Assembly: GCA_029550925.1 (NCBI GenBank)
Contig: JAKPGL010000032.1
Span: forward strand, 1 to 64,000
Direction: 5' to 3'
Length of the DNA: 64,000 nucleotides
Source of the DNA: Planctomycetota bacterium
GTDB lineage: Bacteria > Planctomycetota > Planctomycetia > Pirellulales > Thermoguttaceae
Positions 1-64,000 of this stretch are shown here, piece after piece (the first letter of the stretch is position 1; each line of letters starts with the position of its first letter). Under the pieces are notes generated by a model, which saw only the letters and a list, made by a program, of their open reading frames with translations, was not told where the DNA came from and ran no database searches. The position numbers and the translations under genes were made by a program.

Positions 1-39
1 CCCAGGGACGCAAACACCGACCTGTAGCGGCATGAATAA

Positions 40-164
40 CTGGAGTTTTGCAAAATAGGCTAGTTCAGGTGTTCGTACACTGAACAGGTCCCTCAAAAAT
101 CCTGTGATTTTTGAGGGTCGGTAGTGTACAAGTTGGTGGAAATCCCAAATTTGCAAAACTCCAG
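40..164 (+). repeat. 125-bp palindromic MITE-like element, family P1, copy A
   Basis: The element is bounded by perfect 15-bp terminal inverted repeats, CTGGAGTTTTGCAAA at the left and its complement at the right. A central hairpin has a 12-bp stem (CCCTCAAAAATC, 90-101, with 106-117) and a CTGT loop. A second copy in reverse orientation lies at 44851-44975 and differs at only two positions by eye. It contains no coding frame. It sits 21 bp beyond the stop codon of the minus-strand toroid gene, so the hairpin could also end that transcript. I see no clear target duplication around this copy. Confidence 0.85.
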
Positions 165-185
165 ATTTATCTCAGGGACGGGGTT

Positions 186-2297
186 TTATCTAGCAGAGGA
201 GGCGGAGGTGCGGAGCGGCTCGGCGGCGTGAACATACAGAGGCAGATACCGATAATAGACTTCCAGGCACAGGGCTGACAGGGCCGTCGTGTAGATGCGG
301 CCGCCGTAGTTGTCCCAGCGGGTGTCCGGGTCCCAACTGCCGGCCAAGGCGCCGGTTTTCTGTTGTCGGGGCAATAAGGTTTTTTGGAGGGCTTCGTTCC
401 ACCGGCGCCAGTACTCGCCGCCCAGTTGGAACATGCTGAGCGTGCCGTAGTACCAATAGTACAGATTGGGTTCGGTTTGGCCGGGCAGGTATTCTAACAG
501 ATATTGCCCAGCTTCCTGGCACGCCGGATCGTCGGCCGGCAGCCCAAGGAACAATCGGCACAGGAGGGCTTCGGCGGTCATGGCTGGGCTGGGCGTTTCC
601 AGGGAGCGGTAGGCGGCCAGTCCGCCGCGGCGTCCGCTGGAGACGCTTTGCAAGAATCGCCATGCGCCCTGTTTGCTCCCTTGCGGGACGCCCAGACCGG
701 TAAGTTCTGCACTTTTCAGGGCCATCAGTTGCCAGCCCAATTGGCTTGTGTCGCCGGGGTCGCGGGGTCGGTAGCGCCATCCGCCCTGTTCGGGATGTTG
801 GGCGGCCAAGGTGTAGGTGATGGCCTGGCGCAGGGGTTCCCGCAGGCGGGCGTCTTGGGTCATCGCATAGGCCTCGCTCAGGGCCAGGGCGGCGATGCCG
901 TGGCAATACATGAAGGCGTAGAAGTCGGCCGGCCCGGCCAGGTTGCCGTCAGCCGCCTGAGTACGTAATAGATACTCCAAGCCTTGGGCCACGGTCTTTT
1001 GGTATTGGCCTTGCTGGTGGGTATAGCCTCGGCCCAGAAAGGCCAGCAGGGCCAGACCGGTGGTTGCGGTGTGGGCTTGTGCGCCGGAACCTTGGCGATT
1101 GCGGCCGCCGACGAACAGTTCTCGGCCTGCGCCGTGGCGGGCGGCATCCCAGCGGCCGTCTGGCTCTTGATTGGCGGCCAACCAGGCCAGGGCGGCCAGG
1201 ACGGCCTTTTCCGTCTGTTCGGTGGCTCCGTGTTGGGCGGCCCATTGCTCTCGATTCGGGGCGGTCCGTGCTTGATACAGTTTAGGAATCTCCCCCGGCC
1301 CTGGCGGCGTGGGCGGACTCAGTATCGCCGGGGGCTTGGGAAGCGTGGAAACTCCGGGAATCGCCGAAGACGGAGGAACAATCCCGGTAAGCTGGGCGGA
1401 TGGAGACGGCTGGCCCGCACCGATCGGTCCTTGCCAGGGAAGATTTGCCGCCGGCCCCGACCGAGAGTCTCCGCCGACGGAATCCAGGCCATACAGTTCC
1501 GTTAGGACCTTAGGGGGAGCGGAAGCGTTTGCGGAGGAGTTGCCAGGAGTCGGCTGCGGCGGGCTAGGCGTGGGCAGGGGAATTGCCGTCAGGCCCGGCG
1601 GCGCACCCGGCAGCGGCGCCCGCTCCGGGTTCGGAATCCCCGCTAAAGAAGAAGGACGGCCCGGCGAGGCTTCTAACGGGGGCGGATTGGCCGTCGGCTC
1701 ACGACGTTGCGGGGTCGGCGTTTCCACAGGCTCCGGTCCTTGGCGAGGCCGAAGGTTTTCCCCAAGACTTTGGGCGGTCATTGGCCTCAGGGCCGCTTTC
1801 GGAGGAGTCAGACTGGCCACGGTCTCTGGTTTCGGTTGGGCCTGAGGCATGGAAAGCTCGGCAGGTAGGGAGGATTCGGAACTGCTGCGGTCGGCTTCGG
1901 GAACAGGGGTGGCCTGCCGATCCGGCGTCTGGACCGGAAGTGCGGGTTTTTCCGAAACCACCATCTCCCAAACCGGCCTGGTCCCGGCGCCGGCCGTTTG
2001 GGAAGTGTTTTCCGAAGAACTTTCCTCGCCGAGCAGTTGCACATGGATGCCGGGTTCCTCCGCCGGCAAGGTGGCCCCGACGAAAATCTGCACCGTCGTG
2101 GAATAGATGGCAAACAGCAGGTGGGCAAAGATCGACAGGGCCAGGCATTTGCGCAACGGTCGGGATTGGCCCCAGCGGGTCAATACCAGCGCCGTCAAGC
2201 CGACCGTCAAGCAGGCCAAGCCCGCCCAAAGCAGGCCGAACACCAGCCCCCGGCCTGTTACATATTCCACCAATTTGCCGATACGGACCGCCCACAT
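186..2297 (-). CDS. Membrane-anchored proline-rich protein with C-terminal alpha/alpha-toroid (prenyltransferase/squalene-oxidase repeat) domain
   Basis: The 703-residue protein has two N-terminal membrane segments (about 17-39 and 52-74). A periplasmic proline-rich linker of about 220 residues (118-335) follows, then a C-terminal domain (about 345-680) with prenyltransferase/squalene-oxidase repeats: NQEPDGRW near 376-383 and a GGWRYRP block further on. No DXDD cyclase motif is seen, so the toroid is probably a binding or structural domain, not a terpene cyclase. It is the last gene of an operon with a TPR protein, ExbB and ExbD (141-bp gap after ExbD). Membrane anchor plus proline-rich linker resembles TonB in layout, so I infer that it may be the energised partner of this ExbB/ExbD pair. 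Confidence 0.8.
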   Translation of the reverse strand: MWAVRIGKLVEYVTGRGLVFGLLWAGLACLTVGLTALVLTRWGQSRPLRKCLALSIFAHLLFAIYSTTVQIFVGATLPAEEPGIHVQLLGEESSSENTSQTAGAGTRPVWEMVVSEKPALPVQTPDRQATPVPEADRSSSESSLPAELSMPQAQPKPETVASLTPPKAALRPMTAQSLGENLRPRQGPEPVETPTPQRREPTANPPPLEASPGRPSSLAGIPNPERAPLPGAPPGLTAIPLPTPSPPQPTPGNSSANASAPPKVLTELYGLDSVGGDSRSGPAANLPWQGPIGAGQPSPSAQLTGIVPPSSAIPGVSTLPKPPAILSPPTPPGPGEIPKLYQARTAPNREQWAAQHGATEQTEKAVLAALAWLAANQEPDGRWDAARHGAGRELFVGGRNRQGSGAQAHTATTGLALLAFLGRGYTHQQGQYQKTVAQGLEYLLRTQAADGNLAGPADFYAFMYCHGIAALALSEAYAMTQDARLREPLRQAITYTLAAQHPEQGGWRYRPRDPGDTSQLGWQLMALKSAELTGLGVPQGSKQGAWRFLQSVSSGRRGGLAAYRSLETPSPAMTAEALLCRLFLGLPADDPACQEAGQYLLEYLPGQTEPNLYYWYYGTLSMFQLGGEYWRRWNEALQKTLLPRQQKTGALAGSWDPDTRWDNYGGRIYTTALSALCLEVYYRYLPLYVHAAEPLRTSASSAR

Positions 2298-2438
2298 GGC
2301 GAAAAAACTCTTTCAGAAGAGGACGATACCTGTAGGCCTTTTGGGTAAGGCTAAAACCTACCCTTCCACTCTACTTCTCTTCTATTCTCTCCTCCTGTCT
2401 GTCCGAGGCCGCTTTCTAACGGGCGCGGCTGCGTTTTC

Positions 2439-2876
2439 CTAACGACCGCCCGGTTGGCTGCCCTCGGGCGGAATGGTTCGGACGGAAATGTTTAATTCCT
2501 GGATGTTTGCTTGTTTACAGGCATGGAGCACTTGGGCCACGTGCTGGTAGGGGCCGAGGGCGTCGCCTCGGACCATGACGGCCAAGTCGGGATAATGGCG
2601 TCGCAGGGCAGCCAGTTGGGCGGTCAATTCTTCGAGGGTTACCGGCCGATTGTCCAGGGTGATCGAACCGTCGCGATAGACGCTCACCACCAGTTTTTCC
2701 GGCGCAGCACTCAGCGCCCCCCGATCCACCACCTCCGGCAGCCGAAGCGGAATCTGCGGCGTCTGCTCCTCCAGGCGGGTGGCCACCAAGAAGAAGATGA
2801 GCAGCAAAAACACGCAGTCAATCATCGGCGTCATATTCAACTGGGGCAGTTCGTCCTGATGGGTTTTCAGCGGCAT
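2439..2876 (-). CDS. exbD: ExbD/TolR-family biopolymer transport protein
   Basis: The 145-residue protein has the ExbD plan: a short cytoplasmic N-terminus, one membrane helix and a periplasmic domain. The helix begins with NMTPMIDCVFLLLIFF and carries the conserved Asp that couples proton flow to motion. Family proteins form an inner-membrane motor with ExbB/TolQ. It starts 22 bp after the ExbB stop and precedes the toroid gene. Related loci often carry two ExbD genes, but only one is present here. Confidence 0.92.
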   Translation of the reverse strand: MPLKTHQDELPQLNMTPMIDCVFLLLIFFLVATRLEEQTPQIPLRLPEVVDRGALSAAPEKLVVSVYRDGSITLDNRPVTLEELTAQLAALRRHYPDLAVMVRGDALGPYQHVAQVLHACKQANIQELNISVRTIPPEGSQPGGR

Positions 2877-2898
2877 GGGCGGTGCTCCTGGCGGATGG

Positions 2899-3807
2899 TT
2901 AACTGACGGCGGTCTCTTGGCGGGAGCGTCGGGATTTGCCCTGTTTGGCGGCGCGATTGCCCATCTCTTCGGCGCAGATCATGGGGACCAATTGTTCGCC
3001 CAGGGAGTCGATCTCCATCACCAGCCGATCCACTCGGCTTAGAAAATACAGATATAGGATCAGGGCGGGGATCGCCACACAAAGGCCGGCTGCGGTGGTC
3101 AACAGGGCGTTGGAAATTCCCTCGGCCAACAGTTGCGGTCGGGTCCGGCCCGTCGGGTCGGAAAGGGCCAAGGCGTTGAACGCCTGGATCATGCCGGAAA
3201 TGGTGCCCAGTAGGCCCAAAAGCGGCGCGACCGTGGTAATGCCGTTAAAGACCCGGAGATACTTCCGTAGGCCGTTGGTTACCCGCTCGCCGGCGTCGAT
3301 GATGGCCTGTTCGACTTCGACGGAAGGTCGGCCCCATTTGCGTATGGCGCCGGCAAAGACCTCGGCCACAGGGCTGCCGTTTTCTTCGCACAATTGAAGG
3401 GCCGTCTCCCGGTCCAAGCTGCCGTCTTCCATCTGTTGCAACAAGCGCTTCACAAAGGGTTTCGGGATGATCCGGCCCCGTCGCAGGCTGACCATCCGCT
3501 CCAAAGCCACCGCCACCATGATCACCGAACAAAGGGCGATCGGGATCATCAGCGGGCCGCCTTGGATCATGATGTGCCAGAGGTTGCGGGTGGGGATGAA
3601 TTGCTGAAGGCTTTCGGGCAAAATAGGCCCCTGGGTCTGCTGCGGCGCAGTCGGCGGCGGAACAGTCTGCTGCGGGGCGTCGGCGGCCCAGAGCGGCAAA
3701 ACCGCCCCCAACCATAAACCTGCCGCCAACCCTCCCAGAATCGCCAAAATACCGGCCCGTCCGTAGGCCGCGAACCACGGCGTGTTATGTCGGCGTCCAT
3801 GTCTCAT
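2899..3807 (-). CDS. exbB: MotA/TolQ/ExbB proton channel family protein
   Basis: The 302-residue protein starts at the Met of MRHGRRHNTPWF, which overlaps the end of the upstream TPR gene by 23 bp; a start 29 codons further upstream is possible but lies deep in that gene. A hydrophobic leader ends near LPLWAADAP, followed by a Pro/Gln-rich stretch. The ExbB core follows: a helix at GGPLMIPIALCSVIMVAVAL, a cytoplasmic helical region, then the paired helices TVAPLLGLLGTISGMIQAF and LLTTAAGLCVAIPALILYLY. It forms the proton channel with ExbD. The periplasmic N-terminal extension is common in planctomycete and Bacteroidetes-type ExbB proteins. Confidence 0.92.
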   Translation of the reverse strand: MRHGRRHNTPWFAAYGRAGILAILGGLAAGLWLGAVLPLWAADAPQQTVPPPTAPQQTQGPILPESLQQFIPTRNLWHIMIQGGPLMIPIALCSVIMVAVALERMVSLRRGRIIPKPFVKRLLQQMEDGSLDRETALQLCEENGSPVAEVFAGAIRKWGRPSVEVEQAIIDAGERVTNGLRKYLRVFNGITTVAPLLGLLGTISGMIQAFNALALSDPTGRTRPQLLAEGISNALLTTAAGLCVAIPALILYLYFLSRVDRLVMEIDSLGEQLVPMICAEEMGNRAAKQGKSRRSRQETAVS

Positions 3808-6800
3808 GGCTTTGGATGTCCTTATGGAAAAAGGGAAGAGGTAGAGAAGTGTTGGCAGAAAAAACCGCAGTTTCCGAGATAAAAAAGCGGGCATTTGATG
3901 GACAAAGAGGCACGAAACATAATTCCATGATCTCTCGGGTCGCTCTTACCGATATTTTCTGAAATGGTTTCCTCTGGAAGTGCGAACTTTTCTGATCCGT
4001 AGGCGAGGGCGCGGCGCCTGGCCTCTCGCCGGCGGGCAGAGAAGTAGGCGCCGGCAATCCGACGCCCGGAGCGTCCGGAGCGGAGTTTTGCCGTTTTCGA
4101 TATTCCTGGGCGGCTGTGGTGCTGGGAAATTGCTCCAGAAGGCGTTTGTAGAGCTTTTGGGCTTCGTCCGGTTGGCCGAGCATCTGGCGGCATCGGGCCG
4201 CCTCCAACAGGGCCAACGCCTGCCACTCGGGATATGCGTACAGCACTTCTACCAGCAGATAGGCCCGCAGTGCGGTTTGATAATCCCGCTGGTGGAAGTA
4301 GGTTTCGCCGATATACCACTGGGCCATGGCGGCTGTTTCGGTTTTGGCCCCTTGGGGCGAGCGGATCACCCGTTGGAAAGCCTCGCGGGCCTCGTCGAAG
4401 CGAGCCTTCATGGCCAAGGCCCGGCCCAGCAGATAATCGGCCTCGTACAGTTGGTCGAAGGTGGGGTATTGGTCCCTGATTTTGGCGGCGGCCTGAAGCA
4501 CATCGTCCCAGCGGCGCTGGTGGGCCAACAGTTGCGCCCGTCGCAAAGCCGCCAACGGGGCCAACCCTGCCGGCGGAGACGAATACTTTTTGACAAACTT
4601 CTCCAGCAACCTGTCAGCCGCCGCGAAATCCTGTTTTCGAAACGCAACTTCCGCCTGCCAAAACTCCCCGTACACCTGCAAGGGGCTACCCGGATGCTCC
4701 CGGAGCAATTGCTGGGCCAATTGGCCGACTTTCTCCCACTCTTGCTGGGCCGCCAAAACTTGCATCTGCAAATAGAGGGCGTAAGGTCGAAGCTCTGGCT
4801 TTGCGCCATCGGCCAAAACCGCCGAGACCAACTCGCCGGCCCGTTCATACTGTTGGGTTTGATAGGCGTGCTGGGCCAGTCGCAAAACAGCCTCCGGCCA
4901 ATAGGGACTCTTGGGAAACTCCTGACGAATCCGCTCGAACAATTTGAGCGACTCTTCCTGCCGGCCCAATTCCTTCAAGCTCCAGGCCCAGTCATACAGG
5001 GCGGCGTCCAGGCCGTCGCCTTGGGGAAAAGTTTGCACATAGCGTTGGAACAGCGGGACGGCCTGAGCGTGTTGGCCCATTTGCGCATGCAACCTGGCCG
5101 AGGCCAAAAGCGCCGGTCCAAGCCATTTCGTCTCCTGATGCTTCTCCACCACCACTTGATACAGGGCCAGTGCGGCGTCCGGTTGCCGGAGCTTGGCCAA
5201 AATCGTGGCCCGCAAGAAGGCGGCTTCCGCCGCGGTGTCGGGAGGAAGTTTTTCCATCGCCAAAAGCCGAGCCAACGTAGCGGACGCCTCCGGAAACTGA
5301 CCGGCCCGATACTGCGTCCAGCCCAACCCCAGCAGACCCCGCTGGGCCGCCGAGGCGTCGGCCGTCTGGTTGGCCAATCGGCCAAATAGGCTGCGGGCCC
5401 AGGCAAAATCCCCGGCCTCCAAGGCAGCATCGGCCAATTGCTCCGTCCAACCCACAAACCACGGCGCCGTCGAATGCTTTTCCGCTAGGCTCTGATAGAT
5501 CGGCTGGGCCTTCTCGGTTTGCCGAAGCCGGGCATAGCAGAGGGCCAACTGGGCCTGGGCGGTTGTCCGGTGGGAGTCGGAAGGCCCATCGCCCAGATAA
5601 GCCTCTAAGAGGGAGGCCGCCTGAGCGTATTGCTTTTGGCCCAACAGGATGCTGGCCTGGGCCAACCGGCCTAACGATTTCCAATCCGTACTCTCTGCCT
5701 GGAGGATGGGGCCCAATAGGGCCTGGGCCTCCTGCACCCGCCCTACCCCCTGATAGGCGCAGGCCAATAAATACTTGATGTGCCAGGCCGACTCTTGATT
5801 GGGCGCTTTGTCGGCCCAAGGCTCCAGAAGCCGAAGCGCCTCTTGGAACTGTTTTCGCTGGATGAGGGATTGGGCCTGCCAACGGGCCACATCCGCAGCC
5901 AAAGCACTCTGCGGACAGCGGCGGAAAAACTCCTCGGCCGTCCGATCTACCAGGCCCGGGTTCTGGAGTAAACAGGCCGCCTCCACCTTGCCCCGGAGGA
6001 TTTTATCGAGCCATTGCTGGGAGTGGCCTGCCCCGGCGTCTTGGTCTGCCTGGCCAGATGGGCCGCCGGAGGAAGACTTTTCCGAGGGGAGTTTTGTCTC
6101 CGCTCCCGTTTGCCCAAGCCCCTTTAAGGCCAAGTCGAACTCTTCAAGAGCCGACTGGGCGTTTTGGGCGCGTAAGTAGCCGTCGCCGGCATAGAAACGT
6201 AATTCGACCTGTTCGGTCGGCTGAGAGGCGGTCTGGGCCAGGTGGGTGAAGGTCTTGGCAGCCTCGGCCCATTGGCCTTGTTCCCGCTGGATCATGGCGA
6301 TCCAATACTGGGCCTGTCGGCGGAGGAGTTCCTGCTGGTTCGCCTCCCCAGAAGGAGGGGCGGTAAGCAGCGCCTGAAAACTCCCCCGGGCCTCCTCCCA
6401 CTTTTTGAGGTGAAATAAGGCGAACCCCCGATACAGCCGGGCATATCCCACCTGGGCGCTACTGGCAAACCGGCGCTCGAACAGTTCCAAAGCAGCGGCT
6501 GCATCGGCATAACGCTGGAGATTGTACAGTAAGACGCCCAGTCGAAATTGGGCGTCTCCACCGGGGGGGCCATTGTCCCGCTGGGCAACCGCCTGATAAA
6601 GCGGGATGGCCTGTTCGGCCTGCCCTTGGGCCTCTAAACACTGCGCCAGGCCTAATTGGCATTCGGTCTGTAAACCGCTTTGCGGGAATCGCTCCAGGCA
6701 CTGTCGGTAGTGGTCCGCAGCAGTTTTCCAATCCTTGTTCTTTCGGGCCAACTGGCCCAGATAACTGAGGGCATAGGCCCCCAACGGATCGGCGGGATAC

Positions 6801-7366
6801 CGGCCCAAAAACTCTTTCAATAGGGTGACGGCCTGCTCCTTTTTGTCGGCGAAAAAGGCGGCCTCCCCGGAACGGAACAGGGCCTTGGCCGACCAGGGGC
6901 CTTGGGGTTCCTGTTGCAAATACTCGGTAAATCGTGCCAGGGCGTCCTGGTATTGGCCTAGTTGGAGCAGGGACTCCCCCAACAGAAACGTCGCCCGACG
7001 GGCGTTGGGATGCTGAGGATATTGCCGCAAAAAGGTCTGCAATTCCCGGGCGGCCAAGGCCCAATCCCCTCTTGAATACAGTCCGACGGCCAAGGCGTAT
7101 AGGTCTTCGGCCGGCTCGGCAGCCGAGGGGATACCTGCCGGAGGAGGCGGCGGTGTGGGTGTCTGGGTATTTCCAGACGCTCCGGGGGAAGAACTTCCCT
7201 GGGAAGAGTTGGAACTGGAGGGGGCGGGCGAAATCGGGGGTTGTAGGAGGGGCTGTTGTTCTGCACCACAAGCGTCAAACCCCACCCATCCAAAACTGAA
7301 GCCCACCGCTACCGCCCAGAGGTATCTGCTCCATGAGCGGGAAGACCAACAGAGGATGGATGTCAT
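3785..7366 (-). CDS. Large exported TPR-repeat protein
   Basis: The 1193-residue protein has an N-terminal signal sequence ending near FDACGA, a Pro/Ser-rich linker and then roughly 20 tetratricopeptide-like repeats to about residue 1110 (recurring patterns such as ALYQVVVEKHQETKWLGPAL and YPEWQALALLEAARC). The C-terminal 80 residues are low complexity. TPR solenoids of this kind scaffold protein complexes, so a periplasmic role is likely. It is the first gene of the ExbB/ExbD operon. The start has AAGGGG about 8 bases upstream. Its 3' end overlaps exbB by 23 bp, which suggests translational coupling. Confidence 0.88.
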   Translation of the reverse strand: MTSILCWSSRSWSRYLWAVAVGFSFGWVGFDACGAEQQPLLQPPISPAPSSSNSSQGSSSPGASGNTQTPTPPPPPAGIPSAAEPAEDLYALAVGLYSRGDWALAARELQTFLRQYPQHPNARRATFLLGESLLQLGQYQDALARFTEYLQQEPQGPWSAKALFRSGEAAFFADKKEQAVTLLKEFLGRYPADPLGAYALSYLGQLARKNKDWKTAADHYRQCLERFPQSGLQTECQLGLAQCLEAQGQAEQAIPLYQAVAQRDNGPPGGDAQFRLGVLLYNLQRYADAAAALELFERRFASSAQVGYARLYRGFALFHLKKWEEARGSFQALLTAPPSGEANQQELLRRQAQYWIAMIQREQGQWAEAAKTFTHLAQTASQPTEQVELRFYAGDGYLRAQNAQSALEEFDLALKGLGQTGAETKLPSEKSSSGGPSGQADQDAGAGHSQQWLDKILRGKVEAACLLQNPGLVDRTAEEFFRRCPQSALAADVARWQAQSLIQRKQFQEALRLLEPWADKAPNQESAWHIKYLLACAYQGVGRVQEAQALLGPILQAESTDWKSLGRLAQASILLGQKQYAQAASLLEAYLGDGPSDSHRTTAQAQLALCYARLRQTEKAQPIYQSLAEKHSTAPWFVGWTEQLADAALEAGDFAWARSLFGRLANQTADASAAQRGLLGLGWTQYRAGQFPEASATLARLLAMEKLPPDTAAEAAFLRATILAKLRQPDAALALYQVVVEKHQETKWLGPALLASARLHAQMGQHAQAVPLFQRYVQTFPQGDGLDAALYDWAWSLKELGRQEESLKLFERIRQEFPKSPYWPEAVLRLAQHAYQTQQYERAGELVSAVLADGAKPELRPYALYLQMQVLAAQQEWEKVGQLAQQLLREHPGSPLQVYGEFWQAEVAFRKQDFAAADRLLEKFVKKYSSPPAGLAPLAALRRAQLLAHQRRWDDVLQAAAKIRDQYPTFDQLYEADYLLGRALAMKARFDEAREAFQRVIRSPQGAKTETAAMAQWYIGETYFHQRDYQTALRAYLLVEVLYAYPEWQALALLEAARCRQMLGQPDEAQKLYKRLLEQFPSTTAAQEYRKRQNSAPDAPGVGLPAPTSLPAGERPGAAPSPTDQKSSHFQRKPFQKISVRATREIMELCFVPLCPSNARFFISETAVFSANTSLPLPFFHKDIQSHETWTPT

Positions 7367-7854
7367 GCAAACAGCCCCTTATGGAAAACCTTGCCGATAC
7401 CCTCCCGGGAAACCAGACAGAGGGGCCGGTATGGTACCTTCCCAGCGGCGGTTGTCTCAAGAGCACCCCCCCTCGGTAAGCGTGGTCGGATCAAGAGACA
7501 ATTTGGATTCTTCTTTTTTTATCGGCAAAACTGGGTAACGAAGCCGGTCTAGCCCCTCAAAGACCAAGAGAATGCCTTGATTGCCCGATTTTTCTGTTTT
7601 GCCTACTTTCCAAGGGCTATGGGAAAAGGGCCATTGGCTTTTTTCTGACGCGGTGGGAGTGAGGCGTTGGACAAAACAATAAAAAAAGGGGCCGTTGGCG
7701 GCCCCCTATGGAATCGGGTAAGAACCATCCTCCTGAAAATCTAAAGGAATGGGCGGGGTTTCGAGTTCCCTGTCTTCCTTCTACAAAGGTCTTGGCAACC
7801 TGCTGGATCCTCGAAGGGCGTTTTCCAAAGGAAAATAGGGAAGGGATCCCCTGG
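7367..7854. other. Intergenic region upstream of the TPR-exbBD operon
   Basis: This 488-bp stretch holds the leader of the TPR operon and the terminator of the downstream lipoprotein gene (7679-7706). I see no further gene with a ribosome site. Confidence 0.5.
7679..7706 (-). terminator. Rho-independent terminator of the 7855-8427 gene
   Basis: Read on the minus strand, a 7-bp GC stem (GGGGCCG/CGGCCCC) with a 4-base loop is followed by seven T residues. It lies about 150 bp past the stop codon of the lipoprotein gene. Confidence 0.8.
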
Positions 7855-8427
7855 TTAGTATTCGCTGCTAGGCCCACACTCTACATTGCCCACAATATGG
7901 AAGTGGTTCAGGTCGATGTAAATGACCTCTTGGGCGTCTTCTTTTTTGGTGGTGTAGGGGATGGGCCAACCGACGCGGGTAACTTCAGTAAAATAGATCG
8001 TGCATTTATAGTGGGAGTGATGCACCTGGGCCGGGCCGATCAGCGGATACTGTCGGGGCGGATCCACATAATCGGCGATCAATTCTTTGACGATCCGGAC
8101 GTTGCTCCGCTGGACTTCATGCAAAAAGGGAATGCCTCCTTCGACGGGGCGCACCTTTTCCAACGCCCGGATCACTTGGTCATCCGAGGGCGGGTCCATC
8201 GCCACCGGATGGGCTCCGGCGGTAATCGGGCCGAGGACTGGCACCTTGTTGTACCGTTCTTGTTCGATGAACTGGTCTTCCAAACGGTCCTGGAAATAAG
8301 GACTCACCGGGACCGGAACACTCAGATATCCCAGGCTAGGCCCATATACGTTAAAACACCCTGGGGCGCTCAAAAACAACACGACCAACAATCCAAAGGC
8401 CATGGGGTAAAAAGTTTTCTGGAGCAT
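7855..8427 (-). CDS. Hypothetical lipoprotein
   Basis: The 190-residue protein starts at MLQKTFYPMAF, with GAGGGA just upstream. A hydrophobic leader ends in LSAPGC, a plausible though imperfect lipobox. The mature part is soluble, ends in CGPSSEY, and matches no family I recognise. Residues around DVDPPRQYPLIGP and HHSHYKCTIYFTEV look like a compact beta-rich domain. It has its own terminator and is likely monocistronic. An envelope location is inferred from the leader only. Confidence 0.75.
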   Translation of the reverse strand: MLQKTFYPMAFGLLVVLFLSAPGCFNVYGPSLGYLSVPVPVSPYFQDRLEDQFIEQERYNKVPVLGPITAGAHPVAMDPPSDDQVIRALEKVRPVEGGIPFLHEVQRSNVRIVKELIADYVDPPRQYPLIGPAQVHHSHYKCTIYFTEVTRVGWPIPYTTKKEDAQEVIYIDLNHFHIVGNVECGPSSEY

Positions 8428-8967
8428 GAAACGTCCCTCGTCAGTTGGGTCTTTGGAGAAAACTCCACCAGGTAAAAGTCTCCGGATGCCTGCTGGGCAG
8501 GACCCTCCCGGCACACCAGCCACGGATCGTGGGGAGCTATCAATAGTTATCGTGTTAAATTCTGTGGGACTTGCAGGTATTTCCGAAAGTATTGGATTTT
8601 GGGAATCCCGAGAAAACTCCCTCGAAAGGGGTTGTGCCCTAAATACCGGAAATGCCCCCCCCAAAAAAGAGGGTGTCTGAACACAAACCTTCTAAGGAAA
8701 CCTTTAATTCTTCTTTCGGGGGGGGACCGCTCCGGCCTTTCCCCCAGAAGCCCTTGGCTGTTGGACACACACAGGGGGTCTCAAACTACTTCCTTTTAGG
8801 CTTTTTGGAAAAGAAAAAACCCTTCCGGCGGGGTATAAAGCCCACCGGAAGGGCTGGGATTTTTTCAAGGGAGAGAAGCTGATTCCGTTTTCTAATCTTG
8901 TTCCTTTCCCGCCGGAGGGGCGGGGAGGGTCAGCGCTGGTGGGCGCTCATCCCCGACAAGCAGCCCC
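8428..8967. other. Intergenic region with terminator
   Basis: The stretch carries the leader of the lipoprotein gene (8428 upward) and the terminator of the BON-domain gene (8812-8853). No coding frame here has a ribosome site. Confidence 0.45.
8812..8853 (-). terminator. Terminator of the BON-domain gene
   Basis: On the minus strand a 9-bp stem (CCCTTCCGG/CCGGAAGGG) is followed by a T run. The plus strand also has T residues after the stem (TTTTTT at about 8861), so it may work in both directions. Confidence 0.75.
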
Positions 8968-10032
8968 TTATTTCAAACGGAACAGACCATTAAACGGTTT
9001 GGCGGCTGCACCATCGTCGAAGTCGAGGAACCACCACCCGTCGTGCCATTCCAAGGACACTTTCCGCCATCCCAACGGAACCTGCGGATAGGGATAGAAC
9101 GGACCGATATAGGGCCAGGCAGTGGGCGAATACTGTTTCGGATACGTTACGGCCGCATAGTTAGGATAGGCAGCGTAACTGGGCCAAGCATAGTTGGGCA
9201 GGTGGGGCTGGTCATACCGAACCGGAGCGACTCCCCCACTCATGGGTACCCCAGAGACCGGAACCGGAGAACCTGCCACCGGCTGGGTCGGTACAGGAGC
9301 CGCCGATCCTTGAGCGGCTGGGGCCATTGCTACCGGAATCGGGGCCTGGGTCGGCTGACGAGAGGCCGTCCTGGGCGTGGGTACAGGCCGGGCAACCTGC
9401 TGCTGGGGCATAGGAATTGGCCGCAGCGGTGCCGGGGCTGCCGACGGCGTCTCTTCGGGTCCCACCATCATGGCCGGGACCGCGGCATAATGGTTGCTCG
9501 GCGGAGCGACCGGTTGCGGGCTGGTTAACATCGGACCGGTTTCCACGCCGGAAACCCGGGTAACCCCCTCGGAACGGGCCATCCCTAAGCTGTTTAGTCC
9601 GAAGGGGCGAGGAGTTTGTTCCGGCCCCATGGCCGAGGCGCCTTGTTGAAGCACCGGGGCGGGGATGTCCGCCGAGGCAGGTTTGACCCCGCTTTGGGCG
9701 AAGGGATTCAACAGCCTCCCTACATTTCCAGCCGGTGCGCCGGCGTTCGGCTCCGGCGATACGACGCTCAATTCGTTTTCGACGCGTTGGACTCCTGGGA
9801 CTTGGCCAGCTAATTGCAAAGCCAATCGCCTCTGCTCCTCGCTGCTGACCCGTCCCCGAAGCCAAGCAGTCCCGTCTTGAAACTTCACGCCGATTTTATA
9901 GCCATGCAATTGTCCGCTATTGCGGAGATGGGCGGCAATCTGCTCGGCAATCTGTTGATTGTCCGCCAGAGCCGCTAAAGGAAGTCCAACGATCATGGCG
10001 GCGCCCGCCAGTGCAATCCATACTCTTCGCAT
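8968..10032 (-). CDS. Exported BON-domain protein with Pro/Ala-rich tail
   Basis: The 354-residue protein starts at MRRVWIALAGAAM, with AGGAGGG placed ideally upstream. A signal peptide ends near AALADNQ. Residues about 24-90 form a BON domain (IAEQIAAHLRNSGQLHGYKI and VSSEEQRRLALQLAGQVPGV), a fold linked to outer-membrane or envelope binding. A long Pro/Ala/Val-rich linker follows. The C-terminal about 60 residues are rich in Tyr, Trp and Pro (YPNYAAVTYPKQYSPTAWPY) and end in a compact WHDGWWFLDFDDG segment. The C-terminal part may contact the cell surface. Function is unknown. Confidence 0.82.
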   Translation of the reverse strand: MRRVWIALAGAAMIVGLPLAALADNQQIAEQIAAHLRNSGQLHGYKIGVKFQDGTAWLRGRVSSEEQRRLALQLAGQVPGVQRVENELSVVSPEPNAGAPAGNVGRLLNPFAQSGVKPASADIPAPVLQQGASAMGPEQTPRPFGLNSLGMARSEGVTRVSGVETGPMLTSPQPVAPPSNHYAAVPAMMVGPEETPSAAPAPLRPIPMPQQQVARPVPTPRTASRQPTQAPIPVAMAPAAQGSAAPVPTQPVAGSPVPVSGVPMSGGVAPVRYDQPHLPNYAWPSYAAYPNYAAVTYPKQYSPTAWPYIGPFYPYPQVPLGWRKVSLEWHDGWWFLDFDDGAAAKPFNGLFRLK

Positions 10033-10561
10033 GCCTTCCCTCCTATGAAAGAATAGATCCCAAGGTGATGACCATGGGGACCGGCCCAGAGCCGGTCGCT
10101 TCATCTTCCTTGTCCATGGGTCCCTTTGCTTCCCGGAGGGAAAGGCCTGGCGAGGACACCCGGCCGCCCCCCTGGCGCATCGTGGGAGTCCGATGGTCGA
10201 TACCTGTCTATTCTTTTCGGTTAAGAGTTATGCCGAATGGTAGCTTTTTTTCGATTTTGTCTGCCTTCCCGTTCTTGCCGAGGAAAAGCATTCCTCTGAA
10301 TAAACCCAAATAATCAACAAAATGGAAAAGTTGGGATAAATGGGACAAATTGGGTCGGCCGAAAGACCCAACCGTGGGAGGGAACGCTTTGCCTCGTTAG
10401 AGGTACTCTCAACCAATCCGCATCCTCAAACCCCCTCTCCCCACAAAGCCGATCCCTATAAGCCTCATACACCCCCAATAGCTCCCCCATCCCTGAGAAA
10501 CAAATAGAAAAAACCCCGGGCCAAGAATCCACATACATACCACTGTGCAGACGGTATCAGA

Positions 10562-10584
10562 CCTGTCTAACAGATTGGGGTACC
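10562..10584. repeat. Short palindromic repeat, family P5, diverged copy
   Basis: CCTGTCTAACAGATTGGGGT resembles the motif CCAGTCTAACAGACTAGGTT at 58348 and related copies at 43437 and 58400. Confidence 0.45.
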
Positions 10585-10624
10585 ATCTAGCCCCACGGGG
10601 GAACGACTCTTTGTGGTTTGAAGC

Positions 10625-10722
10625 ATTGGTATCTACATATTTTCTCAGAAGCGCAATAGGTTGGGATGCTCTGGCCGTGGCCTCCCAACATTTTGTAGGG
10701 GCCCCCCTATGTAGATACCAAT
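10625..10722. repeat. 98-bp inverted-repeat element, family P4
   Basis: Perfect 15-bp terminal inverted repeats, ATTGGTATCTACATA and its complement, flank a nested stem (GTTGGGA with TCCCAAC). The element ends 4 bp from the stop codon of the cysteine desulfurase gene, so its fold could act as a 3' end for that transcript. A solitary end of the same type lies at 19049-19063. Confidence 0.7.
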
Positions 10723-10726
10723 AGGT

Positions 10727-11950
10727 TTAAGGAGAAGAGATTGCCGCAATAGGGGCAGTAGGACGGGGCCGATTGTGCTCCGCATCCCAATACGGCGACA
10801 TCCGCCGCAGCTTTCGCACGATCTCCGGCAAGACTTGGATGATCCGCTCCACGTCCTCTTCGCTTGTGTATCGGCTGAAACTAAAACGGACCGAGCCGTG
10901 GATGGCGGTAAACGGAACCCCCATTGCCCGCAGGACATGGGAAGGTTCCAAGGAGCCGGAGGTGCAGGCCGATCCACTCGAAGCACAAATCCCCTCCGCA
11001 CTCAGTTGAGAGAGGATGGATTCCCCCTCGATATAGTGGCAGGAGAGGTTGCAGGTGTTGGCCAATCGAGGAGCGCCCCGGCCGTTGATTTCCAAAGCAG
11101 GAATCCGTTCCTGCAGAGCGGACTCTAGCCGATCCCGAAGCCGGGCCAACCGTTCCTCCTGCTCTTGCCGGTCTGCCATCGCAAGGTCCATCGCCCGGGC
11201 CAACCCCACAATATAGGGGACATTTTCGGTGCCGGCCCGTCGGCCTTGTTCCTGATGGCCGCCGATCAGAAATGGTCGCCACGGCGTGCCTCGACGCACA
11301 TACAGCACGCCGATCCCCTTCGGCGCATGGAGCTTATGGCCCGAAAAGGAAAGCAAATCCACATGGCGAAACTGGCCCTCCAGATCGATCGGCAATTTAC
11401 CCACCGATTGGGTGGCGTCCGTATGGAACACAATGCCAGGATTGGTTTCCTTGGCGATCCGGGCCAACTGCTCAATCGGAAAGATCACCCCGGTTTCATT
11501 GTTGGCGTGCATGATGGTTACCAGGAGGGTGTCGGGCTTAAGGGCCCGGACATATTCGGCCATATCCAGATTGCCATGCCGATCCACGCCGAGGAAGGTA
11601 ACTTCGTAGCCGATCCGTTGCATGTCTTTGCAGACTTCCAAAACAGCCGGGTGTTCGACGGCGGTGGTGATGATATGGCGGCGTTCGGGCCGGGCGCGGG
11701 CTGCACCTTGAATGGCGGCGTTGTTGCTCTCGGTGGCGCAGGAGGTGAAAATGATTTCCTGCGGATCGGCGGCCCCCAGATGGCGGGCAATCGTCGCACG
11801 CGCCTGGGCAATCGCCTGGGCCGCCTGGCGGGCCGGCTCGTACATCGAACTCGGATTAAAATACAACTCCCGCAAATACGGCGTCATCGCCTCCACCACT
11901 TCCGGCGCAACCGCCGTGGTGGCGTTATTGTCTGCATACACCAGTCGCAT
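10727..11950 (-). CDS. nifS: Cysteine desulfurase (NifS/IscS family)
   Basis: The 407-residue enzyme is a PLP-dependent class V aminotransferase that takes sulfur from cysteine for Fe-S cluster assembly. The start is MRLVYADNNATT, with GGGAGG upstream. The PLP lysine is K206 in SFSGHKLHAPKG. Catalytic C329 lies in SGSACTSGS. HTDATQSVGK and the GTENV block are typical of the family. It follows nifU with a 96-bp gap, so donor and scaffold are probably co-expressed. Length is close to the family norm. No nitrogenase genes are present, so a general Fe-S role is likely. Confidence 0.95.
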   Translation of the reverse strand: MRLVYADNNATTAVAPEVVEAMTPYLRELYFNPSSMYEPARQAAQAIAQARATIARHLGAADPQEIIFTSCATESNNAAIQGAARARPERRHIITTAVEHPAVLEVCKDMQRIGYEVTFLGVDRHGNLDMAEYVRALKPDTLLVTIMHANNETGVIFPIEQLARIAKETNPGIVFHTDATQSVGKLPIDLEGQFRHVDLLSFSGHKLHAPKGIGVLYVRRGTPWRPFLIGGHQEQGRRAGTENVPYIVGLARAMDLAMADRQEQEERLARLRDRLESALQERIPALEINGRGAPRLANTCNLSCHYIEGESILSQLSAEGICASSGSACTSGSLEPSHVLRAMGVPFTAIHGSVRFSFSRYTSEEDVERIIQVLPEIVRKLRRMSPYWDAEHNRPRPTAPIAAISSP

Positions 11951-12046
11951 CAAGAGAACCTCCCAGTAAACGATCCTTTTGACTGGAATCCGAAACACCT
12001 CGCCCAAACAGCATCACCTATCAACTGTCGAGCATCATAAACCCAT

Positions 12047-13072
12047 TCACACCTGGACGACCCGGATCCGCTCATCGACTTGTTCTTTCAGGACCTGTTC
12101 GACCATCAGTTTTAGGGTCAGTCCTGCTCCGGAGCAGCCTGCACAGGCGCCTCGCAATTGGCAGTAAATCAGGTGGTCTTTGATGTCCACAAGTTCCACA
12201 TCGCCGCCGTCCTGCTGGAGCATGGGGCGGACGTATTGGTCGATGGTCTTTTCCACTTTTTTAGCGAATTGGTAGGGGGACAATTCTTCTCGACCGTCGC
12301 CGGAGGGCCGGGCCGGTGAGACGCCATCAGGTCCAGCCGACCCAGCCTGGCTAGTGGAAGCGACCGGAGCCGGCGCCGCACTAGGCGGCAATACAGGCAT
12401 AATGGGCAAGTTCTTCGGATCGAATCCCCAAATCTCGTTCAAAATGTCCTGCAAGCCGCCCGGCATGTGATGGCATTGCATACACGCCCCGCCCGCCTTC
12501 AGCGCATGGGTGATTTCCGGGATGGTCTTCAGGCCCAACTCTTTGATCTTCCGACGGAGATAAGGCTCCGTAACACCGAAGCACTTGCACACCAGTCGGC
12601 CTTCCTCCTGTTCCTCCGGTCGGATGTCCAAACCCAGCGCACGCAAATCCACGCCGCGGCGCTGGGCCCAGTTAAAGACGGCCGCCTGCAACGCCTCGGC
12701 CCCCATCACGGAACAATGGATCTTCTGGTCCGGCAATCCGCCCAAAAAGTTCACAATATCTTGATTGGTAATTTTCAGGGCCTCGATGGGCGTGTAGCCG
12801 CCTTCCTCGATGAGCCGACACAACGCCTCCGACGCCGCTATGGCCGACGTACAACCGAAGGTCAAATACCTCGCCTCGGTGATCACGTCTTTGGTCGGGT
12901 CCTCCGGATGTTTGCGCACCCGGAAGGTGAACCGCAGCGCATCGCCGCAGGCGATCGACCCGTGTTCGCCGATCCCATCCGGGTTTTCGATTTCGCCCAG
13001 ATGGGCGCCCGGCTTGCCCTGCACCGCATCGAGAAACAATTGTTTTGTCTTTTCCGTATATTCCCAAACCAT
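12047..13072 (-). CDS. nifU: NifU-type Fe-S cluster scaffold protein (three domains)
   Basis: The 341-residue protein has full NifU architecture. The N-terminal IscU-like scaffold carries C42, C74 and C120. The central BFD-like [2Fe-2S] domain carries C162, C164, C197 and C200. A Pro/Ser linker follows, then a C-terminal NifU domain with the GACAGCSGAG motif. It receives sulfur from NifS, encoded just downstream. The full three-domain form is known from nitrogen fixers and some other phyla, including planctomycetes. Transcription probably starts in the 282-bp gap after the helicase gene. Confidence 0.95.
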   Translation of the reverse strand: MVWEYTEKTKQLFLDAVQGKPGAHLGEIENPDGIGEHGSIACGDALRFTFRVRKHPEDPTKDVITEARYLTFGCTSAIAASEALCRLIEEGGYTPIEALKITNQDIVNFLGGLPDQKIHCSVMGAEALQAAVFNWAQRRGVDLRALGLDIRPEEQEEGRLVCKCFGVTEPYLRRKIKELGLKTIPEITHALKAGGACMQCHHMPGGLQDILNEIWGFDPKNLPIMPVLPPSAAPAPVASTSQAGSAGPDGVSPARPSGDGREELSPYQFAKKVEKTIDQYVRPMLQQDGGDVELVDIKDHLIYCQLRGACAGCSGAGLTLKLMVEQVLKEQVDERIRVVQV

Positions 13073-13354
13073 GACTCGTTGCCTTGGTGCGGGTCTTTGT
13101 CCGCATCCACCTTAAAAATGGGTAATCATTCCGCGGGTTAAAAAATGCCTCTCTCACCCAGGAAGAAAGAAAACCCCTTCCTTCCTCAATGAATGACGCT
13201 CTTTTAACAATTTTACGCTCTCTATAAGGGAAAACCAGGGAGAGTTTTGGCCTTCTCCGAAGGGGAGAAACCGACGATTGTTCGCCCTTGCCTTCGGCTT
13301 TGGCCAGTGGGCGGGCCGACGCCTTGGCCTTCCGGCCACGGAAAACCGGCCTTT

Positions 13355-16180
13355 CTATTCTTCGATCTCCACGTCGGATTCGGCCTCTTCCAGGGCGCGT
13401 TCGGTGCTGGTGGGATCGACCTTTCGGCAACATTCGGTCAACCGTCGGGCGATCTCCTCCAGGTCTTCGGCCCATTGGTCTTCGTCGATTTCCGGGGGGC
13501 AAAATTGTAAAAATTCATATACCAGAAGGATCATCCGCAGCAGGTGCCGAAAGATGATCCCCTCCTGGGTTTCCAGGCCCCGGCTTCGGATGTACTTATC
13601 GAAGTCGCCGCCCATTTCCAGAAGCGCCCCCGCCGTCCACACCGGACTGATCCGTAGATCGCGTACCCCCGGTAATTCATAGTCGAAAAGCAGTTTCAAT
13701 TTCTCGGCCAGGCTGAGCAGGCGTTTGGGCGCCTCGTCGTAGATATGCCGACCGCGATGCTCCTCCGGTTCTTCGGGCGGATAAAGTTCGTCTTCGGTAG
13801 CCAGGCCAAGTTGCAACAGTTGCCCATCCAGCCGATTCGTCGCCAACGGGCCCGGCGGCAACTGATCCGGTCCGGGTACCCAAACGGCCGGCCCCAACGA
13901 GCGGGGCAATTCCAACAGGCTCTCAAAAGCCTGAATCCGCTCGGCCCGGTTGGCGATCCCCAATTGCCGAACCAAAAAAATCCCATACAGCGGATTGACG
14001 CCCCGAAGCAACAAGAGGTCCCGCAGCGCAGGCGTCGGACGGGCCAGCATCGGCTGATACGGCTCCTCCGCAGGGCGTCCTGCCGCCTGCTCTCCAACTT
14101 TTTCCACCTTTTTTTGGCCCGACAATACCTCTCCTTCTTCAGTCGCCGCCGCGATCGGCCCGCCTTGGCTGGCCAACCAGTCTTTCAGAAGCCCCCCCTG
14201 CCCCGTAGCAGCCGATGGTTCCGTAACGTCCAACCCCGCCTCGATGGCTACCGGGCGATCCTGGCGAGGAGGCGGCTCGGCGCTAGGGGCTGGTCCAGAA
14301 CCCGTGGGCGGATTCTCGTTGGGTTCTGCGCCTCCGGAGGCCGAAATAGAAACCTCGCATCCAGAAGGCGGGCTCGCCGCTGGGGGTTGTTCGATCTGTG
14401 GCGTCTGCAATTCCCACGGTTGGAGGTCGAAAACGCCTGCGCCGAATGTTTCCGGGACAGGCGGTCGAACCGATTCCCAGTTTGGCCCCGATTGCCCCCG
14501 CCGGGGCCGCTGCCGACGAAGCGAGACGGCCGGCGTAAACCGCCAGACGCCTCCTTCCTCGGCGGCAAGGGAGCTTGCGGCGGCATGGGCTGATTCGCTC
14601 TTTGCCGGGGGCGGCGGCTCCAGTTCCACATAGCCCGCCCGCCACAGAACCAAAAGCATCTTTTCCAGTTGCTGGAGGCCCTCATAGACCCGTCGGCTAT
14701 CCATCAGACGTTTACTGACCAATCGTCGAATCCGATCCACCTCCGGCGAGGCGTCCAGCATGTAGGCCAATAGCCGCCACGGCAGCGGCCCGCGGCTGGT
14801 GAGTTTGCCGGGCGGGGAGCGATGGAGTTTTTCGGCTTGTTCTTTTGTCCAGTATTGTTCATGAGGGCTGCGCGCAGGCCTTTTACGCTCCAATTCCTTC
14901 TTCATCTTCAAAATCGTCGGGTCCTTCGTGTTCTCTGGGAGCCGGTCGTATTTCTCCTTCCACCGGGCCAGTTTCACGTCGTCTTCGTGCGGCAGGACAA
15001 ACACATAGCCCACCTTGTCATACTGCGGCCGACCGGCCCGGCCAAAAATCTGATGGGCGCTCGAAGCATCCATCAACCGCTTTTTACCGTGCGGGCCTTT
15101 CAGGATCGTCGGCAGCACCACCGAGCGGGCAGGCAGGTTAATGCCGGCCGAAAGCGTCTCGGTACAAACAGCCACCGACAGCAGCTTCTGCTGAAATAGG
15201 TCTTCGACGATCCGGCGATACTTCGGCAACACCCCGGCATGGTGGACCCCTACCCCTCGGAGCAATAGTTGCCGAAGTTTCGGCCCGGCGCCGGTCGAAA
15301 GGTTATAGTCTTTCAAGGCGGCGGCCAAGGCGGCCTGCTGCCCTGGGGCCAAAACCTGTCGGCCCTTGATCTGCTCGGCCACCCGCCAACACTGCTCCCG
15401 GTTAAAGCAAAAAATCAAGGCCGGGGTTTTCCGCGCGGTTTCGTCCCCCTGGGCCATCTCTTCGATCTGTTCCACCAGGAGCCGATCCGGGACCCACTCA
15501 AACACCAGCGGCACTCGCCTCTCATACCCTTCGACCAGTTCCACCCGTCGGTCATGCGCTGTGCGAAGCCAATCGACAAACTCCCGGGCGTTGCCCACCG
15601 TGGCCGAGAGCAACAACAGCCGAACATGCTTCGGCAACAGACCCAACGTCAGTTCCCAGACGATGCCCCGCTCCGGGTCGGCAAAACTGTGGAACTCGTC
15701 CATCACCACCGCCCCTACCTCACGAAAATCAAACTGCTCGGGATGGAGCAGCCGGTTGGCCAGGATCTCGGCCACCACGACCAAACAGGTGGCGTCCGGG
15801 TTTTCCCGGCGGTTGCCGGTTACCAGGCCCACATCCGTAGCCCGAAACCCCCACTGGACCGCCAGGGCTTGTAGTTCCCGATATTTTTGCTCCGTCAGGG
15901 CAATGAGCGGGGTGGTGTAGTAGGCAATCCGGCCGGTCTGGAGGGCCTCGAACATGGCCGCCTCGGCAATCAGGGTTTTGCCCATGCCGGTCGGCGCACA
16001 GACCAAGACCCCCTCGTCGCACGAAAACCAGGCCAGCAATGCGTCCTCCTGAAACGGATAGAGTTCAAAAGGCACCTGATTGAGGTACGCTTCGGCGATT
16101 TGGTCCCTGCTGAGGGATGAACCGAAGGAGGATTTTTCCGGGATGGGCCCCCCGACCGGGAAATCTTTGCCTATGTCCAT
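13355..16180 (-). CDS. Large DExH-box (Ski2-like) superfamily 2 helicase
   Basis: The protein is 941 residues from the chosen Met (MDIGKDFPVG). An upstream in-frame start at 16318 would add 46 residues without typical helicase sequence, and neither start has a strong ribosome site. Helicase motifs are clear: CAPTGMGKT (61-69, Walker A), MDEFH (160-164, motif II), LSATVGN (191-197, motif III) and QIFGRAGRP (motif VI). A Pro/Ser-rich insert of about 170 residues separates the helicase core and its winged-helix-like part from a C-terminal helical region (ALRDLLLLRGVNP, RHLLRMILLVYEFL). RNA or DNA remodelling is inferred. The substrate cannot be told. Confidence 0.85.
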   Translation of the reverse strand: MDIGKDFPVGGPIPEKSSFGSSLSRDQIAEAYLNQVPFELYPFQEDALLAWFSCDEGVLVCAPTGMGKTLIAEAAMFEALQTGRIAYYTTPLIALTEQKYRELQALAVQWGFRATDVGLVTGNRRENPDATCLVVVAEILANRLLHPEQFDFREVGAVVMDEFHSFADPERGIVWELTLGLLPKHVRLLLLSATVGNAREFVDWLRTAHDRRVELVEGYERRVPLVFEWVPDRLLVEQIEEMAQGDETARKTPALIFCFNREQCWRVAEQIKGRQVLAPGQQAALAAALKDYNLSTGAGPKLRQLLLRGVGVHHAGVLPKYRRIVEDLFQQKLLSVAVCTETLSAGINLPARSVVLPTILKGPHGKKRLMDASSAHQIFGRAGRPQYDKVGYVFVLPHEDDVKLARWKEKYDRLPENTKDPTILKMKKELERKRPARSPHEQYWTKEQAEKLHRSPPGKLTSRGPLPWRLLAYMLDASPEVDRIRRLVSKRLMDSRRVYEGLQQLEKMLLVLWRAGYVELEPPPPAKSESAHAAASSLAAEEGGVWRFTPAVSLRRQRPRRGQSGPNWESVRPPVPETFGAGVFDLQPWELQTPQIEQPPAASPPSGCEVSISASGGAEPNENPPTGSGPAPSAEPPPRQDRPVAIEAGLDVTEPSAATGQGGLLKDWLASQGGPIAAATEEGEVLSGQKKVEKVGEQAAGRPAEEPYQPMLARPTPALRDLLLLRGVNPLYGIFLVRQLGIANRAERIQAFESLLELPRSLGPAVWVPGPDQLPPGPLATNRLDGQLLQLGLATEDELYPPEEPEEHRGRHIYDEAPKRLLSLAEKLKLLFDYELPGVRDLRISPVWTAGALLEMGGDFDKYIRSRGLETQEGIIFRHLLRMILLVYEFLQFCPPEIDEDQWAEDLEEIARRLTECCRKVDPTSTERALEEAESDVEIEE

Positions 16181-16779
16181 AGAAGGATTCCCACATGAAG
16201 CAAAAAGGGCGCCTTCGAGATTTCGCAAAGGGGTTTCCCCACCGGCACCCAAACCACCCGGGAGGACCGACCATAGTCTTCCCCCGAAGGATGGGGAAAC
16301 ATAACCCTCTGGGATCAATCAGGGTTCCCCGTTCTGGGGGAAAAAGTAAAAGACCTGTCCGGTCCCAGGCATCTCCCCTATATCATACATGGAACAGGGA
16401 GGGCGGGACACTTCCTCGGGCGGAGTCCGTCAAGCGCAGACTGCAAGCGTAGACTGATTGAGAAGAGCCATTTCCTGGACTGCTGTTTGCCCGGCGAGGA
16501 AAAAGAAGAAAGGGAGGCCGCTTTCCCCATCGGCCAAAGGACTCCCCGGCATCTTAAAAGAATTCCCCAGCACCTAGGAGTCCGGTGCGTCGGTCTCCTG
16601 GGCCTGGAAAACAAAAAAAGCCGGCGCCTTCGCCGTCCCTGGCGATGTCGGTCAGCCGGCCGAGAAATGGGTCAGGGTGGTGGGGAGGGAAGGCTTGAAG
16701 CCCCCCGGGCCTTCCTGGCTATCCCCCTGCACCCCGCCCCATAAAGAGACCTTCCGGATTGCCTTTGGTTGGTCGATTT
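16181..16779. other. Intergenic region upstream of the helicase
   Basis: The 599-bp stretch holds the helicase leader and the terminator of the small lipoprotein gene (16612-16660). I see no supported gene. Confidence 0.4.
16612..16660 (-). terminator. Terminator of the small Cys-rich lipoprotein gene
   Basis: On the minus strand, GCCGGC arms enclose an inner TCGCC/GGCGA stem and are followed by a seven-T run. It lies 120 bp past the stop codon at 16780. Confidence 0.75.
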
Positions 16780-17109
16780 TTAAGGGCCGATCCCCCGGGG
16801 GTTTTTCGCTAAGAAGTCCCGAGGGCCGCGGGTGGTGTAATAAGGATAAACTACCATCCCGGACGGGGGTACCGGATCATAGGGCCGCATCCTGGGGCAA
16901 CGGGGACATTGGGGGGCCCTTCCCCGACAGATGGGACAGTTAGGGTCCCCTACAGTTTGTCCATCTTGACCATTTTCACATTGGCAGGTCTGGCAACCAG
17001 CAGGAAAATCGGAACATTTACCCACCGGGATGGCTAATCGGCCGTTCTGGCACCCGATCAGCCCCGCCAATAGTCCCGCCGCTAGTAGAGAATATAGAAG
17101 CTGTTTCAT
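16780..17109 (-). CDS. Small Cys-rich lipoprotein
   Basis: The 109-residue protein has a lipoprotein leader ending in LLAGLIGC. The start has GGGAGGATCGACCC directly before ATG. The mature part has paired cysteines (GCQTCQCENG, CPICRGRAP, CPRCPRM), suggesting metal binding or disulfides. The C-terminus is Pro/Tyr rich. No family is recognised. It lies 179 bp beyond the DUF1559 gene and may share its transcript. Confidence 0.75.
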   Translation of the reverse strand: MKQLLYSLLAAGLLAGLIGCQNGRLAIPVGKCSDFPAGCQTCQCENGQDGQTVGDPNCPICRGRAPQCPRCPRMRPYDPVPPSGMVVYPYYTTRGPRDFLAKNPRGIGP

Positions 17110-17288
17110 GGGTCGATCCTCCCATAGACTGGATCGGCCTTTTTCTTGGTAGAATCCAGAAAATCGGTAAAACCGCCTCTGCGGGAAAACCCCGGATACT
17201 CCAAAAGCGACAAGAAAAGCGTTTCTGGGATCAGTTCCTGGGGGATAGAGCTAGAGGCTAGAAGGCAAAAGAAAAGCGTTCTCTGGGA

Positions 17289-18398
17289 TCAGTATTCCCC
17301 TTGGCCGAGGGTTTCGCTGCCTTGGCTAGTGGTCAGGGCCCGCCAGACCTGCAAGTCGATGTTATTAGAAAAGAAGTGGACCGACCCGTCGCAAAAGGCG
17401 GCGTTCACCCCGCCCGGATGATTGCTTCGGGCCGCACAGTGGTGGGTTAGAGGAATACTGTTGGTAATATCGGCCGTGACGATGCAGCGGTTCATAAAAC
17501 GAATGTCCACCGGGCATTTGCGGTTGACTTCGTCAGGAACCTCGGAGTTGGGCGTTACGTAGCTATCGAACGTTTGTCCGCCGGTGGCGATAATGGTTTC
17601 GCCCAGCGGACCTTCCCAGTCGGCCCCTTTGGGCGTCAGGGTCTCAGAGAGCATGAGCGTCCGGGAAAGGCCGTCGCTAATGTGCCCGAATTTGATCGAC
17701 TGGGCAAAGGTAAACGGGGCGCCTCCGAATTTCCACGTACTGCTTTGGTCCTTTTGTGAATAGCCCGTATTGCCCCAATTGACCACGTAATTGGTCCGCA
17801 CCCGCGCCCAGGTGGTACTATAAAACTCGTTTTCGGCGATTCCGTCGCTGGGACAGCCGAAAAGTTCGATCTTCGTCCGTCGGGCTTCATTGTTGACCGG
17901 GTTGCTCACGGTAATTTTAAAATTGAACAGATTATACCACGCCAATTGTTCGATCTGCGGACCGATCTGCGACAGCCAGGTGAAATCGTCGAACCATCGG
18001 CCGCTGGTTATATCCTGCCGGGAGGGATCCACGCTGCCCGGCCCACGGAGCGTGCCGAAAGGCAAGGCCCGTCGGCTATCGTGGTAGGTATGCATGGCCA
18101 AGGCCAGTTGTTTGAGGTTATTGACGCATTGGGCCCGCCGGGCCGCCTCACGGGCCGCCTGCACCGCCGGCAAAAGTAGCGCGATCAAGATGCCGATAAT
18201 GGCAATCACCACCAAAAGTTCCACCAGCGTGAAACCATGTAGGGGCGTGCGAAAAGCCCCCATACAGCCTCTCCCCACCGCGGGAGAGACCGACCTGCGA
18301 AGCAGGCCGGGTGAGGGGGAGCCTATCTTGCAGTTTGCTAAACTATTTGTCTGATCCGACGTGCCGAGCCCATTTCCCTTTTGCAATCGACGATCCAT
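17289..18398 (-). CDS. DUF1559 protein with prepilin-type N-terminal cleavage/methylation domain
   Basis: The 369-residue protein begins at [12 protein letters not shown] with AAAGGAGA upstream. After a 60-residue basic leader comes the type IV prepilin-like motif [20 protein letters not shown], followed by [20 protein letters not shown], the classical DUF1559 start. The C-terminus has the usual [16 protein letters not shown] block. These proteins are greatly expanded in planctomycetes and are thought to be pseudopilin-like envelope proteins. It follows a lipoprotein gene by 52 bp, a common pairing. Confidence 0.93.
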
Positions 18399-18450
18399 TT
18401 TTCCGTCTCCTTTCGTACAGAGGCGGCAAAGTCCGCCCCTTGTTTCTCTT

Positions 18451-18879
18451 TTATTTGGAACTGAGGTCAAAATCCTTGGTTTTCAGGTTTTCGGTTACTT
18501 CCAGCGGGATGCCGCCTAAGTATTTATTGGGGATCGTTTCGACGACCTCTTCGTACTGCGATTTCGAGTCGGGAATGCTCTCCACTTTGCCGGTCTTTTT
18601 CGGAGCACGGATCATCACCAGCACCGGGCCGATCGGCACTTTGTCGGCCGAGTATCGGCCGTCGCGGATATCGGCCTTGGCGGGCGGGGCCTGTTTTTTG
18701 CCTTGGGGCATGAAATTGATAAACCCTTCCGCGACCGGCTGGCCGTCCACACGGACCATTCCTTCCAGTTTGGTGGTCGGCGCAGTAGGCCCCTGCTGGC
18801 CGCAACCGGCCAACCCCAAAACGAGCACCCATGAACAATAAAACGTTGTTTGCCTGAGAAAACACGAATTGCTTAACAT
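18451..18879 (-). CDS. Lipoprotein with carboxypeptidase regulatory-like (transthyretin-like) fold
   Basis: The 142-residue protein starts at [10 protein letters not shown] with AAGGAGAT upstream. The leader ends in LGLAGC. The mature sequence [20 protein letters not shown] followed by [16 protein letters not shown] is typical of the small planctomycete lipoproteins with a carboxypeptidase-regulatory-like beta sandwich. It is the first gene of a pair with the DUF1559 protein. Confidence 0.82.
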
Positions 18880-19174
18880 CCGCCATCTCCTTGCTAGCAG
18901 AAAATGATTGGCTAACATTTCCGCCGTGGGAAACACTTCGCTTCACTCCAGGAGTGGGACAGTCCGGCGGAACGAACCGAAGCCGGGTGAGAGAGACAAA
19001 CGATTTGCTCTCTTTGTTTTTCCCCCTCAGCCCCTCCCTCTCGACGGCATTGGTATCTACACATCGTCCTGAGGAGAGGAGCTAAGAGAGGCCCATCCTT
19101 TTCGGCTGAATTGTTCCAGGGTGGGCGATCCGTCCCTTTCGCTTCTATGCTAATTATATCCTTCTCTACCTATT
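18880..19174. other. Intergenic region with solitary P4 end
   Basis: The 295-bp stretch holds the leader of the lipoprotein/DUF1559 pair and ATTGGTATCTACACA at 19049-19063, matching the terminal repeat of the P4 element at 10625. No gene is seen. Confidence 0.45.
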
Positions 19175-20368
19175 CTAGGACTTTTTCGGCGGGGATGATT
19201 GGGATGGTTTCGGCTCGGCGATCGGTTTGCTGGTGATCAGGCCGATGCCTCGGCCTTTTTTGCCGCAGGCGCAATAATACATGTAAAAGGTTTCTGTCGG
19301 GGGATGATAGACCAAGGAAATTTTATGGGCGTATTGGGCGTCCAGGTCGGCAGGATGGCCGCCGGCTTTGTAAATGGGTTCGGGGTGGGCGGTCCAATGG
19401 ATCAGGTCCCTGGAAAAGGCGACCATGATATGGGCGCCGCCCCGGCCCACGCCGAAATAGAACATCGTCCAGTGATCGCCGTCCCGGAAGACCTTCGGGT
19501 CGGAACAAAACTCCTGATCGTATCCGCCCGGCCGGTTGCGAACGATCGGATTGCCCGGATGACGTTTCCACTGAAGCAGATCGGTGGAAAAGGCCAGACC
19601 GGTCTGTTCTTTGCTACCCTGGGCCGCATTATAAAAATTGAAAAACCTCCCTTCGTGTTCCACGAGCCAGGGCTGATAGATGCAGTCCTTTTCCCAGGCC
19701 TGGCAGTCGGGATCATAGACGGAGAGGATGGGGCTGTCTTTGGCCCGTTGCCAGCGGAGTCCGTCTTCGCTGCAAGCGACCCCTTCATAGCCGGGGCGAA
19801 GCTCATATCCGCCCTGGCGTGGATAACATCCGTACAGCGTCCAAAACTTGCCGTCCCGCCGCTTGAGCACCCTGGGCGCCTTGATGTCGTACGACTCGTA
19901 CAGGTAGGCGCCGATCACGCAGCCGCCGTGGTCAAACTCGCCCGGTTTGCCAAATCCCATCGCCAGGCGCGGCTTGGTCCAATGGATCAGATCGGTGCTT
20001 TCGGCCGTAAAGGAATTGTAGCCCCGGCCGTCGAAGGCAATGAAGCTCATATACCATTTTTCCGGCTGGCCCGGCAGTTGATACACACAGGGCACATCCG
20101 GATTGCGAAACCCCTCGTGGCCGGGGATTTTCGGATCGGCCGGGATCACGTGATCCGGATAATAATGCCAGCCGCGGTATGGGGCGGCCCATCGATCCAG
20201 CGTCTGGGGGTCGATTTCCGCCGGGGGTTTCGCCTGTTCTGCCACCAGGGGAGTTGCGCCCAGCAACAGGCCCCAGCAGACAACACCCCAAAGCATTTGC
20301 CTTAACGGATTTTTCTCTCTCAAAGGGAGAAACCTCCTGTTCCTCAGCGAAGCCCGTTCTTTACACAT
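19175..20368 (-). CDS. Exported GH43/GH32-like five-bladed beta-propeller protein
   Basis: The 397-residue protein overlaps the upstream PEP-CTERM gene by 8 bp: its ATG lies inside GATGTGTAA, which holds the upstream stop. A second Met (MLWGVVCWGLLLG) begins the hydrophobic part of the signal peptide and could also be the start. The mature protein has propeller repeats seen in GH43/32/68-type sugar hydrolases: NPDVPCVYQ, STDLIHWTKPRL, EFCSDPKVFRDGDHW and FSRDLIHWTAHP. The acidic residues in these blocks are candidate catalytic groups. A glycan-degrading role is inferred; the substrate is unknown. Confidence 0.8.
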   Translation of the reverse strand: MCKERASLRNRRFLPLREKNPLRQMLWGVVCWGLLLGATPLVAEQAKPPAEIDPQTLDRWAAPYRGWHYYPDHVIPADPKIPGHEGFRNPDVPCVYQLPGQPEKWYMSFIAFDGRGYNSFTAESTDLIHWTKPRLAMGFGKPGEFDHGGCVIGAYLYESYDIKAPRVLKRRDGKFWTLYGCYPRQGGYELRPGYEGVACSEDGLRWQRAKDSPILSVYDPDCQAWEKDCIYQPWLVEHEGRFFNFYNAAQGSKEQTGLAFSTDLLQWKRHPGNPIVRNRPGGYDQEFCSDPKVFRDGDHWTMFYFGVGRGGAHIMVAFSRDLIHWTAHPEPIYKAGGHPADLDAQYAHKISLVYHPPTETFYMYYCACGKKGRGIGLITSKPIAEPKPSQSSPPKKS

Positions 20369-22592
20369 CCTTTGGCCTTCGGCGGCGGGCCAGCAGGACC
20401 AGGCCCACCAAGCCCACGGCGGCCAACAGGATGCTGGCCGGCTCCGGCACCGCCGCATTAAAGTGGGCCAGGATCTCTTGCTGCGAGAGCACTCGGGTGT
20501 AAAAGGCCACTTCGTCGATCAGGCCGTTAAAGTATCGACTATCCAGCGTATTGCCGCCGATGTGGATATAGGGGTTATCGTCCAGCACTGCCAACCCTGC
20601 CGCCCCGGAAGCCTGCAGGATGCCGTCCACGTAGAGTTTCATCTGTGCGCCTGCTTCGCGGGTAGCCACAATGTGGTGCCAACCGCCGTCGTTGATAGTG
20701 GTCGTGCCGATGATCGTGGCGCCATTGCCACTATTGGCGTCTCCATCGAAGAAGGCCACCCGATTGTTCAGTACGGCCAGGACAAAGTCATCGGCATACC
20801 CTCTCACATCGGACCAAATAATTCCGTTACCTTGGTAGGCCTGGGTGCCGGTCAGACTTTGGGCGGTGGTATTGATCCAGCATTCCAGCGAAAAATTGGC
20901 CGCCTGGGTATCCACCAAAAAGTTCGGCACGCGGATGTAATCATCGACGCCGTCGAACCGGATGGCGGTATTCCGATCTTCGCTGGCGGTAAGCGCGCCA
21001 GGTTGATTGACCAGCGGGCCATTGTTGAACGTGCCGTGGGTGGCGCTGGGGCCGACTTCGTTATAGGCCTTGGCCGCCGTGGTGGTGCCTTCGCCGAGCC
21101 GATAATACGCCGTCGGCCCAGAAGCCAAAACCGCCTGCTGATACCGGGAACCTTGATAGGCGCCCAATAACTGGCCGGACAGTTGAGCCACCTGGAGGCT
21201 ATCCAAAGCCACGCCATAGATGCGGGCCTCGGCCAGATCGCCGATCAGCTTATTGCCGCCCGTGTGGTTGCCGCCGAAGAAGTAAGCCACCGCATTGCGG
21301 GCCTGGGTGCTGCCGTCGGTGCGGCTTCCGACCAAAAGACCATCCACATACAGGCTGACCACACCGCTGGAGCGGGTATAGACGGCCACATGGGCTTTGC
21401 CGTCTTTATAATACCCACCGGTGCTAGAATATTGAGTAATATCGGAACCACCCAGATTGCCCAGTCCGGCGGCCAATCGGCCGTTGGAATTGATGTTCAG
21501 TCCCCAGTCGTTCGTCACGCCAGCTTGTTCGGAATCGACGATGCTGGTGTTTTGGTAATACTGCCCTTCGCCGCCGACGCCTTCGTTGGTTCGATAGACG
21601 GCCACGATGGTAAAATCGTTGTTGGCTTGGCCAGCGTCCATAGCCCCTTGGATGATCTGGAGGTAGTCGTCGCCGTCGAAGTTGACCACGGCATGATTGC
21701 CGATGGCGTTAGTGCGCAGGGTGGCGTCGCCGCCGGCCACGTTGGCCTGGGCATTGGTATTGCTGCCGATGCTTTTCCAAATCCCGCTACTTACTACCCA
21801 GCCGTTACCCTGACTGGCCAGCGAATCGGCCACAAAATGATCGATCGGCGTCGGCAAAGGAGCAGCCGATAACTGCTTCCCGGCAGCTAGGGCCTGCACC
21901 TCTGCGTCTGGCAGGGCGTGATTGTAAATGGCCACCTCGTCGATAAGGCCCTTAAAAAATTCGAGATTATTAGGAAAATTGGAGAAATTGGTGGCGCCGA
22001 TGGCAAAGTTGGCGCCTTGAGCGTTATTTGCCCCGGGCGTATCCGATGCTTTCAATACCCCATCAATCCAGACGCTCCGGGTTGTGCCATCATATCGGGC
22101 TACCACATGGTGCCAGTTGCCGTCGTAGAGATTGCTCGGCGAGGCACTGGCATTATTGATATCTGCTCCCCACCAGTAGTGGGTAAGGCTATTTTGCTGG
22201 TCCCCTAGACGGAATGCATTCACCTGTTTGCTTGTACCGTAGTTCCCCCAGCCGACGATTTCCCGCCTGGTAGTGCCGCTATCCGGCTTAATCCAAGCCG
22301 AGATGGTATAGGGGCTATTACCAAGCGGGATGGCGGTAGGGGCCGAAGTGAGCGGATCGTAGTAGAGGTAATCGCCGCTGCCGTCTAGGAGCAGGCCGCC
22401 GCCGAATTTGCCCGCCCCTGTGTATTGGGCGTCGCCGGCCGCCGTAAGCGACTGGCCGGTAATCAGGTTATAGCCCAATTGGCTTGAGTTGTTGAAATCC
22501 CAGTAGGCCACCAGAGCGGCCTGGGCGGCGTCAGCCGCTAGCCAACTCACAACCCCCACTGCCAAAAGCATTGCCACATTCAAGCGCTTCAT
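20361..22592 (-). CDS. Triple LamG-domain PEP-CTERM exported protein
   Basis: The 743-residue protein starts at MKRLNVAMLLAVGV with GGGAGGG upstream. After a signal peptide (to about AQAALVAY) come three concanavalin-like/LamG domains at roughly 28-250, 260-470 and 480-705. The first and third end in the typical FxGLIDEVAxY block, and the second in the related LIGDLAEARIYG. The C-terminus is a PEP-CTERM sorting signal: VPEPASILLA, a hydrophobic helix and RRRR. Such proteins are exported and processed by exosortase; no exosortase gene is in this window. It overlaps the downstream propeller gene and faces a divergent XylR-type regulator, which suggests joint sugar-related control. Confidence 0.9.
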   Translation of the reverse strand: MKRLNVAMLLAVGVVSWLAADAAQAALVAYWDFNNSSQLGYNLITGQSLTAAGDAQYTGAGKFGGGLLLDGSGDYLYYDPLTSAPTAIPLGNSPYTISAWIKPDSGTTRREIVGWGNYGTSKQVNAFRLGDQQNSLTHYWWGADINNASASPSNLYDGNWHHVVARYDGTTRSVWIDGVLKASDTPGANNAQGANFAIGATNFSNFPNNLEFFKGLIDEVAIYNHALPDAEVQALAAGKQLSAAPLPTPIDHFVADSLASQGNGWVVSSGIWKSIGSNTNAQANVAGGDATLRTNAIGNHAVVNFDGDDYLQIIQGAMDAGQANNDFTIVAVYRTNEGVGGEGQYYQNTSIVDSEQAGVTNDWGLNINSNGRLAAGLGNLGGSDITQYSSTGGYYKDGKAHVAVYTRSSGVVSLYVDGLLVGSRTDGSTQARNAVAYFFGGNHTGGNKLIGDLAEARIYGVALDSLQVAQLSGQLLGAYQGSRYQQAVLASGPTAYYRLGEGTTTAAKAYNEVGPSATHGTFNNGPLVNQPGALTASEDRNTAIRFDGVDDYIRVPNFLVDTQAANFSLECWINTTAQSLTGTQAYQGNGIIWSDVRGYADDFVLAVLNNRVAFFDGDANSGNGATIIGTTTINDGGWHHIVATREAGAQMKLYVDGILQASGAAGLAVLDDNPYIHIGGNTLDSRYFNGLIDEVAFYTRVLSQQEILAHFNAAVPEPASILLAAVGLVGLVLLARRRRPKDV

Positions 22593-22915
22593 GGCACACC
22601 CTCCCACTAATCAAGGAAACGACAGTGTACTCTCCACTCCCAACGACTTTCCCGGAGCCGTAAGTTACAGAATTGATGCATTCTGCAGGACGGCGGACTT
22701 AAACCGAAAAAGTTCCGAGAACTGCACACTTTTTCTAATTTAACCACAAAACGATCCAAACGGCAAGGATTTGCTTTGCAGGTTTTGGGTCAACAATGTA
22801 TAATTTTGGGTAAGAATACATAATGAATATTTCGCTGCCCCCTGTCGGCCCCGATCCCTAAAACAGTCCGAACGGGTTCAAGATATACAAATCTTCTATC
22901 CCTGGGACCTCTCCG
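22593..22915. promoter_or_regulatory. Divergent control region with two dyads
   Basis: This 323-bp gap lies between the LamG operon and the XylR-type regulator. It contains CAGAAT-6-ATTCTG (22668-22685) and AGTTC-3-GAACT (22711-22723), both perfect dyads, plus a promoter-like pair at 22776-22804. These are candidate operators; which protein binds them is not shown. Confidence 0.4.
22776..22804 (+). promoter_or_regulatory. Sigma-70-like promoter of the XylR-type regulator gene
   Basis: TTGCAG, 17 bp, TATAAT. The predicted start lies about 105 bp before the ATG at 22916. Confidence 0.45.
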
Positions 22916-24139
22916 ATGAGTCGAGCCGCTAGAAAAACTATTTCTCCGGCATCCCGGCCTCCGGCTTCGAGCCGATTAGGCCGGGCACGGCCCAAAGTGG
23001 CCCTGATCGTGGAGACCTCCTTGGCTTCGGGGCGGGATATTTTGCGCGGGATCGCCCAGTATATCCGGGAGCATGGGCCGTGGTCGGTCTATCACGAGCC
23101 GCGCGGCCTGGAAGAGGATGTGCCCCGGTGGCTGGCTCGCTGGCGCGGGGACGGGATCATCGCCCGAGTGCAGACCCGACGGATCGCCGAGGCGGTGTTG
23201 GAAACCGGCTTGCCGGTGGTGGATGTGCTGGGGCTGGCGCCGGAGGCCGGACTGCCGCTGGTACACGTGGATGACCGGGCCATTGCCCAATTGGCCGCCG
23301 AACATCTGCTGGAGCGTGGTTTTCAGGAGTTTGGCTTTTGCGGCATCACCGGCGCGCCGTGGGCCGAGGCGCGGCGACGGCACTTTGAGGAGGCTGTCAA
23401 CCGAGCCGGTTACCTATGCTCTACCTGTATTCTGCCGCCCGACGCCCGCCGCTACGTGAGTTGGGAAAAGCAGATCGAGCAATTGGTCGGCTGGATTGCC
23501 GATCTGCCGCGACCCGTGGGGATTATGGTGTGCAACGATCCCCGCGGCCAGTTGGTCATCGAGGCGTGCCGACGACTTGACGTAGCGGTCCCAGAACAGG
23601 CCGCCGTCATCGGCGTGGATAACGACGAACCGATCTGTGAAGTCTGCAATCCGCCGCTATCGAGCGTCATGCCGGACCATCGTCGCGTGGGCTACGAAGG
23701 GGCGGCCCTGTTGGACCGAATGATGGCGGGCCAGCCCCCGCCAAACCAGCCGATCTATGTGCCTCCGGTAAGGATCGAGGCCCGGCAATCGACCGACGTG
23801 CTGGCCGTGGCCGACCCGGTCGTCGCCCAGGCCCTGCGACTGATCCGCGAATACGCCTGCGACGGCCTCAGTACCGAGGACATTCTCCGGCACGTCCCGG
23901 TCTCCCGCAGCACCCTGCAACGGCGGTTTCGAGCCGTCTTGGGCCGCACCGTCCACGACGAAATCCTACGGATCCGGCTCCGCCGGGCGTGCGAACTCTT
24001 GGCCCGCTCGGATCTGCCGATCAAAGTGGTCTCGGACAAAGCGGGGTTTCTGCATCGGCAATATCTGGGCGCCGTGTTTAAGGAAAAAATGGGAATGACC
24101 TTGGCCCAGTACCGTCGGCAGATGCGCGGCAGGCAATAG
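22916..24139 (+). CDS. XylR-type transcription regulator (LacI-like sensor plus AraC HTH)
   Basis: The 407-residue protein has a basic N-terminus, then a periplasmic-binding-protein-like ligand domain (about 27-295; VALIVETSLASGRDILRGIA, GVDNDEPICEVCNPPLSSV), then an AraC-type double HTH (about 310-403; ILRHVPVSRSTLQRRFRAVL and VVSDKAGFLHRQYLGAVFKE). This is the plan of XylR, a xylose-responsive activator, and similar proteins control sugar genes across planctomycetes. It is divergent to the LamG/propeller operon, so that operon is the likely target. The sugar ligand cannot be told. Confidence 0.92.
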   Translation: MSRAARKTISPASRPPASSRLGRARPKVALIVETSLASGRDILRGIAQYIREHGPWSVYHEPRGLEEDVPRWLARWRGDGIIARVQTRRIAEAVLETGLPVVDVLGLAPEAGLPLVHVDDRAIAQLAAEHLLERGFQEFGFCGITGAPWAEARRRHFEEAVNRAGYLCSTCILPPDARRYVSWEKQIEQLVGWIADLPRPVGIMVCNDPRGQLVIEACRRLDVAVPEQAAVIGVDNDEPICEVCNPPLSSVMPDHRRVGYEGAALLDRMMAGQPPPNQPIYVPPVRIEARQSTDVLAVADPVVAQALRLIREYACDGLSTEDILRHVPVSRSTLQRRFRAVLGRTVHDEILRIRLRRACELLARSDLPIKVVSDKAGFLHRQYLGAVFKEKMGMTLAQYRRQMRGRQ

Positions 24140-24159
24140 ACCCGCCTAGAGAAAGAGGC

Positions 24160-24846
24160 TTACGATTTGATCTTCAGGTTGGCCAACAAGACCCGGTAAA
24201 GATCGTCGCGTCGCAGTGGGCTGGCCATCGTCTGGGGAACCCGGCAAGCCGCAATGATCCAATGGCCCCCCTCCTGGAGACAGAAAATATCCATGACGCC
24301 CGTGGCCTTTTGCACAGACGCCTCTTTGCCGGTAGGGTCCAGCGGAACCCAATCCAGATCGGCCAAGACCACCTGACACCGCTTCCAGGCCCGTTGCTGG
24401 GCGTCGGGGAAATCTTTCCACTCCACCGTAGCGTCCGGCCATTCTTGCCGGATCCGTTGCCCGATGGCCTCCTGAGGGTTCTGGGCTTTTTCGACCAGGC
24501 CAAGATAGAGATAATAGGGCATTTTCAGGCCGCCCTGTTCCAGATGGGCCTCCCAGGTGCGCACCAGCCCCGGCAGAGGAAACGGCGGCGTGCGACGAGC
24601 ATGGTGCCCCGAACCGCCTGTCGGAGAAAGCTCGGTAACAAAAGCCTTGAGCACCCGAATTTCCAACGGGACATTGGGAATCTGGACGGGGTCCGAAAGC
24701 TCGGCTTGGCCAGGCGGCCCCTGCCGAAGCTGTTGGATACGCTTTTGCATCCGCTCCCGATAGGCCCCCTCGCCGCAGCCAGCCGCCAACAGGCTCGCCA
24801 GCCCGATCCAAAGGCCCCATTTCCAAAACACTGCCTGTCGTTTCAT
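24160..24846 (-). CDS. Hypothetical lipoprotein
   Basis: The 228-residue protein has a leader ending in ASLLAAGC, a good lipobox. It then has a charged helix (YRERMQKRIQQLRQ) and a soluble domain with no family I recognise. LPGLVRTWEAHLEQGGLKMPYY-like and DIFCLQEGGHWIIAACRV segments suggest a mixed alpha/beta fold. It is convergent with the XylR-type gene, with a 20-bp gap. Confidence 0.72.
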   Translation of the reverse strand: MKRQAVFWKWGLWIGLASLLAAGCGEGAYRERMQKRIQQLRQGPPGQAELSDPVQIPNVPLEIRVLKAFVTELSPTGGSGHHARRTPPFPLPGLVRTWEAHLEQGGLKMPYYLYLGLVEKAQNPQEAIGQRIRQEWPDATVEWKDFPDAQQRAWKRCQVVLADLDWVPLDPTGKEASVQKATGVMDIFCLQEGGHWIIAACRVPQTMASPLRRDDLYRVLLANLKIKS

Positions 24847-24972
24847 GGTCGTTTGACTCTCGGTTGCGAGTCAGGTCTCTCTAGGTTTGAACTCCTCCAG
24901 AACCCCCAATCCCCTCCCTTGCCCCCTGGCGTGAAGCGGTAGGCTCGCAGATGCATCCACGCCACCGGCTTT

Positions 24973-25485
24973 TTACGGTTTGGGCACATCAAAATCCAAT
25001 GTTTTGCTCCGATCGGTCGGTTCGATTTTCAGTTTGATGGGGCTATTTTTAGGGTCCCGATACTTTTCCGGCACATAGCTTTTGCCGGGCGAGCCGCGGG
25101 GATTTTGAGCGTCGCCCATGCTAGGCAACTCCTGCCAGCATTCGACGGTAACCACATATTCGCCGGGGGCCAACCCAGGAGTCTGCTGGGAGATGACTTT
25201 ATACCGGCCGTCCGTTCCAAATTGGGCCGACGCCGGATGGAGCGTCTTGCCTGCTGGAGCGGCGACAGGGCGAAAATCGAGCCGACCTTCCTTCGGCCAG
25301 TCGCCGCCGCCATAGGTTACCCGACCGGAAACCGGCACGGTCTCCAACGTCGGCCCCCCACAACCTGCGATCAGCCCTCCGACCATCATCCCTATGACCA
25401 CCCCCCAAACCCACTGCCGGGCAAACATCCTTGTTCTTGCCATTCCTTGCGCCGCCCCACCCACAGATTTCCTTAGCAAACCCAT
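24973..25485 (-). CDS. Lipoprotein with carboxypeptidase regulatory-like fold
   Basis: The 170-residue protein starts at MGLLRKSVGGAAQG, with GGGAGGACAGAACG upstream. The leader ends in GGLIAGC. The mature part begins with a transthyretin-like motif, VPVSGRVTYGGGDWPKEGRL, and continues GRYKVISQQTPGLAPGEYVV, typical of small planctomycete lipoproteins. The C-terminus ends in a beta strand (TLDFDVPKP). It lies 126 bp upstream of the next lipoprotein gene on the same strand. Confidence 0.82.
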   Translation of the reverse strand: MGLLRKSVGGAAQGMARTRMFARQWVWGVVIGMMVGGLIAGCGGPTLETVPVSGRVTYGGGDWPKEGRLDFRPVAAPAGKTLHPASAQFGTDGRYKVISQQTPGLAPGEYVVTVECWQELPSMGDAQNPRGSPGKSYVPEKYRDPKNSPIKLKIEPTDRSKTLDFDVPKP

Positions 25486-25907
25486 CGTTCTGTCCTCCCC
25501 AGGGAACAAACAACCCAAACGGGCCTTTTTGTGGATTTTCCGGGTTCGCCTCTACACCAGACGTAGCATACCCTAGAGTGTTTTGTATCTCAAGAGATAG
25601 AGGAAGCCAATCCATCGGCGTAGTGGACGGCATCCAACGCCACTTGGCCGTCTAGACCGACGGGTCCTTCCAAAGGAGGGCAATAGGGGAATGTCATCCA
25701 GGGCTGCCCAGATGGATGGATTGGCAAACTTGATCCCTTGACCGGGGGCGGGAAAACCACTATGGTTTAGCCCCATTTTGGATTTGGAATGGGGAGAAAC
25801 AAAGGGATTCATGTTCGGTTTGCGCCACTTTTGGGTGGTTCAGCAAACCCAATCTCAGCACCGGGATTAAAAGTCGCCGGGAGTTATATATCCAAGGAGG
25901 GATAATC
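25486..25907. other. Divergent intergenic region
   Basis: The 422-bp gap lies between the lipoprotein gene and the FlgI-like gene. No gene is supported. AAGGAGGG stands directly before the FlgI-like start. Confidence 0.4.
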
Positions 25908-27803
25908 ATGTCCCAAATAAGAGGGGTAACGAGTCCAAAAGGAAAGTGGTTCCGTCCCCCTTTAAGTTGCTATTTTTCGGCCAATGAGATTTCCCAAGGA
26001 GGAAATTTCCCCGAACAGAATGCTGGTTTTTTCAGGAGTCCCTCCTCCTATAAGGTGGTTTTATGGAGATTTGTCCGCCCATTAGGGGGGATTCTTGTGG
26101 CTTTGTGGTTAGCCGGTTGCACCAGTCTGCCCAGTTGGAACATGCTTTCCCGGTTTCAGAGTCCGAATGAGGAAGAGCCGCCGCAGAAGGCCCGGCTGGT
26201 GGGGGACATGGCGTCGCCGTTTGGTCTGGAGCCGGTGCGGATTGAAAATGTGGGATTAGTAACCGGCTTGCCGGGCACAGGGCACGATCCGCCGCCGTCG
26301 CCGCAGCGTTCGGCGTTGTTAGCGGAGATGGAAGCCCGCGGGGTTACGATGCCCAATGCGGTGTTGGCGTCTCCGGAGACGGCGATGGTCTTGGTGCGGG
26401 GTTGGCTTCGTCCGGGCATTCAAAAAGGCGATACCTTTGATGTGGAAGTGCGGGTCCCTTCGCAAGGGGAGACGGTCAATTTACGGGGCGGGTATTTGCT
26501 GGAGACTCGGCTGAAAGAGCAGGCGGTTTTAGGCGGACGGGTCTTGGAAGGCCACACCTGGGCCTTGGTCAAGGGACCGGTGTTGGTGGATCCGACGGCC
26601 AATGGGGAGAAGGACAAGGTGCTTTTGGGCCGAGGGCGTATTTTGGGCGGCGGCGTCTGTTTGAAATCTCGCACGTTAGGGTTGGTGCTCAAGCCGGAGC
26701 ATCAAAACGTGGTCAACAGCGCCCGGATAGCCGCTGCGGTGAACAAACGATTCTATCTCACCCAAAAAGGCGTCAAAACGGGAGTAGCGACCGCCAAAAC
26801 CCACGAATTCATCGAATTGGCCGTCCACCCCCGATATAAAGACAATATCGGTCGCTATCTGGAGGTCATCCGTTCGATCGCCTTGCGGGAAGACGAAGCC
26901 CACCAGGCGGAGCGGATGGAACTGCTGAGCAAGCAACTTTTGGACCCCGTGTCGGCCGCCCGGGCTGCCCTGGAATTGGAAGGCATCGGCAAGAAAGCCA
27001 TAGATATTTTGCGCAAAGGCTTAGCGGCGGGGGACCCGGAGGTGCAGTTTTATTCGGCCGAGGCGTTGGCGTATCTGGATTGTCGGGATGCGGCCGAGCC
27101 GTTGGCCCGCATCGCTCGGGAACAGCCGGCGTTTCGGGTGTATGCCTTGGCCGCCCTGGGGACGCTGGACGACCTGTCGGCCTATGAACAATTGTGTTCT
27201 CTGCTCCATGGTTCCAGTGCAGAGACGCGATACGGGGCGTTCCGCGCTTTGTGGGTGATGAATCGGCGCGACCCGTTGGTGTGCGGCGAGCGGTTGGGGT
27301 CCGATCAGTTCAGCTATCATGTGCTGGCCGTGGAAGGCCCTCCAATGGTACACGTCTGTACGCACAAGCGGGCGGAAGTGGTCTTGTTCGGCAAAGAACA
27401 TCCGCTCCGGGGCCAGTTCTTCCTAGAAGCGGGCAGTCGGATCGTGGTCCGGCCGAATCGGGACAATCCCGAGGAACTGGTGGTTAGTCGGTTTGTCGTC
27501 GGCGAGCCGGACCAGCAACGCATCGTCCCCAATCAACTGGACGCCATGATCCGGGCCATTGCCGAGTTGGGCGGCAACTATCCGGATGTGGTGCAGGCAT
27601 TGGTCCAGGCGAAAGCTCAAGGCGCCCTGACAAGCCGATTCGAAGTGGACGCCCTGCCGGAACCCGGCCGATCGTACGAACCGGAGGATCGTACGCAGGT
27701 CTCCCTCCCGCCCGAAGAGCCGGAAAAGACCGATTCGGAACGACCATTTCTCGGCAGACCCTGGACGAAACTCTTCTGGCCGACTTCCTCCAAAGTCGAT
27801 TAG
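25908..27803 (+). CDS. FlgI-like (P-ring-type) lipoprotein with HEAT-like repeats
   Basis: The 631-residue protein has a strong ribosome site (AAGGAGGGATAATC) at this start, which places about 48 residues before the hydrophobic leader. A GTG near 26056 could be an alternative. The leader ends in LVALWLAGC, a good lipobox. Residues about 105-300 match FlgI-type P-ring sequence (RIENVGLVTGLPGTGHDP, MVLVRGWLRPGIQKGDTFDV, LRGGYLLETRL). Residues about 350-430 form HEAT-like repeats (AIDILRKGLAAGDPEVQFYS). A C-terminal domain and acidic tail follow. No flagellar gene is nearby, so an envelope role outside motility is likely. Confidence 0.8.
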   Translation: MSQIRGVTSPKGKWFRPPLSCYFSANEISQGGNFPEQNAGFFRSPSSYKVVLWRFVRPLGGILVALWLAGCTSLPSWNMLSRFQSPNEEEPPQKARLVGDMASPFGLEPVRIENVGLVTGLPGTGHDPPPSPQRSALLAEMEARGVTMPNAVLASPETAMVLVRGWLRPGIQKGDTFDVEVRVPSQGETVNLRGGYLLETRLKEQAVLGGRVLEGHTWALVKGPVLVDPTANGEKDKVLLGRGRILGGGVCLKSRTLGLVLKPEHQNVVNSARIAAAVNKRFYLTQKGVKTGVATAKTHEFIELAVHPRYKDNIGRYLEVIRSIALREDEAHQAERMELLSKQLLDPVSAARAALELEGIGKKAIDILRKGLAAGDPEVQFYSAEALAYLDCRDAAEPLARIAREQPAFRVYALAALGTLDDLSAYEQLCSLLHGSSAETRYGAFRALWVMNRRDPLVCGERLGSDQFSYHVLAVEGPPMVHVCTHKRAEVVLFGKEHPLRGQFFLEAGSRIVVRPNRDNPEELVVSRFVVGEPDQQRIVPNQLDAMIRAIAELGGNYPDVVQALVQAKAQGALTSRFEVDALPEPGRSYEPEDRTQVSLPPEEPEKTDSERPFLGRPWTKLFWPTSSKVD

Positions 27804-27980
27804 GACTTGGGCCGTTTTGGGCGGGAGGAATGCAGGGCCGGGAAAACCGGCTCATGGTGCAGGAGGGTCTCTGTTTGGGTTGGCAGGGGAAGGTGCAACG
27901 GGTACAATCGGACAGAAAGGATTTTTGCCCTAGGCCGTGCTTTCGGATGCGCCCTAGATAGGAACAAGGCGGGCCTTTGA

Positions 27981-30900
27981 ATGCTGAAGGCGTTGGAGCT
28001 GTTTGGATTCAAGAGCTTTGCGGACCGGACCCGGTTTGAGTTTCCGGCCGGGATTACCGCGATTGTCGGGCCGAACGGTTCCGGCAAGTCGAACATCGTC
28101 GATGCGATCAAATGGGTCCTGGGCGAGCAAAGCGTCAAGAGTCTCCGGGGCGTAGAGATGGCCGACGTGATCTTCAACGGTTCGGAGAACCGTCGGCCGA
28201 TGAATTCGGCGGAGATCACGCTCACCTTCGACAATTCCAAGCGGGTGTTCCCTTTAGATACGTCGGAGGTGCATCTGACGCGGCGAGTCTATCGGAGCGG
28301 GGAGAGCGAATATCTGATCAATCGTCAGCCCTGCCGACTGAAAGACCTCCGAGACCTGTTGGCCGGCACCGGGTTGGGCGCCCACGCCTATTGTGTGATC
28401 GAACAAGGTCGGGTCGATGTCCTGTTGCAGGCGTCCTCGAAGGATCGTCGGGTGATCTTCGAGGAGGCCGCCGGCGTCAGCCGATTCAAGGCCAAAAAGA
28501 TCGAAGCCCTTCGCCGTCTGGAGCGGGTGGAGCAGAACCTGGTTCGCCTTCGGGACATTGTCGAGGAGGTGGAAAGCCGGCTGCGCAGTGTGCGTCAGCA
28601 GGCGGGCAAGGCCCGACGATACCAGGAGTATATGGATCGGCTGCAAGCCCTGCGGACTCAGGTGGCCTGGGTGGATTGGACCCGATGGAGCGAACAACTG
28701 GCGCAACTGGAGCAGGAGGAGTCGGCTTTGTCGGCCGATCGCGCCCAACGCATGGCCGAGGCCGAAGCCCTGGAAACCCGCCAGTTGGAATTGGACGCCG
28801 AAATCGCCCAACTGCACGAAGCCATCCGAGCGGCGGAAACCCAATACGCCACCCATCGGGAACGGATCGCCGCCGAAGAAGCCGCCGTCGAACACCATCG
28901 GGCACAACTGCGGGACCTTTCGGAAGAGCGTGGGCGGATTCAGCGGCAAATGTTGGCCCTGAGCGTCCGCACCAACGACGTGGATCAGCAGATGGCGGAG
29001 ATCGTCGAAGCCCTCGCCGCCGCGGAAGATCATCATGGCCAACTGTTGCAAGTCTTGGCGGATCGGCAACAAAGCCTCCAGCAGGCGGACGCTTCCTGGA
29101 AGGAGCTTCAGGCCGCCGAAGAGGGACTTCGGACCCAGCAACGGCAACTGCTGGATCAGCGGACCGGATGGGAGAGCGAACGGAGTCGGCTCGAAGCATT
29201 GGCGGCGGCGGCGGAACAGGCGCGGGAGTCGGCTCAGTTGCGGCTGGTCGAATTGGCCCGCCAATGGCAAGAAGGGCAAAACCTCTGCCAGGCCCTTCGG
29301 ACCCAGCAGGAAACTCTGGAGAGCCAAGTTGCGGAGCGTCGGCAGCAGATCGCCTCGGCCGAAGCCCATTTGGACCAACTCCGCCGCCAACAGCAGACCC
29401 TCCAAGCCGAGGCCAACCAACTGGCCCAACGCAAAAGCGCCCTGGCCGAACGGGCGGCCCTCCTGGAAGAACTCCTCCAACGCCACGAAGGCGTCAGCCC
29501 GGGCGTCAAAGACCTCCTCTTGCAGCGAGAACAGAACCCCCAGGGGCCTTTGCAGGCGGTCAGCGGCTTGCTGGCCGATCTGGTTCAGGTCTCCATCGAG
29601 GCGGCGCCTTTGGTGGATATTGCCTTGGGGGAATGGACCCACTATGTGGCGGCCCATCCGACCCCAGAGTTGTGGGAATATCTTCGCCAACACGCCGCCG
29701 AGTTTCCCGGACGGGTGGGAATCCTTTGGTTGGAGGCCCCCCCCGCTGCCGCCTCGGCTGAGGCCCCCCAGGTGTCCGAAGACCTCCGAAACGAGCCGGG
29801 TGTATTGGCGCGGGCGGACAGCCTCGTGCAAACCACGCCTGCCTACCAAGGGCTTCTCCGGCGTCTGTTGGGGCGGACCTGGATTGTCGAGTCGTTGGAG
29901 GCGGCTCGGCGTCTGGCTGGGGAGCGGCCGGGATGTCACTTTGTTACCCTGGCCGGAGAGCGGCTTTCGGCCGAAGGCGTGCTGGAGATAGGACCTCGGC
30001 CTGCATTGGCAGGGGGGATTTCCCGGCGGAGCCAGTTGCGGAATCTGCGGGAGGAATTGGGGCAATTAGACTTGGCTTTGGAGGAGGTTGCCCAACAGGA
30101 GGCGAAGGTCCAGGAAGACCTAGAGGCCTGCCAAGAGCAGCTTCAGGGGTTCCGAGAGGAGTTGCAAGGGCTGGTGGAAAGCCTCGGAGAGCGTCAACAG
30201 CGTCTGGCCGCCGTCGAAGAGCGCCTTTGCCAATGGCGCAAGCAACAGGAGAGTCTGGAAACCCAGAGCCGGGAGGCGTCTTCTCAGGCGGAAGCGGCCC
30301 AGGCTGCCTTGGAGCAATCCGCGGCGGAAGGCCAACGTCTGGCCAACCACCTAGCCCAAATCGACGCAGATCTGGCCGAGCATGCCCAACAGATGTCGGA
30401 ACTCCAACGGCAGCGCAATGCGTTGGCCGAGCAAATCACCGGCCTGCAAGTCGAATTGGCCAAGAGCCAAGAACGTCTGGCCGCTCTGCGAACCCGAATG
30501 CGTCAGGTCGAAGAAAACCGCCAAGAACGTCAACGTCTCCTGGCCGAGTTGGAAGAGCAACTCTACCAAACCCAGTCCCGGTCCCAACAGGCGCAAACCC
30601 AGATACTCCAACGGCAATCCACCATTGCCGAACTCTATTTGGCCAAAGAATCCGTGGCGGCGAGGATTCGAGAGTTGCTTGAGACCCGTGGGCAGTGGCA
30701 AGAGCGGCGTTCGGAGCTGGCGGGGGCGGCGCAGCAGGCGTGGGCCTTGGTCCGCAAGATCGAAGAAGAGCTGCACGCCCGGCAACTGGAGGCTGGCGAG
30801 GTCCGCCAACAACGGGCCAACCTGGCGCAACGGTTCCAGGAAGAGTACGGGATTGATTTGGCGGCGTTGGAAGACGGCCCGCCGGAACAAGACGGCCGCG

Positions 30901-31622
30901 GTCGGGAAGAAGTCCAACAAGAAATCGAAGACCTCCGGCGAAAAATCCACCATTTGGGCAACGTCAACCTGGAGGCCCTGGAGGAACTCCAACAACTGGA
31001 AACCCGCTACGAGGGCCTCCAGGGGCAGTATCAAGACCTGGCCAAGGCCAAAGCGTCGTTGGAACGGATCATCGAACGGATCAATGCGGACAGCCGGCGG
31101 CTATTCCTGGAAACGCTCGAAGCGGTGCGGAGCCATTTCCACACCCTGTTCCGGGACCTATTCGGCGGCGGCAGGGCCGACATCCTGTTGGAAGAAGGCG
31201 TCGATGTGTTGGAAAGCGGGGTGGAGATAGTGGCCCGTCCGCCCGGCAAAGAGCCGCGAAGTATCTCGCTGCTGAGCGGGGGGGAAAAAACCCTCACCTG
31301 TGTGGCGTTGCTCTTGGCGATCTTTCGGAGTCGGCCCAGCCCCTTCTGTATCCTGGATGAAGTGGACGCCGCCCTGGACGAAGCCAATATCGACCGATTT
31401 ATCAAAGTCCTGAAAGATTTTCTGAGTATTACCCAGTTTATCATCGTTACCCATTCGAAGAAGACGATGACCTGTGCGGATACCTTGTATGGGGTAACGA
31501 TGCAGGAATCCGGGGTATCCAAACAGGTGTCGGTCCGGTTTGAAGACGTGAGCGAAGACGGCCGGGTGCCGCTTTTGGAATCTCCCCCTGCCGCCGCCCC
31601 AACGGACCAACAAGCCGCCTGA
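27981..31622 (+). CDS. smc: Chromosome segregation protein SMC
   Basis: The 1213-residue protein has the full SMC plan. The N-terminal ATPase half holds [20 protein letters not shown] (Walker A, 31-38). Two long coiled coils flank a hinge at about 510-670. The C-terminal half holds the signature [19 protein letters not shown] and Walker [16 protein letters not shown] dimers bind DNA and compact the chromosome with ScpA/ScpB, which are not in this window. Length is close to the family norm. The ribosome site is AAGGCGG. It stands alone, with 177 bp before it and 920 bp after it. Confidence 0.97.
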
Positions 31623-32542
31623 AGCCTCGACCTTTTGGGACTCGGCGTATTGGAGTCCCTCCCTCAGCCCCCTCCAAGCAAGCAGACGCCGCCTCCTGCT
31701 GGAGCCGCCTGGCCGAACGGGATGTGGGGCAAAATCAATGGATCGGGTTCGGAAAGAACCAGGCGTCGCCCCACGCGGCGGCTTTGGCAAGCAACCTTCG
31801 GAACGCAAAAACAGGGAAAGGAAAGGATTGGATTGGTCTATGCCTGGTGGATCGGCATGGTCTGGTCAAAAGGTGCGTTGGGGTATCCGGACACCTGGGG
31901 AAATGTAAAATTTTTTGAAAATCTTCAAAAATTTTCTTTTCTCCTCTTAACCTTTTTGCCAACATTACTACAATAAGCACAAATAACCGACGATATACGA
32001 GGAAGTCAACGAGGATTGTCAACGGAAGAGCCCACCCTTCGAGGAGTCATGCTCCAGGGGCAGCTCTTAAAACAAGACGGACCTCCTTATGGATCTTCGC
32101 CTAGGGACGATCACAGGCCGACGAAGAGAAGGAGTGAACCAATAAGCCTTCCCAGCGGGTTCCAGCATCCATGCGAGGATCAATAAGGCCCTCCTGACAA
32201 AACCTGTCCGGTCATGGAAATCCTGGGACGGGGGAGTAGCCCTTGAGCGGCGTCGGGAGAGAAAGAATAATTAGACCTTCGAAAGCTTGACTCCAACCTT
32301 CAAAGGAGTCCGGTCGGAAGCTGAAAACGACCGGACCGACTATGGCCGAGGAAACGTGTCCCGAGAAGAAAATCTGCTTTTGGCGCTTCAATAACCGGCT
32401 GTTCGCTCTCTGCCGGAGCTACGCCGAAGGAACCGGGTGGCCGATCTTGAAGGTTCTCGGCGATTACCAGCGGAAGCTCCCTGGTGGAAGGGGGTCTTTT
32501 GCTTTTCAGGTCCGGCAAGGGCCTTTCTAGGAGGAATCCCCG
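31623..32542. other. Long intergenic region before the kamA-like gene
   Basis: This 920-bp stretch is the longest gene-free region of the window. It contains an AT-rich imperfect hairpin at about 31909-31937 (AAAATTTTTTGAA paired with TTCAAAAATTTT) and a perfect 9-bp hairpin at 32308-32336 (GTCCGGTCG/CGACCGGAC). I see no supported gene. A 62-codon frame at 32342-32530 has no ribosome site. The region may hold a structured leader or ncRNA. Confidence 0.4.
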
Positions 32543-33907
32543 ATGAGTAGTAGTGCGACGGAGTCTGCTGAATCCTCTTACAGTCTGGTGGTGGACGAGG
32601 AGCCTCCTGGTCCTTTGACCCAGCCTTTCCTTCCTGTGCTCTCTCCTCCTCCGCCGTCCATTTCCACCAATCTTGGTTCCCAGGGGCGGGTTTCCCGCCT
32701 TCTGGTGCGGAAACGAAAACCGGCGTCCCAACCATTCGCTTCCCCGGCGGCAGAAGGGGGTGAGGCCCGTTCCGGCCTGAACCTCCGTAGTAAAGCCTTC
32801 CGCAAAACGTTCTTCCCCCAGACGCCGGAAAAACTCTGGAACGATTGGCATTGGCAAATCCGAAACCGATTCCGCACCCTGGCCCAGCTAGAGCGGATCC
32901 TTCAGCTTTCGGAAGAAGAACGGGAAGCGATTCGGCAGGGGGGGTTGCAGCTTCCGGTGGCCATTACTCCTTACTATGCCAGCCTGTTGGATCCGCTGGA
33001 TCCGAACCATCCGCTGCGGCGGATGGTAGTGCCTCGGCCCGCCGAGTTTATCCACACGCCGGGGGAATCGGCCGATCCGTTGGGCGAAGACGGTCATAGC
33101 CCGGTCCCAGGCCTGGTGCATCGGTATCCGGACCGAGTGCTTCTGCTGGCCCATGATTTCTGTTCGACGTATTGTCGGTATTGCACCCGTTCCCGGATGG
33201 TCGGGCACGGGGAGATGGCCGCCACACAGGCCCGGCTGGAAGCCGCCTTGGACTATATCCGCCGAACCCCTACAGTGCGAGACGTGTTGGTTTCCGGCGG
33301 CGATCCGCTCACCTTGAGCGACCAGCGCCTGGACGAAATCCTCTCCGCCATCCGGGCCATCCCCCATGTCCAGATCGTCCGCCTGGGAACCAAGGTGCCG
33401 GCGGTCCTGCCGCAGCGGATCACCCCCGCCTTGTGCCGGATGCTCCGCAAACATCATCCCCTCTGGATCAGTTTGCACTTCCAGCATCCGGAAGAATGCA
33501 CGCCGGAGGCGTATCAGGCATGTACCCGGCTGGCTGACGCCGGAATCCCCCTCGGTTCGCAGACCGTCCTGCTCCAAGGGATCAATGATTCCGTGGAGAC
33601 GATGAAGGAGCTGGTCCATCGGCTGTTGCAGATGCGGGTTCGACCTTATTATCTGTTCCAATGCGATCCGATCTGCGGGTCGGCCCACTTCCGCACGCCG
33701 GTCTCCAAGGGCATTGAAATCATCCAGGGGCTTCGGGGACACACCAGCGGGTATGCGATCCCCTATTATGTCATTGACCTGCCGGGCGGCGGCGGCAAAG
33801 TCCCCTTACAACCGGAGTATTTTGTCGGCCGAGACGGCAACGATCTGGTCTTCCGAAACTTCGAAGGAAAGACCTTCCGGTATCCGGACCCCATCCCCTC
33901 GGAATAA
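32543..33907 (+). CDS. KamA/EpmB-family radical SAM aminomutase
   Basis: The 454-residue protein starts after AGGAGGAATCCCCG. It has an unusual Pro/Ser-rich N-terminal extension of about 85 residues, then a lysine 2,3-aminomutase-type core. The radical SAM cluster motif is C207-x3-C211-x2-C214 in HDFCSTYCRYCTRSR. VLVSGGDPLTLSDQRL is the SAM-binding GGDP block. The lysine in LPGGGGKVPL is the predicted PLP anchor. Members act on free lysine or on an EF-P lysine; the sequence alone does not decide, and no efp gene is adjacent. Family enzymes are about 340-420 residues, so the extension is extra. Confidence 0.9.
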   Translation: MSSSATESAESSYSLVVDEEPPGPLTQPFLPVLSPPPPSISTNLGSQGRVSRLLVRKRKPASQPFASPAAEGGEARSGLNLRSKAFRKTFFPQTPEKLWNDWHWQIRNRFRTLAQLERILQLSEEEREAIRQGGLQLPVAITPYYASLLDPLDPNHPLRRMVVPRPAEFIHTPGESADPLGEDGHSPVPGLVHRYPDRVLLLAHDFCSTYCRYCTRSRMVGHGEMAATQARLEAALDYIRRTPTVRDVLVSGGDPLTLSDQRLDEILSAIRAIPHVQIVRLGTKVPAVLPQRITPALCRMLRKHHPLWISLHFQHPEECTPEAYQACTRLADAGIPLGSQTVLLQGINDSVETMKELVHRLLQMRVRPYYLFQCDPICGSAHFRTPVSKGIEIIQGLRGHTSGYAIPYYVIDLPGGGGKVPLQPEYFVGRDGNDLVFRNFEGKTFRYPDPIPSE

Positions 33908-34026
33908 CCCCCTCCGGACAACCGGACCCATAGGGCAATCTCAAAAAACCGCCTCACCCTTTCCTGGGAAAACTCCACCCCCGGTAAGAGAATTTAGCGG
34001 GAGGCGGAACGGTCTTTGCTTGTCCT

Positions 34027-34485
34027 TTAGAAAGCCCCTGATTCCAAGTGATACCGCAGATGGCTGAGCACTGCCTCCCGGTGCTCGCCCCAGGGAAGAT
34101 AGACTGCCCGAAACCCATCCATAGGCCGAGGGCTTTTCGTCGGCCAGACCCATACCCCAGAATCGGCCTCCTCATACCGCCCAATGGCCTTCCAAGGGAT
34201 TTTCCATTGCAACCCCCAAACTGCTTGCAAGATGCCTTCGGGATTGAGTTCGTAGCGGATCGGCGTCAAAAGCCGCCAACTGGCCAACATCACCACTCCT
34301 ACCGCCAACCCCGCTAAATACCCCCGGCCCGTAACCCCTAGGACCAGCCACCAAACCGCCCCTTCTAACAAGCACCAACCCACCGCCCACCCGGGATGTT
34401 CCGCCAGATACCACACCCGCCATCGGATCGGCGGCGGGGCGGCAGGCCGAATGGTTTTCGAACGCTGGGAAGAGGAAGCCGGCAT
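34027..34485 (-). CDS. Membrane protein with PH-like (DUF304-type) domain
   Basis: The 152-residue protein starts at MPASSSQRSK; an earlier TTG 18 bp upstream is less likely. Two hydrophobic segments (GWCLLEGAVWWLVLGVTG and LAGLAVGVVMLASWRLL) are followed by a cytoplasmic domain, RYELNPEGILQAVWGLQWKI then IPWKAIGRYEEADSGV. The latter resembles bacterial PH-type domains, where a predicted beta pattern begins with the Leu-Asn-Pro-Glu-Gly turn. Function is unknown. It is convergent with the kamA-like gene (119-bp gap). Confidence 0.65.
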   Translation of the reverse strand: MPASSSQRSKTIRPAAPPPIRWRVWYLAEHPGWAVGWCLLEGAVWWLVLGVTGRGYLAGLAVGVVMLASWRLLTPIRYELNPEGILQAVWGLQWKIPWKAIGRYEEADSGVWVWPTKSPRPMDGFRAVYLPWGEHREAVLSHLRYHLESGAF

Positions 34486-34857
34486 GGACACAACTCTTGT
34501 CAAGTTTTATCAAGGAACCTGAAAAACGCCCCTTTTCCACTAAGAGGCTCTAACAAAACGGCCTTTCCTACTCACCTCCTCCAGCGGGGAGAATAGGTCG
34601 AATCTTTTGAGCCTTCGTTTTGTTAGAGCTTCTAAAAAGACTCCCTAGATTCCTCCGTTTGTCTAATTTTACATTATCCGATACTCTCGCCTCATGGGAA
34701 TCCCTGAGTGGTTAAAAGGGTAAAAAATGGGAAGAAACTATCCCCTGCACCTCTCACCCGAAGGCTCAAAGATACCACCTCCCCGGCATTGCCTCCTAAC
34801 GAAAAGCAGCACCCTCCCTCCAGCAGATGTGGGGGAAAGATATCCCGCAGAAGGTTC
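34486..34857. other. Intergenic region with P3 repeat
   Basis: The 372-bp gap holds the 91-bp P3 inverted-repeat element (34543-34633). The rest has no supported gene. Confidence 0.45.
34543..34633 (+). repeat. 91-bp inverted-repeat element, family P3, copy 1
   Basis: The terminal repeats are AGAGGCTCTAACAAAACG at the left and CGTTTTGTTAGAGCTTCT at the right (17 of 18 positions pair). The core is shared with the copy at 62964-63055, including GAGAATAGGTCGAATCTTTT. Nothing in it codes. Confidence 0.75.
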
Positions 34858-35997
34858 CTACCGAGACCGGCCTGGGTCCTGACGGTAATCCGCGCTCAGG
34901 CTTCGGCGTGGGACTTGGACCGGAATTGGTTGGGGATCGAACGGGATGCCGGCCAGGGTTTTTAATTTAGGTCCCATGCCGGGGGTGTCGGCGGGTTCGG
35001 CTCGGAAGAGTTCCATGATCGCATGAATTTGAGGATTCAGTTCGATTTTGCCGTCCGGCCGGGGAGTCCCCACCGAATCGAAACTCCCTACCGTAACAAT
35101 GCTGGCGTACCGATCATGGAACTCATACGCCTCATAGCCTTTCATCCGAAGGGCTTCGGTCAGTTTATGGGCGGCCAAGGCGGCCTTATCGAGGTTGCTT
35201 TCAAAATCTTCCTGACCCTGCTGAATCCGCTGGATACGCTGGGGATCCAAAATCACCGTTCCGGTAAAGGTCGCCACCTGGACCGTATATTTGCCGGGAC
35301 ACCGGAGCAAACTATACGGCAAATCGGCGTTCATCTGCTCGACCAGGGCGTCCATTCCTTTGGGAGCGAAGTATTCCCGTGGGAGCAACGGGTTGGTGGT
35401 CAAAAACGCCTTGCACATCGGTCCGAGGGATTCTTTTTCCGCACGGACATATTTGGTAAACATTCGCCAGGCGGCCAAGTTTTGAGAAGTGGGTTTCTCG
35501 GCGCTGGGTTTGAGGCATTCCGGCTGGCAGTATTTGATTTTTTCCAATGTCTGTTGGGCTTCGGGATCATCGACCGCGGGAAAATCTCCTACCATCACGG
35601 CGATTTCGTCGAATTGCGGCGGCCTGCGATACCTCATCCGTACTGGGTTTCCATACCGATCCACCCCCCGGCCTAACACCTCCTCGCCCACCTGGAAGTG
35701 CATTCGGTGCATATAGGCGTTCATTTTATACCGTTGGCGGAGTTCTAAGACCAATTCCCTGGCCTGCTGTTCCGCTCGTTCGCCAGAAAAACTACAGGCC
35801 ATGATGAGCCAAGGACCACATTCTGGGGATAAGTTGTAGGTCTTATTGGGGTCTGCTTCCACCTTTTTGGAGGAGATAATTCCTGCCCACGGTGGAGCAG
35901 CCAGCCCGATCTGCCCCCATTCTCCCCCCCCTACCATCACAACAACCACTCCGAAAAGGATTGGAAGCCCTAACGAAAAGAGTTTTCGGATTGGCAT
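34858..35997 (-). CDS. Exported hypothetical protein (planctomycete-type, SPOR-like segment)
   Basis: The 379-residue protein starts after GGGAGGTCAACGTAAG. A signal peptide ends near IGLAAPPW. Residues about 55-135 (WLIMACSFSGERAEQQAREL, then FDEIAVMVGDFPAVDDPEAQ) look like a repeat-binding domain of SPOR type. The rest (ILDPQRIQRIQQGQEDFESN, KLTEALRMKGYEAYEFHDRY) forms a second, similar half that ends with SIVTVGSF. Two SPOR-like halves in one protein are my reading. The function is unknown. It stands alone between two intergenic regions. Confidence 0.68.
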   Translation of the reverse strand: MPIRKLFSLGLPILFGVVVVMVGGGEWGQIGLAAPPWAGIISSKKVEADPNKTYNLSPECGPWLIMACSFSGERAEQQARELVLELRQRYKMNAYMHRMHFQVGEEVLGRGVDRYGNPVRMRYRRPPQFDEIAVMVGDFPAVDDPEAQQTLEKIKYCQPECLKPSAEKPTSQNLAAWRMFTKYVRAEKESLGPMCKAFLTTNPLLPREYFAPKGMDALVEQMNADLPYSLLRCPGKYTVQVATFTGTVILDPQRIQRIQQGQEDFESNLDKAALAAHKLTEALRMKGYEAYEFHDRYASIVTVGSFDSVGTPRPDGKIELNPQIHAIMELFRAEPADTPGMGPKLKTLAGIPFDPQPIPVQVPRRSLSADYRQDPGRSR

Positions 35998-36617
35998 CTT
36001 ACGTTGACCTCCCAGACTTTCTCGAGGGATACGACAAGGTTTTTAGGAAAAGCGGCCCAGAGTCTAGCAAAACCAACCTTTTCTGGTCCAGAGGAACTTA
36101 GGCGGAAAAGACTGCATTTGTTTTTCTGGTATTTTTGGTTGTTGTCTGGGATACCCGGATGAGAAGACCCCTTCGAGATCATTTTTACTACTCATCCCCT
36201 TTTAGATGGCCTCTATATGATTCTCAGATTGTCGCATCTTTGATAAACTAATACTGTCCCAGCTAGCGGAAATGCTACTATCCACGATAGTAAATGGGAA
36301 TTCCATGGTATTGTCCCCGTGAAAGCTCCTAATCCAGGAGCCACGCCCGCTAGGATGGGGGGCGGCCATAGGGGCCGGTATCCCCACTTGCGAGGGAATG
36401 GCAATCGAAAGCTTCCTCCCAAAAGTTACCCCGTCCACTTGGCAGAAGTGTATCCACGATGTTCTTCCCCGAACCAAGCCTGTTTGCCTTTGGCATCTTT
36501 CTTTGTCTGGAAACATCCGGGGTTTACTGGAAATATGGGGTTTAGAAGTATCCAGGGTTTACTGGAAGTATTCGGGCTCTAACGGTACGGCGGAAGGTAT
36601 CCGCAGGAGATGGTCTC
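35998..36617. promoter_or_regulatory. Upstream region of the sigma-54 activator gene, with iterons
   Basis: The 620-bp gap contains four tandem imperfect repeats (36507-36581) just before the activator gene. A hydrophobic 69-codon minus-strand frame near 36213-36422 lacks a ribosome site and is not called. Confidence 0.45.
36507..36581 (+). repeat. Four tandem 17-20 bp iterons before the sigma-54 activator gene
   Basis: The units are CTGGAAACATCCGGGGTTTA (36507-36526), CTGGAAATATGGGGTTTA (36527-36544), GAAGTATCCAGGGTTTA (36545-36561) and CTGGAAGTATTCGGGCTCTA (36562-36581). The array ends 36 bp before the ATG at 36618, a place suited to an operator for autoregulation or to another regulator. 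Confidence 0.65.
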
Positions 36618-38582
36618 ATGGCAGCCCCTGGTTTTGACCGAGACGTACCCGACGGTGTTGAGACTCCCGCAGATTTTCCAACGAAGGTCTCCGACATTGT
36701 GCGGGAGGTTTGGGAACAGGCAGGCCGGGTCCAACAGCCAGAGGAGTATCTGCCCCTGATCCTCCCCCGATTGGCCGGGGCGGTGGGGGCCGATTTTTGC
36801 GCGCTGGCCGTGGCGGAGGAAGGCCGATGGGAGGCAATCGGACAGACGGGATTGCCCCGATCGTTGCCGGTAGAATTGTTGGGGACGGCTTTAGATCAAG
36901 AACAACCCCAGAGCGATGGATGCCAGTGGAACGTAATTCCGTTGGCCGCCCGGGAAACGCCGTCTGCCGCCTTGGCGGTTCATTTCGGCCAAGCGCCGCC
37001 CGGATGGGCGATGGTTTTTTTGATGCATGTCGGTCCTGCCTTTTATGACGCCTGGAAACGGGTTTGCCGGGTTCATCAGAACGTCCAACGGGTGCATCGA
37101 CTTCAGACGTTGCTGGAGATTGCCGCCCGATGGAATCAGACCCAGGAATTGGAGACCCTTTTGGTCCAGATCGCCGAGGCGGCTACCCGACTGATGGAAT
37201 GTGATCGGGCCAGTATTTTCCTTTGGGATCGAGCAACCCACAGTTTAGTAGGTCGGCCTGCGTTGGGGATGCCCGGTGGAGAATTGCGAATTCCGGACGA
37301 TCGGGGGGTGGTAGGCCAGGTCTTGCGGACCGGCCAGTCCCTGCGTGCCGACGCCCAACACCACCCCGAATGGATCGACCGCCAAGTGGATAGCACCACC
37401 GGCTACCGGACTCGCAGCGTGTTGGCCGCCCCTCTTAGGAGCCGAACCGGAGAGGTCTTCGGCGTATTCGAGGTGCTCAACAAGCGGCAGGGGCGGTTTA
37501 CCGCCGAAGACGAGGCGGGGCTGGAGGAATTGGCCGCCCAGGCCGCCGTCGCCTTGGAAAATGTCCGGGATCGGCAGCAATTGATCTCGGCGCATCGTCG
37601 GCTGGCAGAAGCGGCGAGGGAAGGGACGGAACTGTTGGGCCAAAGCCCGGCCATTCAGGCCATCCGTGCCAGCATCCAGCGGATCGCCGATACCGATCTG
37701 CCGGTGCTCATTTTGGGTGAAAATGGGAGCGGCAAGGAGGTGGTTGCCCGGGCCATCCACTTCCACAGCCGACGCCGCGACAAGCCCTTTATCGCGGTCA
37801 ATTGTGCGGCCATTCCCGACACCTTGGCCGAGAGCGAACTTTTCGGCCATGAAAAAGGCGCGTTTACCGACGCCCATCAGAGCCGTCCGGGCAAGTTTGA
37901 ATTGGCCGCCGAGGGCGCCCTGTTTTTGGACGAAATCGGCGACCTGAGCCTCTCGATCCAGGCAAAACTCCTCCGGGTGCTGGAGGAGAAGGTAATTGTA
38001 CGGGTGGGCGGCAGTCGGCCGATTTCCACAGCCGCCCGCGTCATCGCCGCCACCAATCAAGACTTGGCCGAGATGGTCCGCCGCAGGCAGTTTCGAGAGG
38101 ACCTGTTTTATCGGCTCAATGTGGTTAGCCTGGTGTTGCCGCCGCTGCGGGATCGACCGGGCGACATCATGCTTTTGGCGGAACATTTTCTCCGGGAGTT
38201 TTGTCGGCGGGCGCGTCGGCCGGCGCCTCGGTTTTCTGCCGAAGCGCGCGCCCGGCTGGAAAGCCACTCGTGGCCCGGCAATGTGCGGGAACTTCGCAAC
38301 TTAATGGAGCGGCTCGCCTATCTGGGACCGAGTGATGTGATCGAAGGCAGCGATCTCAGTTTTATCCTTGCCCCCAACCCCCGAGACGCTCTGGCCGTGG
38401 AAACCAATCTGCCCCTGGCCGAGGCGACCGCCCGCTTTCAGGCCGCCTATATCCGCCGCTCGATCCAACGGGCCGGCGGCAACATCACCCAGGCCGCCGA
38501 ACAATTAGGACTCCATCGCTCCAACCTCTATCGAAAAATGCGCCAGTTAGGCATGGCGGACCAGCCGAACTTAGAATCATAG
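36618..38582 (+). CDS. Sigma-54-dependent activator with GAF domain and Fis HTH
   Basis: The 654-residue protein starts after AGGAGATGGTCTC. Its N-terminal part (1-165) resembles a divergent sensory domain. A GAF domain spans about 170-318 (MECDRASIFLWDRATHSLVG, then FTAEDEAGLEELAAQAAVAL). The AAA+ domain spans about 335-570: Walker A GENGSGKE, the sigma-54 contact loop GAFTDA, Walker B LFLDEIGDL and the R finger in FREDLFYRLNVV. The C-terminal HTH is of Fis type (NITQAAEQLGLHRSNLYRKM). It needs RpoN to open promoters. The GAF ligand is unknown. It is followed at 7 bp by a Cys-cluster protein gene. Confidence 0.94.
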   Translation: MAAPGFDRDVPDGVETPADFPTKVSDIVREVWEQAGRVQQPEEYLPLILPRLAGAVGADFCALAVAEEGRWEAIGQTGLPRSLPVELLGTALDQEQPQSDGCQWNVIPLAARETPSAALAVHFGQAPPGWAMVFLMHVGPAFYDAWKRVCRVHQNVQRVHRLQTLLEIAARWNQTQELETLLVQIAEAATRLMECDRASIFLWDRATHSLVGRPALGMPGGELRIPDDRGVVGQVLRTGQSLRADAQHHPEWIDRQVDSTTGYRTRSVLAAPLRSRTGEVFGVFEVLNKRQGRFTAEDEAGLEELAAQAAVALENVRDRQQLISAHRRLAEAAREGTELLGQSPAIQAIRASIQRIADTDLPVLILGENGSGKEVVARAIHFHSRRRDKPFIAVNCAAIPDTLAESELFGHEKGAFTDAHQSRPGKFELAAEGALFLDEIGDLSLSIQAKLLRVLEEKVIVRVGGSRPISTAARVIAATNQDLAEMVRRRQFREDLFYRLNVVSLVLPPLRDRPGDIMLLAEHFLREFCRRARRPAPRFSAEARARLESHSWPGNVRELRNLMERLAYLGPSDVIEGSDLSFILAPNPRDALAVETNLPLAEATARFQAAYIRRSIQRAGGNITQAAEQLGLHRSNLYRKMRQLGMADQPNLES

Positions 38583-38589
38583 AACGGCT

Positions 38590-39879
38590 ATGGAAACCAA
38601 AGAACCTTTCGCTCCCTCTGCCCTCGCACGCCCTGTGGTCCCGGTTCGTTTGCCTTCGATCGAGGAGCATTGGGACTGCCATCAATGCGCCCAGTGTTGT
38701 TATGGCACAGAAATCCTGCTGGACGAAGAAGACCTGGCCAAGCTCCAAAGCCAACGCTGGGACCTGCATCCGGATTATCGAGGCGTTCGGGTGATCCAGC
38801 GGGCGGGGCTATTCCGACGTTCGGTTCGGTTGGCGCATCGGCCCGATGGAACCTGTGTCTTTTTGTTGCCGGATGGACTCTGTCGGATTCATCGAGATTT
38901 CGGACTCCAGGCCAAGCCAAAACTCTGTCAGGCCTTTCCGTTTCAGACGGTCCCGGACCCTGGAGGGGCCCTGCTGGTCGTTCGGCGGAGTTGTCCGTCG
39001 GCGGCGGCTGGTCGAGGCCAACCGGTCCGCCTCGACCGATCTGATGTCCAAGAGGCCCTTCGGGCCAGGCCGCCCCTAGAACCGATCCGACAGCCGCCGG
39101 AGGTGGTCAAGGGGCATCGGCTCGGCTGGTCGGAGACCTTACGCATTACCGACTGGGTCGAACGATTTCTCCGGGATCAAAACTACCCTTTGGTCCGGCG
39201 GGTGGTTCATACGGCGATCTTTACCGAGCTTTTGGCGGGTTGTCGGCCCGCTCGGCTCAACCGGTCCGAACTGGGGGAACTGTTGGACCTACTAGCCCAG
39301 CAGGCCGTTCGGGAAGCGGGCCAGTATTTCCAGCAGCGTCGGCCGCCGGACAGATCGGCCCAGATGCTCTTTCGGCGGATTGCGGCGGATTATGTGCGGT
39401 TGCACCCTCGGATTCGGCTTCGGCGGTGTTGGCCGCATCGGTGGTGGTGGATCAAAACGGCCTGGCGGTTGGGCCGGGGCCGAGGTCAACTGCCCCCTCT
39501 GCCAGATCAATGGCCCGGAACGGCGATGGAGACCCTGGATCGGCCCCTGGGACCTCTTAGTCCAGAACTGCTCCAGCCGGTGGAGGAGTACTTCGCCGCG
39601 GCTGCCTGTTGCCGGGCCTATAGTTTCTTGACCCGCCCCGGTTGGCCCCTGGTGGAAGCGATCCGGACGGTGGTGATTGGATATCCGGTTGGGATGTGGC
39701 TAGTGCGGTTTGCAGCGCCGGATCGGACGCCGACCCTCCAAGATATGATCGAAGCGGTGATGACGTTGGACCGGGGAGAACGATTGGCCGCCTTGGCCGG
39801 CGGGGCGCATCGGCAACGGCTTCGGCTTTTAGCCCGGCTTGGGGAAATCCCTCGGTTGGCCGCCTGGTACGCCCGGTAG
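38590..39879 (+). CDS. YkgJ-family Cys-cluster protein with long C-terminal region
   Basis: The 429-residue protein carries the YkgJ-type Fe/Zn-chelating cluster CxxCxxCC at C30, C33, C36 and C37 (CHQCAQCCYGTEILL). The rest of the domain, LLPDGLCRIHRDFGLQAKPK followed by LCQAFPF, provides two further cysteines. The C-terminal about 300 residues are helical and of unknown function; typical single-domain members are far shorter. Its ATG stands 7 bp after the activator stop, so both genes are surely co-transcribed. A link to redox or metal signalling is my inference. Confidence 0.85.
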   Translation: METKEPFAPSALARPVVPVRLPSIEEHWDCHQCAQCCYGTEILLDEEDLAKLQSQRWDLHPDYRGVRVIQRAGLFRRSVRLAHRPDGTCVFLLPDGLCRIHRDFGLQAKPKLCQAFPFQTVPDPGGALLVVRRSCPSAAAGRGQPVRLDRSDVQEALRARPPLEPIRQPPEVVKGHRLGWSETLRITDWVERFLRDQNYPLVRRVVHTAIFTELLAGCRPARLNRSELGELLDLLAQQAVREAGQYFQQRRPPDRSAQMLFRRIAADYVRLHPRIRLRRCWPHRWWWIKTAWRLGRGRGQLPPLPDQWPGTAMETLDRPLGPLSPELLQPVEEYFAAAACCRAYSFLTRPGWPLVEAIRTVVIGYPVGMWLVRFAAPDRTPTLQDMIEAVMTLDRGERLAALAGGAHRQRLRLLARLGEIPRLAAWYAR

Positions 39880-40249
39880 CCATTGGGTAACCGTTCCCAG
39901 AGGGGCCGGGATTGTAATTTGGGCTGTCGGCCGGGACTGTAACTCAGACTGTCTAGCCTGAGTGAATAGCAGCCTGGATAGACGGTGTTCCTCCGAGCGC
40001 AAAATGGGCCGAAAAACGGGCATGTCCCCGGACTGGGAACGGTTACGCCATTGGCTTTCTCAGACTCTGGGAATGTGCTTCCGATAAAAGGAGAAAAGAC
40101 AGCCGGGATTTTACGGACTTCCCCCCGAAGGAGGCTACCAAAACTTCCGGCTTTTGGCGGGGTTTAAAATATCAGACAGGCCGGGCCTACGTCGGTCGAA
40201 TTGGTGCGTCCTACCCCCGTCCACCCCTCTCAGAAAAAGGAGAACAATC
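39880..40249. other. Intergenic region with 25-bp tandem duplication
   Basis: The 370-bp gap contains two 25-bp direct repeats beginning GGCCGGGA.TGTAA (39904-39928 and 39929-39953, about 19 of 25 positions equal). No gene is supported. Confidence 0.45.
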
Positions 40250-40900
40250 ATGGTGCGCATGGAAAGAAAAGCCGGGGTCCTGCTGAGTGCGCTGCTGTTA
40301 GGAGTGCTTGCCTGGACCGGCCAAGCAGCCGAGGAAAAAAAGGAAGTCCCGAAAGGCCAACCGATCATGGCTTATCCCAAACCGGGCGAGGGTATGTATT
40401 ATCTTCCTGCTCCGTACTGGAGCCTCTCTCGACCAGAAATCCAGAAGGAACTCGAACTGCTGCCCGAACAGATCGAAAAACTCAAAGCGCTGAGCAAACG
40501 CTACTGGGAACAACAACAGGAATTCTATAAAGGCCTTAACTGGGGCGCAATGAGTCCCGAAGAACGAACCGCCAAATGGAAAGAAGTTTCCGAACAAATG
40601 CGACAGAAGCAAGAAGAATTGCGCAAAGAGGTAGAGACCATCCTAATGCCTGCCCAAGTCGCCAATCTTCGGGACATCCATTTTCGGCAATATGCGACCG
40701 GCTATCTTTGGTCGCCGCAGATCGTAGAGAAAATCGGCCTGACGGCTGAGCAGAAAGAGCAACTGAACAAGCTCCGCCAAGAATATCAAGAAAAACAGAT
40801 GCAACTGATGCGGGAATTGGTGGAAAAACAGCTCAATGTACTGACCCCCGACCAAAAAGAAAAACTCAAAGAAGAAGTCCAAAAAACGATGCGGTTCTAA
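40250..40900 (+). CDS. Periplasmic Spy/CpxP-like (LTXXQ-type) helical protein 1
   Basis: The 216-residue protein starts at the ATG after AAGGAGAACAATC. A signal peptide ends near GQAAEEKK. The mature part is helical, with motifs like the LTxxQ family: LLPEQIEKLKALSKRYWEQQ and LTAEQKEQLNKLRQEYQEKQ. Related periplasmic proteins bind unfolded proteins or metals. Its neighbour 13 bp downstream is a clear paralog with the same order of segments. The two may form a heterodimer. No promoter is evident. Confidence 0.82.
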   Translation: MVRMERKAGVLLSALLLGVLAWTGQAAEEKKEVPKGQPIMAYPKPGEGMYYLPAPYWSLSRPEIQKELELLPEQIEKLKALSKRYWEQQQEFYKGLNWGAMSPEERTAKWKEVSEQMRQKQEELRKEVETILMPAQVANLRDIHFRQYATGYLWSPQIVEKIGLTAEQKEQLNKLRQEYQEKQMQLMRELVEKQLNVLTPDQKEKLKEEVQKTMRF

Positions 40901-40913
40901 CACAGAAAGGAAC

Positions 40914-41570
40914 ATGGCAATGTGCTGGCATGGGAGGCGTTGGCTTCTGCTGCTAGGAGCGGGAATTGTTTGCCTAGGCGATCTGTCCGTCTGGGCGGAA
41001 GAGGCGCCGCCCCAGCAACAGCAACAGGTACAACCCAGGCATGGCTTTCGGGTGGCCCAGCCGGAGATGTTGCCGCTTCCCGGTTTCTATATGCTCCGGA
41101 TGGAAAATGTCCAGAAGGAATTGAACCTTACCCCGGAGCAATTGGCCCAACTTACTGAGTTGAGCAAAGCCTACTCCGAGCAGGTCCGGGCCGATCAGGA
41201 AATCTGGAAAAACTGGCAAAAAATGACTCCGGAGGAGCGATCCGCCAAGACCGCCGAACAACGCCAGCGCTATGCCCAGCGGGTGCAGGACGTCCGCCAA
41301 CAGGTCGAAAAAATCCTTCAGCCCTCCCAGCTCAAGACCCTCCAGCAGATCGTCCTTCGCACTCAAGGCTGGTGGGTTTTGTATCAGCCGCAAATCCAGG
41401 AAACCCTCGGCCTCAGCCAGGAACAAAAACAACAATTGGCCGACATCCGCCAAAAAATGTTCGAAGAACTCCAGGAAGTTCAAAAAAGGGCCTTTGAAAG
41501 GGCCTATGCCGTGCTCCAAAAAGAGCAACAGGAAAAACTTCTCCAGGAGGTCCAAAAACGGCCCCATTAG
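40914..41570 (+). CDS. Periplasmic Spy/CpxP-like (LTXXQ-type) helical protein 2
   Basis: The 218-residue protein is a paralog of the previous gene: a signal peptide to about SVWAEEAP, a Gln/Pro linker, then NLTPEQLAQLTELSKAYSEQ and GLSQEQKQQLADIRQKMFEE in the same places as in the first protein. It has no cysteines in the mature part. It follows after 13 bp and ends before a strong terminator at 41632, so the two genes form one transcript. Confidence 0.82.
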   Translation: MAMCWHGRRWLLLLGAGIVCLGDLSVWAEEAPPQQQQQVQPRHGFRVAQPEMLPLPGFYMLRMENVQKELNLTPEQLAQLTELSKAYSEQVRADQEIWKNWQKMTPEERSAKTAEQRQRYAQRVQDVRQQVEKILQPSQLKTLQQIVLRTQGWWVLYQPQIQETLGLSQEQKQQLADIRQKMFEELQEVQKRAFERAYAVLQKEQQEKLLQEVQKRPH

Positions 41571-43262
<1,692 letters not shown>

Positions 43263-43323
43263 CCGGCCGCCGGCGCAATCCTTCTTGATCGCCCCTTGTC
43301 GGAAAAATTCCCAAGGGGCCCCC

Positions 43324-43350
43324 AGGACGTCCATCGGACGTCCTTTTTTA
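43324..43350 (+). terminator. gdhA terminator
   Basis: A perfect 9-bp stem (AGGACGTCC/GGACGTCCT) with a 3-base loop is followed by TTTTTA. It lies 62 bp after the stop. Confidence 0.88.
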
Positions 43351-43436
43351 TTGCGCCGCCGACCTCGGAGTAGCCTCCTCTTGTATAGAGCATCGTCTGT
43401 CAGACGACAGGTTTCTGGTGTTTGGACATGCTGCAA

Positions 43437-43472
43437 GCTAGTCTGGACAGCCTGGGTTACAACACAGGATGC
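43437..43472 (+). repeat. Short palindromic repeat, family P5
   Basis: The sequence shares GGGTTACAACACAG and the preceding AGTCT-GGAC dyad with the copy at 58400-58432. Confidence 0.6.
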
Positions 43473-43501
43473 CCCCCTCGACGTACTTCTCTGCCGGCCC
43501 A

Positions 43502-43530
43502 TTGGGAATCCGGTGAGAATTCGGTATAAT
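43502..43530 (+). promoter_or_regulatory. Sigma-70-like promoter of the GH99-like gene
   Basis: TTGGGA, 17 bp, TATAAT. The predicted start lies about 110 bp before the ATG at 43649. Confidence 0.5.
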
Positions 43531-43648
43531 CGCCGGAAGCATCCTTCCTCTGGATACCTGCTGTTTTCCTACTTGCCTGGCCTACCGGAGTGGTTCCCGC
43601 AGACTAGGATTTTAGTGTCATTGTGTTTTCTGGAAAGGAGATTTCGTA

Positions 43649-44776
43649 ATGCGCTGTTTCCAATCATGGGTGAGAGTGTTTCTGGCGGGTGGTCTGATGG
43701 TGGTGGGGATGGTTTCGGCCTGCTGGACGTTCGGAGCGGAGACGGAAGCAGGGGCGACGGCCCAAACGGCCAAGCCACGTGCTCTGGTCGGAGCATATTA
43801 TTTCGACGGTTGGGCAGGCCGACATCGCCTAGCCGACGACCCCAAAGAACCCTGGGCCAAAGACGCCCCAACCCATCTGACTCGCCGGATGGTCGAAGAG
43901 TTCGCCCACCGCAAACCCCTCTGGGGCTGGCGGGACGACACGTTAGAGATTATGGAACGGCAAATCGACCTGGCCGCCGATCATGCGGTCGGGTTCTTCT
44001 CCTTCTGCTGGTATTGGAATCCCAAACAAGAGGAAATCGACAAGGACCCGAAGCACACGGGTTTGCGTCTATTTCTGGAGGCCAAAAACAATCACAGGAT
44101 GCAGTTTTGTCTGTTGGTGGCCAATCATGCCGGTTTTTTGATCACCACGCCGGAAAACTGGCGCCGGGCGGCCCAGGTGTGGCTCCCGTACCTCAAACAT
44201 CCCCGCCATCTGCGGGTGGGCGGCCGACCGCTGGTGATCATCTTCAATCCGGCCGACGCCACCAAAGAGGGGCTTGCGGCGGTGCAGGAGGTGGCCCAGC
44301 AGGCCGGTCTGCCCGGGGTGGCTATTGCCGCCTGTGGCGCCGGGGACCCAAAAATCGGCTATACCCACAGGACGCACTATAACATTGTTCCCGGCTATAG
44401 CGCCGGTTCCCAGGCCCGGCCGTATCAGGAGTTGATCGAAGCCCACCAAAGGGCCTGGCACGGCTCGCCCCACCAACCGTTTATCCCTCAGGTTACCGTC
44501 GGCTGGGACAAACGGCCCTGGGAAACCCCCGGTTCGCCAAAGGCCGGTTGGTACTACCCGGACCGCACCCCGGAAGCTTTTGGCCAATTTTTAGAATCTG
44601 CCATCCGGTGGATGGACCAAAACCCGGACAAAACCACGGCGGAACGGCTCCTTTTGATCTACGCCTGGAACGAACTGGGCGAAGGCGGCTACCTGGTACC
44701 CACCGCCGGCGACCCGACGGCCAAATACCTCCAGACGGTCCGCTCCGTCGTGCTCGGCCAAACCAAAAGGGAATAA
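43649..44776 (+). CDS. Exported GH99-like/WbsX-family glycan enzyme
   Basis: The 375-residue protein starts after AAAGGAGATTTCGTA. A signal peptide ends near SACWTFGAE. The mature domain begins VGAYYFDGWAGRHRLADDPK and continues IDLAADHAVGFFSFCWYW, the GH99-like pattern seen in WbsX-type proteins. YAWNELGEGGYLVPT near the C-terminus carries the acidic residues expected near the active site. Some family members act on alpha-mannans, and others process surface polysaccharides. The substrate here is unknown. Confidence 0.85.
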   Translation: MRCFQSWVRVFLAGGLMVVGMVSACWTFGAETEAGATAQTAKPRALVGAYYFDGWAGRHRLADDPKEPWAKDAPTHLTRRMVEEFAHRKPLWGWRDDTLEIMERQIDLAADHAVGFFSFCWYWNPKQEEIDKDPKHTGLRLFLEAKNNHRMQFCLLVANHAGFLITTPENWRRAAQVWLPYLKHPRHLRVGGRPLVIIFNPADATKEGLAAVQEVAQQAGLPGVAIAACGAGDPKIGYTHRTHYNIVPGYSAGSQARPYQELIEAHQRAWHGSPHQPFIPQVTVGWDKRPWETPGSPKAGWYYPDRTPEAFGQFLESAIRWMDQNPDKTTAERLLLIYAWNELGEGGYLVPTAGDPTAKYLQTVRSVVLGQTKRE

Positions 44777-44850
44777 ATCCCCAAAGAACGTGCAATAATT
44801 CGACCGCCAGAGTGGTTTTTCAATGAAAGAGAGGCTCTAGTTTTTTCGAG

Positions 44851-44975
44851 CTGGAGTTTTGCAAATTTGGGATTTCCACCAACTTGTACACTACCTACCC
44901 TCAAAAATCACAGGATTTTTGAGGGACCTGTTCAGTGTACGAACACCTGAACTAGCCCATTTTGCAAAACTCCAG
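44851..44975 (-). repeat. 125-bp palindromic MITE-like element, family P1, copy B
   Basis: This is the reverse complement of the copy at 40-164, with two differences. It is flanked by a perfect 6-bp direct repeat, TTCGAG (44845-44850 and 44976-44981), the expected target duplication of a transposition. It ends 34 bp before the DUF4405 gene and may shape its promoter. Confidence 0.88.
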
Positions 44976-45009
44976 TTCGAGGTAAACCCGGATTGAGGAG
45001 GAGACACGA

Positions 45010-45522
45010 ATGAACGATTGGCGTAGGCTCAGGACATGGGCTGGCGCACTGACGATCGGCTCTTTTATCGTCATGTCGGTTACCGGAATCCTGATGTTCT
45101 TCCACCTGAACGTCGGCATGATCAAGCTGGCGCATGAGGGGATGAGTTGGCTTTTTGTGCTTGGGGCGGTGCTGCATGTAGTGATCAACTGGAGGGCTTT
45201 TCTGGGGTATTTCCGCACTCCTTTGGGAGCAGTGATCATAGGGATTCTGGTGCTCGTGGGCGCCGTCTCTTTTCTGCCCGTCGGTGGGCCGCACGGACGG
45301 CCTCCCTTCATGGAAATCATGGGAGCGATGGAACAAGCGTCCCTGGAACTGGTGGCCCAGGTGCTTAAACGCGATCCGCAAACCCTGATCCAACAGCTTC
45401 AAGCCCAGGGCATCCAGGTTCGCCAACCCACCCAAACCCTTGCCGAAATCGCCGCCCAAAACCAAAAACATAGTATGGAAATATGGGCGGCCCTGTTCTC
45501 GCCGCAAAACCGACCGAATTAA
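45010..45522 (+). CDS. DUF4405-like membrane protein
   Basis: The 170-residue protein starts after GAGGAGGAGACACGA. It has three predicted membrane helices: WAGALTIGSFIVMSVTGILM, EGMSWLFVLGAVLHVVINWR, and a third, GAVIIGILVLVGAVSFLPV. His residues in FFHLNV, AHEGM and VLHVV are conserved in DUF4405 and could bind haem. The soluble C-terminal tail is helical (QASLELVAQVLKRDPQTL) and is not part of the usual domain. The gene is bracketed by a P1 element upstream and a P2 element downstream. Confidence 0.8.
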   Translation: MNDWRRLRTWAGALTIGSFIVMSVTGILMFFHLNVGMIKLAHEGMSWLFVLGAVLHVVINWRAFLGYFRTPLGAVIIGILVLVGAVSFLPVGGPHGRPPFMEIMGAMEQASLELVAQVLKRDPQTLIQQLQAQGIQVRQPTQTLAEIAAQNQKHSMEIWAALFSPQNRPN

Positions 45523-45820
45523 AATCCCAGGTAGCATTTCACCCGAATGCAAAAGGAGGCTTATTTTAGGGCGAAATCTGCCCCGGATTGTCACTGCCGC
45601 TCTAGCGGCAGTCCAGGGTCCTATGAGGCGGCTACGTTGTTATTCCTCCCAAGTAGAGGTTGCAAGAATCCTGGATTGGGCGCTTGCGCAGCAGTGGCAA
45701 GGTACTGCATCGGCTAAAATGTTACAATCCCAGGAAAACCACCCCGGAAGAGGCATCGGACGGGCGCTCGTCGGGACAGCGATCTTTAGGGTAACCTGTA
45801 CAAAAGGAAAGGATAGTAAG
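45523..45820. other. Intergenic region filled by a P2 element
   Basis: Of these 298 bp, 195 are a P2 element (45531-45725), with 8-bp target duplications on both sides. The rest leads into the GH-A-like gene. Confidence 0.5.
45531..45725 (+). repeat. 195-bp MITE-like element, family P2, copy 1
   Basis: The ends are GTAGCATTTCACCCGAATGC and GGCTAAAATGTTAC, inverted copies of one another with some changes. A perfect 8-bp target duplication, AATCCCAG, is at 45523-45530 and 45726-45733. An inner stem pairs TTGTCACTGCCGC (45588-45600) with a region near 45686-45700, with mismatches. It carries no transposase. Confidence 0.9.
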
Positions 45821-47485
45821 ATGGGCCATCTTCTTCCCCCGATTACTCGAGTAGTAAGACTGCTCACGTTTCTCGGACTGGCAATTGGCTGCGGGCAGGC
45901 TCTTAGATTGGGGGCGGAAGAGGCCCGAGCGGAGCAGAAACAGGGGGCGGCAAAGGCAGGGCCGACGGAAATGGCCGCTAAGCCTAAGAAACCTCAGCCC
46001 GCTTTGGGCATGAACCTGGCCGGACCGGCCGACTGGAATACGGAGCTCCCCTTTGTCGATGTGTTTCGGATGTCCAGGCCCTGGATCAGCCAGCGAAAAG
46101 GCGCCCCCTGGGGCAAAGGCCCGGAGCTCGATCTGGACCAGTACGGCTGGGTCAAACGCTTGGAGCCCGACTGCTGGGCCGAGACGCCGCTTTGCACTAT
46201 CGACGGCGGCCATTACCCCGGCGGTATCTATACAGTTTTCTACGAAGGCCAAGGCAAACTGGATTTCTCGGGGGCCGCTCGGATCGTCGATCAGCAGCCC
46301 GGCCGAATCCGCATCCAGGTCGATCCGCAAAAAGGCGGCTTCTTCCTCCGCCTCGTGGAAACCGATCCGAACGACTATGTACGCAACATCCGGGTGGTCA
46401 TGCCCGGTTTTGAAAACACGTACCAGAAAGAGCCGTTCCATCCCGACTTCCTGCGACGCTGGCGCGGCGTCCGGTGTTTTCGGTTTATGGACTGGATGCA
46501 TACGAACGGCTCCCCGATCCGCTGCTGGGAGGATCGGCCCACGCCGCAGCACGCCACCTTCTCGGCCAAGGGGGTGGCCTTGGAGTGGATGATCGACCTT
46601 TGCAACCGCCAGCAGGCCGACGCCTGGTTTTGTATGCCTCATCTAGCGGACGATGATTATGTGCGCCGGTTTGCCCAGATGGTAAAAGAGCGGCTCGATC
46701 CGAAACTGCGGGTCTACATTGAATACTCCAACGAAGTGTGGAACTCGCAGTTTCCGCAGACCCGCTATAGCTGGCAGCGGGCCGAAGAGCTTGGCCTGGG
46801 ACCGAAAGATCGACCCTGGGAAGGCGGCGGCATGTTCTACGCCCGGAGAAGCGTCGAAATTTTCAAAATCTGGGAGGAGGTTTTCGGCGGCACGGAACGA
46901 CTGGTCCGAGTGCTGGCCTGGCAGGCGGGCAATCAATGGTGGATGGAAAACATTGTGCTTCCGTTTGAGGACGCCTGGCGCCATGCCGATGCGTTGGCCA
47001 TTGCCCCATATATCTGGATGAATGTACCCTTGAAGGGAGAAGAACCCACCGCCGACCAGGCGGCCCGATGGACTGTTGACCAGGTGCTGGACTATCTGGA
47101 GCGGGTTTCGCTGCCCAGGGCCATGGAAGCCACCCGCCGGTCGAAAGCAGCGGCCGACAAGTTCGGACTGGTGCTGGTGGCCTACGAAGCGGGCCAGCAC
47201 ATGGTCGGCGTCGCAGGCGGGGAAAACAACGAGGCATTGACCCGGCTTTTCCAGGCAGCCAACCAGCATCCCCGCCTGGCCGACATCTATCAGAAATACT
47301 ACCAGGCCTGGACCGAAGCGGGCGGCGATCTGCTGTGCTATTTCAGCTCCGTGAGCCGATGGAGCAAATGGGGCAGTTGGGGCATCCTCCAATGGTACGA
47401 CGAAGACCCCCGGAAATCGCCGAAATTTATGTCCACGATGCGATGGGCACGCCAACTGGGCCAAAACGTCTTCCTGCCCGACTGA
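45821..47485 (+). CDS. Exported predicted clan GH-A glycoside hydrolase
   Basis: The 554-residue protein starts at MGHLLPPITRVV, with AAAGGAAAGG upstream; the frame is open further upstream through the P2 element, but that part does not look like protein. A signal peptide ends near LRLGAEEA. The sequence VYIEYSNEVWNSQFPQTR has the Asn-Glu pair expected at the end of strand beta-4 of clan GH-A (E305 as acid/base), and VLVAYEAGQHM has E456 where the nucleophile would be. Similar proteins are often annotated as cellulose-binding. The catalytic reading is an inference. Confidence 0.78.
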   Translation: MGHLLPPITRVVRLLTFLGLAIGCGQALRLGAEEARAEQKQGAAKAGPTEMAAKPKKPQPALGMNLAGPADWNTELPFVDVFRMSRPWISQRKGAPWGKGPELDLDQYGWVKRLEPDCWAETPLCTIDGGHYPGGIYTVFYEGQGKLDFSGAARIVDQQPGRIRIQVDPQKGGFFLRLVETDPNDYVRNIRVVMPGFENTYQKEPFHPDFLRRWRGVRCFRFMDWMHTNGSPIRCWEDRPTPQHATFSAKGVALEWMIDLCNRQQADAWFCMPHLADDDYVRRFAQMVKERLDPKLRVYIEYSNEVWNSQFPQTRYSWQRAEELGLGPKDRPWEGGGMFYARRSVEIFKIWEEVFGGTERLVRVLAWQAGNQWWMENIVLPFEDAWRHADALAIAPYIWMNVPLKGEEPTADQAARWTVDQVLDYLERVSLPRAMEATRRSKAAADKFGLVLVAYEAGQHMVGVAGGENNEALTRLFQAANQHPRLADIYQKYYQAWTEAGGDLLCYFSSVSRWSKWGSWGILQWYDEDPRKSPKFMSTMRWARQLGQNVFLPD

Positions 47486-47572
47486 GCCGATCCGGAGCAA
47501 CGGCATTGTTTCCGTCGTCCCCTCCGCCCTCCGGGGAGGTGATCTTTTGTTCTACACCTGGGTTCCCGGCGA

Positions 47573-48679
47573 CTATTTCACCTGCGAAGGCGATGGGGCA
47601 AGCTGGGGGTGTTTCGGTTTGGGTGGGGTGGACGGCTGTAGCATTTCTTTGTCCAGAAGCACCCGGCCGCGCAAACCGTCGTCTTCCGGCGGACGGAACC
47701 CCAGTTCCACCGGATCGCCCATGTCGAACCGGAACTTAAGCCTGCGGGACTCCTCGCTGGCCCGCCGGGCAAGCTCCGCCTTCTGGATGGTCTTTTTCTG
47801 CGGCAGGGCAAACACAATCCGATTGCCCGAGCCGGGCGCCTCCAGGATATAAACCGTCTCGAACACATCCTGATAGGTGCGGACCATCGAGTCGTACAGG
47901 GGATTGGAGGCCCGACTCCAGATATTGCCCACCACCAGTCCGCCTGGGGCCAAAGCCCGCCGGCAGGCTTGCAAGAATTCCCGGGTGGTCAACGGCGGCG
48001 GCACATTTTCGGCGCCGAAGGCGTCCAGAAAGATCACATCATACCGGAGCTTCGTCTCTTCGATGTACTTACGTCCATCTTGTACGAAGGCCCGTAGGTT
48101 TTCATCCTCCTGGAATCCGAAGAACTTTTTGGCCGCCGTTACCACCTCTGGGTCCAGCTCCACCACATCAATTTTTAGCTGAGGATAATAGTGGTGGAGG
48201 AAACTGGGGATGGTTCCGCCGCCCAGACCGACGATCAAGACCCTCTGCCGGCGCTCGGCCAGAAGGAGGCCTACCGGCATGGCCCGTGCGTAGGGCAACT
48301 CCACATGCGCCGGGTCGCCGGGTTTGACGACGCTTTGCCGGGCGCCCCACCGCTCGAACCACAGGGTGCGCAGCCCCTGGGCGTCTTCGGTTACCAGAAT
48401 ATCGTTGTACGGCGATTTTTTCTCCCAGAGGACCTTCTGGCCCGCCTCCTCCTCCGCCGCCGCCTGTCCAATAAAAATACCCGTCGGAAGAAGCCCTAGA
48501 AGGACTACCAGACATACTAGCGCCAGTTTCCTTGGTCTGACGTTTTGCAGCGTCTGGCGCTGTGGGCTTAAAGGTTTGCTTACCGAGGTTTTCCTCTCTG
48601 CCGGGAAAGCGTGTTCGTCGTTTCTCCGCCCGAGCCGCCGCTCCCAAACTTGCTTCACTCCAGAAAATAAAATATACAT
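47573..48679 (-). CDS. Membrane-anchored/exported spermidine-synthase-like protein
   Basis: The 368-residue protein starts after AGAGGAAATGGAAAA. A basic N-terminus is followed by one hydrophobic segment (LALVCLVVLLGLLPTGIFIG). The rest is an aminopropyltransferase-type Rossmann domain: VLIVGLGGGTIPSFLHHYYP, VVELDPEVV, VQDGRKYIEE and VIFLDAFGAENVPPPLTTRE. The acidic residues used for polyamine transfer are partly altered (DAFGAEN in place of DSTDPxGP), so spermidine synthesis is not certain. A Pro-rich tail follows. Similar proteins are common in planctomycetes. Confidence 0.83.
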   Translation of the reverse strand: MYILFSGVKQVWERRLGRRNDEHAFPAERKTSVSKPLSPQRQTLQNVRPRKLALVCLVVLLGLLPTGIFIGQAAAEEEAGQKVLWEKKSPYNDILVTEDAQGLRTLWFERWGARQSVVKPGDPAHVELPYARAMPVGLLLAERRQRVLIVGLGGGTIPSFLHHYYPQLKIDVVELDPEVVTAAKKFFGFQEDENLRAFVQDGRKYIEETKLRYDVIFLDAFGAENVPPPLTTREFLQACRRALAPGGLVVGNIWSRASNPLYDSMVRTYQDVFETVYILEAPGSGNRIVFALPQKKTIQKAELARRASEESRRLKFRFDMGDPVELGFRPPEDDGLRGRVLLDKEMLQPSTPPKPKHPQLAPSPSQVK

Positions 48680-48904
48680 TTTTCCATTTCCTCTTTCTGC
48701 ACGACGCCCCTCGATGCGTCCGAAGGTTCCAACGAAAAAAACCCGTACTCTGGATTCTAACCTGGGCGTTTTGCGATTCCAAGAGGCGCAGCCCGATCGG
48801 CTCGATCAACAAGAGCAAAGAGGCGCAAGGCCGGCAGCGTCTGGCCGCCGCAGACGGGGACAGAACCTATCGGGACGTTCCAATGGGACCGGTGCGATTT
48901 CCTA

Positions 48905-49711
48905 TCAAAAGGGTTTCCCGGAGCACATCCTATATAGAAATATCCCGGCGGCCACGCCCACGTTCAAGGAATCCATAGGATGGCGCATCGGGATCGTCAG
49001 TCGAACGTCGCAAAGTCGCTCGACATACGGCGGCAAGCCCTCAAACTCATTGCCCAGAAGCAAGGCGGCCCGCTGGGGCCAGGAAAACTCCTCCAGGGGT
49101 GTGGCCTCCGGATCGACAACCGCCGCCGCCCGAAGGACCTGCCAGCGGTCGCCTAACTGGCGAAGATCATGAACGAGATGTTCCGTCCTGGCCCACCGGA
49201 TGTGCAACACACCGCCCATCGAAAGACGAATCGACCGCCGAGAAAGCGGATCGACCGTTTGCGGTCCCAAAAGCACTACATCGACGCCTAGGGCCGTCGC
49301 ACTGCGAAAGATCAGGCCCAGGTTTTCCGGCTGGTTGATGGCCGGCAGGACCGCCAGGCGCAACGGCTGGGTTAAGGAAAATTGATCTAACACCTCCGCC
49401 CAGGTGGGCGTTTGCGCCGGTCGGCGTCCCAAGGCCAACACTCCCCGATGAAATGGATAGCCGACAATCTGTTGAATCAGTTCTTCTGAGGCCGCAAACA
49501 CCGGCGCCCGATCGGCGACGATCTGGGCCATCTCGTCGGCGTGTTCGTCGGCCGCCAAAACCGACTCCACCGGATACGAGCTATCCAGAAGCCGCAATGC
49601 GACCAGTTTGCCCTCGGCAAGGAAGATGTTCTCCCCCCGTAGGGTGCGATCCGGCAGGTTCCGATAGCCAGCAATCCGTGGATCGTCGAGCGATTCAATC
49701 CGCTGGATCAC
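48905..49711 (-). CDS. TrmH/SpoU-family RNA 2'-O-methyltransferase
   Basis: The 268-residue protein starts with GTG after GAGG. The N-terminal part resembles the substrate-binding domain of this family. The SPOUT domain has the three motifs: INQPENLGLIFRSATALGVD, LLLGNEFEGLPP and LTIPMRHPMDSLNVGVAAGI. It transfers a methyl group from SAM to a ribose in rRNA or tRNA; the target base is not evident. It follows the esterase gene by 63 bp and may share its transcript. Confidence 0.93.
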   Translation of the reverse strand: MIQRIESLDDPRIAGYRNLPDRTLRGENIFLAEGKLVALRLLDSSYPVESVLAADEHADEMAQIVADRAPVFAASEELIQQIVGYPFHRGVLALGRRPAQTPTWAEVLDQFSLTQPLRLAVLPAINQPENLGLIFRSATALGVDVVLLGPQTVDPLSRRSIRLSMGGVLHIRWARTEHLVHDLRQLGDRWQVLRAAAVVDPEATPLEEFSWPQRAALLLGNEFEGLPPYVERLCDVRLTIPMRHPMDSLNVGVAAGIFLYRMCSGKPF

Positions 49712-49774
49712 AGGCAGACCTCTGCAATATCTGGAAAGAGCCTTTGAAATGGCGGCAGAAGGGTTGATCGGGAA

Positions 49775-51022
49775 TTATGGTTTGGCCGGTGGTTGGGCCG
49801 AGGCGTCAGGCGCCGGCAAACCAAAGTACCGACATACAAAGCGGTAAATCTCCTTCCGAACCGGTTCCGGAAAATCATGGCCGCAGTCCGGATGATAGGC
49901 GATCAGATGCTCTGTCGCCCGGTAGAGTTGGTAAATCTTGCTGGCCTCGGCCATGACTTTTTTGACGCCGCCGACGTCGAAGTTATCGTCATGGAGCGGA
50001 GAATTGGTCAAAAACGGCCGGGGGGCCAGGGCGCCGATCAATTCATAGTAATCAAACGGCACCCGATCCGGATCTTTGCCAAATCGGGAACCAATCAGAG
50101 GCATATATCGGTCTTGGACATAGCCATCCAATCGTCCGCCGTAATAATCATGAAAAGGTGTGAATCCGCAACTGGACACAATCACTTTGAGCCGGGGTTC
50201 AAACACCGCGGTATAGATGGCGTTATGCCCGCCCAGGGAATGGCCGATGCAACCGATCCGCTTCGGGTCCACCTCAGGCCGGGCCTCCAAGAGATCCACC
50301 GCACGGATATTGTTCCAGATGGCTTTCATCGTGCCGCTTGCATAGTGGGCCCCCTGGGTGTGGAAGTTATAGGGATATTCGCCAAACGAAGGATAGTCCG
50401 GCGCTAGACACACAAACCCAAGCTGGGCCAACTCATGGGCGTAGTGGAGCGACGGGGAACCGCCCAGGCCGACCGGCTCGTCCTTGCCGATCGGTATCGT
50501 CTGGTGCAGACAGAGCATGGCGGCGGTTCGGCCCCCCAGGTTTTTGGGGATCAGAAGCCAAGCCGGGACCCGGTCGCCTGGCTCCGGCTGATAAGTCAGT
50601 TTAATTCGCCGATACTGCGGCGTTTCCTCGGTTTTCAGCATCTGGACATCCAACGGGGTTTGGCGGAACTTCTCCGGCAGCGGCCCGGTTGCTTCCTGAA
50701 ACCCTTGCAAGATGTCGGCCCGACGCCGTTGCCAATCTTCCGGCGTGCGGACGGGGTGTTCTCGGCCTTGGGCGTCCCAATAGATGAGCAAATTTTTATG
50801 ATCTTTCTTCAGGACCGGTTTTTCGGGTTTGCGGCCTTCGGAAGGCTCGGACTTTGGTTCGTCCTTTTCGACGGCGACCTCCAGAGCCAAGCCCCAACCC
50901 GACGTACACCCAGACGGCGGCCAAAGCGTCCAGCCGCCGTCTGGCCGGCCAAGCCAAACCATTCCTGCCAGGCAACCGCCCCACCATAACCAGCACCAAC
51001 GCCGACCAAAGGGTGCTTTCAT
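49775..51022 (-). CDS. Exported alpha/beta-hydrolase (dienelactone/acetylxylan-esterase-like)
   Basis: The 415-residue protein starts at MKAPFGRRWCWLWWGG, with CAGGAGCATCTCG upstream. A hydrophobic leader is followed by a charged linker. The hydrolase core has the nucleophile elbow GHSLGGHN, and candidate Asp (SPLHDDNFDV) and His (YHPDCGHDFP) complete the triad. LICLHQT-like (AAMLCLHQTIPIGKDEP) and FVCLAPDYPSFGE blocks are typical of planctomycete acetylxylan-esterase-like proteins. The substrate is unknown. Confidence 0.88.
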   Translation of the reverse strand: MKAPFGRRWCWLWWGGCLAGMVWLGRPDGGWTLWPPSGCTSGWGLALEVAVEKDEPKSEPSEGRKPEKPVLKKDHKNLLIYWDAQGREHPVRTPEDWQRRRADILQGFQEATGPLPEKFRQTPLDVQMLKTEETPQYRRIKLTYQPEPGDRVPAWLLIPKNLGGRTAAMLCLHQTIPIGKDEPVGLGGSPSLHYAHELAQLGFVCLAPDYPSFGEYPYNFHTQGAHYASGTMKAIWNNIRAVDLLEARPEVDPKRIGCIGHSLGGHNAIYTAVFEPRLKVIVSSCGFTPFHDYYGGRLDGYVQDRYMPLIGSRFGKDPDRVPFDYYELIGALAPRPFLTNSPLHDDNFDVGGVKKVMAEASKIYQLYRATEHLIAYHPDCGHDFPEPVRKEIYRFVCRYFGLPAPDASAQPPAKP

Positions 51023-51071
51023 CCGAGATGCTCCTGAGCATGGTCTGAGAAGCTTGATTACGCCCACCATT

Positions 51072-51269
51072 TTACCTGCACGACCACCAGGCCAAAAGAC
51101 TCAGCAGGATGATCCAACCGGCCAATAGGGCCGCCGTGAGCCAAAGAAACAGCCGTTGGCCTGCCGTCGGGGGCGAAGCGGCCTGGCAAGACGTCTGGGG
51201 CATGGTCCCGGCGGGCTTTTCAAAGCCGCTGCGGGAACCTTTGTTCTCCGAACGTGCGGAACGGGACAT
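51072..51269 (-). CDS. Small C-terminally anchored membrane protein
   Basis: The 65-residue protein starts after AGGAAAAGGGTGTTGCC. Residues 1-38 are polar, and residues about 40-62 form one membrane helix (LFLWLTAALLAGWIILLSLL). It sits between the Minf_1886 gene (51 bp upstream) and the esterase gene (49 bp downstream) on the same strand, so a shared transcript is likely. No family is recognised. Confidence 0.62.
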   Translation of the reverse strand: MSRSARSENKGSRSGFEKPAGTMPQTSCQAASPPTAGQRLFLWLTAALLAGWIILLSLLAWWSCR

Positions 51270-51320
51270 GGCAACACCCTTTTCCTACTGTTTGCCGACG
51301 GCTTTCGCCGGTTCCAGAAC

Positions 51321-51791
51321 CTATGCGGCGCCGGAGCTGTGGGCGTCTTGCAGTTGAATGCGGAACTGATCGACAAAGGCGGTCTGAAAATCATAGACAT
51401 TATCAAAGTCTTCGATCCGATCCTCTGGAGTTTTCCGCATCTGGCCGATTTTAATCAAATTGAACACGATCTCTCCGAAATCCCGCGTGGTAGAAACGCC
51501 CCAACTGTTCAGCACCGTCTTGGCCATATAGCCGTATTGCCGCAACGCATATTGCCGGATCGCTTCGCACAGCTCCTGGCCGGTTACATGGCGGCCCACC
51601 GGACTTTCTGTTTCTCCAGGGTTGCCTTCTCCGGCATCGCCGGCGGGAATCGGTTCACTGGGGGCTTCCCGGCCCATCCGAAGTTTCTCCTGGGCAAAAT
51701 GTAACGCCTCGAACACAAACAAATACGCATCCAGTTTGTACCGTTTGTCTTCTTGGACCAATTGGGCAATCGCTCGCAACGGATCAAACAT
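51321..51791 (-). CDS. Minf_1886-family protein
   Basis: The 156-residue protein matches the conserved planctomycete/verrucomicrobial family (TIGR04138-like): an N-terminal helix pair YKLDAYLFVFEALHFAQEKL, then HVTGQELCEAIRQYALRQYG and WGVSTTRDFGEIVFNLIKIG. A Gly/Pro-rich insert lies between. Function is unknown. It follows the RicT gene by 122 bp. Confidence 0.88.
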   Translation of the reverse strand: MFDPLRAIAQLVQEDKRYKLDAYLFVFEALHFAQEKLRMGREAPSEPIPAGDAGEGNPGETESPVGRHVTGQELCEAIRQYALRQYGYMAKTVLNSWGVSTTRDFGEIVFNLIKIGQMRKTPEDRIEDFDNVYDFQTAFVDQFRIQLQDAHSSGAA

Positions 51792-51913
51792 AGCAGTAAA
51801 ACAGAACGCAGAAATTATAAGGTAACATGGTCTATTCTTAACATTTTAGCCGTGCGGAGGAATCCGCCCCGCAATCGACTTTCCGTGGACCGGGGACCAG
51901 AACCTCCCGGGGC

Positions 51914-52759
51914 TTACTCCGGTAAGAGTTCCTCCGGGGCTTCCGGCGTCCGGCTTTCGACCAGCACGGTGATTTCTTCTGGCGTGAAATGCCGTTGCAC
52001 CCCATCGTCGGTTTCCACCAGGACCCGACGCGGCAGAATTTCTACGCCGATCACCCGGCCCGGTCCAGAAGGAGTGCTCACCTGAGACCCGATCGTCGGC
52101 AATTGCTGAAGGATTTCGTCGTAGATCGGATATTCGTACCGAAGACAACATTTCAATCGGCCGCATCGGCCGGAGATTTTCGTTGGGTCCAAGGTGGATT
52201 TCTGGACCTTCGCCATTTTCATCGACACCGGCGGCATGACCGCCAAATGGGTATTGCAACAGACCGGGCAACCGCAATCGCCGTAATCGGCCAGCAGCTT
52301 CGCTTCGTCCCGCACGCCGATCTGACGCATTTCGATCCGGGTCTTGAACTCGGCGGCCAACTGGCGAACCAATTCACGAAAATCTACCCGAGCGTCGGCC
52401 AAATAATAGACAATGATCCGCTCGCCGCCGAAGATATGCTCTACATCCACCAGTTTCATCTGCAGGCCCAGTTGATCCACGTACCGCTGGCAGATTTCGA
52501 GTTCCTCTTGTTCGTGGGCGTGGATACGACGAAGCTCGTTGGCGTCTTCAGCGGTCATGATGCGAAGGATTTGGCCTTGGGGCGCAGAAGCCAACTGGGA
52601 CCGAATGGCTTCGTCCGCCTCCCGGAGGATTTGGCCCACCTCCAAACCCCGTTCCGTACACAGGATCACCTTATCTCCTCGGGCGAATCGGCTATTGTCC
52701 GGCCCGCTAAACAGGCCCAAAAACCGCATCGCCCCAAACCGCACCACGTAACTAGCCAT
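51914..52759 (-). CDS. PSP1-domain protein (RicT/YaaT family)
   Basis: The 281-residue protein has the PSP1 C-terminal domain with its cysteine set: C162, C164, C167, C168 and C199, C204, C205. The typical block is PVSMKMAKVQKSTLDPTKIS, followed by GRCGRLKCCLRYEYP. In Bacillus, RicT joins RicA and RicF in an Fe-S complex that aids RNA maturation by RNase Y. No ricA or ricF is visible here. The ribosome site is AAGG. Motifs like the P2 ends occur on both sides (51839-51852 and 52981-52994). Confidence 0.92.
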   Translation of the reverse strand: MASYVVRFGAMRFLGLFSGPDNSRFARGDKVILCTERGLEVGQILREADEAIRSQLASAPQGQILRIMTAEDANELRRIHAHEQEELEICQRYVDQLGLQMKLVDVEHIFGGERIIVYYLADARVDFRELVRQLAAEFKTRIEMRQIGVRDEAKLLADYGDCGCPVCCNTHLAVMPPVSMKMAKVQKSTLDPTKISGRCGRLKCCLRYEYPIYDEILQQLPTIGSQVSTPSGPGRVIGVEILPRRVLVETDDGVQRHFTPEEITVLVESRTPEAPEELLPE

Positions 52760-53304
52760 ACCGCAGCCTTCGCAAAACCGAAATACCTCCGCCGAACAGC
52801 GAAACCTGTTCCCGCTCCGACGGCAGACGAACAGAGCAACCCGTCCTCCCTACAAAAGCAAAGACCCAGTTTTTACACCGTTCCGCTATTCTGGTTTCCC
52901 GCCGATGCGGGAACAAGCCTGGACCACCCCGTATGCAGCAGTAACATCCCTCTGCACCATCCGGGTGGGATACTTCTCCGGGCTGAAATGTTACCGCAAA
53001 CGATAGAATATAGCCCTTTTGGTTCTTTTTGCGAAGTAAAAGAGCAAAAGAACTTGGCAAAATAGGCCAAACAGGAAAGATAGACAAACACAATCAAACC
53101 CCAAAGGTTCCATTCCCTCTAAAGTTCGCAGAACTTCCCGCAACACTGAGGTGCAACATGCTCCCCAGAAGGGGCAAAAAGAAGGTTAAATGCCCTCCCC
53201 TTGGGCCAAGTCGTTCTTCGTAGTCTTTACTCCGAGGGAGGCTGGGCCAGAAGGCCCACCAAGGGGGGGAATGTCTTCTACCTATCTCTTGGAAGGGCTG
53301 CTCT
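52760..53304. other. Intergenic region with possible P2 relic
   Basis: The 545-bp gap has a TTCCCGC/GCGGGAA hairpin (52896-52913) and GGCTGAAATGTTAC (52981-52994), which matches a P2 terminus. Together they may be a decayed copy. No gene is supported. Confidence 0.35.
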
Positions 53305-53991
53305 CTATTTCAAATAATCGGCCTGGATTTGGTAGAGCAAACCGGGTTCTTTATCCTCCGGGGAACGGATATGGAAGATGCCGCCTACGCCGCATCGGCG
53401 GTTGGTAAACCGGGTCTTCAGCCCATGAACGAGTTTCACATCCACAAGTTCGGTCGGTTTGAGTTTGGGCATACAGAACTGACAATGGGTAAGTGTGGGC
53501 ACCAGGGTAAACCGTTCGATGCCTATCGTCTGCCGACCTGGATACATATAGCCTCGGATGAATACTCGTTTGCCTTCCAATTCTTTGGCCGACGGCGGAG
53601 GGTCGTCTGCTGCAGCGCCGGGCAGAGGTTTCAACATATCATAACTGATCAGATAATAGCCGGGCGGAGCGGCCACAAAATAAAGATACCCATGCCAAAC
53701 CAAACACACGGCGCCCAGGACAGCAGACAATCCCATTCCCACCTTGGCCGCTATGGCGCCGGTCAATTCGTCGGGGAATCGGTCGATCCGCGTAAGCGCC
53801 GCCAGCCCCAAACCGATTCCCAGCATAGGCAAGATCAAGAGCCATTCAAAATAGGCGCCCAACCAAGCCAATGCGCCGCAAACGAGGCTTCCGACGGCCA
53901 ACGCGGAGACGCGTCGATAGGGGCGGGCCGCCTCGAGACTTTCGGCCTCTTGGTCCAGATAACCGATTTCTGCGTCTGTCAATGGATCCAT
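53305..53991 (-). CDS. Membrane protein with DUF3299-like C-terminal domain
   Basis: The 228-residue protein has three hydrophobic helices in its N-terminal half (ALAVGSLVCGALAWLGAYFE, LLILPMLGIGLGLAALTRI and VGMGLSAVLGAVCLVWHGYL). A soluble domain follows with KRVFIRGYMYPGRQTIGIER, then FTLVPTLTHCQFCMPKLKPT, the pattern of DUF3299. Its start is 73 bp after the ABC permease stop, so it is the third gene of that operon. DUF3299 genes stand beside LolD/FtsX-like ABC genes in other bacteria too, where metal (zinc) uptake has been proposed. Metal use here is only an inference. Confidence 0.75.
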   Translation of the reverse strand: MDPLTDAEIGYLDQEAESLEAARPYRRVSALAVGSLVCGALAWLGAYFEWLLILPMLGIGLGLAALTRIDRFPDELTGAIAAKVGMGLSAVLGAVCLVWHGYLYFVAAPPGYYLISYDMLKPLPGAAADDPPPSAKELEGKRVFIRGYMYPGRQTIGIERFTLVPTLTHCQFCMPKLKPTELVDVKLVHGLKTRFTNRRCGVGGIFHIRSPEDKEPGLLYQIQADYLK

Positions 53992-54064
53992 CAGGCTTTC
54001 GCACCCTTGTCGATAGACTGTTTCGGCCCCTCCAGGAGGGCGCCGATAGGGAAGAAAGGTCTTT

Positions 54065-55363
54065 CTACGGGGAGGCGGCCAGGGCCTTGGCCACGTCGGT
54101 CCGATAGGCCGCCGCCGCTGGCAAATAGCCCACGATCGAAGCCAGGATCACCAGTCCGGGAATCAACACCAATTCGCTTACCTGAAACTGCAACGCACTG
54201 ATCTGCACCCCGGTATGTTCGGTAATGATAGGCCCCAGGAGGCCGACCAGTCCATGAGACAATAGCACGCCCACCGCCCCGCCGCCCAAGGAAAGCAAGA
54301 TCGACTCCAGCAGGATGACCATCATCACGGTCAGTCGGCTGGCGCCCAAGGCCCGCATGACGGCGATGTCATGTTTACGTTCATTCATGGAGTTATAAAT
54401 GCTCACCAGGATTCCCACCCCCGCCACCACCACCACCAACACCGCCAAAATCAGCAGCACCAACTGGACATTGCCGATAATGCCTTCCAGCAGTTTGGTT
54501 ACTTCCACGGAAGGATGCACCGCCTGAAACACCTGCACCCCGCCGATCCGATAGTCCTCGATCAGTCGGGGAATCGCCGCATTCAAGGTCGGGTCCGATT
54601 CGTCCAGACGCACAAGCACCGCGGAGACAAACCGGCGGCTGGCCTCTGTTTGTTCCTCGGAGGGCGTATCCTTCGAGGGGTGTTCGTGCATCTGCCAGAA
54701 GCCTTCGATATTGACGAAGATGGCCCGGTCGTTGGGAGTGCCGGTCGGGGCGAAAATACCCACCACGGTAAATGGATGATGCTCTTCGGGGCATTCTTCC
54801 TCTTCTACGCCGCGGGTGTGGCGCGGCTGAAACTGATCGCCCAGTTTGAGATTGGCGGCCTTGGCGGCGGCCGGTCCTACCACCGCCTCCCAGATATTGC
54901 GGGTTTCCATGTTTCGGCCTTGGCCGCCCCACTGAGTAAACTGGTAATGCTCCCCTTCCATGAACGAAAGTTCAAAGAACTCCGGCGTCGTGCCCACCAA
55001 AGGAAACCCCAAATAGCTGCCCCCCATGCAGACCGGAATGGCCGCCTTAAACGGCGGCGATACTCGACCGTCCGGAAGCTGAAACCGATGGGAAATCAAC
55101 TCCACATAGTGCTCATGGGGAATCTTCCCCGCCGGATCGCCCAGATAATAGACCGTATTGAGCACCAGTTGCAGGGGGCTGCCTTTAGGCCCAACCACCA
55201 AATCGTACCCCTGTGCCCCACGCCGAAAACTCCGATCAATCACCCCATGAATCACCAGCACCGCCGCCACTAGCGCCACCCCCAACGCCATCGACAACCC
55301 CGTCAGCGCAGACGCCAACGAACGCTGCTGGATGTTCCGCCATGCAATCAGCCACAAACTCAT
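54065..55363 (-). CDS. FtsX/MacB-type ABC transporter permease
   Basis: The 432-residue protein has an N-terminal helix (ALTGLSMALGVALVAAVLVI), a periplasmic MacB-type domain of about 230 residues, then three C-terminal helices: VLLILAVLVVVVAGVGILVS, VVMVILLESILLSLGGGAVG and VLIPGLVILASIVGYLPAAA. ALGASRLTVMMVILLE is the typical coupling segment. Such permeases act by pushing on envelope partners and need not move the substrate through the membrane. It lies 159 bp after the ATPase gene. Confidence 0.92.
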   Translation of the reverse strand: MSLWLIAWRNIQQRSLASALTGLSMALGVALVAAVLVIHGVIDRSFRRGAQGYDLVVGPKGSPLQLVLNTVYYLGDPAGKIPHEHYVELISHRFQLPDGRVSPPFKAAIPVCMGGSYLGFPLVGTTPEFFELSFMEGEHYQFTQWGGQGRNMETRNIWEAVVGPAAAKAANLKLGDQFQPRHTRGVEEEECPEEHHPFTVVGIFAPTGTPNDRAIFVNIEGFWQMHEHPSKDTPSEEQTEASRRFVSAVLVRLDESDPTLNAAIPRLIEDYRIGGVQVFQAVHPSVEVTKLLEGIIGNVQLVLLILAVLVVVVAGVGILVSIYNSMNERKHDIAVMRALGASRLTVMMVILLESILLSLGGGAVGVLLSHGLVGLLGPIITEHTGVQISALQFQVSELVLIPGLVILASIVGYLPAAAAYRTDVAKALAASP

Positions 55364-55522
55364 CCGCCATTCTCCTTCCGATCAATCCGGCCGCCTAGCA
55401 GGCTGAACCAAAGCGGTTCGGTTCTGCCAAAGAAAAACTCCGGTTGCCTTGTTTGGGTTGAAAAAAACTCCTGCAACGTCTGGCGTGTTACGCCGGGCCG
55501 ACCTCTCCAAGGCCGGCGGGAT

Positions 55523-56227
55523 TTAGGCCTCCGCGGCGGCCCCGTTAGGCTTGGTCGGCTTTTTGAGCACCAGATTGAAATCCTCCAGCCGATCCACACG
55601 CGGAAATTGCCGGGCCACGTCCATATTGTGGGTTACCAGCAGCAGGGCCACCTTCTCTTCTTGGCAGGTCTGCCGCAATAGATCGACGATTTGCTGCTGA
55701 TGGCCTGCATCGACGTTGGCGGTCGGTTCGTCGGCCAGGATCAGCGAAGGCCGATTCGCCAACGCTCGGGCCACCGAAACCCGCTGCTGTTCCCCCACCG
55801 ACAAGGCCGTCGGCTTATGGTGCAACCGATGCCCCAGACCAACCCGTTCCAAAAGCTGCTTGGCCCGCGCCCGATCCACCCGCCCACGAGCAAACCGCAT
55901 CCCCAACATCACATTCTCCAGGGCCGTAAAACCGGGCAATAAATTGAACGTCTGAAACACATATCCAATCGTCTCCGCTCGAAACCGATCCGACTCCGCC
56001 TCGCTCATCAGGGTAATGTCCCAACCATTGACCTTCACATGGCCCGAGTCGGGACGACTGATCCCGGCAATGACGTGCAGCAGCGTCGTTTTGCCGCACC
56101 CGCTGGGACCCACCAACACCATCTGTTCCCCCGGCCCTAGCTCAAACCACGGAATATCCAAAATCGGCAGCGGCGAGCCGTCCGGCTCCAGGAACGACTT
56201 TTTCACCTCTTTGAGTTGAAGAACCAT
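55523..56227 (-). CDS. LolD/MacB-type ABC transporter ATP-binding protein
   Basis: The 234-residue ATPase has Walker A GPSGCGKTT, the Q-loop in VFQTFNLLPGF, the signature LSVGEQQRVSVARAL, Walker B LILADEPTANVD and the switch His in VTHNMD. ATG 56227 follows GGGGAACATT; a TTG at 56239 is less likely. It is the first gene of a three-gene operon with an FtsX-type permease and a DUF3299-like protein. Confidence 0.94.
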   Translation of the reverse strand: MVLQLKEVKKSFLEPDGSPLPILDIPWFELGPGEQMVLVGPSGCGKTTLLHVIAGISRPDSGHVKVNGWDITLMSEAESDRFRAETIGYVFQTFNLLPGFTALENVMLGMRFARGRVDRARAKQLLERVGLGHRLHHKPTALSVGEQQRVSVARALANRPSLILADEPTANVDAGHQQQIVDLLRQTCQEEKVALLLVTHNMDVARQFPRVDRLEDFNLVLKKPTKPNGAAAEA

Positions 56228-56787
56228 AATGTTCCCCAAAAAAGACTAGTCGGAAATCAATGCGACTTCTGCCCACCCCTTGCCGTAAACGAAACCACCC
56301 AAATAATGGTCTGCACCCCCCCTTAAATGTGTACTTCAAGCCCTCCCCACCGAAAAAGGGCATATCATTTACGGAATTTGTCTTCCTGAAGTTCGATTTT
56401 CCCTCGAAAAGTTTTTAGAGCCTCTAATACAATGCACTTTCCCACCGATCCCACCCAAAATGTGTACGAGCACCCCGTTGCGGCTTCGATTTTATCAGAG
56501 GTTCCCACTCCAAACAGGGGGAGGTAAACACCACTCAATAGTGGTCTCCCGAAAATGGCGCAGAGTTCGTCGGCCCCTGTTTCTCCCTGATTTTCCGGAC
56601 GGGGGCGATCCCCTTGAGCAATGGGGTTCCTCCGGGAGGCAAGAAAACTTCCATCGACCTAAACGACCGGAATTGATACAATCCGGCGATGCTTTTATTC
56701 CCGGCCTGAGTGGCGCGTCGGTTTTTCCAAAGCAATCGTTTCGGAAAATCTCGCCCGTTGGTCTTTTTCATCCATAAGGGGACATGG
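56228..56787. other. Divergent intergenic region before hldE
   Basis: The 560-bp gap separates the ABC operon and hldE. No gene is supported. An AGAGCCTCTAA sequence near 56414 resembles the ends of P3 elements. AAGGGG stands before the hldE start. Confidence 0.4.
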
Positions 56788-58284
56788 ATGTCCATGAGTT
56801 TAGCAGAACTGCTTTGCCAGCAGCGTCGGCCCCGGCTATTGGTCGTGGGCGATCTGATGTTGGACCGATACACCTGGGCGGATTGCACCCGGATCAGCCC
56901 AGAAGCGCCGGTCCCGGTACTTCAGACCGGGCGGCGGGAGAATCGACTGGGTGGGGCGGGCAGTGTGGCGGCCATGGCCGCTCGGTTGGACGCCGAGGTC
57001 TGTTTGGCCGCCGTGGTGGGGGCCGATTCGGCCGGTCGCCGACTGCTTCGCCTTCTGCAACAAGCCCAGATCGACGCTCAGTCGGTTTTGTGTTTGCCCG
57101 ATCGCCGAACCACCGTCAAACATCGTCTCCTGGGCCGATCCCAAGGTCGAACGCCGCAGCAACTCCTTCGGCTGGACCGGGAAGAGAGTCGGCCGATCGA
57201 CGCCGCCGCGGCCAATCGGCTTTTGGAAGCGGTTTGGCAGCGGTTGGACTGGGCCGACTGTATCTTGCTAAGCGACTATGGCAAAGGGGTTTGTTCTGGG
57301 GCATTTGTCCCGCAGTTGGTCGCCATTGCCCGGTCGGCGGGGACGCCGGTCTTGGCGGACCCTGCCCGCTCGGCCGATTATCGCCGGTATGCCGGCTGTA
57401 GGTGTTTGTTACCCAATCGGGTAGAGGCAGGCTTGGCCCTGGGGATGAAGATTGCCGCGGTGCAGGATGGACTAACGGCGGCCAAACGGCTGCTGGATTT
57501 CGGCGTGCAATCGGCGGCGGTCAAAATGGACCGGGACGGCATTGTCTGGACGGATGGCCAGCAGGAGGCCCGCCACTTTCCTGCTCGGCCCAGAGAGGTC
57601 CATGACGTAACCGGCGCGGGCGATATGGTGTTGGCCGCCCTCGGATATGCGATTGCTTCCGGCGCCGATTGGCCGACCGCCCTGGAACTGGCCAACCTGG
57701 CCGCCGGGTTGGAAGTGGCCCGCATCGGCTGTACGCCTATCCATCGAACCGAATTGCGAACCGAACTCGTCCGCCTCGGAGGAATCGAAGCCAGCCGGGC
57801 CAAAATCCTCCCCTTGGAACTCCTGCTGAGCGAATTGGCCTACTGGCGGGCCAAAGGCCGACGGATCGTACTGACCAACGGTTGTTTCGACCTCCTCCAT
57901 CCGGGCCATCTCTCCACGTTAGAGTTTGCCAAACAGGCGGGAGACGTTTTGGTGGCGGCGGTAAACACCGATCGAAGCGTCCGGGAACTGAAAGGCCCCA
58001 GCCGACCCATCCTCCCCCAAGACGACCGGGCGCGAATGCTGGCCGCCTTGGCTTGCGTGGATTACGTGGTGCTTTTTGACTCGGCCAGCGTCCTGCCGGT
58101 GATCCAACGGATCCGACCAGACGTACTGGTCAAAGGAGGCAAAGAGGGACTGGCTGGCGTGGTCGGTCGGGAGTTCGTCTTAAGCTATGGCGGCCAGGTG
58201 CTGCTTGCCCCCGCCGCCGCCGACTATTCCACCACCGCTCTTATTGATCAGGTCGCTTCCAAGGCCAAGACGCCTACCGCCTGA
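56788..58284 (+). CDS. hldE: Bifunctional heptose-7-phosphate kinase / heptose-1-phosphate adenylyltransferase
   Basis: The 498-residue enzyme makes ADP-heptose for lipopolysaccharide. The N-terminal ribokinase-type kinase (about 1-330) has VVGDLMLDRYTW and DVTGAGDMVLAAL with catalytic D279. The C-terminal nucleotidyltransferase (about 355-498) has LTNGCFDLLHPGHLSTLEFA with the HxGH motif (H370-H373). The start is the Met of MSMSLAELLC, with AAGGGG upstream. Length is close to the family norm (about 475 residues). It stands alone here. Confidence 0.96.
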   Translation: MSMSLAELLCQQRRPRLLVVGDLMLDRYTWADCTRISPEAPVPVLQTGRRENRLGGAGSVAAMAARLDAEVCLAAVVGADSAGRRLLRLLQQAQIDAQSVLCLPDRRTTVKHRLLGRSQGRTPQQLLRLDREESRPIDAAAANRLLEAVWQRLDWADCILLSDYGKGVCSGAFVPQLVAIARSAGTPVLADPARSADYRRYAGCRCLLPNRVEAGLALGMKIAAVQDGLTAAKRLLDFGVQSAAVKMDRDGIVWTDGQQEARHFPARPREVHDVTGAGDMVLAALGYAIASGADWPTALELANLAAGLEVARIGCTPIHRTELRTELVRLGGIEASRAKILPLELLLSELAYWRAKGRRIVLTNGCFDLLHPGHLSTLEFAKQAGDVLVAAVNTDRSVRELKGPSRPILPQDDRARMLAALACVDYVVLFDSASVLPVIQRIRPDVLVKGGKEGLAGVVGREFVLSYGGQVLLAPAAADYSTTALIDQVASKAKTPTA

Positions 58285-58347
58285 GAAGGCGGAAAAGTTC
58301 GTTCCGCCCCTACCGTCGTCTGTCCCCGCGGCAAGTTGTTAACCAGG

Positions 58348-58369
58348 CCAGTCTAACAGACTAGGTTAC
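58348..58369 (+). repeat. Short palindromic repeat, family P5, unit 1
   Basis: CCAGTCTAACAGACTAGGTT forms a dyad (AGTCT/AGACT) and precedes AC. Confidence 0.6.
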
Positions 58370-58399
58370 GTACCCTCCTCTGTCCACACGGCGACCAAA

Positions 58400-58432
58400 C
58401 CAGTCTAATGGACTGGGTTACAACACAGCATC
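58400..58432 (+). repeat. Short palindromic repeat, family P5, unit 2
   Basis: CCAGTCTAATGGACTGGGTT is an inverted repeat (CCAGTC/GACTGG). The following ACAACACAG is shared with the copy at 43437. Confidence 0.65.
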
Positions 58433-58655
58433 TTTCATTGGATGAACTCTTACCGCTCCGCCCATCCGCCCGCCTATAGACACGCCCCACCGTCTTGGAT
58501 AGCATAATTGCCAGGCGGCAATTTTTTCAAATGCGGAGTCGTTGCGAGCGGAGATGGCGGCTGGCGTCGTTAAAGCGGCTTTTTGTACACAAGCATTTAT
58601 CGGAAAACGCCTCTTTGGGAAGGTCTTTCTACTGCGTTCTTTGAGGAGAATTCTC

Positions 58656-59837
58656 ATGAACATGCGTATTTCTCGTCGGCAACTGTTGCAAGGGGCGGCA
58701 GCGGCTACCGCAAGCTGGAGCATCGGATGGATCTGGACAAGGCGGGCGCAGGCAGCACCGAAAATCGAACTGCTGGAAACCAAGGTCATTTCGCATCAAT
58801 CGGATCTTTATCACGGTTGGCCCACCGTGGCCCGCCGACGCAACGGCCAATTGCTTTTGGTCTATTCCGGCGGCCGGGAAGAACATGTCTGCCCGTTCGG
58901 CAGGGTGGAAATGATGCGATCCGACGATGAAGGCCAGACCTGGGGGTGGCCCTGTGTGCTGATGGATACCGAAATCGACGACCGCGACGCCGGCGTGCTG
59001 GAAACCGCCCAGGGCAGCATCCTGGTAACTACGTTCACTTCGTTGGCCTATGAAAGCATCTTGACCCGGGAGGAACGCCGCCTGGCCGAGGGCAAACCAA
59101 GCTGGGCCCCAGCTCGGCTTCGTCGTTGGCAGGCCGCCCACCGACGGTTGCCCGCAGAAAAGCGGGATGCGATGCTCGGCCAATGGATGCTCCGATCCAC
59201 CGACGGCGGCGCCACCTGGTCTGCCCCGTATCGGCTTCCGGTCAATAGTCCTCATGGGCCGTTCCAACTCCGAGACGGTCGCTTGCTCTATGCAGGCAAA
59301 GAACTTTGGCACGCCAAGGAACGAAATGGCGTGTGCGAATCGACCGACGACGGACAAACCTGGAAATGGATTGCCGAAATCCCCACCCGGCCCGGCGACG
59401 ACCATCGTGAATATCACGAGCTGCACGGGGTCGAATCGGCCGACGGTCGCTTGGTCGTCCAAATCCGAAACCACAACAAAGCCAACCCAAGTGAAACCCT
59501 TCAGACCCATTCGACCGACGGCGGCAAAACCTGGGCGGTACCCTATGAGATCGGCGTTTGGGGGTTGCCGTCGCACCTGCTTCGGCTCCGAGACGATCGG
59601 CTTCTGATGACCTACGGGCATCGTCGGCCGCCCTTTGGTGTGCAGGCCCGGCTGAGCGAAGACCACGGCCAGCACTGGTCCGAAGCGATCCTGATCGCCC
59701 AGGACGGCGTTGGCGGCGACCTGGGCTATCCCAGCACGGTGCAACTATCGGACGGCTCGCTGCTTACGGTTTGGTACGAACTCATGAAAGACAATCCTCG
59801 GGCCGTGCTACGACAGGCAAAATGGAAATTGGTGTAA
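58656..59837 (+). CDS. Tat-exported sialidase-like beta-propeller
   Basis: The 393-residue protein starts at MNMRISRRQLLQG with TTGAGGAGAATTCTC upstream. SRRQLLQG followed by a hydrophobic stretch is a twin-arginine signal. The mature part is a sialidase-type six-bladed propeller with Asp-box repeats: SDDEGQTWGW, STDGGATWSAP, STDDGQTWKW and STDGGKTWAVP. A first-blade arginine (GGRE) could be part of the active site. The substrate may be a sialic acid or another acidic sugar. The stop codon lies within the left end of a P2 element. Confidence 0.88.
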   Translation: MNMRISRRQLLQGAAAATASWSIGWIWTRRAQAAPKIELLETKVISHQSDLYHGWPTVARRRNGQLLLVYSGGREEHVCPFGRVEMMRSDDEGQTWGWPCVLMDTEIDDRDAGVLETAQGSILVTTFTSLAYESILTREERRLAEGKPSWAPARLRRWQAAHRRLPAEKRDAMLGQWMLRSTDGGATWSAPYRLPVNSPHGPFQLRDGRLLYAGKELWHAKERNGVCESTDDGQTWKWIAEIPTRPGDDHREYHELHGVESADGRLVVQIRNHNKANPSETLQTHSTDGGKTWAVPYEIGVWGLPSHLLRLRDDRLLMTYGHRRPPFGVQARLSEDHGQHWSEAILIAQDGVGGDLGYPSTVQLSDGSLLTVWYELMKDNPRAVLRQAKWKLV

Positions 59838-60018
59838 AAATTAGCCGAATGCAGTACCTTGTCACTGCCGCTCAAGCGCCCCATCTAGGCTTCTTGCAGC
59901 CTCTACTTGGGAGGAATAACAATGTAGCCGCCTCATAGGACCCTGGATTCCAGCTAGAGCGGCAGTGACAATATCGGGCAAATTTCGAGCCTCCTTTGCA
60001 TTCGGCTAAAATGTTACC
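59834..60018 (-). repeat. 185-bp MITE-like element, family P2, copy 3
   Basis: In reverse orientation this copy aligns with the P2 elements at 45531 and 62758. Its inner inverted repeat TTGTCACTGCCGCT (59858-59871, approximately) pairs perfectly with AGCGGCAGTGACAA (59958-59971). No target duplication is seen, and one end is mutated, so it is older. The first TAA of this end is the stop codon of the sialidase-like gene. Confidence 0.85.
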
Positions 60019-60069
60019 GATATGCGATAACGATATGCGAGCGACGTGCAATAGATAGGAGACCTAGCA

Positions 60070-61338
60070 ATGGCTACTTTCGGCAATCTGACGCGACGAG
60101 ATTGGCTTCGGCTGACGGCGGCTTTTGGCGCTGGCGGCCTTTTTGGTTCTAGCGGGCTTCGGGCGGCCCCACCCGACACGAAACTGCCCCCTTGCCGGGC
60201 AATTACCAAGGGACCGAAGTTCCACTGGTTCGGCTACTACGACAAATGGCAGTTCGATCCCACGGATCGCTATGTGCTGGGCATGGAGGTGGATTTCGAG
60301 CATCGCTCGCCCAAGCCCGACGATGTGGTCCGGATCGGCATGATCGACCTGGCCGACGGCGACCGTTGGACCGAACTGGGCGTCAGCACGGCCTGGTGCT
60401 GGCAGCAGGGATGTATGCTTCAGTGGCGGCCCGGTTTCGCCGACGAAATCCTCTGGAACGATCGGCAAAAGGACCGCTATGTTTGCCATATTCTGAACAT
60501 AAAGACCGGCCAGAAGCGGACCCTGCCGATGGCCATCTACGCTGTTAGTCCCGACGGCCGATGGGCCGTTAGCACCGATTTTCGCCGCCTGGGCGACATG
60601 CGTCCCGGCTACGGCTATAACGGCATCCCCGACCCCTACGCCGACCAATTGGCGCCGAAAGATTCCGGCATTTGGCGGGTCGATCTCCAGAGCGGCAAAA
60701 CGGAGCTGATCATCAGCCTGGCCGAGGTGGCCAAGATACCGTGGCCGCAGGCCGAGTTCGGCCAATCGAAGCATTGGTTCAACCACTTGCTGGTCAATCC
60801 GGATGGAAGTCGGTTTGTGTTCCTCCACCGTTGGCGTCTGCCTGAGAAGCCGGGGCATAGGACACGAATGATCACCGCCGCTCCGGACGGCTCTAATCTC
60901 CGGATTATCGACGACAACGGCGTGACGAGCCATTTCATCTGGCGGGACCCGAAACATATCCTGGTTTGGACCCGCAAACGAAAACCGGACGGCTTCCTCC
61001 TGTTGGAAGATAGTCCTGGCGGCAGCGTGGAAGAAGTCCTGATGACCGGCGACGGCCATTGCAACTACCTGCCTAACCCTCGATGGTTCGTCTCCGACAC
61101 CTATCCGGACCGGGAGCGCAAACAGAATCTCTATCTTTACGATACCGAGCGGAAAGAGCGTATCCCGTTGGGTGGGTTTTATCAAGGGCCCGAGTATCGA
61201 CAGCCGCCGTTCTATGAATGGCGCTGCGACCTGCATCCGCGCACCAGCCGCACCGGTAGATACATTTGTATCGACTCGGTCCACGAAGCCGGCCGACAAC
61301 TCTATCTGATTGACCTTAGCAACATCATCCAGGCTTGA
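60070..61338 (+). CDS. Tat-exported oligogalacturonide-lyase-like beta-propeller
   Basis: The 422-residue protein begins with LTRRDWLRLTAAFGAGGLFG, a twin-arginine signal. The mature part is a WD40/TolB-like propeller resembling oligogalacturonate lyases: KFHWFGYYDKWQFDPTDRYV, AVSPDGRWAV and HWFNHLLVNPDGSRFVFLHR. Repeated His residues could bind a metal as in that family. Substrate and activity are inferred. Its stop abuts the stop of the convergent PEP-CTERM gene. Confidence 0.82.
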   Translation: MATFGNLTRRDWLRLTAAFGAGGLFGSSGLRAAPPDTKLPPCRAITKGPKFHWFGYYDKWQFDPTDRYVLGMEVDFEHRSPKPDDVVRIGMIDLADGDRWTELGVSTAWCWQQGCMLQWRPGFADEILWNDRQKDRYVCHILNIKTGQKRTLPMAIYAVSPDGRWAVSTDFRRLGDMRPGYGYNGIPDPYADQLAPKDSGIWRVDLQSGKTELIISLAEVAKIPWPQAEFGQSKHWFNHLLVNPDGSRFVFLHRWRLPEKPGHRTRMITAAPDGSNLRIIDDNGVTSHFIWRDPKHILVWTRKRKPDGFLLLEDSPGGSVEEVLMTGDGHCNYLPNPRWFVSDTYPDRERKQNLYLYDTERKERIPLGGFYQGPEYRQPPFYEWRCDLHPRTSRTGRYICIDSVHEAGRQLYLIDLSNIIQA

Positions 61339-62697
61339 TCATTGCCGCCGCCAGACCAATAGTCCCAGTACAGCGAAACCGAAGGCGGCCAAGATTCCTG
61401 TAGCCGGTTCCGGCACAGGATTGGCGATGATCTGAAGCCCGGCGATCCGAGCCCGGTCGTCCAGCGGCGTGTTGCCGTTGGTTAGATACACGTTAAAGTT
61501 CGGCCCGAAGAAATCGCCCAGGACCACATAGTTGCTGGTCCAACCCAGTTCCAGGGCGGCAATGGCTTCGTCCTGCGTGCGGGCGGTGCTTTCCACCAGA
61601 CCAAGACTGGGCGTGTAATTGCTCCCCTGGGCTTCATAGGCCCACTTGGTATTGCTATTGCCCAGCGAATCCGTTACCCGGATCTCAAACGCCCCGCCGC
61701 TATCCGTGTCGTAATAAACAATCACCTTGTAGCCGAACGGATTGGCAAACGCCTCGTCCAGCCCCACCACCCGGACCGGATTGCCAGCCGCATTGTCCAA
61801 ATAGCCTTTCAGCAGCAGGCCGTCCTGGGTGCTGGTATCCGCCCCGGAGTACCAGGTATTGGACACATCGACGGTGATCCGGGCGGTGGTATCCACGCCA
61901 TTAGAATCTTTTAACGTCAGATTGAAGACATCCGGATTGTTCCAGGCTGGGCCCATGATATTGTTCCAATTCGGCAGAGGCACAGCCCCGGCGGTGCCGG
62001 TAACCTGATAGGCGCCGTAATCGTTCGACCCGCCGCCCACGAAATTCACGCTGATCCGGCCGCTCGATAGCGGCGGTTGGCCTTCGTCTATATCCAGATG
62101 GAACACCCGATCCCCATTAGCGCCGCTGGGATAGCCGTTGTGCAAAATCAGCGTGGTATCCCCCACTCCGTTGGCCCCGGAACTGTAGGCTACACCCCAG
62201 GGATAGGCCATGTTGTTGGTCGTATTGGAAGTAACAAATCCGTTGCCCGCCGCGCCGACATCAAACCCATAGACTTTGTTCGGGGCCAATTTGACCGGCA
62301 GATCGAAAATAAACGTGATATAATCCCCCGGAACAATCGAAACCGCATTGGCCGTTTCCGTAAAGACCGGCGTAAAGGTCGTGCCGCTGACTTCGCCGAC
62401 TCGAATGGTAAACGTCGTCCCGGTGGTGGTATTGTTGAGATTTTGGAGTGTAACCGCTTTGAGCGTATAACCACCTGAATAGGCGCCGGTGGTAAAGGTC
62501 TGGCCTTGTACGGGGCGGTTGGACCAGATGTGGCCCTGGTCGCCGCCGAGGTCTTGCCCGCCCACCAGTTGGGCAATGTCCGCTCCATCTACGGTGGGCG
62601 CGGTTTGCGAGACCTGCATGATAGCCCCTTGCGTCTGGCCGAGCCACGTAAGGCCGAAATAACCGAGCCCCATCACCAGCAAAACGATTCGTTTCAT
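61339..62697 (-). CDS. PEP-CTERM exported protein
   Basis: The 452-residue protein starts at MKRIVLLVMGLGYFG with AGGAGGGTATGCC upstream, nearly the same leader as the LamG/PEP-CTERM gene. After a signal peptide the mature part is beta-rich with Asn/Gly/Thr-rich segments. NPVPEPATGILAAFGFAVLG followed by an RR end is the sorting signal for exosortase. No recognised catalytic domain. Its 3' end touches that of the lyase-like gene. Confidence 0.86.
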   Translation of the reverse strand: MKRIVLLVMGLGYFGLTWLGQTQGAIMQVSQTAPTVDGADIAQLVGGQDLGGDQGHIWSNRPVQGQTFTTGAYSGGYTLKAVTLQNLNNTTTGTTFTIRVGEVSGTTFTPVFTETANAVSIVPGDYITFIFDLPVKLAPNKVYGFDVGAAGNGFVTSNTTNNMAYPWGVAYSSGANGVGDTTLILHNGYPSGANGDRVFHLDIDEGQPPLSSGRISVNFVGGGSNDYGAYQVTGTAGAVPLPNWNNIMGPAWNNPDVFNLTLKDSNGVDTTARITVDVSNTWYSGADTSTQDGLLLKGYLDNAAGNPVRVVGLDEAFANPFGYKVIVYYDTDSGGAFEIRVTDSLGNSNTKWAYEAQGSNYTPSLGLVESTARTQDEAIAALELGWTSNYVVLGDFFGPNFNVYLTNGNTPLDDRARIAGLQIIANPVPEPATGILAAFGFAVLGLLVWRRQ

Positions 62698-62757
62698 GGC
62701 ATACCCTCCTTTTGAAAGATCTGGGAAACACCTAGTTAACAGATACATTTTTCATTT

Positions 62758-62953
62758 GTAACATTTCAGCCGAATGCAAAGGAGGCTTATTTTAGGAAGA
62801 AATTTATCCAGCATTGTCATTCCCGCGCAAGCTCTCAATCCAAGGGCTAATGTGGCGGCTACATTGTTATTCCTCCTATGTAGCGGCTGCAAGACGCCTG
62901 GATTGGGCGATTGCGCAGGAATGACAAAGTACTGCATTCGGCTAAAATGTTAC
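62758..62953 (+). repeat. 196-bp MITE-like element, family P2, copy 2
   Basis: The ends are GTAACATTTCAGCCGAATGC and GCATTCGGCTAAAATGTTAC. A perfect 8-bp target duplication, TTTCATTT, is at 62750-62757 and 62954-62961. The inner stem pairs TTGTCATTCCCGCGCAA (62814-62830) with TTGCGCAGGAATGACAA (62911-62927), 16 of 17 positions. Confidence 0.92.
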
Positions 62954-62963
62954 TTTCATTTTA

Positions 62964-63055
62964 AGAAGCTCTAACAAAACGGCCTTTGCTACTCACTTCC
63001 TCCAGGGAGGGAGAATAGGTCGAATCTTTTGGGTCTCCGTTTTGTTACAGCCTCT
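62964..63055 (+). repeat. 92-bp inverted-repeat element, family P3, copy 2
   Basis: The left end AGAAGCTCTAACAAAACG pairs with CGTTTTGTTACAGCCTCT. The core GAGAATAGGTCGAATCTTTT equals that of the copy at 34543. Confidence 0.75.
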
Positions 63056-63459
63056 AAGCCCCCCTCCCCGCCGCCTCTTTTGTGTTCTTCTGGAAGCAAG
63101 CCCCCAAAGGGCGATTATATCCTCTTTAGAACTTCGACCGCAAGAATTTTGCCAATTCAGGTAGGCTTTTATGTGGTCCCCCCTTCCCCAATCTCCCTGG
63201 TCTTCGTGGAGAATAGCCCCCTTGGCAAAAATGCTCCTCTGGGATACAAAAAAGTGGCGTCTGTTCTCCGTCGGAAAGCACCTCTCTAAGGTGAGAGGGG
63301 CAATCCGGGCGATAGTCTGGTGGGAGGAGACGCCCTGAAAGAGGGCCGGGACTGGAAGCCGATCTCTCGAGCCAACCTCTTCGGAAACAAGCCCCTGCCC
63401 ACACGGATTCATTCCTGTCTGATTATCATGTCTGTTTCGGTTCTGGCGAGGCGAGCATC

Positions 63460-64000
63460 ATGCAACTGACGCAGGAGCAACAGGAGGCCATTCGGCAGCG
63501 GCGGGTGTCGGTGGCGCTGTCGGCCGGTGCCGGGTGCGGCAAAACGCATGTGTTGACCGAGCGGTTTTTGAGCTACCTGGACCCGACGGCAACCGGCGGC
63601 CCCGCAGCCCGGCTGAGCGAACTGGCGGCCATCACCTTTACCGAACGGGCGGCCCGGGAAATGCGAGTTCGCATCCGACGGGCTTGCCGGGCCAGGCTTC
63701 TGACGGTTGACGACGAGCAGAACGCCCTTCATTGGTTGGGCCTGCTTCGGGAGTTGGACTCGGCCCGCATCAGCACCATCCATTCCTTTTGCAGCCAATT
63801 ACTTCGGCGACACGCCGTCGAGGCCGGCCTGGATCCCCATTTCCGGGTGCTCACTGAACCGGAAGCCGAGACCCTCCTTTTGGAACTGCTGGACGATACG
63901 CTCCGCAGCCGACTGGCCCAACAGCAGGAACCGCTACTGGAACTTTTGACCAGTTATAGCCTCCAGACCGTGCGCGACATGGTGCAGGAGCTTCTGGACC
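63460..64000 (+). CDS. UvrD/AddA-type superfamily 1 helicase (N-terminal part, cut by window end)
   Basis: One hundred and eighty codons are visible from ATG 63460, which follows GAGGCGAG; the gene continues past the window. MQLTQEQQEAIRQRR is the Q-motif region. SAGAGCGKTHVLTERF is Walker A. AITFTERAAREMRVRIRRAC is motif Ia and TIHSFCSQLLRRHA is motif Ic. The spacing suits AddA-type helicase-nucleases of recombination repair. A partner addB and the nuclease domain cannot be seen. Confidence 0.88.
   Translation, partial: MQLTQEQQEAIRQRRVSVALSAGAGCGKTHVLTERFLSYLDPTATGGPAARLSELAAITFTERAAREMRVRIRRACRARLLTVDDEQNALHWLGLLRELDSARISTIHSFCSQLLRRHAVEAGLDPHFRVLTEPEAETLLLELLDDTLRSRLAQQQEPLLELLTSYSLQTVRDMVQELLD

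What the first reader, a model, noticed from the sequence alone, without database searches (positions are those of the whole stretch)
45523..62961. A 185-196 bp MITE family (P2) with perfect 8-bp target duplications
Three dispersed copies (45531-45725, 59834-60018 reversed, 62758-62953) share ends near GTAACATTTyAGCCGAATGC. Two are flanked by perfect 8-bp direct repeats, AATCCCAG and TTTCATTT. This is direct evidence of transposition by a trans-acting enzyme with an 8-bp cut. No transposase is in the window. Copy 3 lacks a duplication and has a changed end, so insertions differ in age.
Basis: partly seen in the sequence, partly recalled or inferred. Interest (0 to 1): 0.72.

Follow-up and report, generated by a model that had tools for sequence, protein, structure and literature searches.

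The report
IS66-type miniature transposon family
The three look-alike DNA pieces are genuine copies of a small, gene-less jumping element that is present in large numbers in this bacterium, most likely moved by the enzyme of an IS66-family insertion sequence with the same ends.

Summary
In detail: copies at 45531-45725, 59834-60017 (reversed) and 62758-62953. The first and last have perfect 8-bp duplications; the reversed one has none and a changed end.

The family is large. The own genome holds 423 matches to the 20-bp end (up to 3 mismatches; control 0). Of 43 full copies collected, 37 have clean ends; 20 of those 37 carry a direct repeat of exactly 8 bp, none of 5-7 or 9-12 bp. One of five loci tried shows base-precise empty sites, in two congeners.

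The likely enzyme is a single-gene (ISBst12-like) IS66 transposase. In the same genome two IS66 copies begin with exactly the same 20-bp end. A 68%-identical relative elsewhere is a complete 1507-bp IS with GTAACACGTTAGCC ends and a perfect 8-bp duplication. Short elements with such ends, other interiors and 8-bp duplications occur in other genera and families of the order.

So it is a new MITE family of a known kind, with a parent family (IS66) for which my searches found no MITE described. Movement by this enzyme is inferred. No complete transposase gene is in this draft genome, and the 30 IS66 genes checked in relatives by family search have other ends.

The parts
45531..45725 (+). MITE copy 1, 195 bp, ends GTAGCATTTCACCCGAATGC / GTAACATTTTAGCCGATGC
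45523..45530 (.). 8-bp target duplication AATCCCAG, left of copy 1
45726..45733 (.). 8-bp target duplication AATCCCAG, right of copy 1
59834..60017 (-). MITE copy 2 (reversed), 184 bp, no duplication, one end changed to GTAAAAATTAGCC
59835..59837 (+). TAA stop codon of the BNR-repeat gene 58542-59837, formed by bases 2-4 of the inserted element's end
   Evidence: congeners stop at the same codon without the element
62758..62953 (+). MITE copy 3, 196 bp, ends GTAACATTTCAGCCGAATGC / GTAACATTTTAGCCGAATGC (19 of 20 alike)
62750..62757 (.). 8-bp target duplication TTTCATTT, left of copy 3
62954..62961 (.). 8-bp target duplication TTTCATTT, right of copy 3

Best explanation
The copies belong to a high-copy MITE family: about 196 bp, no transposase gene, 20-bp terminal inverted repeats GTAACATTTYAGCCGAATGC. 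They spread by transposition that duplicates exactly 8 bp of target. The enzyme is most likely the single-gene (ISBst12-like) IS66-family transposase whose IS begins with the same 20 bp. Shown: ends, abundance, 8-bp duplications, one locus with empty sites, and an IS66 transposase frame directly inside an identical end in the same genome. Inferred: that this transposase binds the MITE ends and moved the copies, and that the family arose from IS ends joined around other, palindromic DNA. Insertions are rarer inside long reading frames than random positions.
For: 423 end matches, control 0. Direct repeat of exactly 8 bp in 20 of 37 clean copies, 0 at 5-7 and 9-12 bp; 1 of 1332 mismatched flank pairs. 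Empty sites at G000:C14:42759 in G001 and G002. PF03050 transposase inside a 20-of-20 identical end on C224, and a deleted copy with the same end on C149. Complete IS in L162, 1507 bp, 8-bp duplication GGCTTCGC. Elements with the same kind of ends and 8-bp duplications in G071, G034, G006, G001, G002, G158, G389, G056. Published ISDge4, ISBst12 group, active: ends GTGACTACTCAGCA / GTAACTGCTCAGCA, 8-bp repeat (PMC12898284, passages).
Against: No complete intact transposase is seen in the draft genome: C224 runs off its contig, C149 is deleted, the C232 piece ends early. Likeness of MITE and IS beyond about 23 bp is slight. In the congeners G001 and G002, rich in ends (102 and 122), no close TnpC was found, nor in 101 loci around ends. 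None of 30 IS66 genes of relatives fetched by family search has the end motif on its left side, and the two right-side matches are at the 6-mismatch limit. Of the 11 TnpC relatives only 2 have the motif at both ends, 1 of these with a duplication. 17 of 37 clean copies lack a perfect repeat.
Confidence: 0.87

Rival explanations
1. A MITE family moved by a different transposase that also makes 8-bp duplications (such as IS256, ISL3 or IS1595 type; these 8-bp values are recalled), with the identical IS66 ends a coincidence or a relic.
For: I searched the genome for no transposase family other than IS66. In G001 and G002 ends are many but no close TnpC was found.
Against: 20 of 20 identity with the end directly outside an IS66 transposase on two contigs; GTAA start and 8-bp repeat are what papers give for IS66 (passages).
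Confidence: 0.08
2. A functional structured element (RNA hairpin, terminator or regulatory DNA) kept by selection, the repeats being spread by recombination and not by transposition.
For: Whole-length hairpin, copy 3 at -92.4 kcal/mol, z -9.8; mostly outside long reading frames.
Against: Exact 8-bp duplications and empty sites. The alignment of 37 copies gives a weak consensus structure (-10 kcal/mol, covariation term 0.06, 3 of 27 pairs with changes on both sides), although mosaic arms make this test weak. No Rfam match in the window. A local use of single copies after insertion is not excluded.
Confidence: 0.03
3. Assembly artefact or chance resemblance.
For: Several ends lie close to contig ends.
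Against: Control pattern 0; related elements with 8-bp duplications in separately assembled genomes of other genera.
Confidence: 0.01

Closest known systems
ISDge4 of Deinococcus geothermalis (IS66 family, ISBst12 group; PMC12898284, passages read)
   Same: Single transposase gene, ends GTGACTACTCAGCA / GTAACTGCTCAGCA resembling GTAACATTTCAGCC, 8-bp direct repeat; reported to transpose.
   Different: A full autonomous IS, not a miniature element.
IS66 family in general (PMC11946415, passages)
   Same: GTAA start of the inverted repeats, 8-bp direct repeats.
   Different: Typical ends are given as GTAAGCG; the ends here read GTAACA.
MITECca01 of Cardinium (PMC9769881, passages)
   Same: MITE with many copies (169) tied to a parental IS by its ends.
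   Different: Parent is IS982 family.
MITEPye1 of Paracoccus yeei (PMC11578231, passages)
   Same: Miniature element with inverted and direct repeats, linked to an IS by its ends, intergenic, folds into a long stem-loop.
   Different: Parent is IS1182 family; 1-3 copies.
Chunjie of Geobacter uraniireducens and Correia/ERIC elements (review PMC10969869, passages)
   Same: Short, palindromic, mostly intergenic repeats; reported copy numbers (38 complete and 57 partial; over 120; 711 at most) span the range seen here.
   Different: The review passages name no IS66 link; IS66 does not occur in its text.

Membership tests
MITE | Short (under about 500 bp) and without a transposase gene | tested here: met
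   43 full copies, 173-231 bp; too short to encode a transposase
MITE | Terminal inverted repeats | tested here: met
   GTAACATTTYAGCCGAATGC at both ends; decayed in some copies
MITE | Target duplication of fixed length | tested here: met
   exactly 8 bp in 20 of 37 clean copies
MITE | Many dispersed copies | tested here: met
   423 end matches; 40 near-full-length matches listed
MITE | Absent from the same place in relatives (empty site) | tested here: met
   one of five loci clean, in G001 and G002; the other four not base-precise
MITE | Mobilised in trans by the transposase of an IS | not testable with these tools
   needs a transposition assay
IS66 family, ISBst12 group (the proposed partner IS) | PF03050 transposase | tested here: met
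   C224 93.7 bits, cut-off 23.1; L162 and L163
IS66 family, ISBst12 group (the proposed partner IS) | Single transposase gene between the ends, no tnpA/tnpB | tested here: met
   L162: the frame of 480 codons is the IS66 transposase; other long frames there are alternative readings of the same DNA. Not checkable on C224, which is cut by the contig end
IS66 family, ISBst12 group (the proposed partner IS) | GTAA-type ends and 8-bp duplication | tested here: met
   L162: GTAACACGTTAGCC both ends, GGCTTCGC twice. L163 has both ends but no duplication
IS66 family, ISBst12 group (the proposed partner IS) | Complete, intact copy in the host genome | tested here: inconclusive
   C224 open to the contig end, C149 deleted, C232 piece ends early
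IS66-derived MITE | MITE ends identical to those of an IS66 element in the same genome | tested here: met
   20 of 20 on C224 and C149; little likeness beyond about 23 bp

The most novel reading that the evidence does not exclude
An order of planctomycete-like bacteria carries a class of minimal transposons defined only by about 20 bp of single-gene IS66 ends, with exchangeable interiors; in this genome the interiors are assembled from small GTCATTCCCGC-N4-GCGGGAATCCAG palindromes. If so, the ISBst12-type transposase needs little more than these short ends, and IS66 ends have been the vehicle that spreads such palindromes.
Probability: 0.3. Interest if true: 0.6.

Novelty: new member of a known kind. 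Interest (0 to 1): 0.42.

Why it matters
It links an abundant MITE family to IS66, whose transposition one paper calls insufficiently characterised (PMC12898284, passage) and for which my searches showed no MITE. Since the elements share little more than about 20 bp with the IS, they suggest how little DNA the enzyme needs at its ends and offer ready substrates for a test.

Tried and rejected
Empty sites at the three window copies were not obtained. Copy 1: G001 and G002 lack about 1 kb there, including the DUF4405 gene and a 127-bp repeat as well as the MITE. Copy 2: G002 has about 310 bp of unrelated sequence, and in G001 the two sides lie on different contigs. Copy 3: G002 lacks the MITE and the neighbouring 95-bp palindrome, but the flanks do not align to the base. 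The C73:43416 locus was searched but its junction was not aligned.

Empty sites inside other repeats: joined flanks of the 43 copies against held DNA gave only self matches and one doubtful 77% match. End motif in viral contigs: 0 exact. Rfam in the window: 0. Conserved RNA structure: weak, and uninformative because the arms are mosaic. The reverse-strand frame 45722-46642, which ends inside copy 1, I first took for a gene; congener alignments favour the plus-strand frame, so I dropped it. IS66 genes of relatives as parents: of 41 PF03050 matches listed, 30 were fetched and scanned, and none has these ends on the left. An earlier count said 18 of 48 paired ends have 8/8 repeats; a recount gives 16 of 48.

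Full report
Observation. 45531-45725 and 62758-62953 have perfect 8-bp duplications (AATCCCAG, TTTCATTT); the reversed copy has none and a changed end. Identical 8-mers at that spacing occur in 22 of 200,000 random draws from the window.

Size of the family. The window is part of contig C173 of a 4.9-Mb draft genome in 233 contigs. A search with the best copy listed 40 near-full-length matches; only 40 of 336 first-look candidates were scored, and the reversed window copy is not among them, so this is a lower bound. The 20-bp end occurs 423 times (217 + 206) with up to 3 mismatches, the control 0 times. With two ends per element that means on the order of 210 or more elements, of this and of sister types with the same ends (estimate). 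In 22 stretches taken without regard to matches (227,652 bases, five short ones reading N) there were 9 ends, about 4 per 100 kb against about 8.6 genome-wide, so the spread is uneven.

Duplications. I collected 43 distinct full copies, the three of the window included; they were found by likeness to two window copies and are not a random sample. Six were set aside for altered last bases; one of these is the reversed window copy, whose end my extension placed one base off. None of the six has an 8/8 repeat. Of the 37 left, 20 have a direct repeat of exactly 8 bp, none of 5, 6, 7, 9, 10, 11 or 12 bp; 23 match at 7 or 8 of 8; 14 match less well. Left and right flanks of different copies agree at 8/8 in 1 of 1332 pairings. 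In an independent listing of paired ends in held DNA, all sizes, 16 of 48 have 8/8. The target is A/T-rich in the middle with a preference for G at its first and C or G at its last base. Median identity to the consensus is 89%, so the family is not freshly amplified.

Empty site. Of five loci tried, one is clean. G000:C14:42759-42954 carries GAAAAACC on both sides; the same place in congener G002 reads CAAACCAA GGAAAACC GGACTTTTTC and in G001 CAAACCAG GAAAAACT GTTCTGTTTT, a single target (7 of 8 alike in each) and no element. The window copies are not at the compared places in the congeners, but without base-precise junctions.

Enzyme. PF03050 (IS66 transposase) gave three places in the own genome. 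On C224 an open frame begins 56 bp inside a perfect 20-bp end and runs to the contig end. On C149 a second copy has the same perfect end but a large internal deletion and a stop. C232 holds a transposase C-terminus that ends earlier than in L162, then a right end with 3 mismatches. C4 has a further IS66 relative with a looser end (5 mismatches) and a shortened gene. In 60 genomes the C224 protein found close relatives only in G000; three others matched at 28-29%. The GTDB scan gave 11 loci. L162 (68%, MAG labelled Candidatus Binatia) is a complete 1507-bp element: GTAACACGTTAGCC at both ends, GGCTTCGC twice, a 480-codon frame with PF03050. L163 (60%, Planctomycetota MAG) has GTAACACTTCAGCC at both ends but no duplication. 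L161 (Pirellulales MAG, 81%) shows a right end TTAACACTTTAGCC only. The other eight have the motif on one side with 5-6 mismatches or not at all. C224 and L162 continue GCAGTTGATCTTG inside the left end, one MITE end continues GCAGTACCTTGTCA. Of 41 IS66 matches in relatives, 30 were fetched; none has the end motif on the left, and two show other GTAA or GTGA ends with 8-bp repeats. So the partner is a subgroup of IS66, not IS66 at large.

Spread. The end with up to 2 mismatches occurs in 18 of 98 relatives besides G000; with up to 1 mismatch (19-base pattern) in 31 of 395 other genomes of the order. In the fetched loci the ends pair into short elements: 11 pairs (5 with 8/8, one with 7/8, five less) and 13 pairs among 30 loci (6 with 8/8, four with 7/8, three less; 17 loci without a pair; two of the pairs repeat). 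Perfect duplications: G071 (222 and 306 bp), G034 (159), G006 (163), G001 (161), G002 (187), G158 (165), G389 (173), G056 (183), and one more in G000 (205). G158, G389 and G071 belong to other families of the order. Lengths and the sequences just inside the ends differ; I did not align the interiors between genera.

Interior. The consensus folds end to end (-96 kcal/mol; copy 3 -92.4, z -9.8). By eye in the alignment, the arms hold small palindromes GTCATTCCCGC-N4-GCGGGAATCCAG in alternative states combined differently in different copies, and the centre of C96:2127-2320 is inverted. In held DNA of this genome such cores occur 59 times (one site counted twice through overlapping stretches), control 0; 47 of 59 lie within 130 bp of an end match (up to 6 mismatches), against 1119 of 13,427 random positions. 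This points to recombination or capture rather than simple deletion of the IS; inference.

Genes. Of 39 sites with enough flank, 9 lie in a spanning reading frame of at least 180 codons, against 81% of 3000 random positions; at 150 codons 19 of 39 against 88%. The reversed window copy supplies the TAA stop of the BNR-repeat gene from its GTAA end; congeners stop at the same codon without it.

Organism. Not named by the tools. 65 matches to SBP_bac_10, 0 of 14 control genomes, and several planctomycete records among the IS relatives, suggest Planctomycetota; that this family marks planctomycetes is recalled. Pirellulales is a guess.

Literature. Searches with IS66 and MITE terms, planctomycetes and MITE terms and IS66 with ISBst12 or GTAA listed no IS66-derived MITE that I could recognise. 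I saw passages only of PMC10969869, PMC9769881, PMC3281130, PMC3189936, PMC9208149, PMC11578231, PMC6053426, PMC2246112 and PMC12888890; the MITEs there are tied to other families, or to none. The library lacks most subscription papers and ISfinder was not searchable, so absence from print is not proven.

Verdict. A real, well-supported MITE family of a known kind, with a newly proposed parent family and a wide, varied presence in the order.

Noticed in passing
34541-34635 and 62962-63057: A second, about 95-bp palindromic repeat (TAAGAGGCTCTAACAAAACGG... at one end...CGTTTTGTTAGAGCTTCTAA at the other); two copies about 90% alike, the second directly beside the duplication of MITE copy 3.
   Followed up: no
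38-164 and 44851-44977: A 127-bp repeat in two opposite copies, 98% alike, with CTGGAGTTTTGC / GCAAAACTCCAG ends; the second copy seems flanked by TTCGAG on both sides, so perhaps another miniature element.
   Followed up: partly
G000:C149 and C232 (L111, L076): The flanks of the decayed IS66 pieces carry AACTGGAGTTTTGCAAAT and CAAAACTCCAGTT, like the ends of the 127-bp repeat, so these may be one IS nested in such a repeat.
   Followed up: no
58542-59837: BNR-repeat gene whose stop codon is provided by the inserted MITE end.
   Followed up: partly
44767-45973: About 1 kb with a DUF4405 gene (45010-45522), the 127-bp repeat and MITE copy 1, missing from both congeners at this place.
   Followed up: partly
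held stretches of G000: Many ATTCCCGC-N4-GCGGGAAT palindromes, 47 of 59 near IS66-type ends. They recall the dRS3 repeats of Neisseria (recalled, not tested).
   Followed up: partly
G000:C113:20252-21107 and G000:C88:33103-35003: Clusters of three or more paired-end elements within 1-2 kb.
   Followed up: no
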